Positions 1-64,000 of a stretch of 64,000 nt of DNA are shown here, piece by piece (positions within the stretch are counted from its first letter, which is position 1; every line of letters begins with the position of its first letter). Where the stretch lies: positions 684,563 through 748,562 of the forward strand of contig NC_009635.1 in assembly GCF_000017185.1 (NCBI RefSeq). Direction: 5' to 3'. The translations under genes and the position numbers were made by a program. The notes below the pieces were generated by a model that saw only the letters and a list, made by a program, of their open reading frames with translations, was not told the DNA's origin and ran no database searches. The DNA is from Methanococcus aeolicus Nankai-3. Its GTDB lineage: Archaea > AGJL01 > Methanococci > Methanococcales > Methanococcaceae.

Positions 1-1040
1 TAAAAGAAAATTTTTACGATGGTAAAACTTATGAAATAAGTTTGACATTACCAAAACATGAATTAACTTCCTTATTAAATACAAGCGGAAAATACCCCAT
101 AACCACAAAAAACAATTATGTTATTGTTGATGGGCTAAATGAAAAAGAAGGAGCAAATATAATAGATAAAGGGGCATATATAAATGAATGTCATCTAATA
201 TTATTCGGAGCTCCGTCGTTAAATGAATTATATGAAAAATTAAATAATTTTGATTTTCGTTCTGCATACCCCATACTACCAGAACATAGTTTTGCAGTTA
301 GAACGCTAAAAATTATACAAAATAATAATATTGACAGTGGCATAACTTCAATGGACATAGAACGAAAAGTAGGGGCAATTATTAAAAATAAAACTAATTC
401 ACCAGTTAATTTAAAAAATCCCGATAAAACCATAAAAATAATAATATTGGATAACATAATTTATTTTGCAATATTAATAAATGAAAGAAATAAAGAATAT
501 TATTTAAAAAATAGACCGCATTTAAGGGCATATTTCCACCCCGGTTGCATACTTCCAAAATTGGCAAGGTGCATGGTCAATATGGCACAGTTAAAAGAAG
601 GAGATATAATTTTAGACCCCTTTTGTGGAACTGGTGGCTTTTTAATAGAGGGAGGATTAATTGGCTGTAAATTAATTGGTAGCGACATAGATAATAGAAT
701 GGTTCAAGGTGCCTTATTGAATTTAAAAACCTATGAATTGGATAACAATGTAATATCAATTAAACAGTGGGACGCCTTAGATGCTAAAAACTATTTAAAA
801 TCATTAAATATTGAAAAAGTAGATACTATAATTACGGACCCTCCTTATGGTATGTCCACAGCTAAAAAGGGAGACATTGAACATATTTTAAATAATTTAA
901 AAGAATGTTTAAAAGATGGAGGATATTTGATATTTGCATCGCCAACGATATTAAATTTGGAGGATTTGGAGTTAGAGGGATTATATTCCATATACATACA
1001 TAAAAGTTTAACAAGATATATCCACATATACAAAAAATAA
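1..1040 (+). CDS. THUMP-type tRNA (guanine-N2) methyltransferase, 5' truncated by window edge
   Basis: The reading frame is open back to the first bases of the window, so the TTG at 42 is not the real start and the gene begins upstream. The visible C-terminal part has a class I SAM-dependent methyltransferase domain: the SAM-binding motif DPFCGTGG about 192 residues after codon 42 and the catalytic TDPPYG about 73 residues later. The preceding region (HSFAVRTLK onward) looks like the end of a THUMP RNA-binding domain. This arrangement matches archaeal Trm11/TrmG10 enzymes, which make N2-methyl or N2,N2-dimethylguanosine at tRNA position 10. The family is clear; the exact target is inferred. 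It converges with the gene that follows. Confidence 0.85.
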   Translation, partial: KENFYDGKTYEISLTLPKHELTSLLNTSGKYPITTKNNYVIVDGLNEKEGANIIDKGAYINECHLILFGAPSLNELYEKLNNFDFRSAYPILPEHSFAVRTLKIIQNNNIDSGITSMDIERKVGAIIKNKTNSPVNLKNPDKTIKIIILDNIIYFAILINERNKEYYLKNRPHLRAYFHPGCILPKLARCMVNMAQLKEGDIILDPFCGTGGFLIEGGLIGCKLIGSDIDNRMVQGALLNLKTYELDNNVISIKQWDALDAKNYLKSLNIEKVDTIITDPPYGMSTAKKGDIEHILNNLKECLKDGGYLIFASPTILNLEDLELEGLYSIYIHKSLTRYIHIYKK

Positions 1041-1053
1041 TAAAATATATTTT

Positions 1054-1554
1054 TTATAAAAAATATTCTTTTTTTAAAATTTCTACAAATTTATTGATTG
1101 TCTTATCAATGCCGTTTTTCTGTCTTTGAATTATATTTTTTTTAGATATTAAATCCCCCTCAATATCTGTTGTAAATAAATATTCATTTTTATCCGATAT
1201 TATACAAATGCCCCCTCTCCCAACTCCTGCGGTGGTGGCTATTGCAATATTACAGTTTAACGAGTTTTTAAGACCTTTTGCCAATATATGAGCTACCTTT
1301 AAATCGTTCTTTTCCGTGTATGCCTTTGAATAACTATATTCATAATCACATTTAGGTAGGGGAGCTCCTAAATTTAAAAGTTTTTCAGCCCCTTCAATAG
1401 ATGGAATAAATGAGGAGGAGATTATTTTTACATTTCCATTAATAATATTATAATATCTGTGGTTTTTGCATTCCTCATATCCAGAGGCTATTTTATGTAT
1501 TGTAGTTCCTATTTTTCCAAGTGTGAAGCATTCTGCTGTGGCTACTGTTATCAT
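1054..1554 (-). CDS. UPF0254 family protein
   Basis: A 166-residue protein opening with MITVATAECFTLG and containing a glycine-rich TTAGVGRGG stretch near residue 110. Both are typical of the UPF0254 family found in methanogens, whose function is not established. It lies 7 bp downstream of trmY on the same strand, so the two are probably cotranscribed. There is no signal peptide or membrane segment. One GGAGCTCC copy is read here as Gly-Ala-Pro (LNLGAPLP). Confidence 0.8.
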   Translation of the reverse strand: MITVATAECFTLGKIGTTIHKIASGYEECKNHRYYNIINGNVKIISSSFIPSIEGAEKLLNLGAPLPKCDYEYSYSKAYTEKNDLKVAHILAKGLKNSLNCNIAIATTAGVGRGGICIISDKNEYLFTTDIEGDLISKKNIIQRQKNGIDKTINKFVEILKKEYFL

Positions 1555-1561
1555 TTTATCA

Positions 1562-2176
1562 TTATTTTAATTTTGCCTTATCCAGTGCATTATGAACTAT
1601 GGTTATACAATGATTTGCATGGAGCTCCAAGGGAGATAATGATACTTTTAGAGCTCCGATATCTTCTAAAAATTTCTCATCCTCTTCCCCTATTCCTATG
1701 TGGTCCCCTAAAATAAATACTATATTTTTATTTTCCGCATTATTTTCCTTATTAAATATATTTTCAATATCTTCCCCATCTTTATGTAAATAATATATTT
1801 CTTTTCCTTCGTTCTTTTTTTCTAAAATTATGTCCTTAAATTCTTTTTTTGCTATGTATATTCCGCTGGTGCTTTCTTTCCATAGTTGCATTGGGCTTTT
1901 ATCCAGTGCTTTTTTTATAAATAGTGCTATACTTCGCTCGTCTGGGCTCACCCGTTTTAATTCTGAACCTACAAATTTTATGGCTACTGGTGGGTTGGGA
2001 GCTCCGTAATGAACAGAATAAAATATAGTATCTCTCCTTAAATCATGGGATAAAAAAAAGGCACTACTTACACATCTACATACTAAATCCATTCTACCGG
2101 AGCTCCCTGGCAAATCTTTTAAATTTATCTCTCCGTTGGTAATTGATTTATTTGCCTTAAATATAAATTCTATCAT
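1562..2176 (-). CDS. trmY: tRNA pseudouridine-54 N1-methyltransferase TrmY
   Basis: A 204-residue SPOUT-class methyltransferase. TrmY methylates pseudouridine 54 in the T-loop of archaeal tRNAs to N1-methylpseudouridine. Supporting features are [15 protein letters not shown] in the N-terminal third, VSPDERSIA in the middle, and the C-terminal SPOUT knot region with [13 protein letters not shown] and [12 protein letters not shown]. Length matches the family. GGTGA lies just upstream of the ATG. It precedes the UPF0254 gene in a likely two-gene unit. Three GGAGCTCC palindromes fall inside the gene, in three different reading frames. Confidence 0.9.
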
Positions 2177-2370
2177 CGTTTCACCTGTTATATTTTAACT
2201 CTAATTTTACCGTCGCCTCGAATATATGGGCCATAAACCCGAAGGTTTTATTTAATCAAATTTAAATTTTGCTATTATATATTAATATCGATACCACAGG
2301 GAGCTCCCTTTGCAACACAAATATCACTAAAAAATAAAAAAATAAAATATAATTTAAAAACAAAAACAAA

Positions 2371-3192
2371 TTATTCATTTAAATTCAATACATCAAAAGT
2401 ATTGTATATTTTTCCATCTTTTTTGTCTGCTATATATTTTACAGCTAAAACCACTCCACTTACAAATGCCTGTCTGCTACTTGCCTTATGTGTGAGCTCC
2501 AACCTTTCTCCATCTCCTGCAAATATAACGGTGTGGTCTCCAACAACATCTCCGCCCCTAAGAGCATGAATGCATATTTCTTCTTTTGTTCTTTCTCCAA
2601 CTAATCCCTCTCTACCATATATTGCCTTTGAGTCTCTGTTTAAATTATTTTGTATTATTTCCAATGCCCTTAATGCCGTTCCACTTGGTGCATCTTTCTT
2701 AAATTTATGGTGCATCTCCACTATCTCAATATCATAATCTCCTATTTTTTGAGCCAATAATTCCAATGTTTTAAAGAATATATTTACTCCAATGGCATAA
2801 TTTTGGGAGATAACTGCTCCAATATTGTTTTTATTTATTATCTCTTCCATTTCTTCCATTTGCTCATTTGTAAATCCTGTTGTCCCAACAACTAAATTTA
2901 CATTGTTTTCCGAGGCTATTTTTACAGTATTTACACAGGGTGCAGGAGCTGTAAAATCTACCAATACATCTGGCCTGGTTTCTTTTATAACTTTTTCAAG
3001 GTTATCGGCTGTTTCTAATGGAGCTCCGATATTTCCAATGCCGATTAATTCCCCAATGTCAATACCTTTTTTAGGGTGGTTCGGCACATCTATTGCCCCA
3101 ACAACTTTATAATCTTCTTTATTTTCGCATAGTGTTTTTATTATGGAGCTCCCCATTCTTCCAAGAGCTCCTGTGACCATTACTTTAATCAT
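2371..3192 (-). CDS. dapB: 4-hydroxy-tetrahydrodipicolinate reductase
   Basis: A 273-residue enzyme of the diaminopimelate/lysine pathway that reduces 4-hydroxy-tetrahydrodipicolinate with NAD(P)H. Visible motifs are the N-terminal Rossmann loop VTGALGRMGSS, VGTTGF in the middle, and the catalytic/substrate stretch EMHHKFKKDAPSGTA near residues 160-175. Its ATG overlaps the TGA of rnp4 by 4 bp, indicating translational coupling. The aspartokinase at 8.6 kb feeds the same pathway. Confidence 0.96.
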   Translation of the reverse strand: MIKVMVTGALGRMGSSIIKTLCENKEDYKVVGAIDVPNHPKKGIDIGELIGIGNIGAPLETADNLEKVIKETRPDVLVDFTAPAPCVNTVKIASENNVNLVVGTTGFTNEQMEEMEEIINKNNIGAVISQNYAIGVNIFFKTLELLAQKIGDYDIEIVEMHHKFKKDAPSGTALRALEIIQNNLNRDSKAIYGREGLVGERTKEEICIHALRGGDVVGDHTVIFAGDGERLELTHKASSRQAFVSGVVLAVKYIADKKDGKIYNTFDVLNLNE

Positions 3193-3551
3193 TTTTTCAC
3201 CATATTATTTTTTAATTTTCTTTTTAACTTCTTTTCTTTAATGTATGGTATTTTATATATGTTATTACACTCAAAGCATAAAATATTTACGCAACAATTT
3301 TTACTATTAATCCTTATAGCTGAATTTGTTCCATATATCAACAATGACCCGCAATTTTTACATATTCTTCTTTTCCATTTTTTAGGAAATGGTATTCTCA
3401 TTTTCATTGCAAGTTTTTTACTTAATTGAATGTATTTTTTTACCCTATCCTTATTGCCTTTTTTAAATTCCTGATCCGCAAGATTCATTAAAATATCAAT
3501 TCTTTCTAAAACTATGTTTTTTGCCTTTGCAATGTCTTTTTTTCTTCTCAT
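3189..3551 (-). CDS. rnp4: Ribonuclease P protein component 4
   Basis: A 120-residue basic protein homologous to eukaryotic Rpp21/Rpr2, a protein subunit of archaeal RNase P, which matures tRNA 5' ends. The N-terminal half is helical and lysine/arginine-rich. A zinc ribbon follows with CKNCG near residue 64 and a second cysteine pair CFEC near residue 93. Size and layout fit the family. It is the first gene of a pair with dapB, which it overlaps. Confidence 0.9.
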   Translation of the reverse strand: MRRKKDIAKAKNIVLERIDILMNLADQEFKKGNKDRVKKYIQLSKKLAMKMRIPFPKKWKRRICKNCGSLLIYGTNSAIRINSKNCCVNILCFECNNIYKIPYIKEKKLKRKLKNNMVKK

Positions 3552-3896
3552 TATTTCACAGGGTGATTTTAAAAGTTATTTTGTAAATAGTACTATATTA
3601 TATGGTAATGTGTAATTGTATAAGTTTTTTGATAGTCTTGATAATATTTTTAGGATTTTGTAAGTATTATTATCGCAGAGTAGGTGATTTTTCTGTGTTA
3701 AATATATATCACCAATTATATATAATAGATTTATATTAATATATTATTATCTTTAATATTTATGGCCCATATATAAAGTATTTATGGAAGGGGGTTTTCT
3801 CGTCAACTTTTGATAAAATATAATGTTAATAAATGAGGTTAATAAATACATTTAATAATGAATATTAAATCAAACAATGTAAATAAAGGTGATTGT
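3552..3896. other. Intergenic region between divergent rnp4 and a CBS gene
   Basis: About 345 bp of very AT-rich sequence between divergently transcribed genes. Several TATA-like runs are present, for example around 3700-3760, so both promoters are presumably here. I see no RNA gene, octamer palindrome or repeat-family copy. Confidence 0.5.
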
Positions 3897-4292
3897 ATGT
3901 ATCCGGCAACTGTTGTAAGGGATTTAATGATAAGGGGAATATATGAAGTAAAATTAAACGACACCATTGAGGATGTTGTTAAAGTTATGGGTAAAAACGG
4001 CATATCTTCGGTAGTAGTTTCAGACGATAATAACACATACTGGGGAATAATAACTGAAATGGACATATTAAAACATTATAGTGAAAATTTGGAGAAATTA
4101 AAGGCAGAGGATATAATGGCCACCAAAATTATTCATATCAGCCCAATAGCTCCACTTGAAAAAGCTGCACAGATTATGGCAGAAAAAAAGATACATCATT
4201 TATATGTGGTTTCGGAGCTCCGGGAAGATAAAATCATAGGGACAATAAGTGCAGGCGACATTATAAAAATGATGCATGAATCATTGGAATAA
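3897..4292 (+). CDS. Two-CBS-domain protein
   Basis: A 131-residue protein made of two tandem CBS domains (about residues 5-60 and 70-130), a module that usually binds adenine nucleotides or SAM as a sensor. The start is placed at the ATG at 3897, MYPATVVRD, because GGTGAT sits just upstream; an in-frame ATG at 3858 would add 13 residues with no Shine-Dalgarno. The partner is unknown. The next gene, ribose-1,5-bisphosphate isomerase, lies 55 bp downstream on the same strand and belongs to nucleotide metabolism, which hints at nucleotide sensing (inference). Confidence 0.88.
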   Translation: MYPATVVRDLMIRGIYEVKLNDTIEDVVKVMGKNGISSVVVSDDNNTYWGIITEMDILKHYSENLEKLKAEDIMATKIIHISPIAPLEKAAQIMAEKKIHHLYVVSELREDKIIGTISAGDIIKMMHESLE

Positions 4293-4347
4293 TTTATTAA
4301 TTTATTGTATTTTTTTTATTAATTCATATTTGCAGGGGGTGATATTT

Positions 4348-5289
4348 ATGAAGCATAATAATAATAATAACTCAAATACTATAATAGACGCCCACAAAAA
4401 AATAAAAAATATGGAAATAAGGGGGGCGGGAAGGATCGGGAGAGCCGTAGCAAGTGCTTTAAAAGAATATTCTTTAACAATTCAAAATATAGAGAATAAC
4501 GAATTTAAAGAAAAAATGATTGAAGCAGGAGACATATTAAAATCAGCACGACCAACTGCGGTATCCCTCCCAAATGCTGTAAATTATGTGTTAAGTGGAT
4601 TAAATACCAATAATCCAAAGGAAAACATAATATTGAATGCCGAAGAATTTATAAAATCCTCCTCAGAAGCTACTTCAAAAATTGGAAAAATTGGCTCCAA
4701 CAGAATAAAAGATGGATGGACAATATTAACTCATTGTAATTCGGAAGCCGCAATTAGTGTAATAAAAACAGCACATAACAGCGGGAAAAATATAAAAGTT
4801 ATATGCACAGAGACACGACCAAGAAACCAAGGATATTTAACAGCAAAGGCGTTGGCGGACGAAGGTATTGACACCACATTAATAGTGGATAGTGCTGTAA
4901 GATACCACATTAAAGATGTGGATATTGTGGTGGTGGGTGCCGATGCCATAACCTCAAATGGTTGCCTTGTAAATAAAATAGGGAGCTCCCAAATAGCTTT
5001 AATGGCATATGAAAGAAAAATACCATTTTTAACAGCCGCAGAAACTTATAAATTTCACCCTAAAACAATAATCGGGGAAACAATAGAGATTGAGGAAAGG
5101 GCAGTTGGTGAAATACATGAATTTGAGGAAAAATATAAAGATAAAATAAAATTAAGAAATCCAGCTTTTGACATTACTCCTTCTCAATATATTGACGGAA
5201 TAATAACAGAAATAGGAATTATTCCGCCACAGGGAGCTTGGCATATAATAGAAAAATATTTTGGAAATGTATTTAAGGAAACACTTTAA
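4348..5289 (+). CDS. Ribose-1,5-bisphosphate isomerase (eIF2B-related)
   Basis: A 313-residue member of the eIF2B alpha/beta/delta-like family. Archaeal ribose-1,5-bisphosphate isomerases turn R15P into ribulose 1,5-bisphosphate in the AMP degradation route that feeds type III RuBisCO. Motifs are RGAGRIGRA near residue 27, THCNSEAAI, CTETRPRNQG and VGADAITSNG, followed by AAETYKFHP. Start chosen at ATG 4348 behind GGGGGTGAT; an upstream in-frame start at 4276 would overlap the previous gene. A related alternative is methylthioribose-1-phosphate isomerase or a true eIF2B subunit, but the motif set favours R15P isomerase. Confidence 0.85.
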   Translation: MKHNNNNNSNTIIDAHKKIKNMEIRGAGRIGRAVASALKEYSLTIQNIENNEFKEKMIEAGDILKSARPTAVSLPNAVNYVLSGLNTNNPKENIILNAEEFIKSSSEATSKIGKIGSNRIKDGWTILTHCNSEAAISVIKTAHNSGKNIKVICTETRPRNQGYLTAKALADEGIDTTLIVDSAVRYHIKDVDIVVVGADAITSNGCLVNKIGSSQIALMAYERKIPFLTAAETYKFHPKTIIGETIEIEERAVGEIHEFEEKYKDKIKLRNPAFDITPSQYIDGIITEIGIIPPQGAWHIIEKYFGNVFKETL

Positions 5290-5327
5290 TATTAAAATGA
5301 TAATTAATATAATTAAAAAATATCCAT

Positions 5328-6593
5328 ATGAACTACGGTGAAATTGTGAGTAAAGTTAAAGATATAAATTTAGCTCCTGAGGGAGATTTAAAAATGGAAT
5401 GGGCTAAAAACTATATGCCTGTATTAAATTCCATAAGGGAAGAATATTCAGCAGACAAACCATTCGAAGGCATCACAATAGGAATGGCACTTCATTTGGA
5501 GGCAAAAACTGCAATACTTGCCGAAACTCTAATGAATGGAGGGGCAAAAATTGTAATTACTGGCTGTAATCCATTATCTACACAAGACGATGTTGCTGCA
5601 AATTGTGTAAAAAAAGGAATGGAAGTTTATGCTTGGAGAGGAGAAACTGACGAAGAATATTATGAAAATTTAAATAAAGTTCTTGATGCCAAACCTGACA
5701 TTGTAATTGATGATGGTGCAGATTTAATATTTTTACTTCACACTCAAAGACAGGAGCTCCTTGATAGCATCATGGGAGGTTGTGAGGAAACCACCACAGG
5801 AATAATAAGATTAAAAGCTATGGCAGACGAAGGGGCTTTAAAATTCCCTGTTGTAAATGTAAATGATGCCTACACAAAACATTTATTTGACAATAGATAT
5901 GGAACAGGCCAAAGTGCTATTGATGGAATATTGAGAACAACAAATTTACTTATTGCCGGCAAAAATGTTGTAGTAGGAGGCTACGGCTGGTGCGGTAAAG
6001 GAGTAGCTATGAGAGCCGCAGGAATGGGGGCAAGTGTGATAATTACGGAAGTAGATGCCATTAGAGCATTAGAAGCTAAAATGGATGGATTTAGAGTAAT
6101 GACAATGAACGAAGCTTCAAAAATCGGAGATATATTTATAACTACAACAGGATGTAAAAATATTATCGGAGCTCCACACTTTTTGGTAATGAAAGATGGT
6201 GCAGTTCTTGCAAATGCTGGACATTTCGACAATGAAATAAACAAAGAAGAATTGAGTTCATTGGCAAAATCAGTTAAAACAGTTAGATACAATATTGAAG
6301 AATATGATTTAGGAAATAAAAAAATATATCTTCTTGGAGAAGGTAGGCTGGTAAATCTCGCCTGTGGAGATGGACACCCATGCGAAGTAATGGACATGAG
6401 CTTTGCGAATCAGGCACTTAGTGCAAAATTCATATTAGAAAATAATGGAAAACTTGAAAATAATGTATATGAAATACCTTATGAACAAGATTTAAGAATA
6501 GCTTCATTAAAATTAAAGTCAATGGATGTTGAAATAGATGAATTATCCCCAGAACAGAGAAAATATTTAGCTGACTGGAAAGAAGGAACTTAA
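5328..6593 (+). CDS. ahcY: S-adenosyl/S-inosyl-homocysteine hydrolase
   Basis: A 421-residue NAD-dependent hydrolase that removes the product of SAM-dependent methylation. In methanococci the enzyme is reported to prefer S-inosylhomocysteine. Motifs include HLEAKTAILAETL near residue 57, the substrate region FDNRYGTGQS, the NAD-binding loop VVGGYGWCGKG near residue 218, and GDGHPCEVMDMSFANQ with catalytic His/Cys near residue 350. The length is typical of the archaeal form. It lies 38 bp after the isomerase gene. A T-rich run downstream may end transcription. Confidence 0.96.
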   Translation: MNYGEIVSKVKDINLAPEGDLKMEWAKNYMPVLNSIREEYSADKPFEGITIGMALHLEAKTAILAETLMNGGAKIVITGCNPLSTQDDVAANCVKKGMEVYAWRGETDEEYYENLNKVLDAKPDIVIDDGADLIFLLHTQRQELLDSIMGGCEETTTGIIRLKAMADEGALKFPVVNVNDAYTKHLFDNRYGTGQSAIDGILRTTNLLIAGKNVVVGGYGWCGKGVAMRAAGMGASVIITEVDAIRALEAKMDGFRVMTMNEASKIGDIFITTTGCKNIIGAPHFLVMKDGAVLANAGHFDNEINKEELSSLAKSVKTVRYNIEEYDLGNKKIYLLGEGRLVNLACGDGHPCEVMDMSFANQALSAKFILENNGKLENNVYEIPYEQDLRIASLKLKSMDVEIDELSPEQRKYLADWKEGT

Positions 6594-6600
6594 TTAAAAT

Positions 6601-6628
6601 AATATTTCTTTTTATTTCTATTTTTTTA
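6601..6628 (+). terminator. T-rich candidate terminator after ahcY
   Basis: Several oligo-T runs immediately follow the ahcY stop. Archaeal intrinsic termination commonly occurs at such runs. There is no strong stem directly before it. Confidence 0.4.
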
Positions 6629-6649
6629 ATGTTTCCCTCCTTGTTTTAA

Positions 6650-6696
6650 TCTCAAAATCAAAGGATTTTTTCTGATTTCTTCGCTTTGCTCAGAAA
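6650..6696. repeat. Degenerate double-hairpin-like element
   Basis: Begins TCTC, then an AAAATC/GATTTT hairpin, then a second hairpin (TTCTGA/TCAGAA) whose loop contains CGCTTTGC. It resembles the double-hairpin repeats at 35851, 40243 and 62375 but lacks the central TACGATCGTA, so membership is uncertain. Confidence 0.35.
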
Positions 6697-6827
6697 TGGA
6701 TGTGTCTTTTAGATGACGATTATAGTATTATCCAGGAGGAGCTCCTATACTACTCGCTATGCTCGTAAGACATAGAACAAAAAATTAAAAATATTAATAT
6801 GAGATATTAAAAAAATAATAAAATAAT

Positions 6828-8306
6828 TTAAATCAATAAATTAACTCCTTCCATAACTGCCTCAACCGATGCCCTAATTATATCACTTTGAGATTTTTTA
6901 ACCTCTACAACTTCATTTCCTCTTCTCAATTTAACAACCACTTCAACTAGTGCATCTGTCCCCTTACCTATGGATGAAACTTGATAATCTATTAATGAAA
7001 TATCTGCAAATCCACTTAAAGCCTTTCTAAGTGCATTTATGGAGGCGTCAACAGGTCCAACCCCGTAGGCTGTTTCAATTATTGATTTATGTTTATTATC
7101 TTCGTCGGCAAAGTCCAATTTAATTGACGCCAATGGAGTTATTTTATTTCCAGATACTACTGTTAATTCATTTAATATAATTTTTTCGTCAATCTTATGC
7201 CCCTTAACTTCATTAATTACAGTTTTTAAATCGATATCTGAAATATATTTCCCCAAATCTCCAAGATTTTTAATTTTAGAATATACTTCCTCAAATTCCT
7301 CATTATTTAATGATACTTCCATTAAATTAAGCTTATATTTTAACGCCGATTTTCCACTGTGTTTTCCCAATATAATTCTTCTTTTATTCCCGACTTCTTC
7401 GGGAGATAATGGTTCGTAGGTGCTGGTGTGCTTCATAAGTCCATCTACATGTATTCCTGCTTCGTGGGCAAAAGCATTATCTCCAACAAGGGATTTATTT
7501 GGGGAAACAGGTAATTTCATTAACCTTGAAACAACTCTGGAAGTTTCATATAATTTTTCTGTGATTATTTTTGTTTTTTCGTTGTATAAATTATGTAAAG
7601 CCATTACAACCTCTTCAAGTGAAGAATTACCTGCCCTTTCCCCTATTCCATTAATTGTTAGATGACACTGCTTAGCTCCCCCCCTTATGGCACATAAAGT
7701 ATTTGCCGTAGCCATTCCAAAATCATTATGACAATGTGCTGAAATTGGTATATTTATGCTGTTGCTTAATGTTTTAAATAATTCTATTGATTTCTCGGGT
7801 GTTAATATTCCAACAGTATCGCAAACGCATGCCCTATCTGCTCCAATCTCTGCACCCTTTGAAAATAACTCTATTAAGAAGTTTATATCACTTCTTGTGG
7901 CATCTTCTGCTGACAATTCCACAATTAAACCGTGGTCTTTACCATATTGCACAGCCTCCAATGCCGATTGCAATGTTTCTTCGCTGGTTTTTTTCAATTT
8001 ATATTTCATGTGGAGCTCCGAGGTTGGAACCACTAAATGAACACTATCCACATCACATTCAAGGGCATGGTCTATGTCTATCGGTAGAGCTCTAACAAAT
8101 GAACATATTTCAGCATTTAAATTTTGCTGAGATATTAATTTTATGCCTTCTCTCTCTCCTTTTGAGGTTATGGCACTACCTGCTTCTATTATATCAACAT
8201 TTAATTCATCTAATTTTAAAGCTATTTCAAGCTTCTCCGATGGTGTTAATGAAACCCCTGGCGTCTGTTCTCCGTCTCTTAATGTTGTATCCAATATTTT
8301 TATCAT
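6828..8306 (-). CDS. cimA: (R)-citramalate synthase
   Basis: A 492-residue member of the isopropylmalate/homocitrate/citramalate synthase family. CimA condenses pyruvate and acetyl-CoA to citramalate, the threonine-independent entry to isoleucine in methanogens. The N-terminal TIM barrel shows LDTTLRDGEQTPGVSL at residues 4-19, the metal-site HCHNDFGMA, and GERAGNSSLEEV. HEAGIHVDG and LGKHSGKSAL follow. The C-terminal regulatory domain of about 120 residues is complete (AYGVGPVDAS). Isopropylmalate synthase is a close relative, but the overall sequence fits the methanococcal CimA type. It uses the downstream enzymes IlvB/IlvN/IlvD elsewhere in this window. Confidence 0.88.
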   Translation of the reverse strand: MIKILDTTLRDGEQTPGVSLTPSEKLEIALKLDELNVDIIEAGSAITSKGEREGIKLISQQNLNAEICSFVRALPIDIDHALECDVDSVHLVVPTSELHMKYKLKKTSEETLQSALEAVQYGKDHGLIVELSAEDATRSDINFLIELFSKGAEIGADRACVCDTVGILTPEKSIELFKTLSNSINIPISAHCHNDFGMATANTLCAIRGGAKQCHLTINGIGERAGNSSLEEVVMALHNLYNEKTKIITEKLYETSRVVSRLMKLPVSPNKSLVGDNAFAHEAGIHVDGLMKHTSTYEPLSPEEVGNKRRIILGKHSGKSALKYKLNLMEVSLNNEEFEEVYSKIKNLGDLGKYISDIDLKTVINEVKGHKIDEKIILNELTVVSGNKITPLASIKLDFADEDNKHKSIIETAYGVGPVDASINALRKALSGFADISLIDYQVSSIGKGTDALVEVVVKLRRGNEVVEVKKSQSDIIRASVEAVMEGVNLLI

Positions 8307-8542
8307 ATAATCAACCCAATTGTGATAATATTTATAATCTATAATTTACATTTACAAGTTATAATTTATAATTTATATGAGAGTATAATAAAAACATATT
8401 TATACTTATAATAATTATTACTATTGATTTAAAAAGATATTTAATATTTTATTATTTTAGTATTAATATTTTCCTTATTTATTATTTTTTTATATGGTAT
8501 GTTAATTCATTGCATATACTAAATTTATTAGATTATATCTAA

Positions 8543-9973
<1,431 letters not shown>

Positions 9974-10093
9974 AAAACGAGGGAGCTCCCACAACGAAAA
10001 ACCATGGAGCTCCCAAATACATATTAAAAATTTTATTTTTAATTCTTTTTTAAAATATTAAATATAAAAATAGTTAAAAAAATATTAATTAAA
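9974..10093. other. Convergent intergenic spacer with two GGAGCTCC copies
   Basis: Between two convergent genes, two octamer palindromes sit 24 bp apart (starts near 9984 and 10008), each extended to GGGAGCTCCC or ATGGAGCTCCC. The rest is AT-rich and probably includes both terminators. Confidence 0.6.
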
Positions 10094-11302
10094 TTATTCT
10101 TCCAATATAACCTTTTCTTTATGTTTTGGATTGGTTTTTTCCTTATCTGATTCAATCTGTTTTTTAACTGATTCCAAAGCATCTTTTAATACTTCAATGA
10201 AATCCCATCTTTGTTTTTCAGATATAAGTTGAATATCTTCTCCCTCCACCCCTATTCTTTTTAATGTTGCCTGTTTTCCTTTTGCAAAATATAATTTTTT
10301 AGGAGTTTTTACATAGGCCTTAACTGTATAGTTTGGAACTCCTCCTTTGTCATGTTCTTTTTTAACTACAACTTTTATCCAGTGGAGATGTTTGGAGTAT
10401 TTTGCAATTTTTTGAACTTCTGTCACCAACATTCTTTCTGTAAGTTCTTTCATATACTCATCAAAATCACCGTGGAGCTCCACCTCTACAACTGATTCTT
10501 TTCTTAGGCTTTGGAGATATTTCATTATGTCCAATCTTGTAATCATTCCCCTTAATGTTCCATTTTTAAGAACTGGAATTCCTCTTATATCGTGATGTTC
10601 CATTAATTTTGCCGCATCAGTCACAGAATCATCTACATTACAGGATATTAAAGGAGAATTCATAATTATTGACACAGGTTGGGCCATTCTTGGAACTTTA
10701 TCTCCTGCCATATCTCCAACAGTCATTTTTTTCTTTGGTTTATATATTTTATAAAGTATATCTTCTTCTGTAATCATTCCTGTTGGTTCTGCATCTTTAT
10801 CAAGAATTACAAGCCTACTTATATCATATTTCCTCATTAGGCTTCTTGCCTTTCCTATGCTCTCATTGTAATCAATTGTTATAGGACTTTTTGACATTAA
10901 TTTATTTACTTTAACATCTTCCAACAATTCAGAAGTTGCAACTCTTTTCATTATGTCGTGGTCCGTAATAATTCCCACTAATTTTCCTTCATCATCTACA
11001 AGAGGGGCAGCTCTTTGTCCGCTGGACAATACCTCACAAACAGCATCCATAAAAGGAGTATTTTGGTTTATGCAATGTGGTTTAAACATTAAACTACTTA
11101 TTTTTTCATCTAATGATGTGGCAAGAAGTAAATCATGCATTATAACCATATTTATATTATTTTCATCATCTAGGACAATTAAATTGTGAAAATTATTTTT
11201 ATCCATTATCCCTATTGCTTTTGATATTGGGGTTTCTGGTGTTATTGTGTGTACATCTTTTGTAGCTACTTCTATTACTGGTTCATTTAGCATATCCCTC
11301 AC
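10094..11302 (-). CDS. Four-CBS-domain protein with HPF/RaiA-like C-terminal domain
   Basis: A 402-residue protein. Residues 1-280 contain four CBS domains in two pairs (repeated patterns such as DHDIMKRVA, EEDILYKI and TRLDIMKYL). The remaining region, about 283-380, begins with VEVELHGDFDEYMKELTERM and reads like a ribosome-hibernation-factor (HPF/RaiA, S30AE-like) beta-alpha fold, including HWIKVVVKKEHDKGG and YTVKAYVKTP. CBS-HPF architectures are known in some archaea. The inferred role is ribosome hibernation or RNA binding gated by adenine-nucleotide level. The CBS assignment is firm; the tail assignment is moderate. Confidence 0.8.
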   Translation of the reverse strand: MRDMLNEPVIEVATKDVHTITPETPISKAIGIMDKNNFHNLIVLDDENNINMVIMHDLLLATSLDEKISSLMFKPHCINQNTPFMDAVCEVLSSGQRAAPLVDDEGKLVGIITDHDIMKRVATSELLEDVKVNKLMSKSPITIDYNESIGKARSLMRKYDISRLVILDKDAEPTGMITEEDILYKIYKPKKKMTVGDMAGDKVPRMAQPVSIIMNSPLISCNVDDSVTDAAKLMEHHDIRGIPVLKNGTLRGMITRLDIMKYLQSLRKESVVEVELHGDFDEYMKELTERMLVTEVQKIAKYSKHLHWIKVVVKKEHDKGGVPNYTVKAYVKTPKKLYFAKGKQATLKRIGVEGEDIQLISEKQRWDFIEVLKDALESVKKQIESDKEKTNPKHKEKVILEE

Positions 11303-11400
11303 CTCGATAATTAAAACTATTAAACCCTATGCTCTTGTTTATGATATTATTAACAGATAATGATATTATTATAATATTATATAATAATTACTATTTATTT

Positions 11401-12081
11401 CTATTTATTTATCATTGATTTAAACATATTTAATCCATCATCTGAACCAAGGAGCTCCTCACTTGCCCTCTCAGGATGAGGCATTAATAAAACACAATTT
11501 CCTTTTTCGTTGCATACTCCTGCAATATTATCAACAGAACCATTTGGATTGGCCTCCTCTGTGATATTTCCATGTTCATCACAGTATTTAAATACAATCA
11601 TGTTTTTTTCATACATTTTTTGAAGGGTTTCTTCATCTGCATAAAATCTACCTTCTGCATGTGCCACAGGTATTTTTAAAACATCTCCAACATTGTAGTA
11701 TTTTGTGAATGGTGTGTTGTTATTTTCAACTCTGATATATACCCATTTACAAATAAATCTTGCACTTTCATTATTTGTAAGAGTTCCGTAGGAAAATCCA
11801 GCTTCTAAACCTATTTGAGCTCCATTGCAAATACCCAATACTGGTTTTCCGTCATCTACCATTTTTTTCAGAGCTCCCACAATAGGAGTTTTTGAGCTTA
11901 TTGCTCCAGCTCTTAAATAATCGCCGTAGGAAAATCCTCCGGGAATAACTGCACCGGCATAATTATCTATATTTTTTTCGGAAAACCATATTAAATGGGG
12001 AGCTCCCCCTGCTAATTTTATAGCATGACATACATCATTATCACAATTTGTTCCTAAAAATTTTGCAACTGCAATGTCCAT
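11401..12081 (-). CDS. purQ: Phosphoribosylformylglycinamidine synthase subunit PurQ
   Basis: A 226-residue class I glutamine amidotransferase subunit that provides ammonia to PurL in purine synthesis. The catalytic cysteine is in GICNGAQIG (Cys85), the glycine-rich oxyanion region in PGGFSYGDYLRAGA, and the His/Glu pair in LMPHPERASEELLG near the C-terminus. Length is normal for the small archaeal PurQ. It lies downstream of the histone gene on the same strand with a 49-bp gap. Confidence 0.96.
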   Translation of the reverse strand: MDIAVAKFLGTNCDNDVCHAIKLAGGAPHLIWFSEKNIDNYAGAVIPGGFSYGDYLRAGAISSKTPIVGALKKMVDDGKPVLGICNGAQIGLEAGFSYGTLTNNESARFICKWVYIRVENNNTPFTKYYNVGDVLKIPVAHAEGRFYADEETLQKMYEKNMIVFKYCDEHGNITEEANPNGSVDNIAGVCNEKGNCVLLMPHPERASEELLGSDDGLNMFKSMINK

Positions 12082-12130
12082 ATTATCACATTTGTATATT
12101 GATTTGATTTTATTTTTTTAATAATATTTA

Positions 12131-12433
12131 TTATTCTTCCCTTGTTAATTCAGAAGAAAGCACTTTTAAAAATTCTTTTGTTAATATTTGAACTTTTTCA
12201 GTTCTATCTGCAACTTCTAATATTTTCTGTCTTACTCTCTCTCCGTCGCAATTTTCAACATCTCTCGCTTTTATGGTTTTTCTTTTATCTTTTGCAGCAT
12301 TTTCTTCTGCAAGTCTTGTAGTTGTGACTATGTATTCTTGTAATATTTCTACAATTTTTACAACTGATTCAGCTGAAACATTCATATCTGTATTTTGTTT
12401 CATTATTCTTTTAACTGTTCCTTTGGGTATCAT
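12131..12433 (-). CDS. Archaeal histone with C-terminal extension
   Basis: A 100-residue protein. Residues 1-68 form a histone fold (PKGTVKRIMKQNTDMNVSAESV, then a long helix with RLAEENAAKDKRKTIKARDV). About 30 extra helical residues follow (RVRQKILEVADRTEKVQILTK and on), unlike the usual 66-69-residue archaeal histones. The layout matches the Methanocaldococcus MJ1647 type, whose C-terminal helix drives tetramer formation and DNA bridging rather than wrapping. The family assignment is from sequence; the bridging behaviour here is inferred. Confidence 0.85.
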   Translation of the reverse strand: MIPKGTVKRIMKQNTDMNVSAESVVKIVEILQEYIVTTTRLAEENAAKDKRKTIKARDVENCDGERVRQKILEVADRTEKVQILTKEFLKVLSSELTREE

Positions 12434-12482
12434 GTTATGGCCTCTCGTTATGTATTAATAATACTATATCATATGTATTGCA

Positions 12483-12499
12483 ATTTATATATACTTTAT
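12483..12499 (-). promoter_or_regulatory. Candidate TATA box for the histone gene
   Basis: On the minus strand AAAGTATATATAAATTG lies about 50-66 bp before the ATG, a typical archaeal TATA element preceded by an A-rich BRE-like stretch. The transcription start would be about 25 bp further on, leaving a short leader. Confidence 0.5.
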
Positions 12500-12608
12500 T
12501 GTATTAGCTGGAGTTTTCAACGATTTTATAATAAAATAGCAAAAATAAAAAATAAAAAATAAAAAAATAGAAATATTATATAAAAATAAAAAATATGATA
12601 GTCATTTG

Positions 12609-14261
12609 TTATTTCAATACTGCCCCTTCATTTGCCGAAGATACTAATTTAGCATATCTTGATATATATCCTTTTTTAACTTTTATTTCTGGTTTTTTCC
12701 AATTAGCTAATCTTTCTTTTATCTCTTCTTCGCTTATTTTTAAGTTTATTTCTTTTGCCATCATATCAATAGCAATTATATCTCCTTCTTCAATTATGGC
12801 TATTGGACCTCCTGCCATTGCCTCTGGTGAGATATGTCCAATACATGGACCTCTACTTCCCCCACTAAATCTACCATCTGTAATAAGTGCAACAGAGTCA
12901 TCTAATCCCATACCACAAATAGCAGAAGTTGGAGACAACATTTCTCTCATTCCCGGACCTCCTGCTGGACCTTCATATCTTATTACAACAACATCTCCTT
13001 CTTTAATGTCCCCCCCAAGTATTGCGTCAATGGTTTCCTCCTCTGAATTAAATACCCGTGCAGGCCCCTCGTGTTTATACATCTTTGGATTTACAGCACT
13101 AATTTTTACAACACAGCCATCAGGTGCTATATTTCCTTTTAATATCCTTAATCCTGCGGTCTCATGCACTGGTTTATCCACTGGTCTAATTATATTATAA
13201 TCAATGTATTTTACCTCATTTATTATCTCTTTAATAGATTTACCGCTTACAGTGTTAGCATCCCTTATTTTTTGCTCCAATATTTTTAAAACAGCTGGAA
13301 TACCTCCTGCCCTATGCAAATCGCTTATAAAGTGGTCTCCCCCCGGCCTTAATGAAGCAATATGTGGCACCTCGTCGCATAACCTATCAAAATCGTCAAG
13401 AGTTATAAACTCTGGTGCTATTTCATAAGCCAAAGCTGGAATATGAAGTGTTGTATTTGAAGAACCTCCCAAAGCCAAATCAACCAATATTGCATTTTCA
13501 AATGATTCCTTTGTTAATAAATCTGTTGGTTTTATATCTTCTTTTACCAAATCAACTATTTTCATACCGCTTCTTTTTGCAATTCTCACCTTTTCGGCAT
13601 CTGTTGCATGTGTAGTAGCACACATAGGAAGGGATAAACCAAGTGTTTCGGTTAAACAGGCCATACTATTTGCCGTAAATAATCCAGCACAGCTACCAGC
13701 TCCCGGACAGGCACAGGTTTCAATTTCCATTAATTCCTCTTTTGTAATTTTTCCAACATTATATTCTCCAACTCCTTCAAACACACTTATAAGGTCATAC
13801 TTTTTACCGTGGAGCTCCCCAGGTTGCATAGGTCCGCCAGTTATTACTATGAATGGAATATTTAATCTTAGAGCCCCCATAATCATACCAGGAACAATTT
13901 TATCACAGGACGGAATAAGCACCAATCCATCAAATCCATGAGCTTTCGCCATACTTTCTACTGTATCAGCTATTATCTCTCTTGATGGTAATGAATATCT
14001 CATTCCCTCATGTCCCATAGCTATACCATCACATACGGCCATAGTGTTAAATTCAAAAGGTGTTCCGCCGTTTGCATAAACTCCCTTTTTTGCAGCTTCT
14101 GCCAATGTATTTAAATGAATATGCCCGGGAACTACTTCTGTAAAGCTATTTACTATACCTATGAATGGTTTTTCTATTTCTTCGTCCGTATATCCGCATG
14201 CCTTTAATAAACTTCTGTTTGGAGCTCTGGAAACTCCCTTCTTTAAGTTATCACTTATCAT
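12609..14261 (-). CDS. ilvD: Dihydroxy-acid dehydratase
   Basis: A 550-residue iron-sulfur dehydratase that makes the 2-oxo acid precursors of valine and isoleucine. Cluster and active-site signatures are visible: [11 protein letters not shown] near residue 117, [19 protein letters not shown] near residue 188, and near the C-terminal part [17 protein letters not shown]. Length is standard. The preceding pathway enzymes IlvB/IlvN are at 16-18.5 kb and citramalate synthase at 6.8 kb, so the pathway genes are near each other but not in one operon. Confidence 0.97.
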
Positions 14262-14460
14262 ATTATCACCATATAAAAAAAATGAAATATAAAAAATTAA
14301 AAATGTATATACTATATAAAAGCTAATTAATAATATTAAAATATTTTTATAAAATTCTTTGGTTTGGGAGCTCCGTGTAATTCAACATTTATTAAATATT
14401 TAACGATGTCCCCAAAATAAAAAAAATACGATAATCAAGATTATCGTTTTAATATATTTT

Positions 14461-15618
14461 TTAAATATTATTTCCCTGTTCAACAATTTCTTTAATGTTA
14501 TCTACAACATAACGCACTTGTTCCCACGATAAACCATAAACACTCATTTTTATTTCTTTTGTAGTTCCTCTTTTTATGCCTCCAATTCCCCTCTTTTTCA
14601 ATTCCTCGTAAAAGAAATAACCTCTTCTTTTATCCTTCTGTGCTATTTCGTCCAATATTGGAGTTTCAAATTTAATTAAATCATGTTGTTTTGGTTTTAT
14701 GCCCAGTTGATTAAATCCTATTTTTTCTAATTCATCAACTACAAACCGTGTTTTTTTAACTTCATTATCCCAGTTTTTAACTCTCTCGGCAACATGTGAG
14801 AAACTTGCCATAAGTGAAATAAGTGGAGCTCCCCTACTGGTGCAACCTAACATTTCAATTTCTTTTACTGGATGGGTTTTTGATGTTCTAAATACTTTAT
14901 CAGCATATTCTCCCTTTATAGATACCAAACCGCAAGGACTGGCTGAAGCCATGCTTTTATGTCCAGATATTGCCAAAAAGTCTGCATTTAGTTTTTTTCC
15001 ATTTACTGGCAATCTTCCCACAGAATAGGCACAATTTAATAAAAATGGGTATCCTTTTTGTTTTGCTATTTTTCCAACTTTTTCAGCATCTGCAAGATTT
15101 CCATAATTTCCATCTACATGAGTTAATAATATTAATCCTATTGGTTTATTTTTATCCTCCAAATTATCAATAACTTCCGCATATTTCTCGGGATTAACTC
15201 TAAATGTAGGATAACCATCATGCTCAACTATTTCACTATTTAATTTTGCCCTTTCCAATGCTACAAAAGAAGTATAATGTGCATTTCCATCAAGAACTAC
15301 GAAATCTCCTTCATTACATACAGAGTGCATAACTATAAATTTACTTTCCCTTGCTCCATGCGTCGGACGAGTAAAATCCATTCCTAAAAATTTGGATACA
15401 TCATGCAAATATTCGCAAATTGGAGGTGTTTCTACTTTATCCAACCTTCCACCACAGTAATCACATACACTGTATCCATCCCAATATTCATATATTGCTT
15501 TTTTTGATTCTACTGGGAGCTCCCCTCCTCTTTGTATTGGATTTAAATCTATTAATTCTCGTCCCATCGTTCGCCTAATATTTTTATATTTGTCAAAATT
15601 TATATTTAATTCGTCCAT
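14461..15618 (-). CDS. pscS: O-phospho-L-seryl-tRNA:Cys-tRNA synthase (SepCysS)
   Basis: A 385-residue PLP enzyme that converts Sep-tRNA(Cys) to Cys-tRNA(Cys), the tRNA-dependent cysteine route of methanogens that lack CysRS. Motifs: NPIQRGGELP near the start, CDYCGG, THGARESKF and the PLP-lysine stretch SGHKSMAS. The start is placed at ATG 15618 (MDELNINFDKY) with GGTGCT just upstream; a longer frame to 15693 would run into the repeat element at 15655 and adds a non-family leader. The partner SepRS is not in the window. Confidence 0.93.
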   Translation of the reverse strand: MDELNINFDKYKNIRRTMGRELIDLNPIQRGGELPVESKKAIYEYWDGYSVCDYCGGRLDKVETPPICEYLHDVSKFLGMDFTRPTHGARESKFIVMHSVCNEGDFVVLDGNAHYTSFVALERAKLNSEIVEHDGYPTFRVNPEKYAEVIDNLEDKNKPIGLILLTHVDGNYGNLADAEKVGKIAKQKGYPFLLNCAYSVGRLPVNGKKLNADFLAISGHKSMASASPCGLVSIKGEYADKVFRTSKTHPVKEIEMLGCTSRGAPLISLMASFSHVAERVKNWDNEVKKTRFVVDELEKIGFNQLGIKPKQHDLIKFETPILDEIAQKDKRRGYFFYEELKKRGIGGIKRGTTKEIKMSVYGLSWEQVRYVVDNIKEIVEQGNNI

Positions 15619-15980
15619 ATTAGCACCAATATTTAAGTTGTCATATAAAATATATATAGTCAATCTTCGAACTGTTTCACCCTGTTTATGCAAATAAGAC
15701 TATATTCTATTAATACGCCTTATTGCACTAATTATTTGGAACAATTAAGGGGCAGTTTTTGAAGATTAACTATAATTTGCAAAATATATATATAATATTA
15801 ATTTAAGTAGTATATTACTAAAAATTGTACATGTTATTAATATTTATTAATATATTTATATTGTCTTTTTATTTGCAATATTATATTATAATTTAATATA
15901 TTTACTTATAATTATTATTATTATTATTTAACCATTATTAATTATTATTTAATTTATTATTTAATTTATTTGGTGATTTT
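15619..15980. other. Divergent intergenic region between pscS and ilvB
   Basis: About 360 bp holding one MITE-like element (15655-15775), then extremely AT-rich DNA with ATT repeats near 15910-15970. The ilvB Shine-Dalgarno GGTGAT lies just before its ATG. The promoters of both genes should be here. Confidence 0.6.
15655..15775. repeat. MITE-like element, family 1
   Basis: About 121 bp with imperfect terminal inverted repeats: left end TATAGTCAATCTTCGAA, right end TTGAAGATTAACTATA. The interior GTTTCACCCTGTTTATGCAA is shared almost exactly with the copy at 34609. It lies immediately upstream of pscS. No ORF. Confidence 0.8.
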
Positions 15981-17780
15981 ATGAACGGAGCAGAGGCTAT
16001 GATAAAAGCACTTGAAGCTGAAAAAGTCGAAATATTATTTGGTTATCCCGGGGGAGCTCTACTACCATTTTACGATGCACTACATCATAGTGATTTAATA
16101 CATCTTTTAACACGACATGAACAAGCCGCCGCCCATGCCGCAGACGGATATGCCAGAGCAAGTGGCAAAGTTGGAGTATGTATAGGAACATCTGGACCAG
16201 GTGCAACTAATCTTGTTACAGGAGTGGCTACAGCACATTCTGATTCCTCTCCAATGGTGGCATTGACAGGGCAAGTTCCAACAAAATTAATAGGAAATGA
16301 TGCATTTCAGGAAATAGATGCCCTTGGATTATTTATGCCCATTGTGAAGCATAACTTTCAAATTCAAAAAACTTGTCAAATACCAGAGATTTTCAGAAGT
16401 GCTTTTGAAATAGCCCAGACTGGAAGACCTGGACCCGTGCATATCGATTTACCAAAAGATGTTCAAGAATTAGAATTAGATATTGATAAACACCCAATAC
16501 CGTCAAAAGTAAAATTAATAGGATATAATCCAACCACCATTGGACATCCGCGACAAATAAAAAAAGCAATTAAATTAATCGCTTCTGCTAAAAGACCGAT
16601 AATTTTAGCAGGTGGTGGAGTACTATTAAGTGGAGCTAATGAAGAATTATTAAAATTAGTGGAATTATTAAACATACCTGTATGTACAACTTTAATGGGT
16701 AAAGGTTGTATATCTGAAAATCATCCCCTTGCCCTTGGTATGGTTGGTATGCATGGGACAAAACCAGCTAATTATTGTCTATCTGAAAGTGATGTTTTAA
16801 TATCCATTGGTTGTAGGTTCTCCGATAGAATTACAGGAGATATAAAAAGTTTTGCTACAAATGCAAAAATTATCCATATTGATATAGACCCCGCCGAAAT
16901 TGGCAAAAATGTAGCCGTAGATGTGCCAATTGTGGGAGATGCTAAATTAATATTAAAAGAATTAATAAAACAGCTGGATTATATCATCAATAAAGATAGT
17001 AAGGAAAATAACGATAAAGAAAATATATCACAATGGATAGAAAATGTTAATTCATTGAAAAAATCCTCAATTCCTGTAATGGATTATGATGATATTCCAA
17101 TAAAACCACAAAAAATAGTAAAAGAACTTATGGCCGTTATTGACGATTTAAATATTAATAAAAATACCATAATTACAACCGATGTTGGACAAAATCAAAT
17201 GTGGATGGCCCACTACTTTAAAACCCAAACTCCACGGTCATTCTTATCCTCGGGAGGATTAGGAACTATGGGATTCGGATTCCCCTCTGCAATTGGGGCA
17301 AAGGTTGCAAAACCAGATAGCAAAGTAATTTGTATAACTGGTGATGGCGGATTTATGATGAACTGTCAAGAGCTCGGCACAATAGCCGAATACAATATCC
17401 CTGTTGTAATTTGTATATTTGACAATAGAACCCTTGGAATGGTTTATCAATGGCAAAATTTATTCTATGGAAAAAGACAATGTAGTGTTAATTTCGGGGG
17501 AGCTCCTGATTTTATAAAACTTGCAGAAAGCTACGGTATAAAAGCTAGAAGAATTGAATCACCTAATGAAATAAATGAAGCACTTAAAGAAGCCATAAAT
17601 TGTGATGAACCTTATTTATTAGATTTCGCAATTGACCCCTCATCAGCTCTTTCAATGGTGCCACCAGGAGCAAAATTAACTAATATAATTGATGCAGTTC
17701 AAGAGCATCCAAATGAAAAAATCGTATGTTTCGATGAAATAAAGAGAAGATATATGGAAAATAAAAGAAATAGGAAATAA
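15981..17780 (+). CDS. ilvB: Acetolactate synthase large subunit
   Basis: A 599-residue thiamine-diphosphate enzyme that forms acetolactate or acetohydroxybutyrate for valine, leucine and isoleucine. The catalytic glutamate is Glu47 in TRHEQAAAHAADGYARA. The ThDP/Mg motif is GDGGFMMNCQELGT near residue 455, ending in the IFDN asparagine. FAD-binding features (GMHGTKPANY) are in the central domain. GGTGATTTT precedes the ATG. The small subunit IlvN follows after 174 bp on the same strand. Confidence 0.97.
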   Translation: MNGAEAMIKALEAEKVEILFGYPGGALLPFYDALHHSDLIHLLTRHEQAAAHAADGYARASGKVGVCIGTSGPGATNLVTGVATAHSDSSPMVALTGQVPTKLIGNDAFQEIDALGLFMPIVKHNFQIQKTCQIPEIFRSAFEIAQTGRPGPVHIDLPKDVQELELDIDKHPIPSKVKLIGYNPTTIGHPRQIKKAIKLIASAKRPIILAGGGVLLSGANEELLKLVELLNIPVCTTLMGKGCISENHPLALGMVGMHGTKPANYCLSESDVLISIGCRFSDRITGDIKSFATNAKIIHIDIDPAEIGKNVAVDVPIVGDAKLILKELIKQLDYIINKDSKENNDKENISQWIENVNSLKKSSIPVMDYDDIPIKPQKIVKELMAVIDDLNINKNTIITTDVGQNQMWMAHYFKTQTPRSFLSSGGLGTMGFGFPSAIGAKVAKPDSKVICITGDGGFMMNCQELGTIAEYNIPVVICIFDNRTLGMVYQWQNLFYGKRQCSVNFGGAPDFIKLAESYGIKARRIESPNEINEALKEAINCDEPYLLDFAIDPSSALSMVPPGAKLTNIIDAVQEHPNEKIVCFDEIKRRYMENKRNRK

Positions 17781-17954
17781 AATAAAAAATATAATCTAAA
17801 ATTTAATGGATTAATGGAAATGGCAAAACAAAGACGATAAATAAAATAATTTAATAAATTAAATAGAAATGGGCCAATAGAATAATATATTTTATTTTTT
17901 CTATATGGTTTTTCCTATGGTTATATATTATATGATAACCCGTACGGTGATTTT

Positions 17955-18464
17955 ATGAAAAATACTCATATTATTTCGGTTTTAGTATTAAATAAACCGG
18001 GAGTTCTTCAAAGGATTTCAGGACTATTCACAAGACGATGGTATAATATATCAAGCATCACGGTTGGAAGCACAGATTCCACCGACATATCCCGAATGAC
18101 TATTGTAGTAAAAGGAGACGACAAAGTCGTAGAACAAGTCGTAAAACAGTTGAATAAACTTATTGAAGTAATAAAAGTTATAGATTTAGATGAAGAAGAA
18201 TGTGTTGAAAGGGAGCTCTGCCTCATAAAAATATATGCACCAACAGAAAGTAGTAAGTCCCAAGTAATTCAATATGCCAATATATTTAGGGGCAATATTG
18301 TAGATTTAAGTCAAGAATCCCTAACTGTGCAAATAACAGGAGATAAAACTAAAATAAGTGCATTTATTAAGTTGGTTAAACCCATGGGGATAAAAGAAAT
18401 ATCCCGAACTGGTTTAACTGCACTTATGAGAGGTCCGAAAATATTAAAGTCCAATAAAGCATAA
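17955..18464 (+). CDS. ilvN: Acetolactate synthase small (regulatory) subunit
   Basis: A 169-residue regulatory subunit. An N-terminal ACT domain (residues 4-75; [20 protein letters not shown] and [11 protein letters not shown]) binds branched-chain amino acids for feedback control, and a C-terminal ACT-like domain follows ([10 protein letters not shown] onward). Placement just after ilvB with GGTGATTTT before the ATG supports joint expression. Confidence 0.96.
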
Positions 18465-18545
18465 ATATTAAATATTTATTTTTCTTTCACTATTTTTTAA
18501 TTATCTGTTATTATACTCTTACAATTTATCATTGGAGGCGATTTT

Positions 18546-19550
18546 ATGAATATAAATAGAATGCATGGTGCAGGCGGACAGGTCATGCAAAATTTAATTA
18601 AAGAAACAATTTTGGGAAATTTAGACAATACTTCTGTAAATGGAGGAATAGGATTAAATGATTTAGACGATGGTGCTACCATCCCATTAGGTGACAAAGA
18701 AATTGTTTTTACAGTTGATGGGCATACAGTTAGCCCAATATTTTTCCCAGGAGGGAATATTGGAACCCTTGCAACTTGCGGAACAATTAACGATTTATCT
18801 GTTATGGGGGCTAAACCATTGGCTTTATCTTTATCAATAATTCTCCCCGAAGGTTTTGAAATAGAAAAACTAGATAAAATCATGAAATCAATAAATAAAA
18901 GCTGTAATGAAGCAGGGGTTGCCATAATTACCGGAGATACAAAGGTATCAATGGTAGAGGATATTATAATTTCCTCCGCGGGAATAGGAATTGTGGATAA
19001 AGGAAAAGCAATTAGGGATTGCGGAATGAAAGAAGGGGATAAAATCATAGTTTCAGGAAATATCGGAGAGCATGGCATGGCAGTATTATTATCTAGGGAG
19101 GGTTTTGAGTTTGATACAGAATTAAAATCAGATGTTGCACCACTTAACGATATTATAGCTTCGGTATTAAATGAAAATATTAGAGTTAATGCAATGAAAG
19201 ACCCTACAAGAGGAGGATTGGCTGATTCATTAAATGAAATGGTTGAAAAAAGTGGATTAGGCATATATATTAATGAAGAAGATTTGCCAATTAGTGATGA
19301 AATCGTAGCTCTATCTGATGCCCTTGGTATTGACCCCCTCACAGTAGCCAACGAGGGAAAAGTTGTGATGGCAGTCCATAAAGACGATGCTGAAAAATGC
19401 TTAGAAATATTAAAAAAGCACCCCTTGGGAAAAAATGCAAAAATAATAGGGGAAGTTGTATCAGAACATAAAAAAGTAGTTATGAAAACCATTGTCGGTA
19501 AAAGAATTATAGATACTCCTGTTGGTGACCCAATACCCCGAGTATGTTAA
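18546..19550 (+). CDS. hypE: Hydrogenase maturation protein HypE
   Basis: A 334-residue PurM/SelD-fold ATPase that, with HypF, makes the cyanide ligand of [NiFe]-hydrogenase. The protein ends in PRVC, matching the family C-terminal PR(I/V)C whose cysteine is carbamoylated and dehydrated to thiocyanate. The N-terminus (MHGAGGQVMQNL), DGHTVSPIFFPGGNIG and the DPTRGGLADSLNE loop are diagnostic. GGAGGCGAT precedes the ATG. There are no other hyp genes nearby. A 331-residue open frame on the opposite strand is a shadow of this gene. Confidence 0.96.
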   Translation: MNINRMHGAGGQVMQNLIKETILGNLDNTSVNGGIGLNDLDDGATIPLGDKEIVFTVDGHTVSPIFFPGGNIGTLATCGTINDLSVMGAKPLALSLSIILPEGFEIEKLDKIMKSINKSCNEAGVAIITGDTKVSMVEDIIISSAGIGIVDKGKAIRDCGMKEGDKIIVSGNIGEHGMAVLLSREGFEFDTELKSDVAPLNDIIASVLNENIRVNAMKDPTRGGLADSLNEMVEKSGLGIYINEEDLPISDEIVALSDALGIDPLTVANEGKVVMAVHKDDAEKCLEILKKHPLGKNAKIIGEVVSEHKKVVMKTIVGKRIIDTPVGDPIPRVC

Positions 19551-19584
19551 ATGCCCCAATACATAAAGAATAAATACAATTAAA

Positions 19585-19599
19585 CCCGATATTTATATG
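19585..19599 (+). promoter_or_regulatory. Candidate TATA box for the exported protein gene
   Basis: CGATATTTATATGAC lies about 41-55 bp before the ATG at 19640, a plausible archaeal TATA element that would give a short leader. Confidence 0.45.
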
Positions 19600-19639
19600 A
19601 CTGGCATACATACACCACATACTACTTAAAGGTGATATT

Positions 19640-20092
19640 ATGAAAAATTTTTTAATAATTACCACTGCGTTATTGTTTTTAACTGTGGGGCAAATCTCGG
19701 CACAGGAGATTCAAAACAATAATCCTGATGAATTATTTAATAATATGGGACATTTGGCTGATAAATATGGGGGTTTATTAAATGAAATTTCTTTGCCAAT
19801 TGCATCAAGTGAAAGAATAAATATGTATATAACTATGAATTCTGGTGAAACTCTAAAAGTTTATGTAATTGTAGAAAATGGAAAATTAACAGCATTTGAT
19901 AAAGGCGAACTTGAAAATAATACATTGAATATATATACTACTGAACAAACTATTAATAATATATTAAATTCGGATGCTCCTGTTGAAGAATTATTATCTT
20001 CAATTAAAAATGAGAATATTAAATTAGAAGGAGTAGGAATATTTAATTATATAAAAATAGAGATATTGAATATGTTGTTTAAATTATTTTAG
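19640..20092 (+). CDS. Small exported protein, possibly SCP2-like
   Basis: A 150-residue protein with a clear signal peptide (hydrophobic core about residues 5-16, cleavage likely near Ser-Ala-Gln at 20-22). The mature part alternates short beta strands and helices (MNSGETLKVYVIVENGKL, then TEQTINNIL and a C-terminal helix). The pattern resembles an SCP2 sterol-carrier-type domain, but this is a weak structural impression. Its own promoter and a GGTGATATT Shine-Dalgarno suggest a single-gene unit. Function not recognised. Confidence 0.7.
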   Translation: MKNFLIITTALLFLTVGQISAQEIQNNNPDELFNNMGHLADKYGGLLNEISLPIASSERINMYITMNSGETLKVYVIVENGKLTAFDKGELENNTLNIYTTEQTINNILNSDAPVEELLSSIKNENIKLEGVGIFNYIKIEILNMLFKLF

Positions 20093-20264
20093 TATTATTG
20101 ACAACAGTAAATATTAAATAATTTTTTTTATATTATTTTATCTTTTTTATCTGCATATTTTTTATATCAATATTTGCTTTGAGAAACGAAAAATAAACTG
20201 TTTTTGGCTATTCTATAATATGCATATTTTTAATATTAATATATAAAAATAATTTGGTGTTTTT

Positions 20265-21401
20265 ATGATTGGATTTAAATTAACTCCAAAAAATAGGTAT
20301 AGTGTATCAAAATTATATCCCATAATTGGCGGAAAATTATTTAAAAATTTCAATGAAATAATGGAGCATATAAAAAATGGTAAATTAAATATTTTAATTT
20401 ATTCATTTACTTCATTACAAAGAGATAAAATAGCAAAAGAAATTGAAATTATTAATAAAATTAAAAAAGAAAAAAAATCAACGCATCCAATTTTAATTGC
20501 AGGTGGTCCGCATCCTTCGGGAGCTCCCAACGACACATTAAAAATAGGATTTGATTATGTAATTGTTGGAGAGGGGGAAATAACACTACCAAAGATAATA
20601 AGCAAATTAAACCAAAATAAAGAGCTAAACAATAAAATAATCATGGGAGAGCCAATTAATGATTTAGACGAATTTGATAAAATAAATCCAATGACACCAG
20701 TAGAAATAACAAGAGGTTGCCCCCATAAATGCGGTTTCTGTCAAACTCCTCAAATATTCGGCAATAAAGTAAGGCATAGAAGTATTGATAATATTTTAAA
20801 ATCAATTAATCCAAATAGTGATGTTAGACTAATCACCCCCAATGCCTTTTGCTATGGCTCAGAAACTGGAACAAAACCAAATATTGAAAAATTAGAATTG
20901 TTATTAAAAAAATTAAGGGAAGGAAAAGGAAAACTATTTTTTGGAACATTTCCATCAGAAGTTAGGCCCGAATTTATTCAAAAAGATACCATTGAGTTAG
21001 TTGCCAAATATTGCCATAACAAATATTTACATTTTGGAGCTCAAAGCGGTAGCGATGAAATGTTAAAATTAATAAGGAGGGGGCATACTGTAAATGATGT
21101 TTTAAATGGGGTTGATTTATGCAAGGATTATAATTTAATTCCAAAGGTGGATTTTATATTTGGATTTCCCAATGAAAATGAATTTCATAGAAAGGAAAGC
21201 ATGGAGCTCCTAAATTATATAATAAAAAAAGGCGGAAAAGTTCATGCACATTATTTTATGCCTTTGGTCGGAACGAATTTTGAGGGGAGCTCCCCGACAC
21301 CACTTGATAAAAAAACATTAAAAACATTAGGGCAATTATCACAAAAAGGGCTTGTTAGTGGTTCGTGGAGTTATCAAAGAGATGTGCAAAATATACAATA
21401 A
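20265..21401 (+). CDS. Radical SAM protein with N-terminal B12-binding-like domain (TIGR04013-like)
   Basis: A 378-residue protein. The N-terminal 130 residues form a Rossmann-like domain (LIAGGPHPSG, YVIVGEGE) typical of the B12-binding-type module ahead of radical SAM domains. The radical SAM cluster motif is CPHKCGFC (Cys152, Cys156, Cys159) in EITRGCPHKCGFCQTPQIFG. Later motifs, HFGAQSGSDEMLKLIRRGH and PKVDFIFGFPNE, complete the barrel. The arrangement matches the archaeal TIGR04013 family of unknown substrate. The gene stands alone. Confidence 0.87.
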   Translation: MIGFKLTPKNRYSVSKLYPIIGGKLFKNFNEIMEHIKNGKLNILIYSFTSLQRDKIAKEIEIINKIKKEKKSTHPILIAGGPHPSGAPNDTLKIGFDYVIVGEGEITLPKIISKLNQNKELNNKIIMGEPINDLDEFDKINPMTPVEITRGCPHKCGFCQTPQIFGNKVRHRSIDNILKSINPNSDVRLITPNAFCYGSETGTKPNIEKLELLLKKLREGKGKLFFGTFPSEVRPEFIQKDTIELVAKYCHNKYLHFGAQSGSDEMLKLIRRGHTVNDVLNGVDLCKDYNLIPKVDFIFGFPNENEFHRKESMELLNYIIKKGGKVHAHYFMPLVGTNFEGSSPTPLDKKTLKTLGQLSQKGLVSGSWSYQRDVQNIQ

Positions 21402-21474
21402 TATGACATAGGCATGTGTGTTTTGGGAGCTCCTATCACTATAATATATAGTTATATATTTATTTCTTTTTTAT

Positions 21475-22074
21475 TTATCGTGTTATATGTATTTCTAAAT
21501 CTCGCAACATCCTATTGGCAGTTTTTTCTTGCGTATAAGTAATAAGATGATTTAAATTAACATGTCCTGTCATTTTTGCGATTAGTTGTGGCGAGGTATT
21601 CATTTCAGCAAATTTTGTTATAAATGCATATCGTAATGAGTGAGTGTTGATTCCATAATGATTTCTTAACCATTGATAAATCCTCATTCTTGGTTTTTTT
21701 GCATTTTCTAAATCTAATATTACACCCCTTATCAATTCAATATCTTCTTTTTTAACCATTGACGGAAAATACATATCCCTATATGCTATGCTCTTTTTTG
21801 TTTTTTCCACTTTTACCGAAACTTCAATTGGTTTATTCCAGTTTATTTTATCTTTATTTTTACATATCCACAATATACCCTCAATTGCCTCTCCTATCCT
21901 ACAACCATTTCTTAACTGAAATAGGGCAATTATTAAATAAGCTATGCTTTTTATATCTTTTTTATATTTTAACCCTGTTTCCTTGATTCTTTCAATTTCT
22001 TCAACAAATAAATTGTATGTTTTATCAAAATCCAACCCTCTATCCCATGTTCCTTTCTTTTTTTTATTGTCCAT
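21475..22074 (-). CDS. Tyrosine recombinase / phage-type integrase, catalytic domain
   Basis: A 199-residue protein with the full catalytic set: Arg59 in RNGCRIGEA, a lysine region near residues 90-94, HxxR at His145-Arg148 (THSLRYAF), His171 in MTGHVNL and nucleophile Tyr180 in LITYTQEK. Only a short helical N-terminal region precedes the catalytic domain, so it is smaller than XerC/D-type proteins (about 280-300 residues). No phage or plasmid genes flank it except the HTH protein at 22.4 kb, so it may be a leftover of an integrated element or a domesticated recombinase. A perfect inverted repeat lies 57 bp upstream. Confidence 0.87.
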   Translation of the reverse strand: MDNKKKKGTWDRGLDFDKTYNLFVEEIERIKETGLKYKKDIKSIAYLIIALFQLRNGCRIGEAIEGILWICKNKDKINWNKPIEVSVKVEKTKKSIAYRDMYFPSMVKKEDIELIRGVILDLENAKKPRMRIYQWLRNHYGINTHSLRYAFITKFAEMNTSPQLIAKMTGHVNLNHLITYTQEKTANRMLRDLEIHITR

Positions 22075-22130
22075 ATTATCACCAATATTTATTGTTATTT
22101 TATATTATTATTTGATAATATATAAAAATG

Positions 22131-22153
22131 TTGCCTTATGAACCATAAGGCAA
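22131..22153. repeat. Perfect inverted repeat upstream of the recombinase
   Basis: Arms TTGCCTTATG and CATAAGGCAA are separated by AAC. It sits in the promoter region of the recombinase gene. It could be an operator, or a recombinase core site if read as 8-bp arms with a 7-bp spacer. Assignment is open. Confidence 0.6.
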
Positions 22154-22282
22154 TAGTTGGTAAAAAATTTCTGAACCAAACACCTATTTTTTAGAAAGTA
22201 AATTATAATAAAATTACATATAATTATATAACTATATAATTATAAAAACATATTAAAATAAATATTAATATTTATATTAATA

Positions 22283-22320
22283 TATAGAATATATAGAATA
22301 TATAGAATATATGGAATACA
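22283..22320. repeat. Short tandem repeat, 9-bp unit
   Basis: About four copies of a TATATAGAA-like unit (last copy TATATGGAA) in the AT-rich spacer between the recombinase and the HTH gene. Confidence 0.7.
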
Positions 22321-22385
22321 ATATTTATAAAATAAAACATAAATAATAAAATAAATATATAAAAAATATAAAAAAAGGTAATTTA

Positions 22386-22925
22386 ATGATAGAATTAAAA
22401 TTCCACCGCTTTTTAAAATGGGACGAAATAAACGAACTAGTTGAAAAGGCAAAAAATACAATGGTTGTCGTAAAACTGCCAAACAGTATATTCAATAGTC
22501 CTAAAATGGAATATAAAATAAATTTTATGAAACAAAATCATATTATTGTTGAAATAGATAATGAAAAAAGAGGAAGAAATAAAAAAATAAACAATGAATT
22601 AAAGGAAAAAATATTGGAACTATATAAAGAAGGATATACAATAAATCAAATTGCTGAAATAATGAAGCTCCCAAAATCCACATTATTTACAAATGTTAAA
22701 CAGGAGATTAACGAAATAAAAACCAACAGTAAAAAAGAGGAGCTCCAAACGATAACCTATCAATATAAAGAATATCTTATTAAAAATGATTTATATAACC
22801 CATATATCGAAACTCAATTTATGGAATTAAAGGTTTATGTGGATAACGAGGATATCGAAACCGCATATAATAAATTAAAAGAGATATTACAATATATAAA
22901 AACTCAAAGAAAAAATAAAAAATAA
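22386..22925 (+). CDS. Helix-turn-helix DNA-binding protein (resolvase-HTH-like)
   Basis: A 179-residue protein. Residues about 1-60 form an unrecognised N-terminal domain. Residues about 63-105 (RGRNKKINNELKEKILELYK, then GYTINQIAEIMKLPKSTL) are a Hin/resolvase-type helix-turn-helix with a basic AT-hook-like lead. The C-terminal 70 residues are charged helices, perhaps for oligomerisation. It is divergent from the recombinase, so the pair may be a remnant of one mobile element with the HTH protein as its regulator (inference). Confidence 0.7.
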   Translation: MIELKFHRFLKWDEINELVEKAKNTMVVVKLPNSIFNSPKMEYKINFMKQNHIIVEIDNEKRGRNKKINNELKEKILELYKEGYTINQIAEIMKLPKSTLFTNVKQEINEIKTNSKKEELQTITYQYKEYLIKNDLYNPYIETQFMELKVYVDNEDIETAYNKLKEILQYIKTQRKNKK

Positions 22926-22927
22926 TT

Positions 22928-23050
22928 TATAGTATGTTCAGGAATTTTTACACTAAATATTATGTTCTTAATATTTTATAGCATTACAGCAAATACAGCA
23001 AGATACGATAGGACACATAGAGAACATACACTTTTCAAACACACCATAAT
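22928..23050. repeat. MITE-like element, family 2
   Basis: About 123 bp between the HTH gene and aroC. Ends: TATAGTATGTTCAGGAA on the left and CTTTTCAAACACACCATAATA on the right (terminal inverted repeats related to TATAGTGTGTTCGAAAA). It stops only 20 bp before the aroC Shine-Dalgarno, so it may carry or displace the aroC promoter. Confidence 0.65.
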
Positions 23051-23079
23051 AAAAAGAAAAAAGAAAAAAAGGTGAAATT

Positions 23080-24201
23080 ATTAACACAATAGGCAAATCT
23101 TTTAGAATTACGGCATGGGGGGAAAGTCATGGAAAGGCATTAGGTGCTGTCGTAGACGGATGTCCTTCAAATTTACCACTAACAGGGGAGGACATTCAAA
23201 AGGAGTTAAACAGAAGAAGGCCAGGATATAGCTTATTTTCCACACCAAGAAAGGAGGGGGACAAGGTAGAAATATTGTCTGGAATTTTTGAGGGAAAAAC
23301 TACTGGAACTCCCATATCTGCAATAGTATATAATACAAATCAAAAATCAAAAGATTACAGTCATTTGAAAAATACACCAAGACCGGGACATGCTGATTTA
23401 TCGTATAAATTAAAATATGGAAATTATGATTATAGGGGAGGGGGTAGAAGTAGTGGAAGAACAACAATAGGGCACACAATAGGGGGAGCAATAGCAAAAA
23501 AACTATTGGATTATACTCACAATATAAAAATAATAGGATATACCACAAAAATAGGGAATATCGAAGGAGATTTTAATTATTATAATAGTATTGAAAATAA
23601 TGAAAAAATGATAAATGAGGAATTAATAAATAAAATAGAAAATAATCCATTAAGATGCCCTTCCTCAAATGCCGATGAAATGAAAGATTTTGTATTAAAT
23701 GCAATGGAAAATAAAAACAGTGTCGGAGGAGTAATTGAATTAATTGCCCTAAATGTTCCAGTTGGAGTTGGAAACCCAATATTTGGTAAATTAAATGGGG
23801 AGCTCTCAAATGCAATAATGAATATTAATGCCGTTAAAGGTGTGGAGATAGGTAGGGGATTTGAAAGTGCGGAGCTCCTTGGAAGTGAAATGAATGATGA
23901 ATATTATTATGATGAAAACAATAATATAAAATTAAAAACAAATAATTGTGGTGGTGTGTTGGGCGGCATAAGTTGCGGAGCTCCCTTAGTAATCAGGGTG
24001 GCAGTTAAACCAACGCCATCAATATCCGCAGTCCAAAGCACCATAAATATAGAAAATAAAACAACAGAAAATCTTGAAATAGGGGGACGACATGACCCAA
24101 TAATTGTTCCCAGAGTAATACCTGTTTTGGAATCAATGGTGGCAATTGCGTTAAGTGATTTAATGATTAGAGGTGGATTTATTCACCCCTGTAAATTATA
24201 A
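23080..24201 (+). CDS. aroC: Chorismate synthase, apparent ATT start codon
   Basis: A 373-residue enzyme that converts EPSP to chorismate. The conserved N-terminus, N-T-I-G-K-S-F-R then ITAWGESHGKALGAVVDG, is encoded from 23083, but no ATG, GTG or TTG precedes it in frame: an in-frame TAA is at 23050-23052. The only candidate is ATT at 23080, placed 4 nt after GGTGA, the spacing seen for ATG in roadblock and at 47619. The first canonical start downstream (TTG 23275) would delete 65 conserved residues. Other motifs: RPGHADLSYKLKYG, GGGRSSGRTTIGH and GISCGAPL. A further ATT at 23077 is less well spaced. Confidence 0.93.
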   Translation: MNTIGKSFRITAWGESHGKALGAVVDGCPSNLPLTGEDIQKELNRRRPGYSLFSTPRKEGDKVEILSGIFEGKTTGTPISAIVYNTNQKSKDYSHLKNTPRPGHADLSYKLKYGNYDYRGGGRSSGRTTIGHTIGGAIAKKLLDYTHNIKIIGYTTKIGNIEGDFNYYNSIENNEKMINEELINKIENNPLRCPSSNADEMKDFVLNAMENKNSVGGVIELIALNVPVGVGNPIFGKLNGELSNAIMNINAVKGVEIGRGFESAELLGSEMNDEYYYDENNNIKLKTNNCGGVLGGISCGAPLVIRVAVKPTPSISAVQSTINIENKTTENLEIGGRHDPIIVPRVIPVLESMVAIALSDLMIRGGFIHPCKL

Positions 24202-24329
24202 ATATTAGAAACGGGATATAATATTAATAATTAATTATTTATATTTTTATATTTTATTCTGATAATTTTAATTTTATATATTTATTTTTTACAACCATAT
24301 AAACCAAAAAAAGAAAACGAGGTAAAATC

Positions 24330-25244
24330 ATGAAAACCATCACAAGAGAAGATGTTTTAGTTCCAGCAGGAGTCCCTGAAAATATGAAAGAAGAATATAT
24401 ATCAAATTATCTTAACATGACAAAAAACACAGGAAAATTAATGCTTTTTGCAGGAGACCAAAAGATTGAACATTTAAATGATGACTTCTATGGAGAAGGA
24501 ATACCATTAGATGATGCAACACCAGAACATTTATTTAAAATTGCATCAAAAGCAAAAATAGGAACATTTGCAACCCAATTAGGATTAATTGCAAGATATG
24601 GTAAAAAATATAGCGACATAAATTATTTAGTAAAAATGAACTCAAAAACCCATCTTGTAAAAACGAACCAAAGAGACCCAATTAGTAAAGCTTTGGTATC
24701 TATTGAGGACATTGTAGAATTTAAAAAGAATTCGGGATTAAATATAGCTGGTGTAGGATATACAATATATATTGGTAGTGAATTTGAAAGTGAAATGTTG
24801 GTTGAAGCTTCAAAAATTATATATGAAGCCCATAAAAATGGATTAGTTGTAGTATTATGGATATACCCAAGAGGTAAAGCTGTTAAAGATGAGGGAGACC
24901 CACATTTAATAGCTGGTGCAACAGGAGTTGGTGCATGTTTGGGAGCTGACTTTGTAAAAGTAAATTATCCAAAATGTGAAAACCCAGCCGAGGTATTTAA
25001 AGAGGCAATATTGGCAGCAGGGGAAACAAAAGTTATATGTGCGGGAGGGAGCTCCATTGACCCCAAGGCATTTTTACAGATGCTTTATGACCAAATACAT
25101 ATAAGTGGTGCAGGTGGAAATGCCACAGGAAGAAATATACACCAAAAAACATTAAAAGAAGCTGTGAATTTATGTAATGCAATATATGCAATTACAGTGG
25201 AAGGAAAAACAGTAGAGGAAGCATGGGAAATATATAATAAATAA
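24330..25244 (+). CDS. Class I aldolase, DeoC/LacD family (archaeal FBP aldolase-like)
   Basis: A 304-residue class I aldolase with a predicted TIM barrel. The Schiff-base lysine is Lys210 in GADFVKVNYP, with supporting AGDQKIEHLN near residue 41, WIYPRGKAV near 177 and SGAGGNATGRNIHQ near 268. The closest known type is the methanococcal MJ1585-like aldolase, proposed to be fructose-1,6-bisphosphate aldolase for gluconeogenesis and methylglyoxal-related sugar formation. A paralogue, ADH synthase of the archaeal aromatic pathway, is related. GAGGTAAAATC precedes the ATG. Confidence 0.85.
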   Translation: MKTITREDVLVPAGVPENMKEEYISNYLNMTKNTGKLMLFAGDQKIEHLNDDFYGEGIPLDDATPEHLFKIASKAKIGTFATQLGLIARYGKKYSDINYLVKMNSKTHLVKTNQRDPISKALVSIEDIVEFKKNSGLNIAGVGYTIYIGSEFESEMLVEASKIIYEAHKNGLVVVLWIYPRGKAVKDEGDPHLIAGATGVGACLGADFVKVNYPKCENPAEVFKEAILAAGETKVICAGGSSIDPKAFLQMLYDQIHISGAGGNATGRNIHQKTLKEAVNLCNAIYAITVEGKTVEEAWEIYNK

Positions 25245-25274
25245 AAAATAGTAAAAATTGAAATATAAATTATA

Positions 25275-25316
25275 ATAAATTATATTCTTCTTTTTCGTTT
25301 TATTTTTATTTTTTTA
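25275..25316 (+). terminator. T-rich candidate terminator after the aldolase gene
   Basis: Consecutive oligo-T runs (TTTTTCG, TTTTATTTTTATTTTTTT) about 35-70 bp after the stop. They fit archaeal oligo-T termination. Confidence 0.4.
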
Positions 25317-25385
25317 AGTTATCGATAATTTATAGGTTAGCCTAAAAATTATTATTATCAAAGATTTTTTGACATTCAAGTTTCT

Positions 25386-25862
25386 TTATTCTTTATTTTC
25401 GCCATTATATATTTGTTTTTTTATAATTTCGTAGGCTTCTTTTAAATCTCCAGATTCTAAAAGGGCATCTTCAATAATCTCAACAGGCATACCTTTTTCT
25501 TCAAAAAATTTAATTGCTTCTTCAAAAAATTTGGAATTTTTTATAATTTCTTTGGAGAGCTCCTTTTTTAATTCCATATATTCGTCTTCACCCATGTTTA
25601 TTTTTAACATTTCGCTATCCCTATATGGACAAGGTTTTGATATTTTACAACACCAAACCAAACTACCAAAACATGTGTTTTTACCTTTGCCTAATCGTGT
25701 TTTTTTTCCAAAATTTTCCTTTATTTTTACAAACTCATCAGGAGTCATTTTTAATATATTTAATGAATTATAAATTGGACAGCCTTTTACAGGAGGACAG
25801 CAAAATGCCAGTCCCCTTAAATCTCCGCCTCTACACACATGAGAGGGTGCATTTTCCCACAT
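25386..25862 (-). CDS. Methanogenesis marker protein 9
   Basis: A 158-residue cysteine-rich protein of the methanogenesis marker 9 family, restricted to methanogens and of undefined role. The signature lies at the N-terminus: [22 protein letters not shown], followed by [18 protein letters not shown] in the middle. These may bind iron-sulfur clusters. The start is placed at ATG 25862 (MWENAPSH) with GGTGATAATT upstream; the open frame extends 31 residues further but that part is hydrophobic and not family-like. It is a single gene flanked by a repeat element. Confidence 0.86.
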
Positions 25863-25900
25863 AATTATCACCATATATAATATAATCCATATACCTGTAT

Positions 25901-26016
25901 TATAGTATGTTTCTATTATCCCTTGTGTCTTACTGTATTTAACATAATACCACATAAAATGCCAAGAATATAATAAAATAATAAGATGGGGCGTAAAAAT
26001 TACTTAACATACCATA
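25901..26016. repeat. MITE-like element, family 2
   Basis: About 116 bp upstream of the marker 9 gene. Left end TATAGTATGTTTC, right end TACTTAACATACCATA; the outer bases form an imperfect inverted repeat like the other family 2 copies. Confidence 0.55.
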
Positions 26017-26137
26017 ACTAACAATGGACAAAATATCCAAAATCATAATATTTTAATATATAAAAAGTTTCAACGAATATGGATATAATATAACAAATAA
26101 GATTATTAGATATATAAAAATTTGCCATGGTGGAATA

Positions 26138-26764
26138 ATGAAAAAGATAGAATTTGATAATATTACCTCATTAATAATAACAAATGAAAAAATTGATTAT
26201 ACGGGAATAGAAATTGAACCATTATGGGCATATAAAAATTTCGATATTCAAAAAGATAGTATAGTAGCATTTCAGGGGGGGCTATGTGTTAGCATAGACA
26301 ATATGAAAGACCTGAAAGACATTAAAGAAGAAGCTAAACATGGCGACATATTAATAAAATCATCAAGAGCCATTAATTTTATAGTGGAACATTTTGATAA
26401 TCCTGACTTAAAAATGGCATATTTAAGACAGAGAATCTTAATAGCAAATACAAAAGAGGTAATTGAGGAAATAACCAATAATACAAAAAAAATAATACGA
26501 AAAGGAGACGACTTATATTATAATAATGGAAAATTATCTGTATCAATAGCATGTCGGGGAATATCCTCATCAAAAATACATTTGGGCATAAATATAGCCA
26601 ATGAAGATACTCCCAACTACATAAATACATCTTCATTGGACGATTTAGGGATTAACATAATGGATGATGCAAATATCAATAATATAATGGAAAAAATAGC
26701 CATAAAATATGGAGAAGAAATGGAAAAAATAGAAAAGGACATAAGAAAAACACAATGCATATAA
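26138..26764 (+). CDS. DUF366 family protein
   Basis: A 208-residue archaeal protein of unknown function. The IDYTGIEIEPLWAYKNFDIQKD stretch near residues 19-40, then SIVAFQGGLCV, are characteristic of DUF366. Later, SVSIACRGISSSKIHLGINI is also conserved-looking. No membrane segments. A possible distant relation to tRNA-synthetase-like or RNA-binding folds cannot be judged from sequence alone. GGTGG lies just before the ATG. Confidence 0.78.
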   Translation: MKKIEFDNITSLIITNEKIDYTGIEIEPLWAYKNFDIQKDSIVAFQGGLCVSIDNMKDLKDIKEEAKHGDILIKSSRAINFIVEHFDNPDLKMAYLRQRILIANTKEVIEEITNNTKKIIRKGDDLYYNNGKLSVSIACRGISSSKIHLGINIANEDTPNYINTSSLDDLGINIMDDANINNIMEKIAIKYGEEMEKIEKDIRKTQCI

Positions 26765-26915
26765 TATAGATATATTAGTACAGCATATGTTTCTGATACA
26801 TATTTATTTTTTCATTATTAAAAATCAAATAGTAAATAATATATAAACTAAATAACCTATATAACAATATATAAAATAAACATTATTTCATTAAATTCAA
26901 TATTTTGGTGATATT

Positions 26916-27947
26916 ATGAAAATATCCGTATATGGTGCAGGTAATCAGGATTTATATATAAATAAGCTAAATTTGCCAGAAAACTATGGTGGGGAAGCCC
27001 CCTATGGGGGAAGTAGGATGGCAATAGAATTTGCCAAAGCAGGGCATGATGTAATTCTTGCAGAGCCGAATAAAAATATGTTAACAGAAGAACAGTGGAA
27101 AATTGTAGAGGATGCGGGTGTTAAAGTTATATCCGACGACATAGAAGCTGCAAAACATGCTGAAATAGCAGTGTTTTTCACACCATTTGGGAAAAGGACA
27201 ATAGAAATAGCAAAAAATATAATGCCTCATTTACCACAAAATGCAGTAATCGCAAATACTTGTACAGTATCGCCCCCCATATTATATGCTGCATTGGAGG
27301 TGGAGCTCCGAACTAAAAGAAAAGATATAGGTATCTCATCTATGCATCCTGCAGCAGTTCCCGGAACCCCACAGCATGAGCATTATGTGATAAGTGGAAT
27401 ATCAACAAACGGGACAGCTTATGCATCAGAAGAACAAATAAATAAATGTGTTCAATTGGTGGAAAGTGTAGGTAAAAAAGTATATATTGTTCCAGCCGAT
27501 GTTTCTTCAACTGTTGCTGATATGGGTTCCCTTGTAACTGCGGTTACTCTTGCAGGGATTTTAGACTATTACAGTATAGGTAAAAAAATAATAAAAGCAC
27601 CTGAAAAAATGATTGAGCAGCAAATTATCATGACATTGCAAACCATGGCTTCACTTGTAGAGACCTCTGGCGTTAGGGGGTTATTGAAAGCTATTAACCC
27701 AGAACTATTAGTTAGAAGTTCTTCGTCAATGCACATAATAGAACAGCAAAAAGAATTGAGTGAATCATTGGAAGTATTAAAAAATTTAGATGAAAACTTG
27801 TCAAAAGAATCCCAAAATGCCACCATAAATCCAACCACTCTTGTTGCATCTCAGGCACTCGTAAAAGAAATAGAGACACTTATAGGAGGGGCTGCGGCAA
27901 ATGGTGCTATTAAAAGAAGCATGCGAAAACTATTCACTGATAAATAA
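26916..27947 (+). CDS. Hmd-related protein (TIGR01724 type, MJ1338-like)
   Basis: A 343-residue protein related to H2-forming methylene-H4MPT dehydrogenase but of the separate hmd-related family. The N-terminal Rossmann motif is [10 protein letters not shown], with [27 protein letters not shown] (Cys116) is the most conspicuous cysteine, and [15 protein letters not shown] follows near residue 152. The C-terminal half is helical like Hmd's dimerisation domain. Whether it binds an FeGP-type cofactor is unknown. It is followed at 28 bp by the small GTPase and then a Roadblock protein, a gene order I associate with MJ1338-MJ1340. Confidence 0.87.
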
Positions 27948-27975
27948 TAAAATAAGTAATTGGGGCTATCGTATC

Positions 27976-28451
27976 ATGTCAAAAGAGCCAAAAATCGTTG
28001 TTATGGGTTCCGAAAATGTGGGTAAAACTACAATTATGGAAAAATTAATAGGAAATATTGGAAAGGTTGAATACAATGGAACTACTGTGGAATAGATTAT
28101 GGAAATATTATATTAAATAATAGGAAAATACATTTATTTGGGACTCCTGGGCAGCCACGATTTGAGTTCATGAGGGAACTTACTTTAAATGGGGCTTATT
28201 TTGTATTGCTTATAGTCGATGCTACAACGGGTTTAAAAGACATCGACAAAAAAATAATAAACACAATACATTTAAGAAATATTCCCTATGCTGTATTTAT
28301 CAATAAAATTGATTCTTGTAATGATGAAATATTAAATAATTTAAAAAAGGAAATAAATGAATTATGCCCTAACTGCGAACATATTATGAAAGGTTCTGCA
28401 TTAAACGATAAAGGAATTTCAAAACTTAAATTAATTTTAGAGAATATTTAA
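27976..28451 (+). pseudogene. Small Ras-like GTPase, interrupted by a -1 frameshift
   Basis: The first part, from ATG 27976, has the P-loop GSENVGKTT (residues 11-19) and a switch-I-like NGTTVE, then TAG at 28093. The rest continues in the -1 frame: [20 protein letters not shown], then QPRFEFMREL, and INKID (the N/TKxD guanine motif). Re-reading one A at 28092 (or restoring one A in a GGAAATAG context) joins the halves exactly as VEIDYG. So this is a single-base deletion, a sequencing error, or programmed frameshifting; no classic slippery heptamer is seen. Neighbours are an Hmd-related protein and a Roadblock protein, the usual partner of MglA-like GTPases. Confidence 0.88.
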
Positions 28452-28531
28452 AATAAAATACTAAAAACATAAACTATATAATATATAATAAATATAAAAC
28501 TATATATCGAATATCATGTAATGGTGAAATT

Positions 28532-28876
28532 ATGATAGATAGAATACTTTCAGATTTAAATAAAACAGAAGGAATAAAGGGTTCAATGGTAGTGGGTAAA
28601 GATGGTTTAGTAATAGCATCCCAGATGCCGAGCGGAATAGATACAGAATTAATTGGAGCAATGTCTTCTGCGGCATATGGTTCTGCTGAAAGAACGGCGT
28701 CAGAGATAAACCAAGGGACATTGGAACAAATGATGATTGAGGGGGAACACGGTAAAACGCTAATGACTGATGCAGGGGAAGGAATTTTAGTAGTATTAAC
28801 CGATTCGAAAGTTAATTTAGGATTAATTAGAATAAACATTAAAAGAAGCACTGAAAAAGTTAAAAGTGCATTATAA
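28532..28876 (+). CDS. Roadblock/LC7 domain protein (MglB-like)
   Basis: A 114-residue single-domain Roadblock/LC7 protein: [20 protein letters not shown], then [13 protein letters not shown], and a C-terminal [15 protein letters not shown] strand-helix. In bacteria and archaea these act as partners or GAPs of small Ras-like GTPases. The GTPase gene is 80 bp upstream, so a two-protein module is likely, although the GTPase reading frame is broken here. GGTGAAATT precedes the ATG. Confidence 0.9.
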
Positions 28877-29394
28877 GATATATATCAATATATCTTATGA
28901 AATAATTTGTTTTTTAAAATAATTTTATATATTCTATAATTTTATACTCCCAATGTATTCAGGAGCTCCTTAAATCAATATACCTCCAAATCAATATATT
29001 AATATATTATGTTTGATGGTTGTAATCATTATTTTTATGGCATTGTAAACAAACTTTTGAATAAGTATAACAAAACCAAAGTGAAAATATGATAAAGATA
29101 TTAAAAGTAGGAGCAGGTCAAAATTATCCTGAATCGCTATTTATATATGGAAAAAATGTGTGCGGTTAATGGTATATTTTCCCCATTAAAAGAAAACCCA
29201 CAGTTTCGGCATTGATGTCCGTAGCATTTATGAAAAAACATAACTCATAGATAATAAAAATAAAACCGTTCATAAATATAGTAATTCCAGATGGTTTATC
29301 AAGTCAGGAAGAAGGATTTTTAATGGGCTAACTTCCGAAGTTGTGTTATATGGGATTATTAAAATACATACACAGATTTAAAGAGAGGAATATT
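28877..29394. other. Non-coding gap with likely decayed coding remnant
   Basis: About 520 bp without an intact gene; one GGAGCTCC near 28963. From ATG 29089, preceded by a GTGAAAAT-like Shine-Dalgarno, a 26-codon frame (MIKILKVGAGQNYPES and on) runs to TAA near 29167. Further short frames between stops follow, such as NIVIPDGLSSQEEGFLMG near 29275-29330. The codon style is gene-like, so this may be a degraded gene; I cannot name it. Confidence 0.4.
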
Positions 29395-30933
29395 ATGTAT
29401 TATATCCATAAAGAAATAAAAAACCCATTAAAAGATGGAATTGAATTAGCAGAAGAATTGCAAAATAATATTGAAGACCCATCTTTGATGATTTTAGTAA
29501 CTTCGATAACCAAAAAAGAAAAAATTGAGGAGCTCCTAACGGGATTAAAACAAAACCTTCGTTTAGATAATTTAATAGGTTGCACCACCGCAGGTGAATT
29601 TTCAGAGAACTATGAAACAAAACAGGGAGCTCTTTTGTTAGCATTTAATAAATCATGTAAGGTGGCAGTGGGTCGTATGCCACAGGGGACACCTGCCCGA
29701 GAAAATGGTAGTTTATTGGCAGAAGATATAAATCAGAAATTAACAGAAAAATATCCTAAAATTGACATGCATGAAAAATTTTTAGGATTTGTATTTCACG
29801 ATTGGAATGATGACGATGAAAATGAGGTAATAGAAGGATTATCCAGCAAACTGTCCTTTCCAATAATCGGCGGAACAGCTGCGGACAGTATGGAATTCAA
29901 AAACATGTATCAAATATATCAAGATAAAGTATTATCGAACCATACTGTATTTGGGGCAGTATCTCCGAAAAAGAAATTTAACATATTATATGGTCATGGA
30001 TATGAACCGACCGAATATTATGCTAGAGTTACTAAAACTGATGGATATATCATAGAGGAACTCGATGGAAAACCAGCTTATGAAGTATATTCTAAAATGG
30101 TTAGCAATATATTAAATGTACCATTAGAAACCATTAATAAATATATACCAAATGAAAACAGCAATCTGGATTTTACGATATTATATCCTCCAGGAATTCA
30201 AGATATTTATGGACATCATAAATTATTATTTATAAAAAAGATAGAGAATAATAATATAATAGTTAGCCAGAGGATTAAAGAAGGGACATTTCTCACATTA
30301 ATGAAAACATCAGTACAAAAAACCAAAGAATCATTAATTCATGAAATCCAGAAAAAAACCAGAGGATTTAAACTACCATTTACATTTATTATAGAATGTG
30401 TGGCCCGTAAAATTATAAAAAATCCAAAAGCATTTGAACACCCCTTCGTTTCAGAGGATTTTGAAAAATGGATTAGTCCGAATGAAAATATATTAAATGA
30501 AAAAGAAGTATTTAAAACCTGCATAGGATTCAACAGCTATGGAGAAAGTATTGTAAATGGGGTTATGAGATTCCACAATGCCCTCACTTTTACAGGCGTA
30601 TCTTTTGATTTAGAGAGCACATCTAAAATTAACTGGAAATCTAGTTTAAAATATTTTGAATTCAGCGAAGAAGAATTAAAAATAATACTGGAATTAATAG
30701 ATTCAAGATTAAGTGCAAAAGACTTGTTGAAAAGATTGGACCTGTCCCAGACTAAACTTTACGCTACATTAAATGACTTAGAAGATAGGAATATTATAAA
30801 ATCGCAAGGTAAAAATCCAAAGAAATATTATATTGAAAATATATTAAAGGTATTAAAAGATGTTTCCGATAGATTGGATTGTCAGTACCAATATAAAAAA
30901 GAAAAAAGAAATAAATTATTATCTAAATTCTAA
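29395..30933 (+). CDS. FIST-domain sensor with C-terminal winged helix
   Basis: A 512-residue protein. Residues about 20-200 form a FIST N domain (LIGCTTAGEFSEN, FPIIGGTAADSMEF). Residues about 205-415 form a FIST C domain (DGKPAYEVYSKMV near 240, and ECVARKI). The last 90 residues are a winged helix (AKDLLKRLDLSQTKLYATLN, DLEDRNIIKSQGKNPKKYY). FIST domains are thought to sense small ligands such as amino acids; fusion to a DNA-binding helix suggests a one-component regulator (inference). The start is placed at ATG 29395 after GAGAGGAA; the frame extends 18 residues further. Confidence 0.83.
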   Translation: MYYIHKEIKNPLKDGIELAEELQNNIEDPSLMILVTSITKKEKIEELLTGLKQNLRLDNLIGCTTAGEFSENYETKQGALLLAFNKSCKVAVGRMPQGTPARENGSLLAEDINQKLTEKYPKIDMHEKFLGFVFHDWNDDDENEVIEGLSSKLSFPIIGGTAADSMEFKNMYQIYQDKVLSNHTVFGAVSPKKKFNILYGHGYEPTEYYARVTKTDGYIIEELDGKPAYEVYSKMVSNILNVPLETINKYIPNENSNLDFTILYPPGIQDIYGHHKLLFIKKIENNNIIVSQRIKEGTFLTLMKTSVQKTKESLIHEIQKKTRGFKLPFTFIIECVARKIIKNPKAFEHPFVSEDFEKWISPNENILNEKEVFKTCIGFNSYGESIVNGVMRFHNALTFTGVSFDLESTSKINWKSSLKYFEFSEEELKIILELIDSRLSAKDLLKRLDLSQTKLYATLNDLEDRNIIKSQGKNPKKYYIENILKVLKDVSDRLDCQYQYKKEKRNKLLSKF

Positions 30934-31257
30934 CATATTTATTAGTTAATAATTTTAAGGTAATATTTATACATGTATTTTTTTTATATCTTACAGTATT
31001 TTCAAAATAAAAAAAATCGAAAACTATATATATTATAAATATATAATATATCATTAGGGTATTTGGGCTAAATTTGATGTAGAATGCCATATTTCCGTTG
31101 GTTTTCTCATTATCATTGAATAACATAATATTAAAATATTTTCCATAAATAATACAATATATAATGTGTTCAATTTTGTTCATGAAGGATTACTGCAAAA
31201 TACCTGGGCACATTAAAAATTACTTAGAAAAGAAGGGGTTCTTTCTAATATTGGGCG
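30934..31257. other. AT-rich gap between convergent genes
   Basis: Nothing coding seen. Near 31158, TATAATGTGTTCAATTTTG resembles one end of family 2 elements, but no matching second end was found. The remainder is AT-rich with TATATA runs. Confidence 0.45.
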
Positions 31258-32226
31258 TTAATTTACAGTGCCTAATGAAGTTTTAATTATATACATTATT
31301 TCATCAATATTATTTTTAGTAATATATCTTATGTCAATCTTTTTTAACTCCAACACAAAACCTTTTTTTAAAATTCTCTCATATAAGGGGCATTTTGTCA
31401 ATATTGATTTTCCATCATCTAATTTTATTATATTATTTATCTTTTTAACAATTTCATTTGGATTATTATGTTCTATAAATACGCCTACCCCTTCATTATC
31501 TTTATAATATGAATTTTCAAACTCTTCTTTTATAATATTTGAAAAAACCACACATTTTTTGTATGTTTCTCTGGCCCTAAGTGCTTCTTCTTTAATAGAA
31601 CCATGTATATTTGGGACCTTATATGTTTTTAATAGATGTTTTAAATTCTCCAATTTATTATTTTCTTTTAATTGCTGTTTTATATCTCCACTAATTCCCA
31701 TAAATCCGCCATATTCACAATTTATTATTTTGGGAGCTCCGGTTGAACATACTATAATATCACCATATCCACAATTACCACCCACTCCGCCAGAAATATC
31801 CTCTACAAAAATAACATTATTTTCCGAACATATTTTTTTTATTTCTTTAAGTGGCTGAACTGCAAGATAACCTGCCAATGATGTTAAAAATAGTGCTTTT
31901 ATATTATTTTTCTTTATTGTTTCGTCCAAAACATTAATATCGACAATTCCATCATTCGTAGTTAATTTTAATACATTATGGTTAAACGATTTTGGATAAT
32001 TGATAAATCCTTTCCAGCCCCCCATATCTGGAACCAATATATTGCAACAATTGTTTAAATCATAAATTATTTTTGATGCAATGAATATTGAAGCATTTCC
32101 AGATGGCAATATATGTAATTCTTTATCATATTGTAATAAATCATTTAAAACATTATTTAATTCATTTATATTTCCTTCTTTATTTAATTGTGATTCTATG
32201 CATGGTTTTCTATGTGGAATTATCAT
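31258..32226 (-). CDS. Putative PLP-dependent enzyme, DegT/aminotransferase-like
   Basis: A 322-residue protein with the outline of a fold-type I PLP enzyme: ILPSGNASIFIASKI near residue 38 (phosphate-binding helix), FVEDISGG near 134 (the PLP-ring aspartate region) and STGAPKIINCEYGGF near 158 with a candidate Schiff-base lysine. It is shorter than most aminotransferases (about 370-400). I do not recognise the substrate, and a sugar aminotransferase role is only a guess. GGTGAG precedes the ATG. Its upstream region is crowded with repeats. Confidence 0.6.
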   Translation of the reverse strand: MIIPHRKPCIESQLNKEGNINELNNVLNDLLQYDKELHILPSGNASIFIASKIIYDLNNCCNILVPDMGGWKGFINYPKSFNHNVLKLTTNDGIVDINVLDETIKKNNIKALFLTSLAGYLAVQPLKEIKKICSENNVIFVEDISGGVGGNCGYGDIIVCSTGAPKIINCEYGGFMGISGDIKQQLKENNKLENLKHLLKTYKVPNIHGSIKEEALRARETYKKCVVFSNIIKEEFENSYYKDNEGVGVFIEHNNPNEIVKKINNIIKLDDGKSILTKCPLYERILKKGFVLELKKIDIRYITKNNIDEIMYIIKTSLGTVN

Positions 32227-32773
32227 AAGCTCACCTTTTTTTAAAATTAATTATAAATAATAATTAAATAAATTAAATAATAAAATTAGAATTAGAAAAT
32301 AATAAAATTATTAATATATGTCATTGTATATTTTTTATATTTATTGTGTGTTCGAAAAGTCAAATTCCAAACAAAAGATTAAGTAAATCAGAGATTTACT
32401 AAACTATAATTTGTTCTTTTATGTTCCATGATATCCCCTTAACAGATAATACAAATATCGTCCTATATATGTATCCTACACGAGGTAGAATATAGTAAGT
32501 TCAAAAACTGTCCCTTTACTGTCTCAAATAATTTTGGATAGGATATATTAATAGAATATGGTCTTATTTACATAATTATAGAGTGAAACAGTTCGAAGAT
32601 TGACCATAATATAAAAAGTTCTTAGACATACCATAAAAATATTGTATATTTCGCAGGGAGCTCCGAAATTTTTCATATTAACAACATATTAAATAAGCTG
32701 TTTATAATATAGTCAATAACTATATATATTAGTTTTTTTAATAATACCTATTATATTTTTAAATGGTGATAAA
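32227..32773. other. Divergent intergenic region crowded with repeats
   Basis: About 547 bp between the PLP-like gene and the LysR gene. A family 1 element (32491-32607) appears to sit inside a family 2-like element, whose left end is near 32341 (TTGTGTGTTCGAAAAG) and right end near 32632 (AAAAAGTTCTTAGACATACC). One GGAGCTCC occurs near 32658. Confidence 0.5.
32491..32607. repeat. MITE-like element, family 1 (inverted orientation)
   Basis: About 117 bp. Left end TATAGTAAGTTCAAAAACTGTCCC, right end GTGAAACAGTTCGAAGATTGACCATA. Relative to the copy at 15655 it is inverted: the GTTTCAC-bearing end lies on the right. Confidence 0.8.
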
Positions 32774-33661
32774 ATGGACCCAAAAGTAAGCTATTTTAAG
32801 ACTTTCATATCGGCTGCAAAAACAAAAAGTTTTTCAAGAGCCTCTAAAAAATTAAGCGTAACGCAAGGAACGGTTAGTAATCATATATCCGCCCTTGAAA
32901 AATATTTTGATGCTCAATTATTTTTAAGAACTCCCGAAGGTGTAGATTTAACACCAGAAGGCGAAATACTATATGAAAAGGCAGAAAAAATACTAAATAA
33001 TATTAATGATGCAAGACAGTATATGAGAATACTTCACGAACACCCAGAAGGTACTGTAAGAATAGCTGCAAGTACAACCCCAGGGGAAAATTTAATACCA
33101 AATATTATTCAATCATACAGGGCAGAACATAAAGATGTAGATTTTGATGTTCAAATAACTGATTCAGAAAAATGTTTTAAATTACTTGAATCTGGGCAGG
33201 TAGATATTATTGCTGTTGGAAATTTATATGATAAAAGTTATGAAAGTGTTATTATTGGTAAAGATAGATTGGTATTAATAGTGCCACCAAACCATCGACT
33301 GGTAAAAAAAGGAGTTGCTAAATTATCGGACTTATTAAAAGAAGAATACATTGATAGAGAGGAAGGCTCTGGAACTAGGGAGGCCTTTAAATTAGCATTA
33401 AATAATAAAGGATATTCTACAATGGATTTAGATATTATAATGTCATTGGGAAGCAACTCTTCAATTATAACTGCTGTTTCAGAAGGATATGGCGTAGGAG
33501 TAATTTCAGAAATACCTGCAAAAAATGCCGAAGAAGGAGGGCATGTGAAAATTATTCCAATCGAAGATTTAGATTTAACTCGATATTTATATCTTGTGAA
33601 AGGAAGAAAGCCAAAAAATCCAAGTGCAGTTAAATCATTTTGGGATTTTGTGAGTGAATAA
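32774..33661 (+). CDS. LysR-family transcriptional regulator
   Basis: A 295-residue LysR regulator. The N-terminal winged helix-turn-helix is clear (FISAAKTKSFSRASKKLSVT, QGTVSNHISALEKYFDAQLF, residues about 10-65). The co-inducer-binding domain starts near residue 93 (GTVRIAASTTPGENLIP) and includes IDREEGSGTREAF. LysR proteins are unusual in methanogens, but a homologue occurs in other Methanococcales. The target may be its own gene or the divergent PLP-like gene (inference). Confidence 0.93.
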   Translation: MDPKVSYFKTFISAAKTKSFSRASKKLSVTQGTVSNHISALEKYFDAQLFLRTPEGVDLTPEGEILYEKAEKILNNINDARQYMRILHEHPEGTVRIAASTTPGENLIPNIIQSYRAEHKDVDFDVQITDSEKCFKLLESGQVDIIAVGNLYDKSYESVIIGKDRLVLIVPPNHRLVKKGVAKLSDLLKEEYIDREEGSGTREAFKLALNNKGYSTMDLDIIMSLGSNSSIITAVSEGYGVGVISEIPAKNAEEGGHVKIIPIEDLDLTRYLYLVKGRKPKNPSAVKSFWDFVSE

Positions 33662-33822
33662 TTAGGGATTATGGCATATATTATAAAACACATTATAATA
33701 TAAATTATAAAACACATTATAATATAAAGATAATTATTAATATATGTTGGTATTAATACTGTCATATGATAATTTACATATATCTCTTTTTATGGTTAAA
33801 TTAACATTATTTGGTGAAATAA

Positions 33823-34566
33823 ATGTTTAAAGCAGTAATGAATGCAAAAAATTTTAAAAAAATAATAGATTCCATAAGCAATTTAGTAGATGAAATTTGT
33901 TTTGAAGTTGATGAACTAGGTATTAAAGCAAATGCCATGGATCCCTCTCATGTGGCATTAATTAGTGTAAATATACCAAAAGAATCATTTGACGAATATG
34001 TTTCAGATACTCATGACATAGGCGTTGATTTAGAAGCCCTTAAAAAAATAATGAACAGGGCAAAACCCAATGAAAAATTAATGTTAGAACTGGATATGGA
34101 AAAAAATAAATTAGATATCATATTAAAAAATGAAGGCACAAGAAAATTTTCAATTTCATTGTATGATGTATCATCTTCAAATGTAAAAGTTCCAGAAATA
34201 GGATACCCCAATGAAGTTATGATTAAAGCGGGAACGATTGTTGAATCTTTAAAGGATGCAGAACTTGTAAATGACCATGTTAGTTTAAAAATTACAGAAG
34301 ATGGTAAATTTATAATTTATTCCAAAGGAGATATTAACACAAATGAAACAGTTTTAGATAGGGATAACGAATCAATTATTGAGTTAAAAATATCAGAATC
34401 CTCAAAAAGCACCTATAATTTAGCATATTTAAAAGATATAACAAAGGCAACTTCCTCAGAAGATATTTTGCATATTCATCTTGGCACAGATATGCCCGTA
34501 AAAATAGAATATATAATAGGAGATACAAAATTAATATATTTATTAGCTCCTAGAATAGAATCTTAA
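33823..34566 (+). CDS. pcn: DNA polymerase sliding clamp (PCNA)
   Basis: A 247-residue trimeric sliding clamp. The start [20 protein letters not shown], the [20 protein letters not shown] stretch at residues 27-46 and the C-terminal [18 protein letters not shown] match archaeal PCNA. Length is exact for the family. The Gins51 and ribosomal genes follow, the classic archaeal replication/translation cluster. GGTGAAATA precedes the ATG. Confidence 0.97.
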
Positions 34567-34608
34567 ATCATAATTCAACATTATATATTATTTTATATAT
34601 CATTAGAA

Positions 34609-34722
34609 TATAGTAAATCTTCGAACTGTTTCACCCCGTTTATGCAAATAAGACTATATTATATAATATATCCTATCCAAAATTATTTGGGACAGTAAGG
34701 GACAGTTTTTGAACTTACTATA
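34609..34722. repeat. MITE-like element, family 1
   Basis: About 114 bp between pcn and the gins gene. Left end TATAGTAAATCTTCGAAC, right end TTTTTGAACTTACTATA. The interior GTTTCACCCCGTTTATGCAA is nearly identical to the copy at 15655. Confidence 0.8.
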
Positions 34723-34754
34723 ATTGCATAATTATTATATTTTTGTGTGGAATT

Positions 34755-35264
34755 ATGTATAATAAAATAAAAAACACATTTTTTAATGAATTAAATAGTG
34801 ATTCATTATTAAAATTATCAGATGATTTTTATGATGACATTAGAAGTTATTTAAATTCTATTGCCAACAGCGAAAATCATAAAATGGAATATAAAAGGGC
34901 ATTAAATTATTCTTCAAAATTAAGAAAATTAAGAATATATAAAGCACTTTTCGAAAAAAATTTTCCAAATGAAGATATGGGAGCTCCCTCAAATATACTG
35001 CAAAATCTTACAAAAGAAGAAGAAATAATATTAAAATTAATCGATAATATTGAGTATATAAACTCATATAATGACGATACACCAAAACCTATAAATACTC
35101 AAACCGATATTGATATAGTGAGAGTTAATACAGGGTTCCCAGAATTCACAGACGGGAAACGAAATTATAACTTAAACAAAAACGATGTAATTACACTGGA
35201 TAAAAAAATTTCGAGTATTTTGGAAAAACACGATATCGTTAAAAAAATAAGCAGTGGTGAATAA
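34755..35264 (+). CDS. Archaeal GINS complex subunit Gins51-like
   Basis: A 169-residue protein. The helical A domain ([14 protein letters not shown], then [15 protein letters not shown]) precedes a small C-terminal B domain ([20 protein letters not shown], then [18 protein letters not shown]). This order is that of archaeal Gins51, part of the CMG-like replicative helicase with MCM and GAN. Position directly after PCNA and before rpl44e supports the call. Start chosen at ATG 34755; an upstream TTG has no proper Shine-Dalgarno. Confidence 0.82.
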
Positions 35265-35265
35265 T

Positions 35266-35550
35266 ATGGCTAAAATGAAAAAGAAAATAAAAAGATATTG
35301 CCCATACTGTAAAGTTCATACATTACATACAGTAGAGAGAGCAAAAAAGAGAAAAGCAAGTGAATTAACTTGGGGACAGAGACAATTCAGAAGAGTTACA
35401 GCAGGATACGGGGGATACCCAAGGCCTTTACCAAGTGGAGCAAAACCGATTAAAAAATTAGATTTAAGGTATAAATGCTCAGCATGTGGAAAAATGCATG
35501 TAAGAAGTAACGGCGGATATAGGGCAAGAATGTTTGAATTAGTAGATTAA
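35266..35550 (+). CDS. rpl44e: 50S ribosomal protein L44e
   Basis: A 94-residue zinc-binding ribosomal protein. Zinc ligands are CPYC near residue 11 and CSAC near residue 71, with the conserved middle [22 protein letters not shown] 35266 (MAKMKKKIK) is chosen; its Shine-Dalgarno GGTGA lies inside the end of the gins gene, implying coupled translation. Confidence 0.97.
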
Positions 35551-35621
35551 ATATAATATAAGGAAATAATATAATATAAATATATAAAAATTAAAATAAA
35601 TAACAGTTAAAAGGTGAAATA

Positions 35622-35807
35622 TTGGCATTAATTCCAAAACCAAGAAGTAGATTTTTAAAAGTGCAATGTCCTGATTGCAGTAGCACTCAAACAATATTTG
35701 GATGCCCTGCAACAGATGTAGTATGTATTACATGCGGAAAAGTACTTGCAAAACCAAGAGCATCAAAAGGATTAATTAAAGCTAAAATATTGGGCGTATT
35801 AGAATAA
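35622..35807 (+). CDS. rps27e: 30S ribosomal protein S27e, TTG start
   Basis: A 61-residue zinc-ribbon ribosomal protein: CPDC near residue 16, CITCGK near residue 35. The start is TTG at 35622, placed correctly after GGTGAAATA, giving MALIPKPRSRFLKVQCPDC. It usually precedes aIF2-alpha directly, but here about 790 bp of repeats separate them. Confidence 0.96.
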   Translation: MALIPKPRSRFLKVQCPDCSSTQTIFGCPATDVVCITCGKVLAKPRASKGLIKAKILGVLE

Positions 35808-35850
35808 TTTAATTTTTTATATGCTTATTTTTTATTGCCAAATCTTTGAT

Positions 35851-35911
35851 TCTTCAAAATGGCTTTGCCATTTTTACAGTCGTAAAACTTTTCCTCTGGA
35901 AAAGTTTGAGA
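35851..35911. repeat. Double-hairpin element
   Basis: Begins TCTTC, then stem AAAATGGC/GCCATTTT (loop TTT), centre TACAGTCGTA (one change from the palindrome), then stem AAACTTTTCC/GGAAAAGTTT (loop TCT), ending GAGA. Confidence 0.75.
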
Positions 35912-35973
35912 TGGTTCAAAAGACGAAGTCTTTTGTATATTTTATTTAAAATTTTTATATATTTTTCATAAAA

Positions 35974-36101
35974 TATAAGATGTTCAAAAAGTTGTTCACC
36001 ATATCTCAAAAAAGATTATTGAGGTATATTTAAAATATTAATAATATTTTATCTGCAATGATATTTATTGATGCAAACAGTTAATTGAACATACCATAAA
36101 T
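35974..36101. repeat. MITE-like element, family 2
   Basis: About 128 bp. Left end AAGATGTTCAAAAAG, right end TTAATTGAACATACCATA. These form an imperfect inverted repeat. Confidence 0.55.
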
Positions 36102-36209
36102 TAGGCAAAATCTTCGAATTTTATGGCTCGTATCTTTGACATGGCAATTTATTCATTTTTACTCGATATTTTTCAAAAATAGTTCTTTAGAATATATTTT
36201 TTTTACGGT

Positions 36210-36330
36210 TATACTCTATTCGGAAAGTTTGTTCATTGGAGGTCAAATCTCAAAGTATTTTAATGGAAATTTAAACTAATATATATTTTACGATAATTTA
36301 TTAGTGCAAATAGTTCTCGAATGGACTATA
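36210..36330. repeat. MITE-like element, family 2
   Basis: About 121 bp. Left end TATACTCTATTCGGAAAG, right end AGTTCTCGAATGGACTATA; imperfect inverted ends with TATA termini. Confidence 0.55.
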
Positions 36331-36428
36331 AAAGCAAACTTTAAAATATACTATATAAATGTTTATATATCATTTAATACATATCCATAGGACACCTACG
36401 AAATATTGGCACATTGGCAGGATTTATT

Positions 36429-36546
36429 TATATAGTTCGTTCGGGAGCTCCTTACAATGATGCTGTTTTGATGTCCTATTTTATGGCATACGATAGACAA
36501 ATCAAATAAATTCCTTACAGAATTTGACTTTTTGAACACACAATTA
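36429..36546. repeat. MITE-like element, family 2, carrying a GGAGCTCC
   Basis: About 118 bp. Left end TATATAGTTCGTTCGGGAG, right end GACTTTTTGAACACACAATTATA. The GGAGCTCC sits next to the left end. The right end is almost the same as the left end of the element near 32341. Confidence 0.55.
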
Positions 36547-36594
36547 TATATTTTATTATACACATACATTTATTATTAATTAAGCGGTGAGATT

Positions 36595-37383
36595 ATGAAA
36601 AAAGATTTTCCAGAAGAAGGAGAAATTGTTATTGGAACAGTTATTGATGTTAAACCATTTGGGGCATTCGTGGAGCTCCTTGACTACCCTAAAAAAGAGG
36701 GTATGATACATGTATCAGAAGTATCCTCTGGATGGGTTAAAAACATCAGGGATTTTGTTAAAAAAGGACAAAGAGTAGTAGCAAAAGTTACAAGGTCCCA
36801 AAAAAGAAAATCACAAATAGACCTTTCATTAAAAAGAGTGACTGACCAACAGAGAAAAGTTAAAATTCAAGAATGGAAAAGACTTCAAAGAGCTGAGAAG
36901 CTTCTTGAATTTGCAGGGAAAAAATGTGGTAAATCAATTAAAGAGGCATGGCAAGAAGTTGGGTATTTATTGGAAGAAGAATTTGGGGAAGTATATGATG
37001 CCCTTGAATATCTTGTTATAGAAGGTAAAGAGGCATTAAATGAACTTGATATTTCCGAAGAGTGGGCTGATGCACTATATGAAATTGCAAAGGAAAACAT
37101 AGAATTAACCAATGTTAAAGTAGAGGGAGTATTAACGCTAACTACTACGGATGCCGAAGGTATTAAAAAAATTAAAAATGCCATTAAAACAGGATTAAAA
37201 GCTAACCCTTATGAGGATGTAGAAGTTGATATAAAATACATAGGAGCTCCCCACTATAGAATTGAAATAAAATCACCAGATTATAAAAGTGGTGAAGAAG
37301 TTTTAAAAATTGTTTCAAATTCTGCAATAGACTATATTAAAAAGAATAATGGAGACGGTAGTTTTATTAGAGAAAATGCTTAA
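36595..37383 (+). CDS. Translation initiation factor aIF2 subunit alpha
   Basis: A 262-residue subunit of the archaeal initiator-tRNA-binding factor. The N-terminal S1/OB domain is clear (EGEIVIGTVIDVKPFGAFVE, then GMIHVSEVSSGWVKNIRDFV, residues about 8-60), with DLSLKRVTDQQRKVKIQEWK, then the helical domain and the C-terminal alpha-beta domain. Normal length. It is followed by nop10, the standard archaeal order. Confidence 0.96.
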   Translation: MKKDFPEEGEIVIGTVIDVKPFGAFVELLDYPKKEGMIHVSEVSSGWVKNIRDFVKKGQRVVAKVTRSQKRKSQIDLSLKRVTDQQRKVKIQEWKRLQRAEKLLEFAGKKCGKSIKEAWQEVGYLLEEEFGEVYDALEYLVIEGKEALNELDISEEWADALYEIAKENIELTNVKVEGVLTLTTTDAEGIKKIKNAIKTGLKANPYEDVEVDIKYIGAPHYRIEIKSPDYKSGEEVLKIVSNSAIDYIKKNNGDGSFIRENA

Positions 37384-37446
37384 TTTCATTATATATAATA
37401 TTATATAATGGCATATAATCTTATTCTCTATTTTAATTTATTCATT

Positions 37447-37580
37447 TATAGTCAATCTTCGAACAATTTCAGTATCGTATAATTAAATAGTTATAAAATC
37501 TCAATGATATGATGTAGAAACATATAAATCTACTAAATATTTTGGGGCGGATAATGGACAGTTTTTGAAGATTAACTATA
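37447..37580. repeat. MITE-like element, family 1
   Basis: About 134 bp between aIF2-alpha and nop10. Left end TATAGTCAATCTTCGAAC, right end TTTTTGAAGATTAACTATA. The interior differs from other copies. Confidence 0.75.
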
Positions 37581-37620
37581 TTGGCACATAAAAATTTAAA
37601 ACATAAAAGAGGGCGAAAAT

Positions 37621-37776
37621 TTGCGTATGAAAAAATGTCCAAACTGTAAAAATTATACATTAAATACTATTTGTCAATGCGGTGAAAAAACCATCACAGT
37701 TAAACCACCAAGATATTCTCCAACGGATAAATATGGAAAATATAGAAGAATGCTAAAAAAATCAATTAAACAATAA
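37621..37776 (+). CDS. nop10: H/ACA RNP protein Nop10 (small gene)
   Basis: A 51-residue protein of the H/ACA RNP that guides rRNA pseudouridylation. It opens MRMKKCPNCKNYTLN with zinc-ribbon cysteines CPNC and CQCG, and continues TVKPPRYSPTDKYGKYRRML, the Nop10 signature. TTG 37621 is preferred because GGGCGA lies 4 nt upstream and homologues include the MRMKKCP leader; ATG 37627 is the alternative. Its position after aIF2-alpha is the usual one. Confidence 0.93.
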   Translation: MRMKKCPNCKNYTLNTICQCGEKTITVKPPRYSPTDKYGKYRRMLKKSIKQ

Positions 37777-37835
37777 AACATTTATATTATTAGATTAATT
37801 ACTAATTACTAATTATCGTAGGATATTGTGGAACT

Positions 37836-39287
37836 ATGGAGGATAGCAGTTCATTAATAAAAAGGTGCAATGAATATTTAACGGAGCTCCAACAATTCAG
37901 AGAATATTTGTTGGAATTAAGGGCAAATAAAACAAACATAGATAAATCCACATATGATGAAATTACCAATAAACTAAAAGAAAATTTAGAGATTTTAGAA
38001 GATTTAAAGGAAAAAATGGAAATTTGCGGATTTGATACCCCATATATGGGAGTTGGAACTCTAAAAGGCTGTGATGATAGCGATATTTATGAAATAAAAA
38101 ATTATTCTTCACATCTAAGAAGGATGGTTGATGAAAAAAAAGGGGCATTGGAAAGAGTAAGATATGCAATAATATCCCACAAAATGGCAATTGGAAATTT
38201 ATCGGACGATGCAGGAAATAAAAATATAATATTTTTTTTACCATATGGCGGAGCATATAAAGAATTACTTATGCAGTTGCCATCTATATTTATTAAATCC
38301 TACAAAAAAATTTTAAATATTTTTGAGCTAAATCATAAGGGAGTATTAAGCTCCATAACAATGAGCATTGTTGTAATCGAAAACGGAAAAAGAAAATTTA
38401 AAAGAATTAAAATAGAAGATGAAGATTATGATGCATACATTGAAAAACATTATGGCGATGCCCTAATAACTTCATTGAAGAAAAATTATTCAAAAAATAA
38501 GCTAATAACTGATAGTTATGTTAAAAAAACAATAGTATTAGCTTATTTACTGACTTATGCCGACGATATAGAAAAAGAAATAAATAAAAGATTAAATAAT
38601 ACACTATCAAAACACCAGCGAGATATGATAGTTAAATATTTGGAAATTACATCTAATTATGATTGTGAATATATTGACGGTGGAGTTATTGATTTTAGAA
38701 GGATGGACGAAATAAGATTAAAAAAACAAGAGCTAAATGAAGAATTGGAAAAATGCGGACTATTCAAAGATGGAAAAATAATTGATGAACTACAAACTGC
38801 CCTAAATATAGAAAAAAATATTTATGATGAAGTTTGCTATGAAATTCCTATAAAATATTTATCCAATGATTTATTTAAATATTATTTATATAATACTCCG
38901 GACGAAAGAAGTAGGTCAAATATGTTCCCCTCAATATTGCTGACCCCTGCAATGTCTCAATTAACATGGGCAAATATGGGAGATAATATAAATCCAAAAT
39001 CTGTTCTTGATTTAAAATTTTTACTTGAAAGGGAGCTCCCAAATTATAAAATTTCTTTGAAAAATGTTGGCGGTGTTGCATTATATTTAATTCATGACTG
39101 GGATGCTGTTAAAAAATATGGATACAACAAAAAAGATATTGAGAGTATTCTAAAAGATATTGCCCCATTAAGTGATTTAATGTCTAATTTAAAAGAAAAA
39201 AACATAGATATCGAAAAAATTGAGAAATACAACACCATAAAGAAAAAAAGAACAAAAAAATTCCTCAATGCCCTTAGTAAATTATAA
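37836..39287 (+). CDS. Conserved methanococcal protein, possibly DUF530
   Basis: A 483-residue acidic/lysine-rich soluble protein with no signal peptide or membrane helix. The first 130 residues are likely coiled-coil helices (LQQFREYLLELRANKTNI, and an EILEDLKEKMEI stretch). A middle segment IIFFLPYGGAYKELL may be a buried strand, and YLEITSNYDCEYIDGGVIDF and MFPSILLTPAMSQLTWANMG look conserved. The size fits DUF530 of Methanococcales, which I suggest with low certainty. It follows nop10 by 59 bp on the same strand, so an information-processing link is possible. Confidence 0.65.
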   Translation: MEDSSSLIKRCNEYLTELQQFREYLLELRANKTNIDKSTYDEITNKLKENLEILEDLKEKMEICGFDTPYMGVGTLKGCDDSDIYEIKNYSSHLRRMVDEKKGALERVRYAIISHKMAIGNLSDDAGNKNIIFFLPYGGAYKELLMQLPSIFIKSYKKILNIFELNHKGVLSSITMSIVVIENGKRKFKRIKIEDEDYDAYIEKHYGDALITSLKKNYSKNKLITDSYVKKTIVLAYLLTYADDIEKEINKRLNNTLSKHQRDMIVKYLEITSNYDCEYIDGGVIDFRRMDEIRLKKQELNEELEKCGLFKDGKIIDELQTALNIEKNIYDEVCYEIPIKYLSNDLFKYYLYNTPDERSRSNMFPSILLTPAMSQLTWANMGDNINPKSVLDLKFLLERELPNYKISLKNVGGVALYLIHDWDAVKKYGYNKKDIESILKDIAPLSDLMSNLKEKNIDIEKIEKYNTIKKKRTKKFLNALSKL

Positions 39288-39304
39288 ATATTCAGTGATT
39301 GCCT

Positions 39305-40240
39305 ATGTTAAGCCCGATTATTTTATTTTTATCAATTATTATTGATAGGATTTTTGGGGAGCTCCCTGAAAAAATACACCCTACCGTATGGATAGGTAAT
39401 ATCATATCTTTTTTTGAAAAAATATTGAAATCCACCCATTCAAAAAATAAATATAAAGATTTTATATTTGGAACCCTTACCACAATATCCGTATTATTTA
39501 TAGTATTTGGAGCAATTTACGGAGTTGAAATATTAATAAACAACATACAAAATATTTATATTAAATATATAGTTTATTCTTTTCTTATTTCCACCACAAT
39601 AGGCTATAAATCATTATTGCAGTTCTCTAAAACTCCATTAAACCATATCAAAAACAAAGATATTGAAAGTGCAAAAAAATCAGTTCAATGTATTGTAAGC
39701 AGAAATACGGACAAATTAGATACAAAACATATATTGTCTGCATCAATTGAAAGTGCATCAGAAAATATAACCGATAGTATTATAGCCCCATTATTTTATG
39801 CCATTTTCTTTGGATTAGAGGGGGCTTTTATTTACCGTGCCATAAATACAATGGATGCAATGTTAGGTTATAGAAATAAAAAATATGAATATTATGGAAA
39901 ATTACCTGCAATTTTAGACGATATAGCAAATTTTATACCTTCCCGAATTAGCGGTATTTTGTTGGTATTATTTGCACCATTATACGGCGGAAACATTAAA
40001 AAGGCACTAAATGGATTTATAAAAGAAGGTCATAAAACACCATCACCAAATTCAGGCTACACAATGGCAGTAATGGCAAATAGTCTAAATATGACCTTGG
40101 AAAAAATAGGATATTATAAATTAGGAAATGGAGAAATAACATTAAAAAAAGCATATAATTCATTATTTTCAATAGATGTTGTAATTTTCTCCTTTATAGT
40201 GTTGTATAGTATATATTATGTTATTTTTTATTATTTTTAA
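39305..40240 (+). CDS. cbiB: Cobalamin biosynthesis protein CbiB (CobD)
   Basis: A 311-residue membrane protein that attaches the aminopropanol arm to adenosylcobyrate; methanogens need this for corrinoids. Motifs: DRIFGELPEKIHPTVWIG near the N-terminus, ASIESASENITDSIIAPLFY near residue 160, YRAINTMDAMLGYRN near 190 and SPNSGYTMAVMANSL near 257. Several hydrophobic helices are visible. The start is ATG 39305; a TTG 6 nt upstream abuts its Shine-Dalgarno too closely. Confidence 0.95.
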   Translation: MLSPIILFLSIIIDRIFGELPEKIHPTVWIGNIISFFEKILKSTHSKNKYKDFIFGTLTTISVLFIVFGAIYGVEILINNIQNIYIKYIVYSFLISTTIGYKSLLQFSKTPLNHIKNKDIESAKKSVQCIVSRNTDKLDTKHILSASIESASENITDSIIAPLFYAIFFGLEGAFIYRAINTMDAMLGYRNKKYEYYGKLPAILDDIANFIPSRISGILLVLFAPLYGGNIKKALNGFIKEGHKTPSPNSGYTMAVMANSLNMTLEKIGYYKLGNGEITLKKAYNSLFSIDVVIFSFIVLYSIYYVIFYYF

Positions 40241-40242
40241 TA

Positions 40243-40296
40243 TCTCAAAACTCCTTTGGAGTTTTTACGATCGTAAAATTCCTTTGGAATTTGAGA
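40243..40296. repeat. Double-hairpin element (best copy)
   Basis: 54 bp: TCTC, stem AAAACTCC/GGAGTTTT (loop TTT), palindrome TACGATCGTA, stem AAATTCC/GGAATTT (loop TTT), GAGA. It fills the convergent gap between cbiB and the cysteine-cluster gene, so it could also work as a two-way terminator. Confidence 0.85.
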
Positions 40297-40298
40297 TT

Positions 40299-40727
40299 TT
40301 ATTTATCCTCCTCCACCCCCATATATTTAACAACCAATTCTCCATATTTTAAATATTCTTTTTCAACAGGGAGCTCCCCTTCAAATATTCCTTTACAATT
40401 TTCTTTAAACCATATATCATAGGTTAAAACTAATTCACCATTTTTCATTTGTGGGGAATATGGTCGAAGTCTGCAAATTAAAGGTCTAACCTTATAAATG
40501 GAACATCTATTTTCTTTTAAAAATATACATTTTCCTTTAACTGACTTCATTTCTCCATATAATCCATCAAAAGAGCTTAAATATTTATCAACTACTTCTT
40601 TAAAGGATAATCCCAAATGTCCTGCAATATTTGCTATATCTTTTTTGGTGATTTGTGGAGTATCACAGCAACCGCCACACATCCTACAACTCCACGCAAA
40701 ACCGCCTAAATCTTGTTTAATTTTCAT
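40299..40727 (-). CDS. YkgJ/UPF0153-type cysteine cluster protein
   Basis: A 142-residue protein with the family cysteine set: CRMCGGCC at residues 14-21, then CIFLKENRCSIY and RPLICRLRP, and a later cysteine in FKENCKGIF. These probably bind a zinc or iron-sulfur centre. The molecular role is not established. It lies 2 bp from the double-hairpin element. Confidence 0.88.
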   Translation of the reverse strand: MKIKQDLGGFAWSCRMCGGCCDTPQITKKDIANIAGHLGLSFKEVVDKYLSSFDGLYGEMKSVKGKCIFLKENRCSIYKVRPLICRLRPYSPQMKNGELVLTYDIWFKENCKGIFEGELPVEKEYLKYGELVVKYMGVEEDK

Positions 40728-40765
40728 ATTATTTCCTCAATTTTAGTTAATCTTTAATAAATTGA

Positions 40766-41458
40766 CTATATTTTTTTACAATTTTTGCAGGGAGCTCCTG
40801 CTAATGCATTCAATGCACAATATATATTTAAATAATATTTTTCTGGAATTTTATACAATAAATAGCCAAATATAACTCCTACCATTACATCAACTACCCA
40901 ATGTTGTCCAGTAATTAGCGTAGATATTGGTATTAATATACCCAATGCAATAAATAAATATTTTATTTTATGCTTTTCCCCTACATAGTGTAAAGCTATA
41001 AGCACGGAATAAGCCGTATGTAGTGATGGAATTTCATATTCTGGGCGAGTGGTAATATACAAATAATGTAAATTTATTAAATCCTGCCCAGCCCCAACTT
41101 GAAATGGTGCTTTAACAATAAAAATAGCATAAATAATACCTGCTATAATCCAACCTAATGCTATATCAATCATTATTTTATCGGACTTTAACAAATCCTT
41201 TTTATACAATAAATAAAATCCAATACCACCAATTACAGAAATAGGAAAAAAATCAATATAAATTATTTTAAAAAATTCAATAATAATGGGATTTAATGAT
41301 TGAACAACACCATAAAAATTAGAATTACATAAAGGCAATTTTAATAAATAATATGTTAAATCGTATGGTGAAACTAATTGATAATACCACATATAACCCC
41401 CCCATAAGACATAAGCCAAAGGATAAACCATTATTCTTATCAATATTTTTTTATTCAT
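40766..41458 (-). CDS. PAP2-superfamily membrane phosphatase
   Basis: A 230-residue integral membrane protein with about six hydrophobic helices. The PAP2 signatures are IPSLHTAYSVL and TLITGQHWVVDVMVG, equal to motifs C2 and C3 with their catalytic histidines. Family members dephosphorylate or transfer lipid phosphates; the Aur1/inositolphosphotransferase branch is close. The start is ATG 41458 (MNKKILIRI) because the earlier ATG overlaps the GGTGTT Shine-Dalgarno. The C-terminus carries an odd cysteine-rich tail, APCKNCKKI. Confidence 0.85.
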   Translation of the reverse strand: MNKKILIRIMVYPLAYVLWGGYMWYYQLVSPYDLTYYLLKLPLCNSNFYGVVQSLNPIIIEFFKIIYIDFFPISVIGGIGFYLLYKKDLLKSDKIMIDIALGWIIAGIIYAIFIVKAPFQVGAGQDLINLHYLYITTRPEYEIPSLHTAYSVLIALHYVGEKHKIKYLFIALGILIPISTLITGQHWVVDVMVGVIFGYLLYKIPEKYYLNIYCALNALAGAPCKNCKKI

Positions 41459-41519
41459 ACGATTTAACACCATTTATATTTTTTTATATATTGTATATTA
41501 TATATTAAATATATTAGTT

Positions 41520-41607
41520 TATAGTTAATCTTCAATAACTGTCCATTGTTTGTCCTAGATAGTCCGAAGATTAACTACGGTGAAATTGTCCGAAGATTAA
41601 ATATGTT
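41520..41607. repeat. Family 1 element, shortened and partly duplicated right end
   Basis: Left end TATAGTTAATCTTCAATAACTG. Two right-end-like segments follow, GTCCGAAGATTAACTA and GTCCGAAGATTAAATA, separated by CGGTGAAATT. The interior is mostly lost. Confidence 0.6.
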
Positions 41608-41623
41608 TATTATATTTATTTTA

Positions 41624-42679
41624 TTATTCAAAATAATTATTTAAATCAACTACACATTTTAACATTAAATCTGAAGTTTTTTCCAAATCCTCAATATCAA
41701 TCATCTCAACGGGGGTATGAATATATCTAGAAGGAACAGAAATAACTCCAGTAGGCACTCCATCCTGAGTTAATTGTATTGAAGTGGCATCGGTAGTTCC
41801 ACCGTCTCCAACTTCATATTGAACAGGAATGTCGTATTTTTTACTTACTTCTTTTACCATCGTTATAACTTTTGGGTGAGCTATTAAACCTCTTCCAGCA
41901 GCATCAACTATTCCAAATACTGGACCTTTTCCCATTTCAACAGCAGCATCCTCCATTGTTATACCTGGGTGGTCCCCACATATTGTTACATCAAGTGCAA
42001 ATGCAACATCTGGGCTTATACCAAATGCCGAAGTTTTAGCACCTTTTAACCCAACTTCCTCCTGAACTGTTCCAACCAAATATAATTGACAATTTAATTC
42101 CATATCTTTTAATTTTTTTGCCACATCCAACAAAACAGCACATCCTGCCCTATCGTCAAAGGCTTTTCCTGTAATTCTATTGTTCCCAAGAACATCAAAT
42201 TCAGTTTTAAATGATATCCATGAGCCTATTTCAACCCCCATATTTATGGCATCTTCTTTATTTTTTGCCCCAATGTCTATAAACATAAATTCTGATTTCA
42301 TTAATTTATTTCTTTCTTCCTCTTTCATTTTGTGGGGCGGTTTTGAACCTAAAACACCAATTATATCTCCCTTATCCGTATGAACAACTACTTTTTGATT
42401 TAAAAGCATCTGGTCATTAATTCCCCCAATTTTTACGAATTTTAAAAATCCTTTATCATCAATATATTTAACCATTAAACCAATCTCGTCCATATGTGCT
42501 GCAATCATTATTTTTTTTCCAGTATTTCCTTTTTTGGCTATGAGATTTCCAAATTTATCAACGAATACTTCATCGCAATATTTTTTAAGTTCTTCTTCCA
42601 TATAATCTCTTATTCTATCTTCTCTTCCGGATATTCCTTCCATCGTCGATAATTCTTTTAAATAATTAACCACAGTCAT
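41624..42679 (-). CDS. M42-family aminopeptidase
   Basis: A 351-residue cobalt/zinc peptidase of the TET/M42 class, once annotated as endoglucanase. Metal and active-site residues: [11 protein letters not shown] near residue 67, [12 protein letters not shown] near 180, [14 protein letters not shown] near 215 and [12 protein letters not shown] near the C-terminus. Normal length. These enzymes form dodecamers and trim peptides from proteasomes. Confidence 0.95.
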
Positions 42680-42788
42680 ATTTTCACCATATTTTATTTT
42701 TGATTATAAAAATTAAAATTAATTAAATTAACTTATTATATACCATTATCAAATTATATTATATAATTTTATTTATTATTAAAAAATA

Positions 42789-43199
42789 TTAAATATTTCC
42801 CTGTAATTCAAAATAATTTTTTTGTTTTACTATTATTATGGGAGCTCCTAGATTTCCCAATTTATTTTTTAATTCTTTGTCATTTGTGCATACCACAATT
42901 TTGTTATTTTTTTCTTTCTGTTCTTCCACATAATTAACAATTATATCGTCTGCATATTTTCCGTTGCTATATTCTTCTTCGTTGTATTTTTTAATCAAAG
43001 ATAATAGAATATTTATTGAAAATTTTTCTTTTCCCTTTAATTGAGTTTTAAGTTTTTCCAATTCCTCTACAATACATTTTAATATTATTATTTCATAATT
43101 TGTAGTCAATACCCTATTTAATTCATAATCTATGTTTATTTTATGCTTTATAGCATATATTAAAAAATTTGTGTCAAATATTACTTTGGTTTTTGTCAT
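42789..43199 (-). CDS. PIN-domain nuclease (Fcf1/VapC9-like)
   Basis: A 136-residue PIN-domain protein. Acidic metal ligands: Asp near residue 9 in VIFDTNFLIYAI, Glu in CIVEELEKL, Asp in KYADDIIVNYV and TNDKELKNKL near residue 105. It most resembles archaeal Fcf1-like PIN proteins implicated in rRNA processing; no antitoxin gene is beside it, which argues against a VapBC pair. It lies downstream of rad50 on the same strand. Confidence 0.85.
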   Translation of the reverse strand: MTKTKVIFDTNFLIYAIKHKINIDYELNRVLTTNYEIIILKCIVEELEKLKTQLKGKEKFSINILLSLIKKYNEEEYSNGKYADDIIVNYVEEQKEKNNKIVVCTNDKELKNKLGNLGAPIIIVKQKNYFELQGNI

Positions 43200-43228
43200 T
43201 AATCTCTACCTATTATTGAATTAACAAT

Positions 43229-43250
43229 TACAGTCCGCCGATTTACTATA
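43229..43250. repeat. Solo terminal end of a family 1 element
   Basis: ACAGTCCGCCGATTTACTATA matches the right end of the element at 62508-62631. No left end lies nearby, so it is probably a decayed remnant. Confidence 0.4.
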
Positions 43251-43281
43251 ATTATTTATTATTGTTAGTATTGTTAATTTT

Positions 43282-46266
43282 TTAGGAGCTCCTTATTATT
43301 GAATTTCCCATATTTTTTTCAACAGTTATCGTGTTATTTGCCACCTGTTCTAATTCTGAATGATGAGATATTACAAATATCTGGGAGAGAGACTTTATAT
43401 TTCTAAATACCCTTAACAAATTATGTCTCCTATTTTCATCAAGGAACGCTGTTGGTTCATCCAATATTATACAATTCAAATCACTACAAACGGCTTTTGC
43501 AATTCCAATTCTAATTGCAAGAGCCACGGCTATTTGCTCCCCTCCACTTAGCGTCTTTACTGGATTATCATCTACTGTAATATCATAATCATTTTTAATT
43601 TCTATGTGGCTATATGGTAATTCAAATTCATTAAATACTTCATTGGTATGTCTTTGAATAATAGGTATATATTTTTGCCTTAAATATTGTTGAAATCCAT
43701 TTTTTGAGAAAACGGCTTCTCTTATGTTAGCTAAATTATGTATAGCATTGTTTAGCTGTTCCTTTTTAGATTCTAATTTTTCCAATTGTTTTAATTTATT
43801 TTCAAATTCAGATAATAATTTATTTTCATTTTTAATTGTTGTATCTAATTTAATAATATCCTCATTAATTTCATTAACTTTGTTATTTATTTTATTATAA
43901 TCCTTTTTAATATCTTCAAATTCCTCTATATTGTATTGTAGTTTTTCAATTGATAATTTAATATTTTGTATTTCGTTGTTTAAATTGTTTAAATTATTGT
44001 TTTCTTTTTTCAATAACTCATTAACTTTATTTCTTATTTCTTCAATAGATACGGCATATTTATCGGCATAATTCTTTAACACTGCATAAGAATCATTATA
44101 TTGATTATATCCGTCTTTATATTTTATTAGCTCTTTTTCGTTGCTGTTTTTTTCAATTTCTAATTGGGAATTCGTTGCAACCTTATCTTTTAAATTATCT
44201 ATTTCTTTATTTACGACATTTAATTTTTTCATGTTTTGTTCTTTATTTCTAATTAAATTTAACAGCTCATTTAATTCCCCTACCTTATTATTTAACTCTT
44301 TTTTTGTATTTAATATGGATTTATTTGTATTGTTTCCAATTATATCTAATAATTTGTTTTTATTGTCTACCAGTTCCTGCTCATTGCTATCTTTTAAAAA
44401 ATTCTCACAGTATTCATATTTTTTATAATATTGTTCTAATTCTTTTAATTTATTTTCTTTTGTTTTAATATTTTCTATTATTTTGTTATATTCTTCTAAA
44501 TCTTTTCCAATAACATTTAAATCATTATTTAACTTAATTAATTTATTTTCTTCTTCTATTAAATTATTGTTTTTTTCTTTTAATTGTCCATATTTATTTT
44601 TTAAATTATTTATTTTATCTAATTTGTCCTTTATGTCTTTTTTTTCAGATAAATATTTGTTATATTTTATTTGTAGTTTATTTGATTTTTGTTTTCTTTC
44701 CTCTATTAATTGATTGTATTGTTTTAGGAGCTCCTGTTTTTTCAACCCATCAATATTTGATTGACATACTGGACATTTATCCTCTGTTGTTCCTTTAAGT
44801 TTTTCTATGGCGTCTTTTGTTTGGTTTATTTCTGCATTATTTTGTGCTATTTTCTCTTTTAACAGGTCTATTTTATTAACAATATCCTCATATTTTGTTT
44901 TAATTTCTTTTTCCTTATTTATCTCTATATCAATATTATTAAAATCTTTTAAATCCTGTTTAAGTTGTTTTATTTTATATTCAGTAGATTTAATTTGTTG
45001 TTTTAAGTCGTTTTCCTTTTCTTTTATTCCGCTTAATTCCATTAATTTATTATTTAATTCCTTGGATTTCTTTGACAATTCCAAATATTTTAAATAATTT
45101 TCTTTATTTTTATTTAATTCCTTTTTACTGTTTTCAATTTTAGTCAGTTCTTTATTTAATAATTCCAAATCTTTTAATTTATTTAATATATCATCTAATT
45201 TATTTAATTCTTTGTTTATATCATTAATTTCCTGTTCTATTTCACTATTTGATTTATTTTTTGGATTTTTATCAATTAATTTTTTATCGATTTCTTTAAT
45301 GGTTTTTTCTAAACCTTTCATTTCCCCATTTAACTCATTGAATTTATCGTAATATTTTTTGTATTGCAATAGTTCATTTGCCAACTTTTTTAATTTATTT
45401 TCTATTTCCTTGTATTTGGAGTAATTTAAATAGTTACTATTTAAAATATTATTGTGGGTATTTATGGCTCCCAAATCACTTATTAAAATTTTAATATTAT
45501 TTTCAGAAGTTTCGACCCCATATTTTAATTCTTTTAAATTATTTTGTAAATTATTATTTTCTATTTCCTTTTTTTCCCATTTTTTTAGCAATTTTTCCTT
45601 CCTGTCTCGGAGCTCCACAGCATGATTAAATTTATCTTGGAGCTCCTTTAAAATTTTTGAATTTTTTTCCATATTTTCTTTTAAATTATTTATATTGGTA
45701 TTTATGTCCTCTTTTTGTATTAATTCCCCTTCAATCTTTTTTAAATCTAATTCCATATTTTTTAATGGTGTTTTGAGTTTGTCCCATACTTGCTCATATC
45801 TTTCAATACCCAATAATTTTCCTATTAATTTTTTTCTTTCCGCGGGCGTAATTTGAATAAGTGAAGATATATCTCCCTGTTTTATATATATGGCATTTGA
45901 AAATACCTCGTCGTCCATATTGAGTATTTCCTTTATTTTATTATTGACTTCATCGTTGTTTTCAGAATATGGTTTATCATTTTCGTAAAGATAATTTATA
46001 TTTTTCTTGCCCCTGCCCCTAATAACTTTATATCTTTTACCATTTATTTCAAATTCAAACGATATTGAAAAAAAATCGGTGCCTCTTTTTATTGCATCAC
46101 TCAATTTAATTCTACGAGGTGCAAATAAGGCGTAATTCATAGCTTCAAATATAGATGATTTTCCACTTCCATTTTCTCCTATTATTGTGGTAATTCCCTG
46201 TTTAAATGATATGTCGGTATTACTATGGCTCCTAAAATTTTTAATATTAATATTTTTTATAATCAT
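43282..46266 (-). CDS. rad50: DNA double-strand break repair ATPase Rad50
   Basis: A 994-residue SMC-like ATPase. Walker A is GENGSGKSSIFEA near residue 31. Two long coiled coils flank the zinc hook CPVCQ near residue 498. The signature LSGGEQIAVALAIRIG and Walker B CIILDEPTAFLDENRRH lie near the C-terminus. The coiled coil is very lysine/asparagine-rich. It follows mre11 by 9 bp, an Mre11-Rad50 operon; HerA and NurA are not adjacent. Confidence 0.97.
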   Translation of the reverse strand: MIIKNINIKNFRSHSNTDISFKQGITTIIGENGSGKSSIFEAMNYALFAPRRIKLSDAIKRGTDFFSISFEFEINGKRYKVIRGRGKKNINYLYENDKPYSENNDEVNNKIKEILNMDDEVFSNAIYIKQGDISSLIQITPAERKKLIGKLLGIERYEQVWDKLKTPLKNMELDLKKIEGELIQKEDINTNINNLKENMEKNSKILKELQDKFNHAVELRDRKEKLLKKWEKKEIENNNLQNNLKELKYGVETSENNIKILISDLGAINTHNNILNSNYLNYSKYKEIENKLKKLANELLQYKKYYDKFNELNGEMKGLEKTIKEIDKKLIDKNPKNKSNSEIEQEINDINKELNKLDDILNKLKDLELLNKELTKIENSKKELNKNKENYLKYLELSKKSKELNNKLMELSGIKEKENDLKQQIKSTEYKIKQLKQDLKDFNNIDIEINKEKEIKTKYEDIVNKIDLLKEKIAQNNAEINQTKDAIEKLKGTTEDKCPVCQSNIDGLKKQELLKQYNQLIEERKQKSNKLQIKYNKYLSEKKDIKDKLDKINNLKNKYGQLKEKNNNLIEEENKLIKLNNDLNVIGKDLEEYNKIIENIKTKENKLKELEQYYKKYEYCENFLKDSNEQELVDNKNKLLDIIGNNTNKSILNTKKELNNKVGELNELLNLIRNKEQNMKKLNVVNKEIDNLKDKVATNSQLEIEKNSNEKELIKYKDGYNQYNDSYAVLKNYADKYAVSIEEIRNKVNELLKKENNNLNNLNNEIQNIKLSIEKLQYNIEEFEDIKKDYNKINNKVNEINEDIIKLDTTIKNENKLLSEFENKLKQLEKLESKKEQLNNAIHNLANIREAVFSKNGFQQYLRQKYIPIIQRHTNEVFNEFELPYSHIEIKNDYDITVDDNPVKTLSGGEQIAVALAIRIGIAKAVCSDLNCIILDEPTAFLDENRRHNLLRVFRNIKSLSQIFVISHHSELEQVANNTITVEKNMGNSIIRSS

Positions 46267-46275
46267 AATCCCACC

Positions 46276-47475
46276 TTATTTTATATAATAATTATTAATA
46301 TAGTCATATAATTCGTTATCCCCTTTTAAAGCTTCATAATATAATCCCTGCACAAATTCTACATCATATTTTTTATTTCTAAGGAATTCCCTAAACATCT
46401 CATCAGTTTTGTTGTTGATATCTAAAAACATACTTGTTGTATCAATATCCTCCTCAATTATTGATAATCTACTATACAGTGCCTTTTTATTCATTAATTC
46501 CCTTAAACTACCCAGCAATTCTCGGGCAACTCCGCAAATAACTATTGGTTTTGTTGTGTCATTATAATTATTTAATTCATTTACCAAATTTTCAAAATCA
46601 TTTTCATTTTTTATTTCTTTGTCAATTATAAAATCCCTGCATTTGATGTTTATTTTATCCACGCAACTTATATCAAAATCATTTTTACTTATATCTACTA
46701 AATAAAAGCCTTTTCCCTCTTTTTTGTAGTCTCTGTATTCGTCATAATCTGTTATTTCTGTGGAACCACTCCACCCTAAAACCTGACTGCCATCGGTGTT
46801 ATTACTGTTATTATTACTGTTATTAATGTTGCTATTATTTGTATTGTTATCTTTATGTTGCAAATCTACTGTTTTAAGTATTCTTTTATGAATATGCCCT
46901 CCTGCATAGTAATTAAACCCTCTTGGAAGATTATTGACTTGGAGCTCATACGATGGTATATCTGAGTAGGAATATATACTTTGATGAAAAATTAATATTT
47001 TATTTTTATAATTCTTTGATTCTTGCTCTATTAATTTATAGTCATCAAATAACTCCGTGGTTTTTCCAATACTGGCATAATCCGAACCACCAATAAATAT
47101 TTCTTTATTATTTTTTTTAAATATATGATATTTTTTCCCTGTAAATGTCCGTAATTTATCTTTTAACATATTTTTTAATATCAAATAAGGGCTTCCTTTG
47201 GTTATTCTTGATGGAACATCATGATTACCATGAATTATATATACTGGAATATTACATTCTTTTAATTTCTCAAAAGCTTTTATTGCCGTATATAGTGCAT
47301 TTATTGGCGGAGTAGATTGCTCAAATAAATCCCCACTATGCACAACAAAATCTGGTTTTATATTAATTATTTCATCTATACACATATTAAATGCGTTATA
47401 CATATCTTTTTCTCTTTCATCTAAATTATATTGTCTGTATCCTAAATGATTATCTGATATATGTACAAATTGCAT
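46276..47475 (-). CDS. mre11: DNA double-strand break repair nuclease Mre11
   Basis: A 399-residue metallophosphoesterase nuclease, partner of Rad50. Motifs: HISDNHLGYRQ at residue 5, HSGDLFEQ near 46, IHGNHDVPSR near 80 and AGGHIHKRIL near 192. After that motif there is an asparagine/serine-rich insert (about residues 205-232, DNNTNNSNINNSNNNSNNTD) not expected in Mre11. It is encoded by AATAAC-type repeats and is probably a disordered loop. First gene of the mre11-rad50 pair. Confidence 0.96.
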   Translation of the reverse strand: MQFVHISDNHLGYRQYNLDEREKDMYNAFNMCIDEIINIKPDFVVHSGDLFEQSTPPINALYTAIKAFEKLKECNIPVYIIHGNHDVPSRITKGSPYLILKNMLKDKLRTFTGKKYHIFKKNNKEIFIGGSDYASIGKTTELFDDYKLIEQESKNYKNKILIFHQSIYSYSDIPSYELQVNNLPRGFNYYAGGHIHKRILKTVDLQHKDNNTNNSNINNSNNNSNNTDGSQVLGWSGSTEITDYDEYRDYKKEGKGFYLVDISKNDFDISCVDKINIKCRDFIIDKEIKNENDFENLVNELNNYNDTTKPIVICGVARELLGSLRELMNKKALYSRLSIIEEDIDTTSMFLDINNKTDEMFREFLRNKKYDVEFVQGLYYEALKGDNELYDYINNYYIK

Positions 47476-47582
47476 AATTTCACACTCCCCCTTATATTTA
47501 ATAAAAGTATATCAAATTAATTATATATTTTAAATATCTTATATTTGTATTTATTATTTATTATATTATTATATTATTATAT

Positions 47583-47601
47583 AGGGAGCTCCAAGGAGCT
47601 C
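47583..47601. repeat. Tandem pair of GGAGCTCC palindromes
   Basis: GGGAGCTCCAAGGAGCTCCC: two octamers 9 bp apart in the divergent spacer between mre11 and the methyltransferase gene. The whole is itself nearly symmetric. The Shine-Dalgarno GGTGAAATT of the next gene is separate and further downstream. Confidence 0.85.
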
Positions 47602-47618
47602 CCAAAATTGGTGAAATT

Positions 47619-48422
47619 ATGATAGGATTAAAAATTGAAGATGCCTTAAAATTAAATAAAGACCTTAAAAAATACATAACATATAAAAACGGAAAAGCCA
47701 GAATTGACTTTAAAAATAAAGAAGCACTTTATTTATATAATAAAACAATATTGGAACATCTATTCGGGCTAAATATGGAATTCCATAAAGATGCCCTAAT
47801 TCCAACCCCAATAAATCGATATTTATTTATTAAAAACATATTTGATGAAAACCCCCATATAAAGAATGTTTTGGAAATAGGCACTGGTTCGGGCATAATT
47901 TCCATTCTTATAGCAAAACATTATAATTGTAAAATATATATGACAGATACAGTTGAAGAATATGTGGATTTAGCCCAAAATAATATTGAAAATAATTATA
48001 AAAATATCAAAATCAATAACCCAGATGATATCACAGTAATAAATTCAAACGGAAAAATAATAAATGGAATAAAAGAACTTGAAAATATAAAATTTGATTT
48101 AATTATATCCTATCCTCCGTTTTATGATGATAATTCAGTAGCTTCAAAAAGGAGTTTTGGAGGTGCAGATGCCACTTCAATTGAATTAATAGGCGGTGGA
48201 AAATATGGCGAAAAATTTTCATGTGATATTATAATGGAGGGGAGCTCCCGATTAAATAAAAATGGATTAATTGCCATAATGCTACCAGAAAAACCAATAG
48301 AACGGAGAAAAGCCATTGAAAATAAAATAATTGATATGGGATTAATATTAAAATCCGATGACATAAAAACAGGGAAAAGAGTGAGGCATATAATTAAAGG
48401 ACAGTTTCCATCCTTGTTTTAA
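47619..48422 (+). CDS. SAM-dependent N6-adenine-type RNA methyltransferase (RlmF/METTL16-like)
   Basis: A 267-residue methyltransferase. SAM motif VLEIGTGSGIISILIA near residue 85 and the catalytic SYPPFYDD near residue 166, a variant of the NPPF found in RlmF/METTL16-type N6-adenine methyltransferases. ASKRSFGGADATSIELIGGG follows, also typical of that family. The RNA target is not known here. ATG 47619 follows GGTGAAATT. Confidence 0.83.
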   Translation: MIGLKIEDALKLNKDLKKYITYKNGKARIDFKNKEALYLYNKTILEHLFGLNMEFHKDALIPTPINRYLFIKNIFDENPHIKNVLEIGTGSGIISILIAKHYNCKIYMTDTVEEYVDLAQNNIENNYKNIKINNPDDITVINSNGKIINGIKELENIKFDLIISYPPFYDDNSVASKRSFGGADATSIELIGGGKYGEKFSCDIIMEGSSRLNKNGLIAIMLPEKPIERRKAIENKIIDMGLILKSDDIKTGKRVRHIIKGQFPSLF

Positions 48423-48428
48423 TGGATG

Positions 48429-48458
48429 TCTCAAAAATTTCCCCTGGAAAACTTAGAA
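48429..48458. repeat. Degenerate half of a double-hairpin element
   Basis: TCTC followed by AAAAATTTCC with a short TTTCC/GGAAA hairpin, ending CTTAGA, just after the methyltransferase stop. No TACGATCGTA centre. Confidence 0.35.
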
Positions 48459-48696
48459 ATGTCTTTTAGGTCCCCTATGATTCTTACTTTCTTTTATGGT
48501 TTTTATCCTTATATATCTTTCGATTTTTATCAAGAGGTAATTAAAATATAATTAAAAATATAAATAATATATACTATATAACATAAACAGTATCTCATAT
48601 TTATGATATAATACAATAAATAATTATAATTTATATCACTAATTCATGTTACAATTTAAAATATATATTAAAAATATAACGATATAAAGTGAAACT

Positions 48697-49431
48697 ATGG
48701 GACGAAGATGGACTGCATATAAAATACACCCTAACGAAGTGTTAGATAACGAATTTAGTGAAAAAGCCCTTATTGTAGATGGAAACAAGATATATAAAGT
48801 TAGATTGATGGGGAAAGTGCAAAACCTTAAAGATAATTCGAACAATATCTTTTTTGAAATTGATGGAGTATCAATAAGAGATTTTGATAAAAAATCAAAG
48901 GACATTAAGGAAGAGGATTTTGTGGATATTATCGGAAGAGTCGGAGAATATGAAGGAAGTAGATATGTTGCATTAGAAATTTGTAAAAAAATAACCGATA
49001 ATCTACCCAACTCTGAGAGTTGTGAAGTTTCTGGCGAAACTCTACCCAATTCAGAGAATTGTGAAGTTTCTGGCGAAACTCTACCCAATTCAGAGAATTG
49101 TGAAGTTTCTGGCGAAACTATCAATAAATGGAAAGAACTAAGAGCTCTTGAAATAGAAAAAACAAGAAAATATATGGAAGATGAAGAAGAATCCCAATAT
49201 CAACCTAAACAATCCTCAACAGCAGAAGAAGAAGTTTTAGAGGATTTATATGAATCTAATGATATGAAAAATGAAGTAATGGACATAATTAAAGAACAAG
49301 AAGGTATCTCGTATGAGAAATTATTGGAATCCGTTGATATTGGTGAAGAGGAACTCGATAAAATATTGGAAGAATTAATTGACGATGGAGAAATCTACGA
49401 ACCAACTCCTGGAATTTATAAGGAATTATAA
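48697..49431 (+). CDS. OB-fold, RPA-associated-type protein with in-frame tandem repeats
   Basis: A 244-residue protein. An OB fold lies in residues about 30-110 (KVRLMGKVQNLKDNSNNIFF, VDIIGRVGEYEGSRYVAL), like archaeal RPA-associated/RPA32-like proteins that act with single-strand DNA binding. The linker holds three 13-residue repeats, LPNSENCEVSGET, encoded by 39-bp units. The C-terminal 70 residues form a winged helix (VMDIIKEQEGISYEKLLESV). The repeat length suggests recent expansion. Confidence 0.8.
   Translation: MGRRWTAYKIHPNEVLDNEFSEKALIVDGNKIYKVRLMGKVQNLKDNSNNIFFEIDGVSIRDFDKKSKDIKEEDFVDIIGRVGEYEGSRYVALEICKKITDNLPNSESCEVSGETLPNSENCEVSGETLPNSENCEVSGETINKWKELRALEIEKTRKYMEDEEESQYQPKQSSTAEEEVLEDLYESNDMKNEVMDIIKEQEGISYEKLLESVDIGEEELDKILEELIDDGEIYEPTPGIYKEL
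49003..49119 (+). repeat. Three tandem 39-bp units within a CDS
   Basis: Unit starts are 49003, 49042 and 49081. Copies 2 and 3 are identical; copy 1 differs at a few bases. Each unit contains two inverted repeats: AATTCAGAGAATT (AACTCTGAGAGTT in copy 1) and AGTTTCTGGCGAAACT. One of the copy 1 changes (C/G against T/A) is paired across the first palindrome. All copies stay in frame. Confidence 0.92.
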
Positions 49432-49448
49432 TTTATGCGGGCGATATT

Positions 49449-50399
49449 TTGAAAAATAAAAATATATATTTAATATTTGGGGCCTTGGTAGCATTATTGA
49501 TATTATTATCTGTTGGGGCTCTAACAATGGCCATATTATTCATGCCAGATGGTAGCGGAAATAATATATTTTCATTTTGGAGTGATGAAGTTTCAATTAT
49601 AGAATTAACTGGCGAAATTAGTTCCAATGGTGGAGATGGGGGAGTATTTGGAGGATATTCTCCAAGTGCTGATGAATATATTAGATTATTAGATAATGCT
49701 GAAAATAACGATGGCGTAAAAGCAGTTGTATTAAAAATTAATTCTCCAGGAGGAGAAGTGGTGGCAAGTGAAAAACTTGCAAGAAAAGTAAAAGAAGTTT
49801 CTGAAAAAAAGCCCGTTGTGGCATATATTGAAACTATTGGGGCTTCTGGTGCATATATGGCAGCAGTGCCTTCCGATTATATTGTAGCCGAAAAACATTC
49901 AATGGTTGGAAGTATTGGGGTAATAATGGGACTATCTCATTATTATGAGCTTTATGAAAAAATTGGAATAAATACTACCACAATAAAAGCAGGAAAATAT
50001 AAAGATATCGGCTCACCAAATCGACCAATGACAGATGAAGAAAAAAAAATGTTAGAATCTATGACGGACGAAATGTATGGAGATTTTATAAAATGGGTTG
50101 CTGAAAATAGGGGAATGGACATAAATAAAACCTACGAAGTAGCAGAAGGTAAAATATATACGGGAAGCCAGGCTAAAAAAGCAGGATTAGTAGATGCCGT
50201 TGGTGTTGAACAGGATGCCATTGATAAAGCTTCTGAATTAGCAAATATATCCAATCCTACCGTAGTCTATTATGATGCAAATAAACCAGCTGGATTATTT
50301 GGTTTATCTATTAATGATATTGTATATCATTTGGGTTATGGTATTGGCAGGGGTTTAAATCCAAACATAGAACAGAAAACTATTAAATTAAGTTATTAA
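49449..50399 (+). CDS. sppA: Signal peptide peptidase SppA, TTG start
   Basis: A 316-residue membrane-anchored serine protease of family S49. One transmembrane helix lies at about residues 6-31. Catalytic region: IETIGASGAYMAAVPSDYIV with the nucleophile Ser in GASGAY, and the lysine in GKYKDIGSPNRPMTDEEK. KINSPGGEV is the strand motif. The start is TTG 49449 following GGCGAT. It lies 17 bp after the OB-fold gene. Confidence 0.93.
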   Translation: MKNKNIYLIFGALVALLILLSVGALTMAILFMPDGSGNNIFSFWSDEVSIIELTGEISSNGGDGGVFGGYSPSADEYIRLLDNAENNDGVKAVVLKINSPGGEVVASEKLARKVKEVSEKKPVVAYIETIGASGAYMAAVPSDYIVAEKHSMVGSIGVIMGLSHYYELYEKIGINTTTIKAGKYKDIGSPNRPMTDEEKKMLESMTDEMYGDFIKWVAENRGMDINKTYEVAEGKIYTGSQAKKAGLVDAVGVEQDAIDKASELANISNPTVVYYDANKPAGLFGLSINDIVYHLGYGIGRGLNPNIEQKTIKLSY

Positions 50400-50502
50400 T
50401 ATTAATTATAAAATTATTTATTAAAATATATTTTCTATTTTTTATTATTTTATTGTCTTCTTTGTTTATTAATTATTAATTTATCTAAATTTGGTGTAAA
50501 TT

Positions 50503-51495
50503 ATGGTAGAAATTTTATTTAGTGTATTTATTCTATTATTGGGTTTGGCATTACTTAATTATGGTAGTGATTGGTTTGTAGTGGGGAGCTCCAAAGTAGC
50601 AAAACATTTAAATGTTTCAAATTTTGTAATTGGGGCAACAGTTGTTGCTTTTGGAACCTCATTACCTGAAATAATAACAAGCGTTTATGCATCATATATT
50701 GGCTCCACAGGAATAGCCGTAGGAAACTCATTAGGTAGTAATATAGCCAATGTTGGATTAATATTGGGATTAAGTGCCCTAATTGCTCCAATATATATAA
50801 GAAAAGAAAATATTTTAAAAAACGGATATATTTATTTATTATTTACAATCATAGCATTTATATTAGGCTATGATGGTTTTAATTCAATTGATGGTATATT
50901 ATTATTTATAATGCTAATTTCATACATAACATATACTATTAAAAAAGGAGGATGTTGCGAGGAAATGGGGGAAAATAATGGGAGCATAGTTAAATCAGTG
51001 TTATTTACTATTTTAGGACTATTGGCAGTTATAGTTGGAAGTAGCCTATTTGTAAGTGGTGCAAAAGATATTGCATTGTTTTTAGGCATATCTGATAAAA
51101 TCATTGGATTTACCCTTGTTGCTTTTGGAACCTCATTACCTGAATTGGTGGTTTCAATTACCGCAGTTAAAAGAAAACTGGGAGATATGGTAATTGGAAA
51201 TATTATTGGTAGTAATATAGCAAATATTGGCGGTGCATTGGCATTGGCTTCCATAATAAGCCCACTCCCAAAAGTTCCTTTTGAAATGACTGTAAATTTA
51301 CTTTTAACCTCATTGATGGTATTATTTATGTCCAAACATATTCTGGAATTTATTAAGAAAAATAAGGATAAAATACATAACAAAAAAGATAATAACGATA
51401 ATGAAACCATTTACTCAAAAATAAATAGAATTGATGGAACAATATTAATTTTAATTTATTTAGGATTTATATTATTTATTTCCAATATATTATAA
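50503..51495 (+). CDS. Calcium/sodium antiporter, CaCA family
   Basis: A 330-residue membrane exchanger with about ten helices and the two inverted alpha repeats: GATVVAFGTSLPEIITS near residue 44 and GFTLVAFGTSLPELVVS near residue 204. SLGSNIANVGLILGL and IIGSNIANIGGAL complete each repeat. It most resembles the NCX_Mj type Na+/Ca2+ exchanger. GGTGTAAATT precedes the ATG. Confidence 0.94.
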   Translation: MVEILFSVFILLLGLALLNYGSDWFVVGSSKVAKHLNVSNFVIGATVVAFGTSLPEIITSVYASYIGSTGIAVGNSLGSNIANVGLILGLSALIAPIYIRKENILKNGYIYLLFTIIAFILGYDGFNSIDGILLFIMLISYITYTIKKGGCCEEMGENNGSIVKSVLFTILGLLAVIVGSSLFVSGAKDIALFLGISDKIIGFTLVAFGTSLPELVVSITAVKRKLGDMVIGNIIGSNIANIGGALALASIISPLPKVPFEMTVNLLLTSLMVLFMSKHILEFIKKNKDKIHNKKDNNDNETIYSKINRIDGTILILIYLGFILFISNIL

Positions 51496-51544
51496 ATAGA
51501 TAGATATATAGATAAATAGATAAATAATAACACATCGTGATACA

Positions 51545-53161
51545 ATGAAACAAATAAAATTAAAAATAAAATTAAATGGAGTATTTAAAGAATATTTCGT
51601 TCCAAATAATATAACTGTTTTAGAAGCATTAGAATACATAAATAAAACATACAACGAAAATATACAATATAGGGCATCATGTAGGGCAGGACAGTGTGGA
51701 AGTTGTGCCATGACGATAAATAACGAACCAAAACTTGCCTGTAAAACAAAAGTAGAGCATAACACAACAATAGAACCATTGAAAAATTTCATTGTGATTA
51801 AAGATTTAATAGTAGATAGGGAACAATATTATAAAAAATTGAATAATATAAGAAATTATGTAGAAAATGAAAAGGAAATTTTTTCTGGCGAAAATATTCA
51901 AAATAAAGAAGATACAATAAATGATTCGGAGAATACAGAAAATAATAAAATAGATACCTTAAAAGACAAAACAATAACAGCAATAAACAGCGCCGGGGAC
52001 ATAACCAATATAAAAAAAATAAGGGGTTGCATAGATTGCCTGTCTTGTCTCTCAAAATGTCCAGCAAAGGAGTTTTCAGAATACCCTGGTCCAACTTTAA
52101 TGAGACAGATTGCAAGATTTGCATTTGATAAAAGAGACAATATAAACAGGTGTGAAATGGCATTTTTTGAAAATTTACCAAATTGCACAACCTGTGGAAA
52201 ATGTGTTGAAGTGTGTCCAAAAGAAATTGACATAGTACATAATGCCGTGGAAAAATTAAGGGCAAAAGCCTTTGAAAATGGATATTATTTAAAGGAGCAT
52301 ATGGAAGTTCGAAAAAATGTATTAAATAAAAATAATAACAACAGGTCTATAATTAAAGAGAAAACTCCATTGTTGGAAGAAGTGCATAATGAGTATATTG
52401 TTGAACATGAAAAAATGAGGGTGGCCTTTTTTACGGGCTGTTTGGTGGATTATAGACTTCAAGATGTGGGAAAAAGTGCTATAAAAATATTAAATGCTCA
52501 TGGAATTTCTGTAATTATTCCAAAAAATCAAATTTGTTGCGGTTCTCCATTTATACGAACAGGTCAAACGGATGTGGCCAATACTTTAAAAAATCATAAT
52601 TTAAATATATTTAACAATTTAGAAGTTGATGCCATAATTACTGTATGTGCGGGGTGCGGTAGCACACTTAAAAACGATTACAAAGAAAAAGAATTTAAAG
52701 TTATGGATATCACCGAAATATTAAACAAAGTGGGACTTATAAACTATAATCCACTTAAAGACCATACAAAATTAATAGGAATTCCAACAGAGGAACACGA
52801 TAAAAAAATAAAAATAACATATCATGATCCATGTCATTTGAGAAGGGGACAAGGCATATTTGTTGAACCACGAAAAATATTAAGACATATTCCAAATTTG
52901 GAATTTATTGAGATGGAGCTCCCTGACCAATGTTGTGGTGCTGGTGGCGGTGTAAGAAGTGGAAAACCAGAATTAGCAAGTGCAATAGGAAAAAGAAAAG
53001 CTAAAATGATAGCAGATACAGATGCCGATTTTGTAATTACTGTATGTCCATTTTGCGAATACCATATAAAAGATAGCATAAATAAATACAATAAAGAAAA
53101 TGATATTAAAAAAGATACTAAGGTATTAAATATAGTATCTCTACTTGATAAGGTGATTTAA
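51545..53161 (+). CDS. tfrB: Thiol:fumarate reductase subunit B (CoM/CoB type)
   Basis: A 538-residue iron-sulfur protein. An N-terminal [2Fe-2S] domain has Cys46, Cys51, Cys54 and Cys66 (CRAGQCGSCAM). Two [4Fe-4S] sites are CIDCLSCLSKCP and CTTCGKCVEVCPK. C-terminal CCG domains (CCGSPF, QCCGAGGG) resemble HdrB and bind the heterodisulfide-forming thiols. TfrAB reduces fumarate with coenzymes M and B in methanogens. A linker of about 70 residues rich in Asn/Asp separates the [2Fe-2S] and [4Fe-4S] parts. TfrA is not adjacent; hmgA starts at the next base. Confidence 0.92.
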   Translation: MKQIKLKIKLNGVFKEYFVPNNITVLEALEYINKTYNENIQYRASCRAGQCGSCAMTINNEPKLACKTKVEHNTTIEPLKNFIVIKDLIVDREQYYKKLNNIRNYVENEKEIFSGENIQNKEDTINDSENTENNKIDTLKDKTITAINSAGDITNIKKIRGCIDCLSCLSKCPAKEFSEYPGPTLMRQIARFAFDKRDNINRCEMAFFENLPNCTTCGKCVEVCPKEIDIVHNAVEKLRAKAFENGYYLKEHMEVRKNVLNKNNNNRSIIKEKTPLLEEVHNEYIVEHEKMRVAFFTGCLVDYRLQDVGKSAIKILNAHGISVIIPKNQICCGSPFIRTGQTDVANTLKNHNLNIFNNLEVDAIITVCAGCGSTLKNDYKEKEFKVMDITEILNKVGLINYNPLKDHTKLIGIPTEEHDKKIKITYHDPCHLRRGQGIFVEPRKILRHIPNLEFIEMELPDQCCGAGGGVRSGKPELASAIGKRKAKMIADTDADFVITVCPFCEYHIKDSINKYNKENDIKKDTKVLNIVSLLDKVI

Positions 53162-54418
<1,257 letters not shown>

Positions 54419-54515
54419 AAAAATAAAATAATTATAATAATTATAATAATAAGGAATACAATATTATAAAAATAGAATAAGATAGAATAAACCAATATAA
54501 TAATAAAGGGATATT

Positions 54516-54920
54516 ATGGATTCATTTCTAACGGAAACTCAAATAAAAGTATTAAAATTAAGAAAAAAAGGACTAACCCAGGAAAAAATTGCCGAGCAAC
54601 TTAATACCAGTAGGGCAAATATAAGTATGATAGAAAAACGAGCAAAGGAGAACATTGCAAAAGCCAAAGAAACATTGAAAATATATAATAATATCATAGC
54701 CCCATTAAAATTAATCATACCAGAAGGAACAGATGTTTTAGACATTCCAAAACAGATATTGGAAGTTTCGGATATAAATGATATTACTATACCTTATGCT
54801 CAATTGGAGATGCTTGAATTAATACATAAAAGTGTGCCAGAATGCCTATATAATCGAGTAGTTAAAAAATCATTTACTATAAATATACTTGAAAATGGAG
54901 AATTGTCATTTATGGGATAA
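54516..54920 (+). CDS. Tfx-family DNA-binding protein
   Basis: A 134-residue regulator. The N-terminal sigma-like helix-turn-helix (SFLTETQIKVLKLRKKGLTQ, EKIAEQLNTSRANISMIEKR) is followed by the characteristic Tfx C-terminal domain. The founding Tfx binds the fmdECB promoter region of Methanothermobacter. A short hop of 1 bp to pelA suggests cotranscription. Confidence 0.9.
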   Translation: MDSFLTETQIKVLKLRKKGLTQEKIAEQLNTSRANISMIEKRAKENIAKAKETLKIYNNIIAPLKLIIPEGTDVLDIPKQILEVSDINDITIPYAQLEMLELIHKSVPECLYNRVVKKSFTINILENGELSFMG

Positions 54921-54921
54921 T

Positions 54922-55968
54922 ATGAAAATAATTAAAGAAATACCTGAAAAAAATATAATTAAAGTTATGCCCGAAAACTTAGATGATTTATGGCACCTAT
55001 CAAATATAATTTTAAAAAATAATGCTGTTTCTGCAATGACGGAGAGACGAACAGAAGATAAAGGGGATAAATTAAGGGCAGATAGAGGGACAAAAAGAAG
55101 AGTTTATTTAGGGGTTAAAGCAGAAAAAATAAAATTTGATGAAAATACCAATAGATTAAGGGTCAGTGGCCCAATAATCCATGGTCCAGAGGATGTTCCA
55201 ATTGGCTCATATCACACCATAGACATAGAACCACTTAAAGATGTATCCATACAAAAAAACTGGAAAAAATGGGATTTACAAAGGTTAAAAGATGCCGAAA
55301 ATTCTGCAAAAAAACCAAAAATTATAGTTGTGATTATGGACGATAGCGATGCTACCGTATTTATAATCAGAGATTATGGGGTAAAAGAGATAGGACATAT
55401 AAAATCAAGATTATCTAAAAAATTAGACTACAAAAGGCAAGACCAAGAAAATATAAATTATTACAACGAAATACTTGAAGTAATGTCGCCATACGAAGGA
55501 AAAATACTTGTAGCAGGTCCGGGATTTACAAAAAACAATTTTCAAAAATATCTGTCTGAAAAACACAAAGATATGCTCCAAAGGGTTGTATTTGAATCCA
55601 CAAACCATACTGGACGATTAGGACTTGCAGAAGTTTTAAAATCTGGTATCGTGGATAGAATTTATGGGGAAGCTCGCCTTAGTAAGGAAACTCAATTGGT
55701 AAATAAATTATTAGAAGAAATTTCAAAAAAAGGACTTGCAGTTTATGGTGTTGATGATGTTAAAAATGCTTTAAATTATTCTGCAATTGAAACTTTATTA
55801 ATTACAGATGAATTTTTAAGAAAAAATAGGAGAATTTTAGAGGATTTAATTAATTCTGTTGAAGCTATTGGTGGGAGCTCCATTATAATCTCCACAGAAT
55901 ATGATGTAGGAAAACAGTTGAAAGCACTTGGTGGAATAGGAGGTTTATTAAGGTTTCCTATTGAATAA
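54922..55968 (+). CDS. pelA: mRNA surveillance protein Pelota
   Basis: A 348-residue ribosome-rescue factor homologous to eRF1/Dom34. Archaeal Pelota works with aEF1A on stalled ribosomes. N-terminal Sm-like domain: DLWHLSNIILKNNAVSA and TKRRVYLGVKAEKI. Central domain includes VAGPGFTKNNFQKYL, and the C-terminal domain has ETLLITDEFLRKNR. The start is ATG 54922, one base after the tfx stop; the longer open frame overlaps tfx. Confidence 0.96.
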   Translation: MKIIKEIPEKNIIKVMPENLDDLWHLSNIILKNNAVSAMTERRTEDKGDKLRADRGTKRRVYLGVKAEKIKFDENTNRLRVSGPIIHGPEDVPIGSYHTIDIEPLKDVSIQKNWKKWDLQRLKDAENSAKKPKIIVVIMDDSDATVFIIRDYGVKEIGHIKSRLSKKLDYKRQDQENINYYNEILEVMSPYEGKILVAGPGFTKNNFQKYLSEKHKDMLQRVVFESTNHTGRLGLAEVLKSGIVDRIYGEARLSKETQLVNKLLEEISKKGLAVYGVDDVKNALNYSAIETLLITDEFLRKNRRILEDLINSVEAIGGSSIIISTEYDVGKQLKALGGIGGLLRFPIE

Positions 55969-55979
55969 TTTTTTTATAA

Positions 55980-56879
55980 TTATCTAATTATAAAATCATA
56001 TATCATTCCAATTAAAGCACTTATTAAAACCACACTACCAAAATATTTTAATGTTATTTTTAGCCCATATCCTTTTTTCATAGTTAATAACAGGGGAAGC
56101 CCCAAAGTTGGAGCAGATATTAAAAATGAAATTATCAATCCTTTTTGAATTCCTTCAATCGCAACAGATTTTATAATTGGTATCATTGCATGAGGACATA
56201 AAAAAATAAATACCCTAAGTATTGAAACATAAAAATATGAATAAATATTATTTGAAAGAATTAATAATATGGCATCTTTTGAAATAAAAGTAATAATAAT
56301 CCCAGATATCAAAAATCCAAGCACCATTGAGGGAAGAAATTTTTTTAATTGCCCAATGAATATTTCAAAAAAATTTTCATGATAATTTTTATTTTTAACA
56401 ATTATATCATAGTTGATAATGGGAGCTCCCTCATTATAAAACAGCAAACCCACCAAAATAGATAACATCAACGATGCCAATATTTGAATAATTGTCATTT
56501 CATAGCCTAACATGGACAATGTTAGCATAATGGTTATGGGATTTATTGAGGCAGCTGACACGATAAATGCCATACTCATTCCTAAATTTGCATTTTTTGA
56601 ATTTAAGGCATTTGCTACGGGAATACCACTTGCAGAACATAAAGGCAGTATTGCCCCAATAAATGATAATATTAGTAGGGAGATAATACTGCCATCCAAA
56701 TTATGGAGTATTCTTTTTTTAAAATTACTATTAATATTCATTTTTATGATGGTCGATAAAATAAACCCAAATAAAATATATGGAAGTGCCATCCAAAAAA
56801 AATTAAAAGAATGTTCCAATATAATAAATATTGTATTGATATTAATTATATTAGTTATATTAGTTATATTTATTATCAT
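55980..56879 (-). CDS. DUF318/UPF0718-type permease
   Basis: A 299-residue membrane protein with about eight helices. The repeated motif FIGAILPLCSASGIPVANAL and the CPHAMIPIIKSVAIEG segment resemble DUF318 permeases (ArsP-like). Transported substrate unknown. The start is placed at ATG 56879; it overlaps the 3' end of the upstream ferredoxin-like gene by 20 bp, implying coupling. TATA(A/C)C repeats encode an Ile/Asn/Thr-rich N-terminus. Confidence 0.8.
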   Translation of the reverse strand: MIINITNITNIININTIFIILEHSFNFFWMALPYILFGFILSTIIKMNINSNFKKRILHNLDGSIISLLILSFIGAILPLCSASGIPVANALNSKNANLGMSMAFIVSAASINPITIMLTLSMLGYEMTIIQILASLMLSILVGLLFYNEGAPIINYDIIVKNKNYHENFFEIFIGQLKKFLPSMVLGFLISGIIITFISKDAILLILSNNIYSYFYVSILRVFIFLCPHAMIPIIKSVAIEGIQKGLIISFLISAPTLGLPLLLTMKKGYGLKITLKYFGSVVLISALIGMIYDFIIR

Positions 56880-57534
56880 TTTTTCCACACTTTGAACAGT
56901 CACCGCAGGATTTTACAGCATTGACGGTTTTTATTTTTCTTATTCCTTTTTTTGTTAATTGAATACTGGTTCCCAATGGACAAATATATCTACACCAAAA
57001 TCTTGGAATTAACAATAATCCCAATAATAAAGCTCCCACTATAACATATAATCGGGCAAAATATGCATTTCCGGCCGCTAAATATGCTAATTTTAAAGAA
57101 GTCATTAGGTCAGAAGTATGAATTGGTATGTAATACCTTGGATTTCCATAAAATATGGCAATTATGGCACATACAAAGAACAGATATTTTAAAAAATTTA
57201 ATATTGTTTTAGTTTCCAACGATAATTTAAATGGTTTTTTTGAAATTTTTCTTCTAATTTTATATAATATATCATTTAATGACCCGAAGGGGCAAATTTT
57301 ACTACAAAAATCAGCCTTAAATATAATCATATATCCAACAATAAAAGCTACAAAAGGTTTTCTATAATATTTAGATGGACAATCTACCACAGGGCACATA
57401 TCACAGGCTAAAAAGGGAATTACATAAGGGCACCTGAGCATTACCAATACAATAGTTTCCAATGATACAATGAAAAATAAATATTTCATAATAGTTGGAA
57501 ACCATTTTTTTAATTTTATTTTATTAAAATCCAT
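56860..57534 (-). CDS. Membrane-anchored 4Fe-4S protein (NapH-like)
   Basis: A 224-residue protein with hydrophobic helices and cysteine motifs: CDMCPVVDCP near residue 41, CSKICPFGSLND near 77, RFWCRYICPLGTSIQLTKKG near 180 and CGDCSKCGKN at the end. This is the NapH/NosR-like layout of membrane electron-transfer proteins. It is the first gene of a pair with the permease, so it may power or regulate that transport (inference). Confidence 0.8.
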   Translation of the reverse strand: MDFNKIKLKKWFPTIMKYLFFIVSLETIVLVMLRCPYVIPFLACDMCPVVDCPSKYYRKPFVAFIVGYMIIFKADFCSKICPFGSLNDILYKIRRKISKKPFKLSLETKTILNFLKYLFFVCAIIAIFYGNPRYYIPIHTSDLMTSLKLAYLAAGNAYFARLYVIVGALLLGLLLIPRFWCRYICPLGTSIQLTKKGIRKIKTVNAVKSCGDCSKCGKNDNKYN

Positions 57535-57574
57535 AGTTTCACCAAATATACCATAAAAATAAATTAACCATAAA

Positions 57575-57697
57575 TATAGTTAATCTTCAAAAACTGTCCT
57601 ATATTAGTCCAAAATAATTAAGTAGAATGGGATATAACTACGAAATACAGTTTTATTTTCACCATCATAGTGTGAAACAGTTCGAAGATTGACCATA
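57575..57697. repeat. MITE-like element, family 1
   Basis: About 123 bp. Left end TATAGTTAATCTTCAAAAAC, right end CAGTTCGAAGATTGACCATA. The right part GTGTGAAACAGTTCGAAG is shared with the copy at 32491. Confidence 0.8.
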
Positions 57698-57731
57698 ATA
57701 ACATTAATAAAAAATTAAAAGAGAAATAAAT

Positions 57732-58595
57732 TTAATTAGCAGGAGTTAACTCTTTATACTCCGAATAATAGTTATTTAATAATTCATTACCTTTTTTAGA
57801 TTTTACCGGATAGAATCCATGTTTTTCCAATATATTTTGTCCTTCATCAGAGAGCACAAATTCCTTATATTTATATGCCAAATCTTTTTCTTTTGAGTTT
57901 TTCATAACTCCTACTGTGAAAACGCCTTTTTGTATATCGAGGTATTCTCTGGGAATATCTATAACTTCAACATTTCCCTTTATTCCCTCCAATGTTATGC
58001 ATCTTCTTTCAACTAATGCAGCATCACATTTTCTATCTACAACAGCATCCAACATCTTCCTATAACAATCATAATCTTTTGAACTTTTTTCATAAATTTT
58101 TTCGATTAATTCTTTTTCGGGTTTTAATGCTTTTATTGCTGGAATCGTTGCTTTTGAGTTTGTGTAAACTATAACATCTTTTTCCAATAAATCTTCTAAT
58201 TTAGTTATATTCTTAGGGTTTCCTTTCGGAGTTATTATTACCCATTCTGTAAATTGGTAGATTTTATAGTCTGGTTCCATTAAACTTTCGTTTGTTAATA
58301 TTTCTGAATGACTGATACTTCTTGGTAAAAATACATCTGTATAGGCACCATTTTCTATTGCTTTCCTCAAAGTTCCAGCTGATGCTCCTGTAAATTCAAC
58401 TTTACAGTTATATTTTTTTTCAAATTCTTTATTTACTTCTTGAAGTGCTTCTGTTGGGCCTCCGCAACTATAAACTACCAATGTCGGAGTTTCTGTTGTC
58501 GTTGTTGTTCCTGTTTTTGAAGCATCGGAGACACAGCCACTAAACATAAGGCTTATCCCAATAATTCCAATTAATATTATTGTTAATTTATTCAT
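57732..58595 (-). CDS. ModA-like substrate-binding lipoprotein
   Basis: A 287-residue exported binding protein. It has a lipoprotein signal (hydrophobic residues 4-17, lipobox MFSGC), a Thr-rich linker, then a type II binding fold: LVVYSCGGPTEALQEV, CKVEFTGASAGTLRKAIENG and TDVFLPRSISHSE. This resembles molybdate/tungstate-type ABC binding proteins. The permease and ATPase are not adjacent, so it is an orphan here. Ligand unproven. Confidence 0.82.
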   Translation of the reverse strand: MNKLTIILIGIIGISLMFSGCVSDASKTGTTTTTETPTLVVYSCGGPTEALQEVNKEFEKKYNCKVEFTGASAGTLRKAIENGAYTDVFLPRSISHSEILTNESLMEPDYKIYQFTEWVIITPKGNPKNITKLEDLLEKDVIVYTNSKATIPAIKALKPEKELIEKIYEKSSKDYDCYRKMLDAVVDRKCDAALVERRCITLEGIKGNVEVIDIPREYLDIQKGVFTVGVMKNSKEKDLAYKYKEFVLSDEGQNILEKHGFYPVKSKKGNELLNNYYSEYKELTPAN

Positions 58596-58818
58596 ATTTG
58601 CACCTATTAATTTTTCTAATGTGTCATTAATAATGTATGAGGTTAAATTTACTAAAATAGTATATATAAATTTCTATTTAATATTATTAATAATAAAAAA
58701 AACATATTAATTAAATTAATACTAGTATTTTCAGATGAGTTTTAGTTAAATATGATTTTGAAATTATCTTTAAAGAGTCATATGAGAAGCCCCAAATAAA
58801 ATAAAAATAAAAAAATAA

Positions 58819-58850
58819 AAGTATTCCTCCTAAAAAGGTTCGGAATACCT
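58819..58850 (-). promoter_or_regulatory. Archaeal SECIS element in the selD 3' UTR
   Basis: On the minus strand, 47-75 nt past the selD stop: GUAUUCC stem, GAA bulge, 3-bp CCU/AGG stem with UUUU loop, single A opposite, then GGAAUAC. A GAA/A internal loop over a 3-bp GC-rich stem with a small loop is the archaeal SECIS consensus, and it is placed in the 3' UTR as in other methanococcal selenoprotein genes. Confidence 0.9.
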
Positions 58851-58870
58851 ATAAAATTGCCAAATATATA

Positions 58871-58906
58871 TCTTAAAATTTGCAAAGCAAATTTTTACGA
58901 TATCTC
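58871..58906. repeat. Half double-hairpin element overlapping the selD stop
   Basis: TCTT, stem AAAATTTGC/GCAAATTTT with loop AAA, then TACGAT and ATCTC. The selD TAA lies inside the TACGAT segment, so this repeat supplies the end of the gene. Confidence 0.6.
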
Positions 58907-59941
58907 TAAAATCTTTAAGTTATCACTTAAATGTGCCTTCCCAACATCAGATTTAGATTTTAAAACTTTTCCTACCATATAGGCATAATTTCCGCTTATT
59001 CGTAGTTTTTCAACCAATTTATCGGCATAATTCGGATTTACAGATATAAACAATCCACCCGCGGTTTCGGCACCATATCCTTTTAATAATTGATGTCCAA
59101 ACGATGAAGACAGATAGTCGGTTTTTTTAATAATCGGAAGAAGATTTATCTCTATATCGACATCACTTTGTTCAGCCATTTCTTGACTATGTCCCAATAT
59201 TCCAAAACCCGTAATATCCGTCATTGCATTTGCTATCTTTTCATTATTTTCCCGCTCCAATTCTCGCAGTGCCATTAGTGCCCCCCGATTTGAAGTAGTC
59301 ATTAATTCAATAGCCTTATCAATTATTCTTTCCTTTTCTTTTGCAGTTATTTCCAATAGGTCTTCATATTCTTCCCCTACTCGAGATAGTGCCATAGCCG
59401 ACTGTGTGCCCAATGGTTTTGTCAATATTAATATATCTCCTTCTTTCGCCCCTCCTTTTGTAAGTATATCCTCTTTTCTACCTACGCCACTAACAGAGCC
59501 CCCAATTATCGGAGCAGGGTTTAATATGGTATGTCCGCCGATTATTGTTGTATCATCAGCCCTACAAAAGTCCTGAAATCCTTTTAACATTTCTTTTGCA
59601 CATTCTATCGGAAGATTTTGAGGAATTCCCATTATTACCAATACACCAATTATATCCAATACGCCCATAGCATAAACATCGCTTATAGAGTTGCATGCTG
59701 CTATTTTGCCCTGTGTATATGGGTCATCTACAATGGGAGTAAAAACATCTACGGTTTTTACTATTGCAAGGTTGTTTCTAATAATTACGGCGGCATCATC
59801 ACCTAATCCAACGAGGGTTTTTTCTAAATCTTCTTTTGATATAATGTCTTTTACCAGTGCCTCTAATTCTGTGTTGGGAAGTTTGCAAGCTCATCCATGG
59901 AGCTCCACCATTTGAGTTAATTTTATATCTTTTGATTTAAT
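58895..59941 (-). CDS. selD: Selenophosphate synthetase SelD, a selenoprotein (UGA decoded as Sec)
   Basis: The enzyme makes selenophosphate from selenide and ATP. Reading up from 59668, the frame stays open to 59911 and beyond except for one TGA at 59893-59891 in VELHG-TGA-ACKLP, the family active-site position normally Cys or Sec. GLGDDAAVI, TVDVFTPIVDDPYTQGKIAA and NSISDVYAMG follow, so the 257-residue ORF ending at 59668 is a truncation. The start could be ATG 59911 (338 aa) or ATT 59941 (348 aa); the ATT lies 4 nt after GGTGA, and the ATG has no Shine-Dalgarno. A SECIS lies downstream. Confidence 0.93.
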
Positions 59942-60056
59942 ATTATCACCAAATTAATATTTAATATAAATATTATTTATGTTAGTTATATATATATAAT
60001 TCTTCACAATTATAATATATAATTTATAAGTATTTTTAATTTTTAATGTGGTTTAT

Positions 60057-60506
60057 ATGATTGATATACCCAATTATAAAAATATGACTTCTAAAACTAT
60101 TGTTTTTGATTTGAATGGTACTCTTGCAATAGATGGAATAGTAAATGATGAGGTAAAAGAATTATTAATAAAACTATCCAAAAAATATAATATTGTAGTG
60201 ATTACGGCCGATACATACGGAACTCTTAGAAATGAATTTAAAGAGTATGATTATACCATTGAAATTATAAAAAATACAGAAGAAAAAGGCGAAAAGGCAC
60301 AAAAATATTCTCCATATATTGCCATTGGAAACGGAAATAATGATATAGAGATGTTTAAAAACTCTGAGCTATCTGTAGCCATAATTGGAAAAGAAGGTTG
60401 TAATGGCAAATTATTATTACACTCCGATATTGTGGTACATAATATAGTTGATGCAATAAATTTATTTTTAAATGAAAATAGATTGATTGCAACCCTCAGA
60501 AAGTGA
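60057..60506 (+). CDS. HAD-family hydrolase (soluble P-type ATPase-like)
   Basis: A 149-residue HAD protein: the DxxGT nucleophile motif is FDLNGTLA near residue 18, TADTYGT is motif II, and GNGNNDIEMF is motif III with the Mg-binding Asp. No cap domain, as in the small soluble P-type-ATPase-like group. The start is ATG 60057 with GTGGT upstream. The stop codon TGA is the first part of the IS605-like end that follows. Confidence 0.87.
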   Translation: MIDIPNYKNMTSKTIVFDLNGTLAIDGIVNDEVKELLIKLSKKYNIVVITADTYGTLRNEFKEYDYTIEIIKNTEEKGEKAQKYSPYIAIGNGNNDIEMFKNSELSVAIIGKEGCNGKLLLHSDIVVHNIVDAINLFLNENRLIATLRK

Positions 60507-60546
60507 ACTACCCTGTCCGTAAGGGCGGGGTCTTCCCGCCGACATT
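60503..60546 (+). mobile_element. IS200/IS605-like right-end remnant
   Basis: GTGAACTACCCTGTCC is followed by a strong GC-rich stem (CCCTGTCC/GGGCGGGG across GTAA) and GGTCTTCCCGCCGACAT. The pattern GTGAACTACC-stem-CTTCCCGCC is typical of the 3' end of IS605/TnpB elements. No transposase is near. The GC content contrasts sharply with the surrounding sequence. It overlaps the stop of the HAD gene, so it may have replaced the gene's original 3' end. Confidence 0.6.
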
Positions 60547-60607
60547 AGATAAAAATATAATAAAAATATAATAAAAATAACTAATAATAGAGTAATTTTT
60601 TAATTTA

Positions 60608-61204
60608 TTATAATTCTTCAATTTTCTTTTTATTTCGTGGCATACATATTATTTCCCTTACTTCACTATCAAAAAAGTTTTTCATAATTGAAGGTTTTAA
60701 AACTATTGCCGTATCTACTCCCTTACTTCTCCCCCCTATAGCTATAACTTCCTCTTTTGTAGGTATTAATCCTGCATCTGCTGCCATTAGAGATACCTCA
60801 TAAGCCACTTTTAAACCATGCCCAAAATTTCTTAAAGTTTGGGCAATAATTTCAACAGGATTTGCTCCACCAAATTTAGTTGAAATTGCTCTTTCTACAC
60901 CACTAAGAGCATGACCTCCCATGAATACTTTTGCCCCCTGCTCATTTAGTTTTTTTATGGTTTCTTCATCAATGGACATTTTATCCACTTCATGAAACCC
61001 TTGATGGTAGGATACGGTTGATACAGATATATTTAGCTTTTTTTCTTTTATTATTTCCAATAATTTCAATGCTGAATCTCCCGTTGTAGATGATATTACT
61101 ATATTTTTAATATTTAATTCTTCTGCCCTATTCACTGCCAACTTTAAAGTCTCCTCTGTGTTCGGAGCTCCTGCATATTCAAAATAAGTAATGGATTTTT
61201 CCAT
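60608..61204 (-). CDS. Pyruvate-kinase alpha/beta-domain-like protein
   Basis: A 198-residue protein homologous to the C-terminal (alpha/beta) domain of pyruvate kinase but without the catalytic barrel. EYAGAPNTEETLKLAVNRAE, IVISSTTGDSALKLLEI and GGRSKGVDTAIVLKPS show the fold. Stand-alone versions are common in archaea; the role is unclear. GGTGATATT precedes the ATG. The upstream DNA contains a duplicated leader with a hairpin. Confidence 0.82.
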   Translation of the reverse strand: MEKSITYFEYAGAPNTEETLKLAVNRAEELNIKNIVISSTTGDSALKLLEIIKEKKLNISVSTVSYHQGFHEVDKMSIDEETIKKLNEQGAKVFMGGHALSGVERAISTKFGGANPVEIIAQTLRNFGHGLKVAYEVSLMAADAGLIPTKEEVIAIGGRSKGVDTAIVLKPSIMKNFFDSEVREIICMPRNKKKIEEL

Positions 61205-61290
61205 AATATCACCGATTTTTTTATTTTTAGGTGATATTAGTCTAAAAATCTGTGATTTTTAGCATATAATATCACCGATTTTTTTATTTT
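61204..61290. repeat. 24-bp direct repeat with hairpin in a leader
   Basis: TAATATCACCGATTTTTTTATTTT is present at 61204-61227 and again at 61267-61290. Between them lies the hairpin CTAAAAATC-TGT-GATTTTTAG (61242-61262) and an inverted copy GGTGATATT (61230-61238). The first copy carries the Shine-Dalgarno of the 60608 gene; the second lies at the rnz stop. Confidence 0.75.
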
Positions 61291-62257
61291 ATTTTTTTAT
61301 GGTTTCTTTATTTTTTAAATCATATTCCATTAAATCTTCTGCTACAATAATTTTGAAATTATTGTCATTATATTCATTATTATTTTTAATAATATTTTCT
61401 ATTTCATTATAATATATTTCAATATTGTCATCATATCTCGCCGAGATATGGGTCAATATCACCGTATCCACACAGGCAATTTTTCCGATATTTACAGCAT
61501 CTTCTATGGTGGAGTGCATGGTTTCAACTGCATTATTTTTCTTGGAGCTCCCAAATGTTGCCTCATGAATTAATACTGTACAACCAATTGAGTTTAAAAA
61601 CTCCCCAAAATCTTCAATTGGCATGGTGTCTCCACTATATGCTACGCACATGCTATCTTTTGGAGGTAAAAGCACATCATTTGGGTATATGATTTTTCCA
61701 TTTTTCAATTTTACTTCGTTGCCATCTTTTAATGATTTTAAATCTGGTCCAACTTCTACGCCTAATTCCATGGCTTTCTTTAAATTTAATTGTGGTTTCT
61801 TTTTCTCTTTAAGAATATATGCATAACAAGGTATAGAATGATTTACTGGATAGGCATATGCCATATATTTTTCACTATCTATTATTTTCATTGGTTTTTT
61901 GGAATTTATCTCATGGACAGTTATTTTAAAATTAATGGAATGATATCCAATTTTTAAAATATTTTCAATTGTATTTTTTATTTCAGGCGGACCATATATA
62001 TTTATTGGTTCTGTTCGTCCATTAAATCCAATTGATTGAAGAAGCCCTGCAAGTCCTAATATATGGTCACCATGAAGATGAGATATGAATATATTATTTA
62101 TTTTCATGGGTGATATGTCTGTGTATATCATTTGTCGCTGAGTTCCCTCCCCACAATCGAATAAAAAAACCTCGCCATCGTATTTAATTCCTACTGAAGA
62201 ATGATTTCTATGTTTTGTTGGAATAGCCGCACCAGTGCCTAAAAAAATAATTTTCAT
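61289..62257 (-). CDS. rnz: Ribonuclease Z
   Basis: A 322-residue metallo-beta-lactamase-fold endonuclease that trims tRNA 3' ends. Motifs: [18 protein letters not shown] at the start, the zinc motif [16 protein letters not shown] near residue 60, YSGDTMP near 210, [11 protein letters not shown] and [13 protein letters not shown]. Length is standard. GGCGATATT precedes the ATG. Confidence 0.96.
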
Positions 62258-62278
62258 AATATCGCCCAGATGGTTTAT

Positions 62279-62466
62279 TATAGTAAGTTCAATAACTGTT
62301 CCTTATCCGTCCAATTATTAATAAATTTCTTCATATATTGGTAATAGGTTAGATTTTAGCTTTTCATCATAGCATCTCTAAATTTTTCTCTGAAAAATTT
62401 ATACGATCGTAAAAATCGCTTTGCGATTTTGAGACAATTTAGTGAAAAAGACCGAAGATTGACCAT
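62279..62466. repeat. MITE-like element, family 1, interrupted by a double-hairpin element
   Basis: Left end TATAGTAAGTTCAATAACTG, right end GACCGAAGATTGACCATA. Aligned with the copy at 57575, the sequence CATCATAG is followed directly by TGTGAAACAG there, but here about 65 bp including a complete double-hairpin (62375-62434) separates them. Confidence 0.75.
62375..62434. repeat. Double-hairpin element nested in a family 1 MITE
   Basis: 60 bp: TCTC, stem AAATTTTTC/GAAAAATTT (loop TCT), ATACGATCGTA, stem AAAATCGC/GCGATTTT (loop TTT), GAGA. Stem sequences differ from those at 40243 and 35851, but pairing is complete. Confidence 0.85.
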
Positions 62467-62507
62467 ATTTATTTATTTGAAAAGTAAAAAGTTCTCAAAC
62501 CTATTTA

Positions 62508-62631
62508 TATAGTTAATCGACATAAAGTGTCCCTTAATTGTCCCAAATAATTTGAGTTGGATATGGCATATTAATAGAATAGAGTCTATTAGTACATAAA
62601 TATTAGGAAAATCGTTCGTCGATTTACTATA
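62508..62631. repeat. MITE-like element, family 1 variant
   Basis: About 124 bp. Left end TATAGTTAATCGACATAAAG, right end GTTCGTCGATTTACTATA. The interior TCCCAAATAATTTGAGTTGG matches the interior of the copy at 32491. Confidence 0.75.
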
Positions 62632-62672
62632 ATGGAGCTCCTGAATACCCCTAAAAAATGATTAAATTTATT

Positions 62673-63065
62673 TTATATTTTTTCATCGGCCATATTTTTT
62701 AAATCATTATCATCTATGGAATTTACCCAGTTTTTAACATCATTGCACCAAGTTTCCATAGCATTTTTAATAGCATTTTTTATCTCTTCAAAAGGAATTG
62801 CCATATATACATAAAAATAGCCCCCTTCTTTAAGATTAATTTGTTTCCTCTTTGCAAGACCTGCATTTACAAGACTTTGGACAGCTCTTTGAACCGTGCT
62901 TCTATCTCTATTAAGTTTTTCAGATATATCATTTACCTTCAAAGCTCCATTATTTAATAATGTAAAATATACTGAAACATCAAATGTCTTTATACCAAAT
63001 ACGCAACACATTATACTACTCAAAGTAAATGTTGAACATGGAGTTTTAATCATTAATTTAGCCAT
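62673..63065 (-). CDS. Winged-helix transcriptional regulator (TrmB-like)
   Basis: A 130-residue protein. After about 25 N-terminal residues with a pair of cysteines (MCC), a wHTH follows: VYFTLLNNGALKVNDISEKL, then NRDRSTVQRAVQSLVNAGLA, and a beta wing (KEGGYFYVYMAIP). The C-terminal helices probably dimerise. The wHTH is close to TrmB/MarR-type archaeal regulators. The target is unknown. Confidence 0.82.
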   Translation of the reverse strand: MAKLMIKTPCSTFTLSSIMCCVFGIKTFDVSVYFTLLNNGALKVNDISEKLNRDRSTVQRAVQSLVNAGLAKRKQINLKEGGYFYVYMAIPFEEIKNAIKNAMETWCNDVKNWVNSIDDNDLKNMADEKI

Positions 63066-63149
63066 AATACCACCGATTCTAATTTATTAAGTTATGTAGT
63101 GATAAATTATATATATATTTATCATTATAATATACACCACCAGTATATT

Positions 63150-63262
63150 TATAGTGTGTTCGAAAAATGTGTTATAAGGATTTAGTTTATTAGATTATAC
63201 TATTTAATATTTTAACATAACATTATATTATTGACTGTAAAAAGTTCTCGAACGCCATATAT
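63150..63262. repeat. MITE-like element, family 2
   Basis: About 113 bp. Left end TATAGTGTGTTCGAAAAATG, right end AAAAGTTCTCGAACGCCATATA. Upstream of the two-CBS gene at 63302. Confidence 0.6.
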
Positions 63263-63301
63263 AATTCAAATATATAATAAAATAGATATGGGGGCACAAA
63301 T

Positions 63302-63700
63302 ATGAAAATAAAAGAAATAATGAATCCAACAGTGTATAAATTAAGTGAAACCTGCACATTAGCCGAAGCATTCAATATGATGCAAAATAAAGGGATAAAA
63401 AGAATATTTGTAGAAGATTTTAACAACAAGATAGTCGGGGTATTAAGTTATGGTGACATAGCAGAGGCAATTGTGAAAAATTCCAATGAATTATTGGATA
63501 TTATGGCCAATAATATAAAAAATATTTCATTGAAAGAGGTTTTAACCATTAATGAAAACCACGACATAAAAGAGGGGGCAAAAATTATGGTTCATGCAGG
63601 TGTATCTGCTTTATTAGTTATAGATGATAATAATAATTTCGTTGGAACCATATCGCAGACAGACATACTTAGATATACGATTAAAGAAAATATATTATAA
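63302..63700 (+). CDS. Two-CBS-domain protein
   Basis: A 132-residue protein with two CBS domains (about residues 1-60 and 70-130): EIMNPTVYKLSETCTLAEAF, GVLSYGDIAEAI, then MVHAGVSALLVIDDNNNFVG and TISQTDILRYTI. It is a sensor-type module with an unidentified partner. ATG 63302 fits; GGGGGC lies upstream. It is the third CBS protein in the window. Confidence 0.9.
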   Translation: MKIKEIMNPTVYKLSETCTLAEAFNMMQNKGIKRIFVEDFNNKIVGVLSYGDIAEAIVKNSNELLDIMANNIKNISLKEVLTINENHDIKEGAKIMVHAGVSALLVIDDNNNFVGTISQTDILRYTIKENIL

Positions 63701-63757
63701 TTAATAAATAATAATAATAATAATAATAAATTAAAAATAATAAAATAGAGGAAAATT

Positions 63758-64000
63758 ATGAAAATATTAGTAGTGATTGCACCAGAAAATTTTAGGGATG
63801 AAGAATTATTTGAACCATTGCATATATTTAATAAAAATAATATTGATTTCGATGTAGTATCTACTACAAAGGGAGAACATACCGGTATGTTGGGCGGAAA
63901 AATAACAACAACCACGAATATTGACGAAATAGATGAAAAAGATTATTGTGGAATTGTTATAGTGGGTGGCTCGGGTTCAAAAGAATATTTATGGAATAAC
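63758..64000 (+). CDS. DJ-1/PfpI family protein, 3' truncated by window edge
   Basis: The first 81 residues are present: MKILVVIAPENFRDEELFEP, then FDVVSTTKGEHTGMLGGKIT and GIVIVGGSGSKEYLWN. This is the N-terminal half of a DJ-1/PfpI flavodoxin-like fold; the catalytic cysteine would lie beyond the window. Start ATG 63758, with GAGGAAAATT upstream. Confidence 0.88.
   Translation, partial: MKILVVIAPENFRDEELFEPLHIFNKNNIDFDVVSTTKGEHTGMLGGKITTTTNIDEIDEKDYCGIVIVGGSGSKEYLWNN

Follow-up and report, generated by a model that had tools for sequence, protein, structure and literature searches.

Why does a palindromic octamer occur about once per kilobase in the genome of a methanogen? The question is raised by the window analysed here, a 64,000-nt stretch of Methanococcus aeolicus Nankai-3 DNA in which an earlier note, counting by eye, had reported about 64 copies of GGAGCTCC where fewer than one was expected.

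Abundance of the palindrome

The exact count is 64, whereas 100 dinucleotide-preserving shuffles of the window averaged 0.26 copies and never exceeded 2. Genome-wide there are 1259 copies in 1,569,500 bases (1.57 Mb; 0.80 per kb), compared with 4.1 expected from an order-1 Markov model or 10 from an order-2 model (observed/expected about 307). No other octamer was found to be so strongly over-represented, and the control word CCTCGAGG does not occur at all. The over-representation is thus real and genome-wide, at the hundreds or more copies per Mb, far above Markov expectation, that characterize highly iterated palindromes (HIPs). The earlier note had proposed such a count, and held that a local duplication or a count near the Markov expectation would speak against its claim. 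Neither applies, since the enrichment extends throughout the genome, which excludes local duplication as its source in the window, and the count is far from the expectation. The copies in the window are listed below; the sites are given without strand, and the strand is that of the open reading frame (ORF), followed by the phase in which the site is read (GAP, Gly-Ala-Pro; EL; SS).

207..214, plus-strand ORF, GAP
1361..1368, minus-strand ORF, GAP
1621..1628, minus-strand ORF, EL
1998..2005, minus-strand ORF, GAP
2099..2106, minus-strand ORF, SS
2300..2307, spacer
3020..3027, minus-strand ORF, GAP
3145..3152, minus-strand ORF, SS
4214..4221, plus-strand ORF, EL
4982..4989, plus-strand ORF, SS
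5753..5760, plus-strand ORF, EL
6168..6175, plus-strand ORF, GAP
6738..6745, spacer
8012..8019, minus-strand ORF, EL
9700..9707, plus-strand ORF, EL
9982..9989, spacer, directly 3' of a stop codon
10006..10013, spacer
10474..10481, minus-strand ORF, EL
11451..11458, minus-strand ORF, EL
11999..12006, minus-strand ORF, GAP
13811..13818, minus-strand ORF, EL
14367..14374, spacer
14825..14832, minus-strand ORF, GAP
15516..15523, minus-strand ORF, EL
17499..17506, plus-strand ORF, GAP
20520..20527, plus-strand ORF, GAP
21203..21210, plus-strand ORF, EL
21286..21293, plus-strand ORF, SS
21426..21433, spacer, converging ORFs either side
22739..22746, plus-strand ORF, EL
23871..23878, plus-strand ORF, EL
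23977..23984, plus-strand ORF, GAP
25048..25055, plus-strand ORF, SS
27302..27309, plus-strand ORF, EL
28962..28969, spacer
29529..29536, plus-strand ORF, EL
31733..31740, minus-strand ORF, GAP
32657..32664, spacer
34980..34987, plus-strand ORF, GAP
36444..36451, spacer
36672..36679, plus-strand ORF, EL
37243..37250, plus-strand ORF, GAP
37883..37890, plus-strand ORF, EL
39032..39039, plus-strand ORF, EL
39358..39365, plus-strand ORF, EL
40370..40377, minus-strand ORF, EL
40791..40798, minus-strand ORF, GAP
42841..42848, minus-strand ORF, GAP
43285..43292, minus-strand ORF, SS, 3' end
44727..44734, minus-strand ORF, EL
45609..45616, minus-strand ORF, EL
45639..45646, minus-strand ORF, EL
47585..47592, spacer, paired with the next site, 10 nt apart
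47595..47602, spacer, paired with the preceding site, 10 nt apart
48241..48248, plus-strand ORF, SS
50585..50592, plus-strand ORF, SS
52915..52922, plus-strand ORF, EL
53329..53336, plus-strand ORF, EL
55874..55881, plus-strand ORF, SS
56422..56429, minus-strand ORF, GAP
59899..59906, short plus-strand ORF, SS
61164..61171, minus-strand ORF, GAP
61544..61551, minus-strand ORF, SS
62634..62641, spacer

Placement and protein cost

In the window, 24 sites are read as xEL, 17 as GAP and 11 as xSS, and 12 lie in spacers. The genome-wide counts agree in showing all three frames (479/359/174) plus 246 sites in spacers, the placement described for HIPs. The claim that sites follow coding density holds only roughly, as spacers make up 14.4% of bases and contain 19.5% of sites. 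Site density rises to as much as 3.3 per kb in spacers 3' of stop codons and falls to about 0.5 per kb in those just upstream of starts. Surface-glycan genes spanning 14 kb contain no site. Where sites fall in proteins, amino-acid identity to each of eight relatives is lower than the residue-matched expectation (e.g., 0.51 vs 0.73). Because the sites occupy all frames and spacers, and the underlying protein is less conserved than expected, the data support the earlier view that the signal acts at the DNA level. Part of the apparent amino-acid cost could be explained if sites tend to arise in weakly constrained parts of proteins.

It had also been suggested that the GGAG half-site pairs with the anti-Shine-Dalgarno sequence in translation. 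The similarity of sequence is all that favors this, and it is contradicted by the depletion of sites within 45 nt upstream of starts, their enrichment after stops, and the equal use of strands and frames; we consider such a role extremely improbable.

Core, flanks and spacing

The hexamer core GAGCTC occurs 1645 times in the genome, 77% of these within GGAGCTCC, and the repeat unit is better described as this core, at about one per kb. The window contains 18 further core-only copies:

1651..1656, first core-only GAGCTC
2494, 3165, 8087, 11817, 11871, 14222, 16054, 17370 and 18213, starts of copies 2 to 10
21037, 23800, 25557, 29627, 46942, 49142, 53589 and 54366, starts of copies 11 to 18

G or C is favored at the next base outside the core. 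The inner core is nearly invariant and the outer positions of GGAGCTCC are more variable: genome-wide, 268 of 496 one-off variants differ at positions 1/8, as in HIPs. The pattern extends weakly to about 16 bp in all, with T favored at position -5 and A at +5 relative to the core. Across the genome, near-site hexamers are about as frequent as expected (observed/expected about 1); the depletion of one-off variants that would be the signature of a ratchet was not seen.

Sites are more evenly spaced than random, with a variance/mean of 0.80 in 2-kb bins; simulations gave 1.00±0.05, and none of 2000 was as low. Restricting the test to coding sequence leaves the evenness in place (z between about -2.5 and -2.9 at 1-2 kb, and -1.1 at 5 kb), and removing islands makes it stronger, while control words were over-dispersed or neutral in the same analysis.

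Distribution among relatives

Of 36 Methanococcales genomes, exactly four have the core at 0.9-1.2 per kb; extending the search to the phylum yielded no genomes beyond these 36. The other 32, several of them close relatives, show no GAGCTC enrichment, and some (e.g., G028) avoid AGCT. When 77 loci around mcrA were compared across methanogens, GAGCTC was enriched in just one, from a Methanothermococcus MAG. Samples of six further genomes revealed no alternate palindrome beyond a mild CTGCAG enrichment. All four bearing genomes share the flanking T at -5 (0.46-0.53 vs about 0.35). M. aeolicus may have sharpened this shared core into an octamer, in the manner of uptake-signal "dialects".

The 15-kb M. 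okinawensis plasmid pMETOK01 also carries the core (13 copies vs 0.59 expected). When M. aeolicus site positions are aligned in M. okinawensis, 38% are intact and 6% one-off, compared with 16% and 32% for composition-matched control words.

These patterns bear on a dimeric protein for chromosome organization, segregation, topology or repair loading that would require sites at intervals of roughly 1 kb, each maintained by selection. The palindromic form, extended symmetrical flank and even spacing would suit it, as would independence from gene direction and frame, and conservation between M. aeolicus and M. okinawensis at more than double the control rate. However, over a thousand individually selected sites with altered amino acids is demanding, the plasmid carries sites too, and close relatives manage without the palindrome. 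We regard this explanation as rather unlikely.

Methylation and repair

In anatomy, GGAGCTCC is a highly iterated palindrome, and the earlier comparison with HIP1 (GCGATCGC) is borne out by its occurrence in all frames and spacers, reduced amino-acid identity, variable outer positions and 0.8 copies per kb. HIP1, the alternate HIPs of cyanobacteria and GGAGCTCC are GC-rich palindromes across coding and spacer DNA, with cores less variable than outer bases, extended flanks and a patchy occurrence among relatives. Cyanobacterial HIPs reach about 500-2500 per Mb and GGAGCTCC about 800 (PMC4390886). Unlike the HIPs, GGAGCTCC is archaeal, has the core GAGCTC, is absent from other genomes of the M. 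aeolicus genus and sister groups, and comes without a MutS or cognate methyltransferase that we could find. In the open-access literature we found no report of the palindrome in methanogens, consistent with the earlier statement that no equivalent had been described there.

For every alternate HIP, Elhai (2015) reported a cognate methyltransferase (PMC4390886). The sole DNA methyltransferase found in Nankai-3 is an m4C-type enzyme adjoining an MjaI-family (CTAG) endonuclease (MjaI/MaeI type). A motif search of all ORFs of 60 aa or more, together with searches for three Pfam families over 36 genomes, identified no cognate GAGCTC enzyme, and there is no C5 methyltransferase in any of the 12 genomes of the genus. 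For another strain, M. aeolicus PL15/Hp, the published SMRT methylome comprises CTAG, GTNAC, GCACY, CGAG and the ACGT of MaeII, and lists no m4C or m6A at GAGCTC (PMC10113651). The methyltransferase acting on the palindrome that the earlier note envisaged, with an orphan enzyme as one candidate to look for, is not supported. m5C is poorly seen by SMRT, yet no C5 gene was found in this genome. An Eco57I-type methyltransferase is encoded on the M. okinawensis plasmid, and M. aeolicus has no similar enzyme.

Of the repair genes, MutS was not identified (no MutS_V in the four bearing genomes), nor was the MutL motif in M. aeolicus ORFs (motif search only), and Vsr was looked for and not found. No dndC-type match exceeded the cut-off in the four genomes, and a Dnd phosphorothioate site was rejected. 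The SacI restriction-modification site is identical to the core; here, however, GAGCTC is enriched rather than avoided, and neither a methyltransferase candidate to make up a cognate methyltransferase/endonuclease pair nor an RE_SacI match was found (the latter uninformative, as no positive control gave signal either).

Elhai's model for HIP1, in which a methyltransferase would mark GAGCTC and biased mismatch repair would ratchet near-sites into sites, fits the anatomy (a palindrome at 0.8 per kb with invariant inner core and variable outer bases), including the central GC (PMC4390886). It is improbable here given the methyltransferase repertoire, the conspecific methylome, the absence of MutS from all four bearing genomes and the undepleted near-sites. 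A functionless by-product of distance-independent mutation or conversion bias, for example by a Vsr-like or site-specific conversion enzyme, would explain why both chromosome and plasmid are affected at the DNA level. Independently arising sites would not be evenly spaced, however, and the lack of Vsr and of near-site depletion also make this very improbable.

A putative uptake or exchange signal

Our best reading, held tentatively, is that GGAGCTCC is the site of a putative dimeric protein and either spreads by biased DNA uptake or exchange or is needed at intervals, in a manner resembling uptake signals. More tentatively, it may be a methylation-independent archaeal signal that is spreading in a few Methanococcaceae, on chromosomes and plasmids alike, and overwriting protein sequence where possible. 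The protein would recognize the unmethylated site, and DNA bearing it would be favored for uptake, or as the donor in exchange between chromosome copies or lineages. Sites would accumulate because the DNA bearing them is favored in transfer, as with the Haemophilus and Neisseria signals, at any position where the function of proteins and RNAs allows it. The ceiling of about one per kb would arise because a fragment gains nothing from having a further site.

Haemophilus USS and Neisseria DUS share with GGAGCTCC a density of about one per kb (0.80 per kb here), even spacing (a dispersion of 0.80 here), enrichment after genes, unmethylated recognition (putative here), variant flanks in relatives and a weak extended flank. 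Density, use of all frames, reduced amino-acid identity, even spacing, the shared flank, carriage of the core by four genomes and a plasmid, the failure to find a cognate methyltransferase, MutS, Vsr or DndC, enrichment after stops, the site-free surface-glycan genes and the M. okinawensis alignment are consistent with the uptake or exchange reading. Against it, uptake signals known to us are not palindromic, whereas GGAGCTCC is a perfect palindrome with symmetric flanks and thus has no orientation; even spacing and plasmid carriage equally fit other spacing-dependent functions. One member of the family, M. maripaludis, is known to undergo natural transformation (PMC10133366), which favors the reading, but the genus Methanococcus, including this naturally competent species, lacks the palindrome.

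Significance

For decades HIP1 has lacked an explanation, and the best model of it combines a methyltransferase with mismatch repair. An equally extreme palindrome now appears in another domain of life, apparently with neither, so palindromes of this kind may not in general depend on methylation. With four bearing and 32 non-bearing genomes, a carrier plasmid and a small genome, the cause is directly testable. If the palindrome is indeed an uptake signal, it would to our knowledge be the first reported for archaea.

Abundance and form of the palindrome

The earlier note counted about 64 exact copies of GGAGCTCC in the window; the count is 64, against 0.26 in dinucleotide-preserving shuffles. 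The palindrome is also iterated genome-wide, as that note supposed: the single contig of 1,569,500 bases, of which the window covers 684,563-748,562, carries 1259 copies, where an order-1 model expects 4.1 (observed/expected 307; genome rebuilt from stretches), and lacks the control word CCTCGAGG altogether. The octamers that rank next by observed/expected ratio across the whole genome overlap this same site. Its true core is GAGCTC (1645 copies vs 70 expected in Methanococcus aeolicus Nankai-3), with 1259 of the 1645 lying within GGAGCTCC. Beyond the octamer, GGGAGCTCCC is favoured (G at -1 in 40%). Variants differing by one base do so at the outermost bases in 268 of 496 cases, and positions 3-4 are almost invariant, except for G-to-A at position 4. 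The four genomes bearing the palindrome all share a weak symmetrical flank, with T at -5 from GAGCTC (0.475, 0.474, 0.530 and 0.462 vs about 0.35), also when spacers are taken alone.

One further repeat was seen in the window, a short tandem repeat within coding sequence:
48639-49431: ORF with three near-identical LPNSE(S/N)CEVSGET repeats

Distribution in the Methanococcales

Among the 36 genomes of the order, GAGCTC occurs about once per kb in four: M. aeolicus, Methanothermococcus okinawensis IH1 (2070 copies), G029 (1315) and G033 (1515). The remaining 32 have 4-229 copies. Only in M. aeolicus is the full octamer sharpened (1259 vs 335, 184 and 191 in the other bearing genomes). In an RpoA' tree, M. 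aeolicus groups with M. okinawensis at modest support and G033 falls with Methanococcus, a non-bearing genus; this topology requires two changes or more (G029, with no RpoA' match, is off the tree). The second contig of M. okinawensis, identical to plasmid pMETOK01, has 13 GAGCTC vs 0.59 expected. When M. aeolicus is compared with M. okinawensis, 38% of sites are identical in position and 6% are one base off (16% and 32% for composition-matched hexamers); site positions thus fall into two classes, retained and well diverged.

AGCT, which forms the centre of GAGCTC, is avoided in several related genomes (21 vs 236 expected in G028), and strong avoidance was seen in samples of G028, G030 and G031, all without the palindrome. 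In two Methanobacteriaceae MAGs (L169 and L213), TAGCTA / ATAGCTAT is over-represented (37 vs 8.6; 9 vs 0.5 in about 20 kb), which may be the enrichment of another palindrome.

Position relative to genes

Amino-acid identity at codons overlapping GGAGCTCC is below the residue-matched expectation with every relative compared (e.g., 0.508 vs 0.733 with G022 and 0.566 vs 0.752 with G033). This means either that the site altered residues or that it arises at weakly constrained positions; on both readings the force acts on DNA, as the earlier note held, rather than on protein. Genome-wide, the site encodes xEL in 479 cases, GAP in 359 and xSS in 174, and 246 sites lie in spacers. Density reaches 3.3/kb at 15-30 nt past stop codons and drops to about 0.5/kb within the 45 nt ahead of starts, which argues against a ribosome-binding role and thus against the suggested pairing of the GGAG half with the anti-Shine-Dalgarno.

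Sites are distributed more evenly than at random (variance/mean of 0.80 for 2-kb bins vs 1.00±0.05). This evenness persists in concatenated coding sequence (1-2 kb bins) and strengthens once islands are taken out; of four comparison words, three are over-dispersed and one is neutral. Among the longest intervals between sites are those at surface-glycan gene clusters and at an element with an FtsK/HerA-like ATPase (assigned by eye). GAGCTC is wholly missing from the first glycan cluster (398-412 kb) but occurs 9 times in the second (435-451 kb) and 4 times in the ATPase element, so only some islands are truly core-free.

Methyltransferases and repair proteins

No cognate METHYLTRANSFERASE was found by motif searches of all M. 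aeolicus ORFs or by family searches (N6_N4_Mtase, C5, HsdM) across the order. The single DNA methyltransferase remaining in M. aeolicus is an N6_N4_Mtase beside an MjaI-family endonuclease, a CTAG system:
G000 (M. aeolicus genome) 207511-208851, minus strand, outside the window: CTAG-type m4C methyltransferase fused to a C-terminal staphylococcal-nuclease-like (SNase) domain, PF00565; its gene overlaps that of the endonuclease

For M. aeolicus PL15/Hp, the published SMRT methylome comprises CTAG, GTNAC, GCACY and CGAG, plus ACGT by MaeII (PMC10113651). GAGCTC is missing from it, in a strain different from Nankai-3 and with a method that sees m5C poorly. A methyltransferase acting on the palindrome, as the earlier note conceived, is therefore not supported. 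M. okinawensis encodes two type I HsdM genes and a plasmid-borne Eco57I-type enzyme, and no methyltransferase is common to it and M. aeolicus. None of the four bearing genomes has MutS, Vsr or DndC.

The plasmid enzyme lies in a region that resembles a defence operon:
pMETOK01 5082-12634: Eco57I-type methyltransferase near a PLD-helicase protein

Avoidance of ACGT and GATC is extreme across the M. aeolicus genome (41 copies against 1416 expected, and 330 against 4121), although no methyltransferase matching either was found there; GGCC, GCGC and GTAC are also low.

Likeness to HIPs and possible function

Open-access literature on highly iterated palindromes (HIPs), on GGAGCTCC with Methanococcus, on over-represented palindromes and on archaeal uptake signals yielded no report of this repeat, in agreement with the earlier note, which knew of no equivalent in methanogens. 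GGAGCTCC shares the anatomy of HIPs, but the methyltransferase association that is defining in Elhai's account (PMC4390886) was tested and not found. We therefore describe it as HIP-like in look and behaviour but do not class it with the methylation-linked HIPs.

Several features suggest that a dimeric protein may recognise the palindrome, with a benefit per fragment: the symmetric footprint of ~16 bp, even spacing, a shared core whose flanks differ between species, carriage by a resident plasmid, and the rarity of sites in some variable islands. Natural transformation has been established within the family, for M. maripaludis (PMC10133366); for M. aeolicus and M. okinawensis it is putative. 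Accumulation of the site is most cheaply explained by biased DNA uptake or exchange, with a putative dimeric protein and a putative bias in transfer; a role in chromosome binding would account for it nearly as well.

Follow-up and report, generated by a model that had tools for sequence, protein, structure and literature searches.

The window, that is, the whole 64,000-nucleotide stretch of DNA analysed here, corresponds to positions 684563-748562 (G000:C1) of the Methanococcus aeolicus genome, which consists of one contig of 1,569,500 bases. It carries selD, the gene of selenophosphate synthetase, on the minus strand. As the first-pass annotation had pointed out, the plain ORF of selD (58895-59668 in the ORF listing) ends early. 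The frame continues upstream through a TGA codon at 59893-59891, the only one to interrupt it before the next upstream stop. When this codon is translated as selenocysteine, the frame reads ...DIKLTQMVELHG-U-ACKLPNTELE..., showing that the N-terminus of SelD is indeed complete, with TGA at the active-site position (LHG-U-ACKL). Taken from the putative start codon discussed below, selD spans 58895-59941 (348 codons plus the UAA stop codon at 58897-58895). Its product matches the SelD families NCBIfam NF010705 (626 bits, cut-off 291) and TIGR00476 (248 bits, cut-off 125), and shows 66-76% identity to its orthologs.

Conservation of the TGA codon was followed in 36 genomes of the order Methanococcales. 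Three of them had no selD at the threshold used and one further gene was incomplete at the 5′ end. The TGA codon was kept in all of the 32 intact genes, which bears out the claim that selD is a selenoprotein gene with an in-frame UGA.

The SECIS element and the selenocysteine pathway

A hairpin is located in the 3′ untranslated region of selD, about 43 nucleotides past the stop codon (58851-58817, minus strand). It folds into a 9-bp basal stem, a GAA/A internal loop, a 3-bp CC(U)/(A)GG apical stem and a UUUU loop, with a free energy of -12.4 kcal/mol (z = -3.2 as compared to shuffled sequences). An alignment of 14 species was built from the locus coordinates. Standard pairs accounted for 98.0%, two-sided changes occurred in 7 of the 11 pairs and 30 compensatory cells were counted. 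None of 500 shuffles matched these values, and structures slid along the alignment gave 1-6 compensatory cells. In a genome search with a covariance model (R1), the selD hairpin was the best match (E-value 6e-13, the sequence itself being part of the model), followed by the SECIS elements of fwuB and vhuU, with noise below. In an independent scan for the structural motif, covering 864 kb of the M. aeolicus genome, only two hairpins were retrieved, those of selD and fwuB, each closely 3′ to a UGA gene; the vhuU element, put to the same scan, fails the requirement for a 6-bp basal stem. No match to a SECIS family was found at the selD hairpin in Rfam (E ≤ 10). Support for the SECIS therefore comes from the alignment and the covariance model of the present analysis. 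Overall, the hairpin is a genuine archaeal SECIS, as the first-pass annotation had proposed from its internal loop, apical stem and UUUU loop, and chance is excluded. Rfam gave a single match to the CRISPR-DR7 direct repeat in the window, at 48404-48436.

Some variation of the element was observed among relatives. The two As of the GAA are reported to be invariant, the G being free to vary. The selD SECIS of G009 is a CAA/A variant of the kink motif (L012:2551-2586, plus strand). In G016 and G017, it is degenerate, with UAA replacing GAA and a short basal stem (L056:1342-1374 and L057:1342-1374, minus strand).

The genes expected for selenocysteine synthesis and insertion were all found in the M. 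aeolicus genome: tRNA-Sec with a UCA anticodon (63.2 bits, cut-off 47), SepSecS (534.6 bits), PSTK (409.6 bits) and SelB (384.6 bits). The first-pass annotation was to be given up if tRNA-Sec, SepSecS and PSTK were absent or if the SECIS did not pair; the three genes are present and the hairpin pairs, and the reading therefore stands. A search for other UGA genes, which it had suggested, led to fwuB (NSTI-U-HGPTLMG) and vhuU (DP-U-YSCAAH), each followed by a SECIS (L166 and L120, G000:C1:89441, plus strand; L121, G000:C1:1286657, plus strand). Like selD, these methanogen selenoprotein genes carry a UGA and the same kind of SECIS. Unlike SelD, FwuB and VhuU are enzymes of energy metabolism, and vhuU has an ordinary ATG start. 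The gene content thus supports the proposal that the selenocysteine system would be active in M. aeolicus.

The selenoprotein nature of SelD is established biology and ordinary for the group, to which the present locus adds one well-supported instance. M. aeolicus Nankai-3 has already been listed with aSelB and SelD (PMC3037878), and a methanococcal selD (sps) SECIS, tested in vivo, is functional in M. maripaludis (PMC11881835). The SelD (SPS) proteins of Methanococcus and Methanocaldococcus share with that of M. aeolicus the selenocysteine position, the SECIS anatomy (kink-turn-like GAA/A, 3′ untranslated region) and the pathway (tRNA-Sec, PSTK, SepSecS, aSelB). In contrast, M. aeolicus selD has no AUG, GUG or UUG start and would use AUU.

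The start codon of selD

The 5′ end of the selD frame reads TAA TTT GGT GAT AAT ATT AAA TCA AAA GAT ATA AAA TTA ACT CAA ATG GTG GAG CTC CAT GGA TGA. No ATG, GTG or TTG is present in frame between the stop codon TAA (59956-59954) and the conserved KLTxM motif (KLTQM here). A Shine-Dalgarno sequence, GGTGAT (59950-59945), also found before selD in most relatives, is followed three nucleotides later by ATT (59941-59939). This arrangement makes the AUU at 59941 the most likely start, and we consider with good confidence that selD translation probably begins there. The first-pass annotation said nothing of a non-AUG start, yet its end coordinate, 59941, coincides with this AUU; the AUU start is mentioned neither there nor in the papers searched. 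A programmed frameshift at the start was ruled out because none of the frames has a suitable ATG shortly before selD.

The start region was then read in the 19 Methanococcaceae selD genes with an intact 5′ end. ATG was present in 10 cases, ATC in three (G012, G013, G014), and ATT (G000, that is, M. aeolicus, and G019), ATA (G009, G015) and TTG (G006, G007) in two each. An apparent AUU, AUC or AUA (AUH) start was thus found in 6 of the 18 Methanococcaceae genomes besides M. aeolicus. The ATC of G012-G014 has the same spacing from the Shine-Dalgarno sequence as the ATT of M. aeolicus. Every Methanocaldococcaceae genome read has ATG. In G009, G015 and G019, a GTG, TTG or ATG overlaps the Shine-Dalgarno sequence itself, and the AUH starts of these three genomes are therefore less certain. 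G013 and G014 have an ATG in frame farther upstream, without a suitable Shine-Dalgarno sequence. Neither type of alternative start exists in M. aeolicus or G012.

Translation might also begin at the first in-frame ATG (59911-59909), six codons before the selenocysteine codon, giving a selenoprotein starting MVELHG-U-ACKL and leaving GGTGAT-AAT-ATT as a relic. This is the only in-frame ATG ahead of the selenocysteine codon and it is conserved in Methanococcaceae. However, no Shine-Dalgarno sequence precedes it, whereas the IKLTxM sequence containing it is conserved upstream of the ATG. Among the species read, the K-L-T codons differ mostly by synonymous changes (TTA/CTT/CTC/CTA; ACT/ACA/ACC). 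This part of the frame is therefore translated, and the internal ATG comes too late. In addition, the match to the NF010705 profile begins at profile position 3 and at residue 2 of the searched stretch, and Methanocaldococcus orthologs frequently carry TTG or TTA in place of the internal ATG and start at an ATG upstream of it. Finally, aroC and surE (see below) show the same pattern with no internal ATG that would serve. We judge this ATG to be an internal methionine codon and a start there to be improbable.

Given the selD frame, the conserved UGA, the covarying SECIS, the pathway genes and the lack of ATG, GTG or TTG upstream of the conserved coding sequence, all read from the DNA itself, we hold it very likely that the locus encodes a SelD that is itself a selenoprotein, made by SECIS-directed UGA decoding and most likely from an AUU start. 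The ribosome would bind GGTGAT and most likely initiate at the AUU, presumably read by the ordinary initiator Met-tRNA. The UGA would be reached sixteen codons later. There, SelB would bring Sec-tRNA(UCA) under the direction of the 3′ SECIS, and selenocysteine would be inserted before translation proceeds to the UAA. As to the supply of this tRNA, PSTK would make Sep-tRNA-Sec, which SepSecS would convert to Sec-tRNA-Sec with selenophosphate from SelD. Since SelD supplies the selenophosphate, it would help make its own selenocysteine residue. If so, SelD departs from standard decoding twice, at its start and inside the gene.

AUU, AUC and AUA as probable start codons in other genes

Start codons were surveyed in 864 kb (55%) of the M. 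aeolicus genome, comprising 807 ORFs, and in 400 kb each of G012 and G022. Counting M. aeolicus codons with a well-placed Shine-Dalgarno sequence and no other canonical start near gave ATG 170, TTG 20, GTG 8, ATT 4 and ATA 1; the remaining codons occurred 1-2 times each, mostly at internal or spurious positions. selD and a lipoprotein gene (GGTGATAAC-ATT) are to be added to these counts. Such counts alone are indecisive, and orthologs were therefore compared.

aroC (chorismate synthase; 23080-24198, plus strand; TIGR00033, 466.8 bits) has a putative AUU start at 23080-23082 after GGTGAA. Its 5′ end reads GGTGAAATT-ATT-AACACA in M. aeolicus, whereas the corresponding codon of 29 orthologs is ATG, GTG or TTG. 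An apparent AUU start was also found in surE (L215, G000:C1:242336-243142, minus strand), which reads GGTGATAAT-ATT-ATA-GAT in M. aeolicus and GGTGATAAT-ATG-GTA-GAT in its nearest relative, G002; a nearby ATG or GTG is present in 20 of 20 surE orthologs. No AUG, GUG or UUG occurs from the upstream stop to the conserved coding sequence of aroC or surE in M. aeolicus. In an adenylate-kinase-like gene, ATA takes the place of the ATG of the ortholog. In these three genes as in selD, the AUH codon shows normal Shine-Dalgarno spacing and is aligned with the AUG of the orthologs. One cobN-like gene and one RimK-like gene of M. aeolicus likewise have no start codon other than the AUH. Together, aroC, surE and about four more genes of this genome show an apparent AUU or AUA start. 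The survey of G022, a member of the Methanocaldococcaceae, gave one ABC-transporter lipoprotein gene with an apparent AUU (GGTGATATT-ATT; L151, reverse strand near 1251). No AUH start was found in the 400 kb of G012, though selD has ATC in that genome. The comparisons argue strongly that AUH starts are real and that AUU, AUC and AUA probably serve as regular minor start codons in Methanococcaceae.

We also considered that the AUU starts might reflect sequencing errors or decayed genes, as ATT differs from ATG by one base and each M. aeolicus case comes from a single assembly. However, further assemblies also show AUH starts of selD (ATC in three, ATA in two, ATT in G019), about seven intact M. 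aeolicus genes combine AUH with a well-placed Shine-Dalgarno sequence, and the selD frame is intact at the identity to orthologs given above. Error or decay is thus very improbable. Still less credible, indeed barely conceivable, is an ordinary SelD gene broken by a stop and starting at 59668, a pseudogene for which the mechanical ORF list, with 58895-59668 alone, would speak and which is contradicted by order-wide TGA conservation, SECIS covariation and the full selenocysteine pathway.

No report of AUU, AUC or AUA starts in methanococci, or of AUU starts in archaea, was found in the open-access literature, a weak indication that they are new. A comparative study accepted annotated AUA, AUU and AUC starts in its data set (PMC5397173). 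Therefore, some AUH starts may already be annotated. Gene finders usually overlook starts of the AUU type. Should these codons be genuine starts in Methanococcales, gene finders may mis-start or miss about 1% of the M. aeolicus genes, including those of AroC and SelD, and non-AUG initiation could be studied in archaea that are genetically tractable.

In bacteria, AUU initiation is weak, a point against the proposed starts. Bacterial infC, the gene of initiation factor 3, naturally starts at AUU behind a Shine-Dalgarno sequence, as selD is predicted to do. The AUU of infC serves IF3 autoregulation, whereas the putative methanococcal AUH starts are scattered among unrelated genes; to our knowledge, archaea have no IF3.

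The frequency of AUH starts was compared between genes by reading aligned loci of Methanococcaceae. AUH was found in 7 of 19 selD genes as compared to 1 of 17 for aroC, 1 of 21 for surE and 0 of 20 for PSTK. The enrichment in selD gave a Fisher p of 0.0005, a value that is too small because the genomes are related. On the SelD tree, the AUH label requires four changes, two of them forced by well-supported branches. The AUH start thus likely arose repeatedly in selD. Selection for weak initiation at selD is only a hypothesis. In its fuller form, Methanococcaceae would use AUH codons as minor starts and selD would be repeatedly drawn to them, with a weak start tuning SelD output and thereby exerting translational control on the whole selenocysteine pathway; we regard this as speculative and rather unlikely.

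A change in aIF1 was considered as a cause of relaxed start selection; its sequence hardly differs among members of the order and shows no obvious change that could explain relaxed starts. A pathway-wide use of AUH among selenocysteine genes was rejected. The PSTK gene starts with ATG in 19 of the 20 Methanococcaceae loci read and with GTG in M. aeolicus. Since PSTK starts normally, AUH starts are not a habit of the pathway as a whole.
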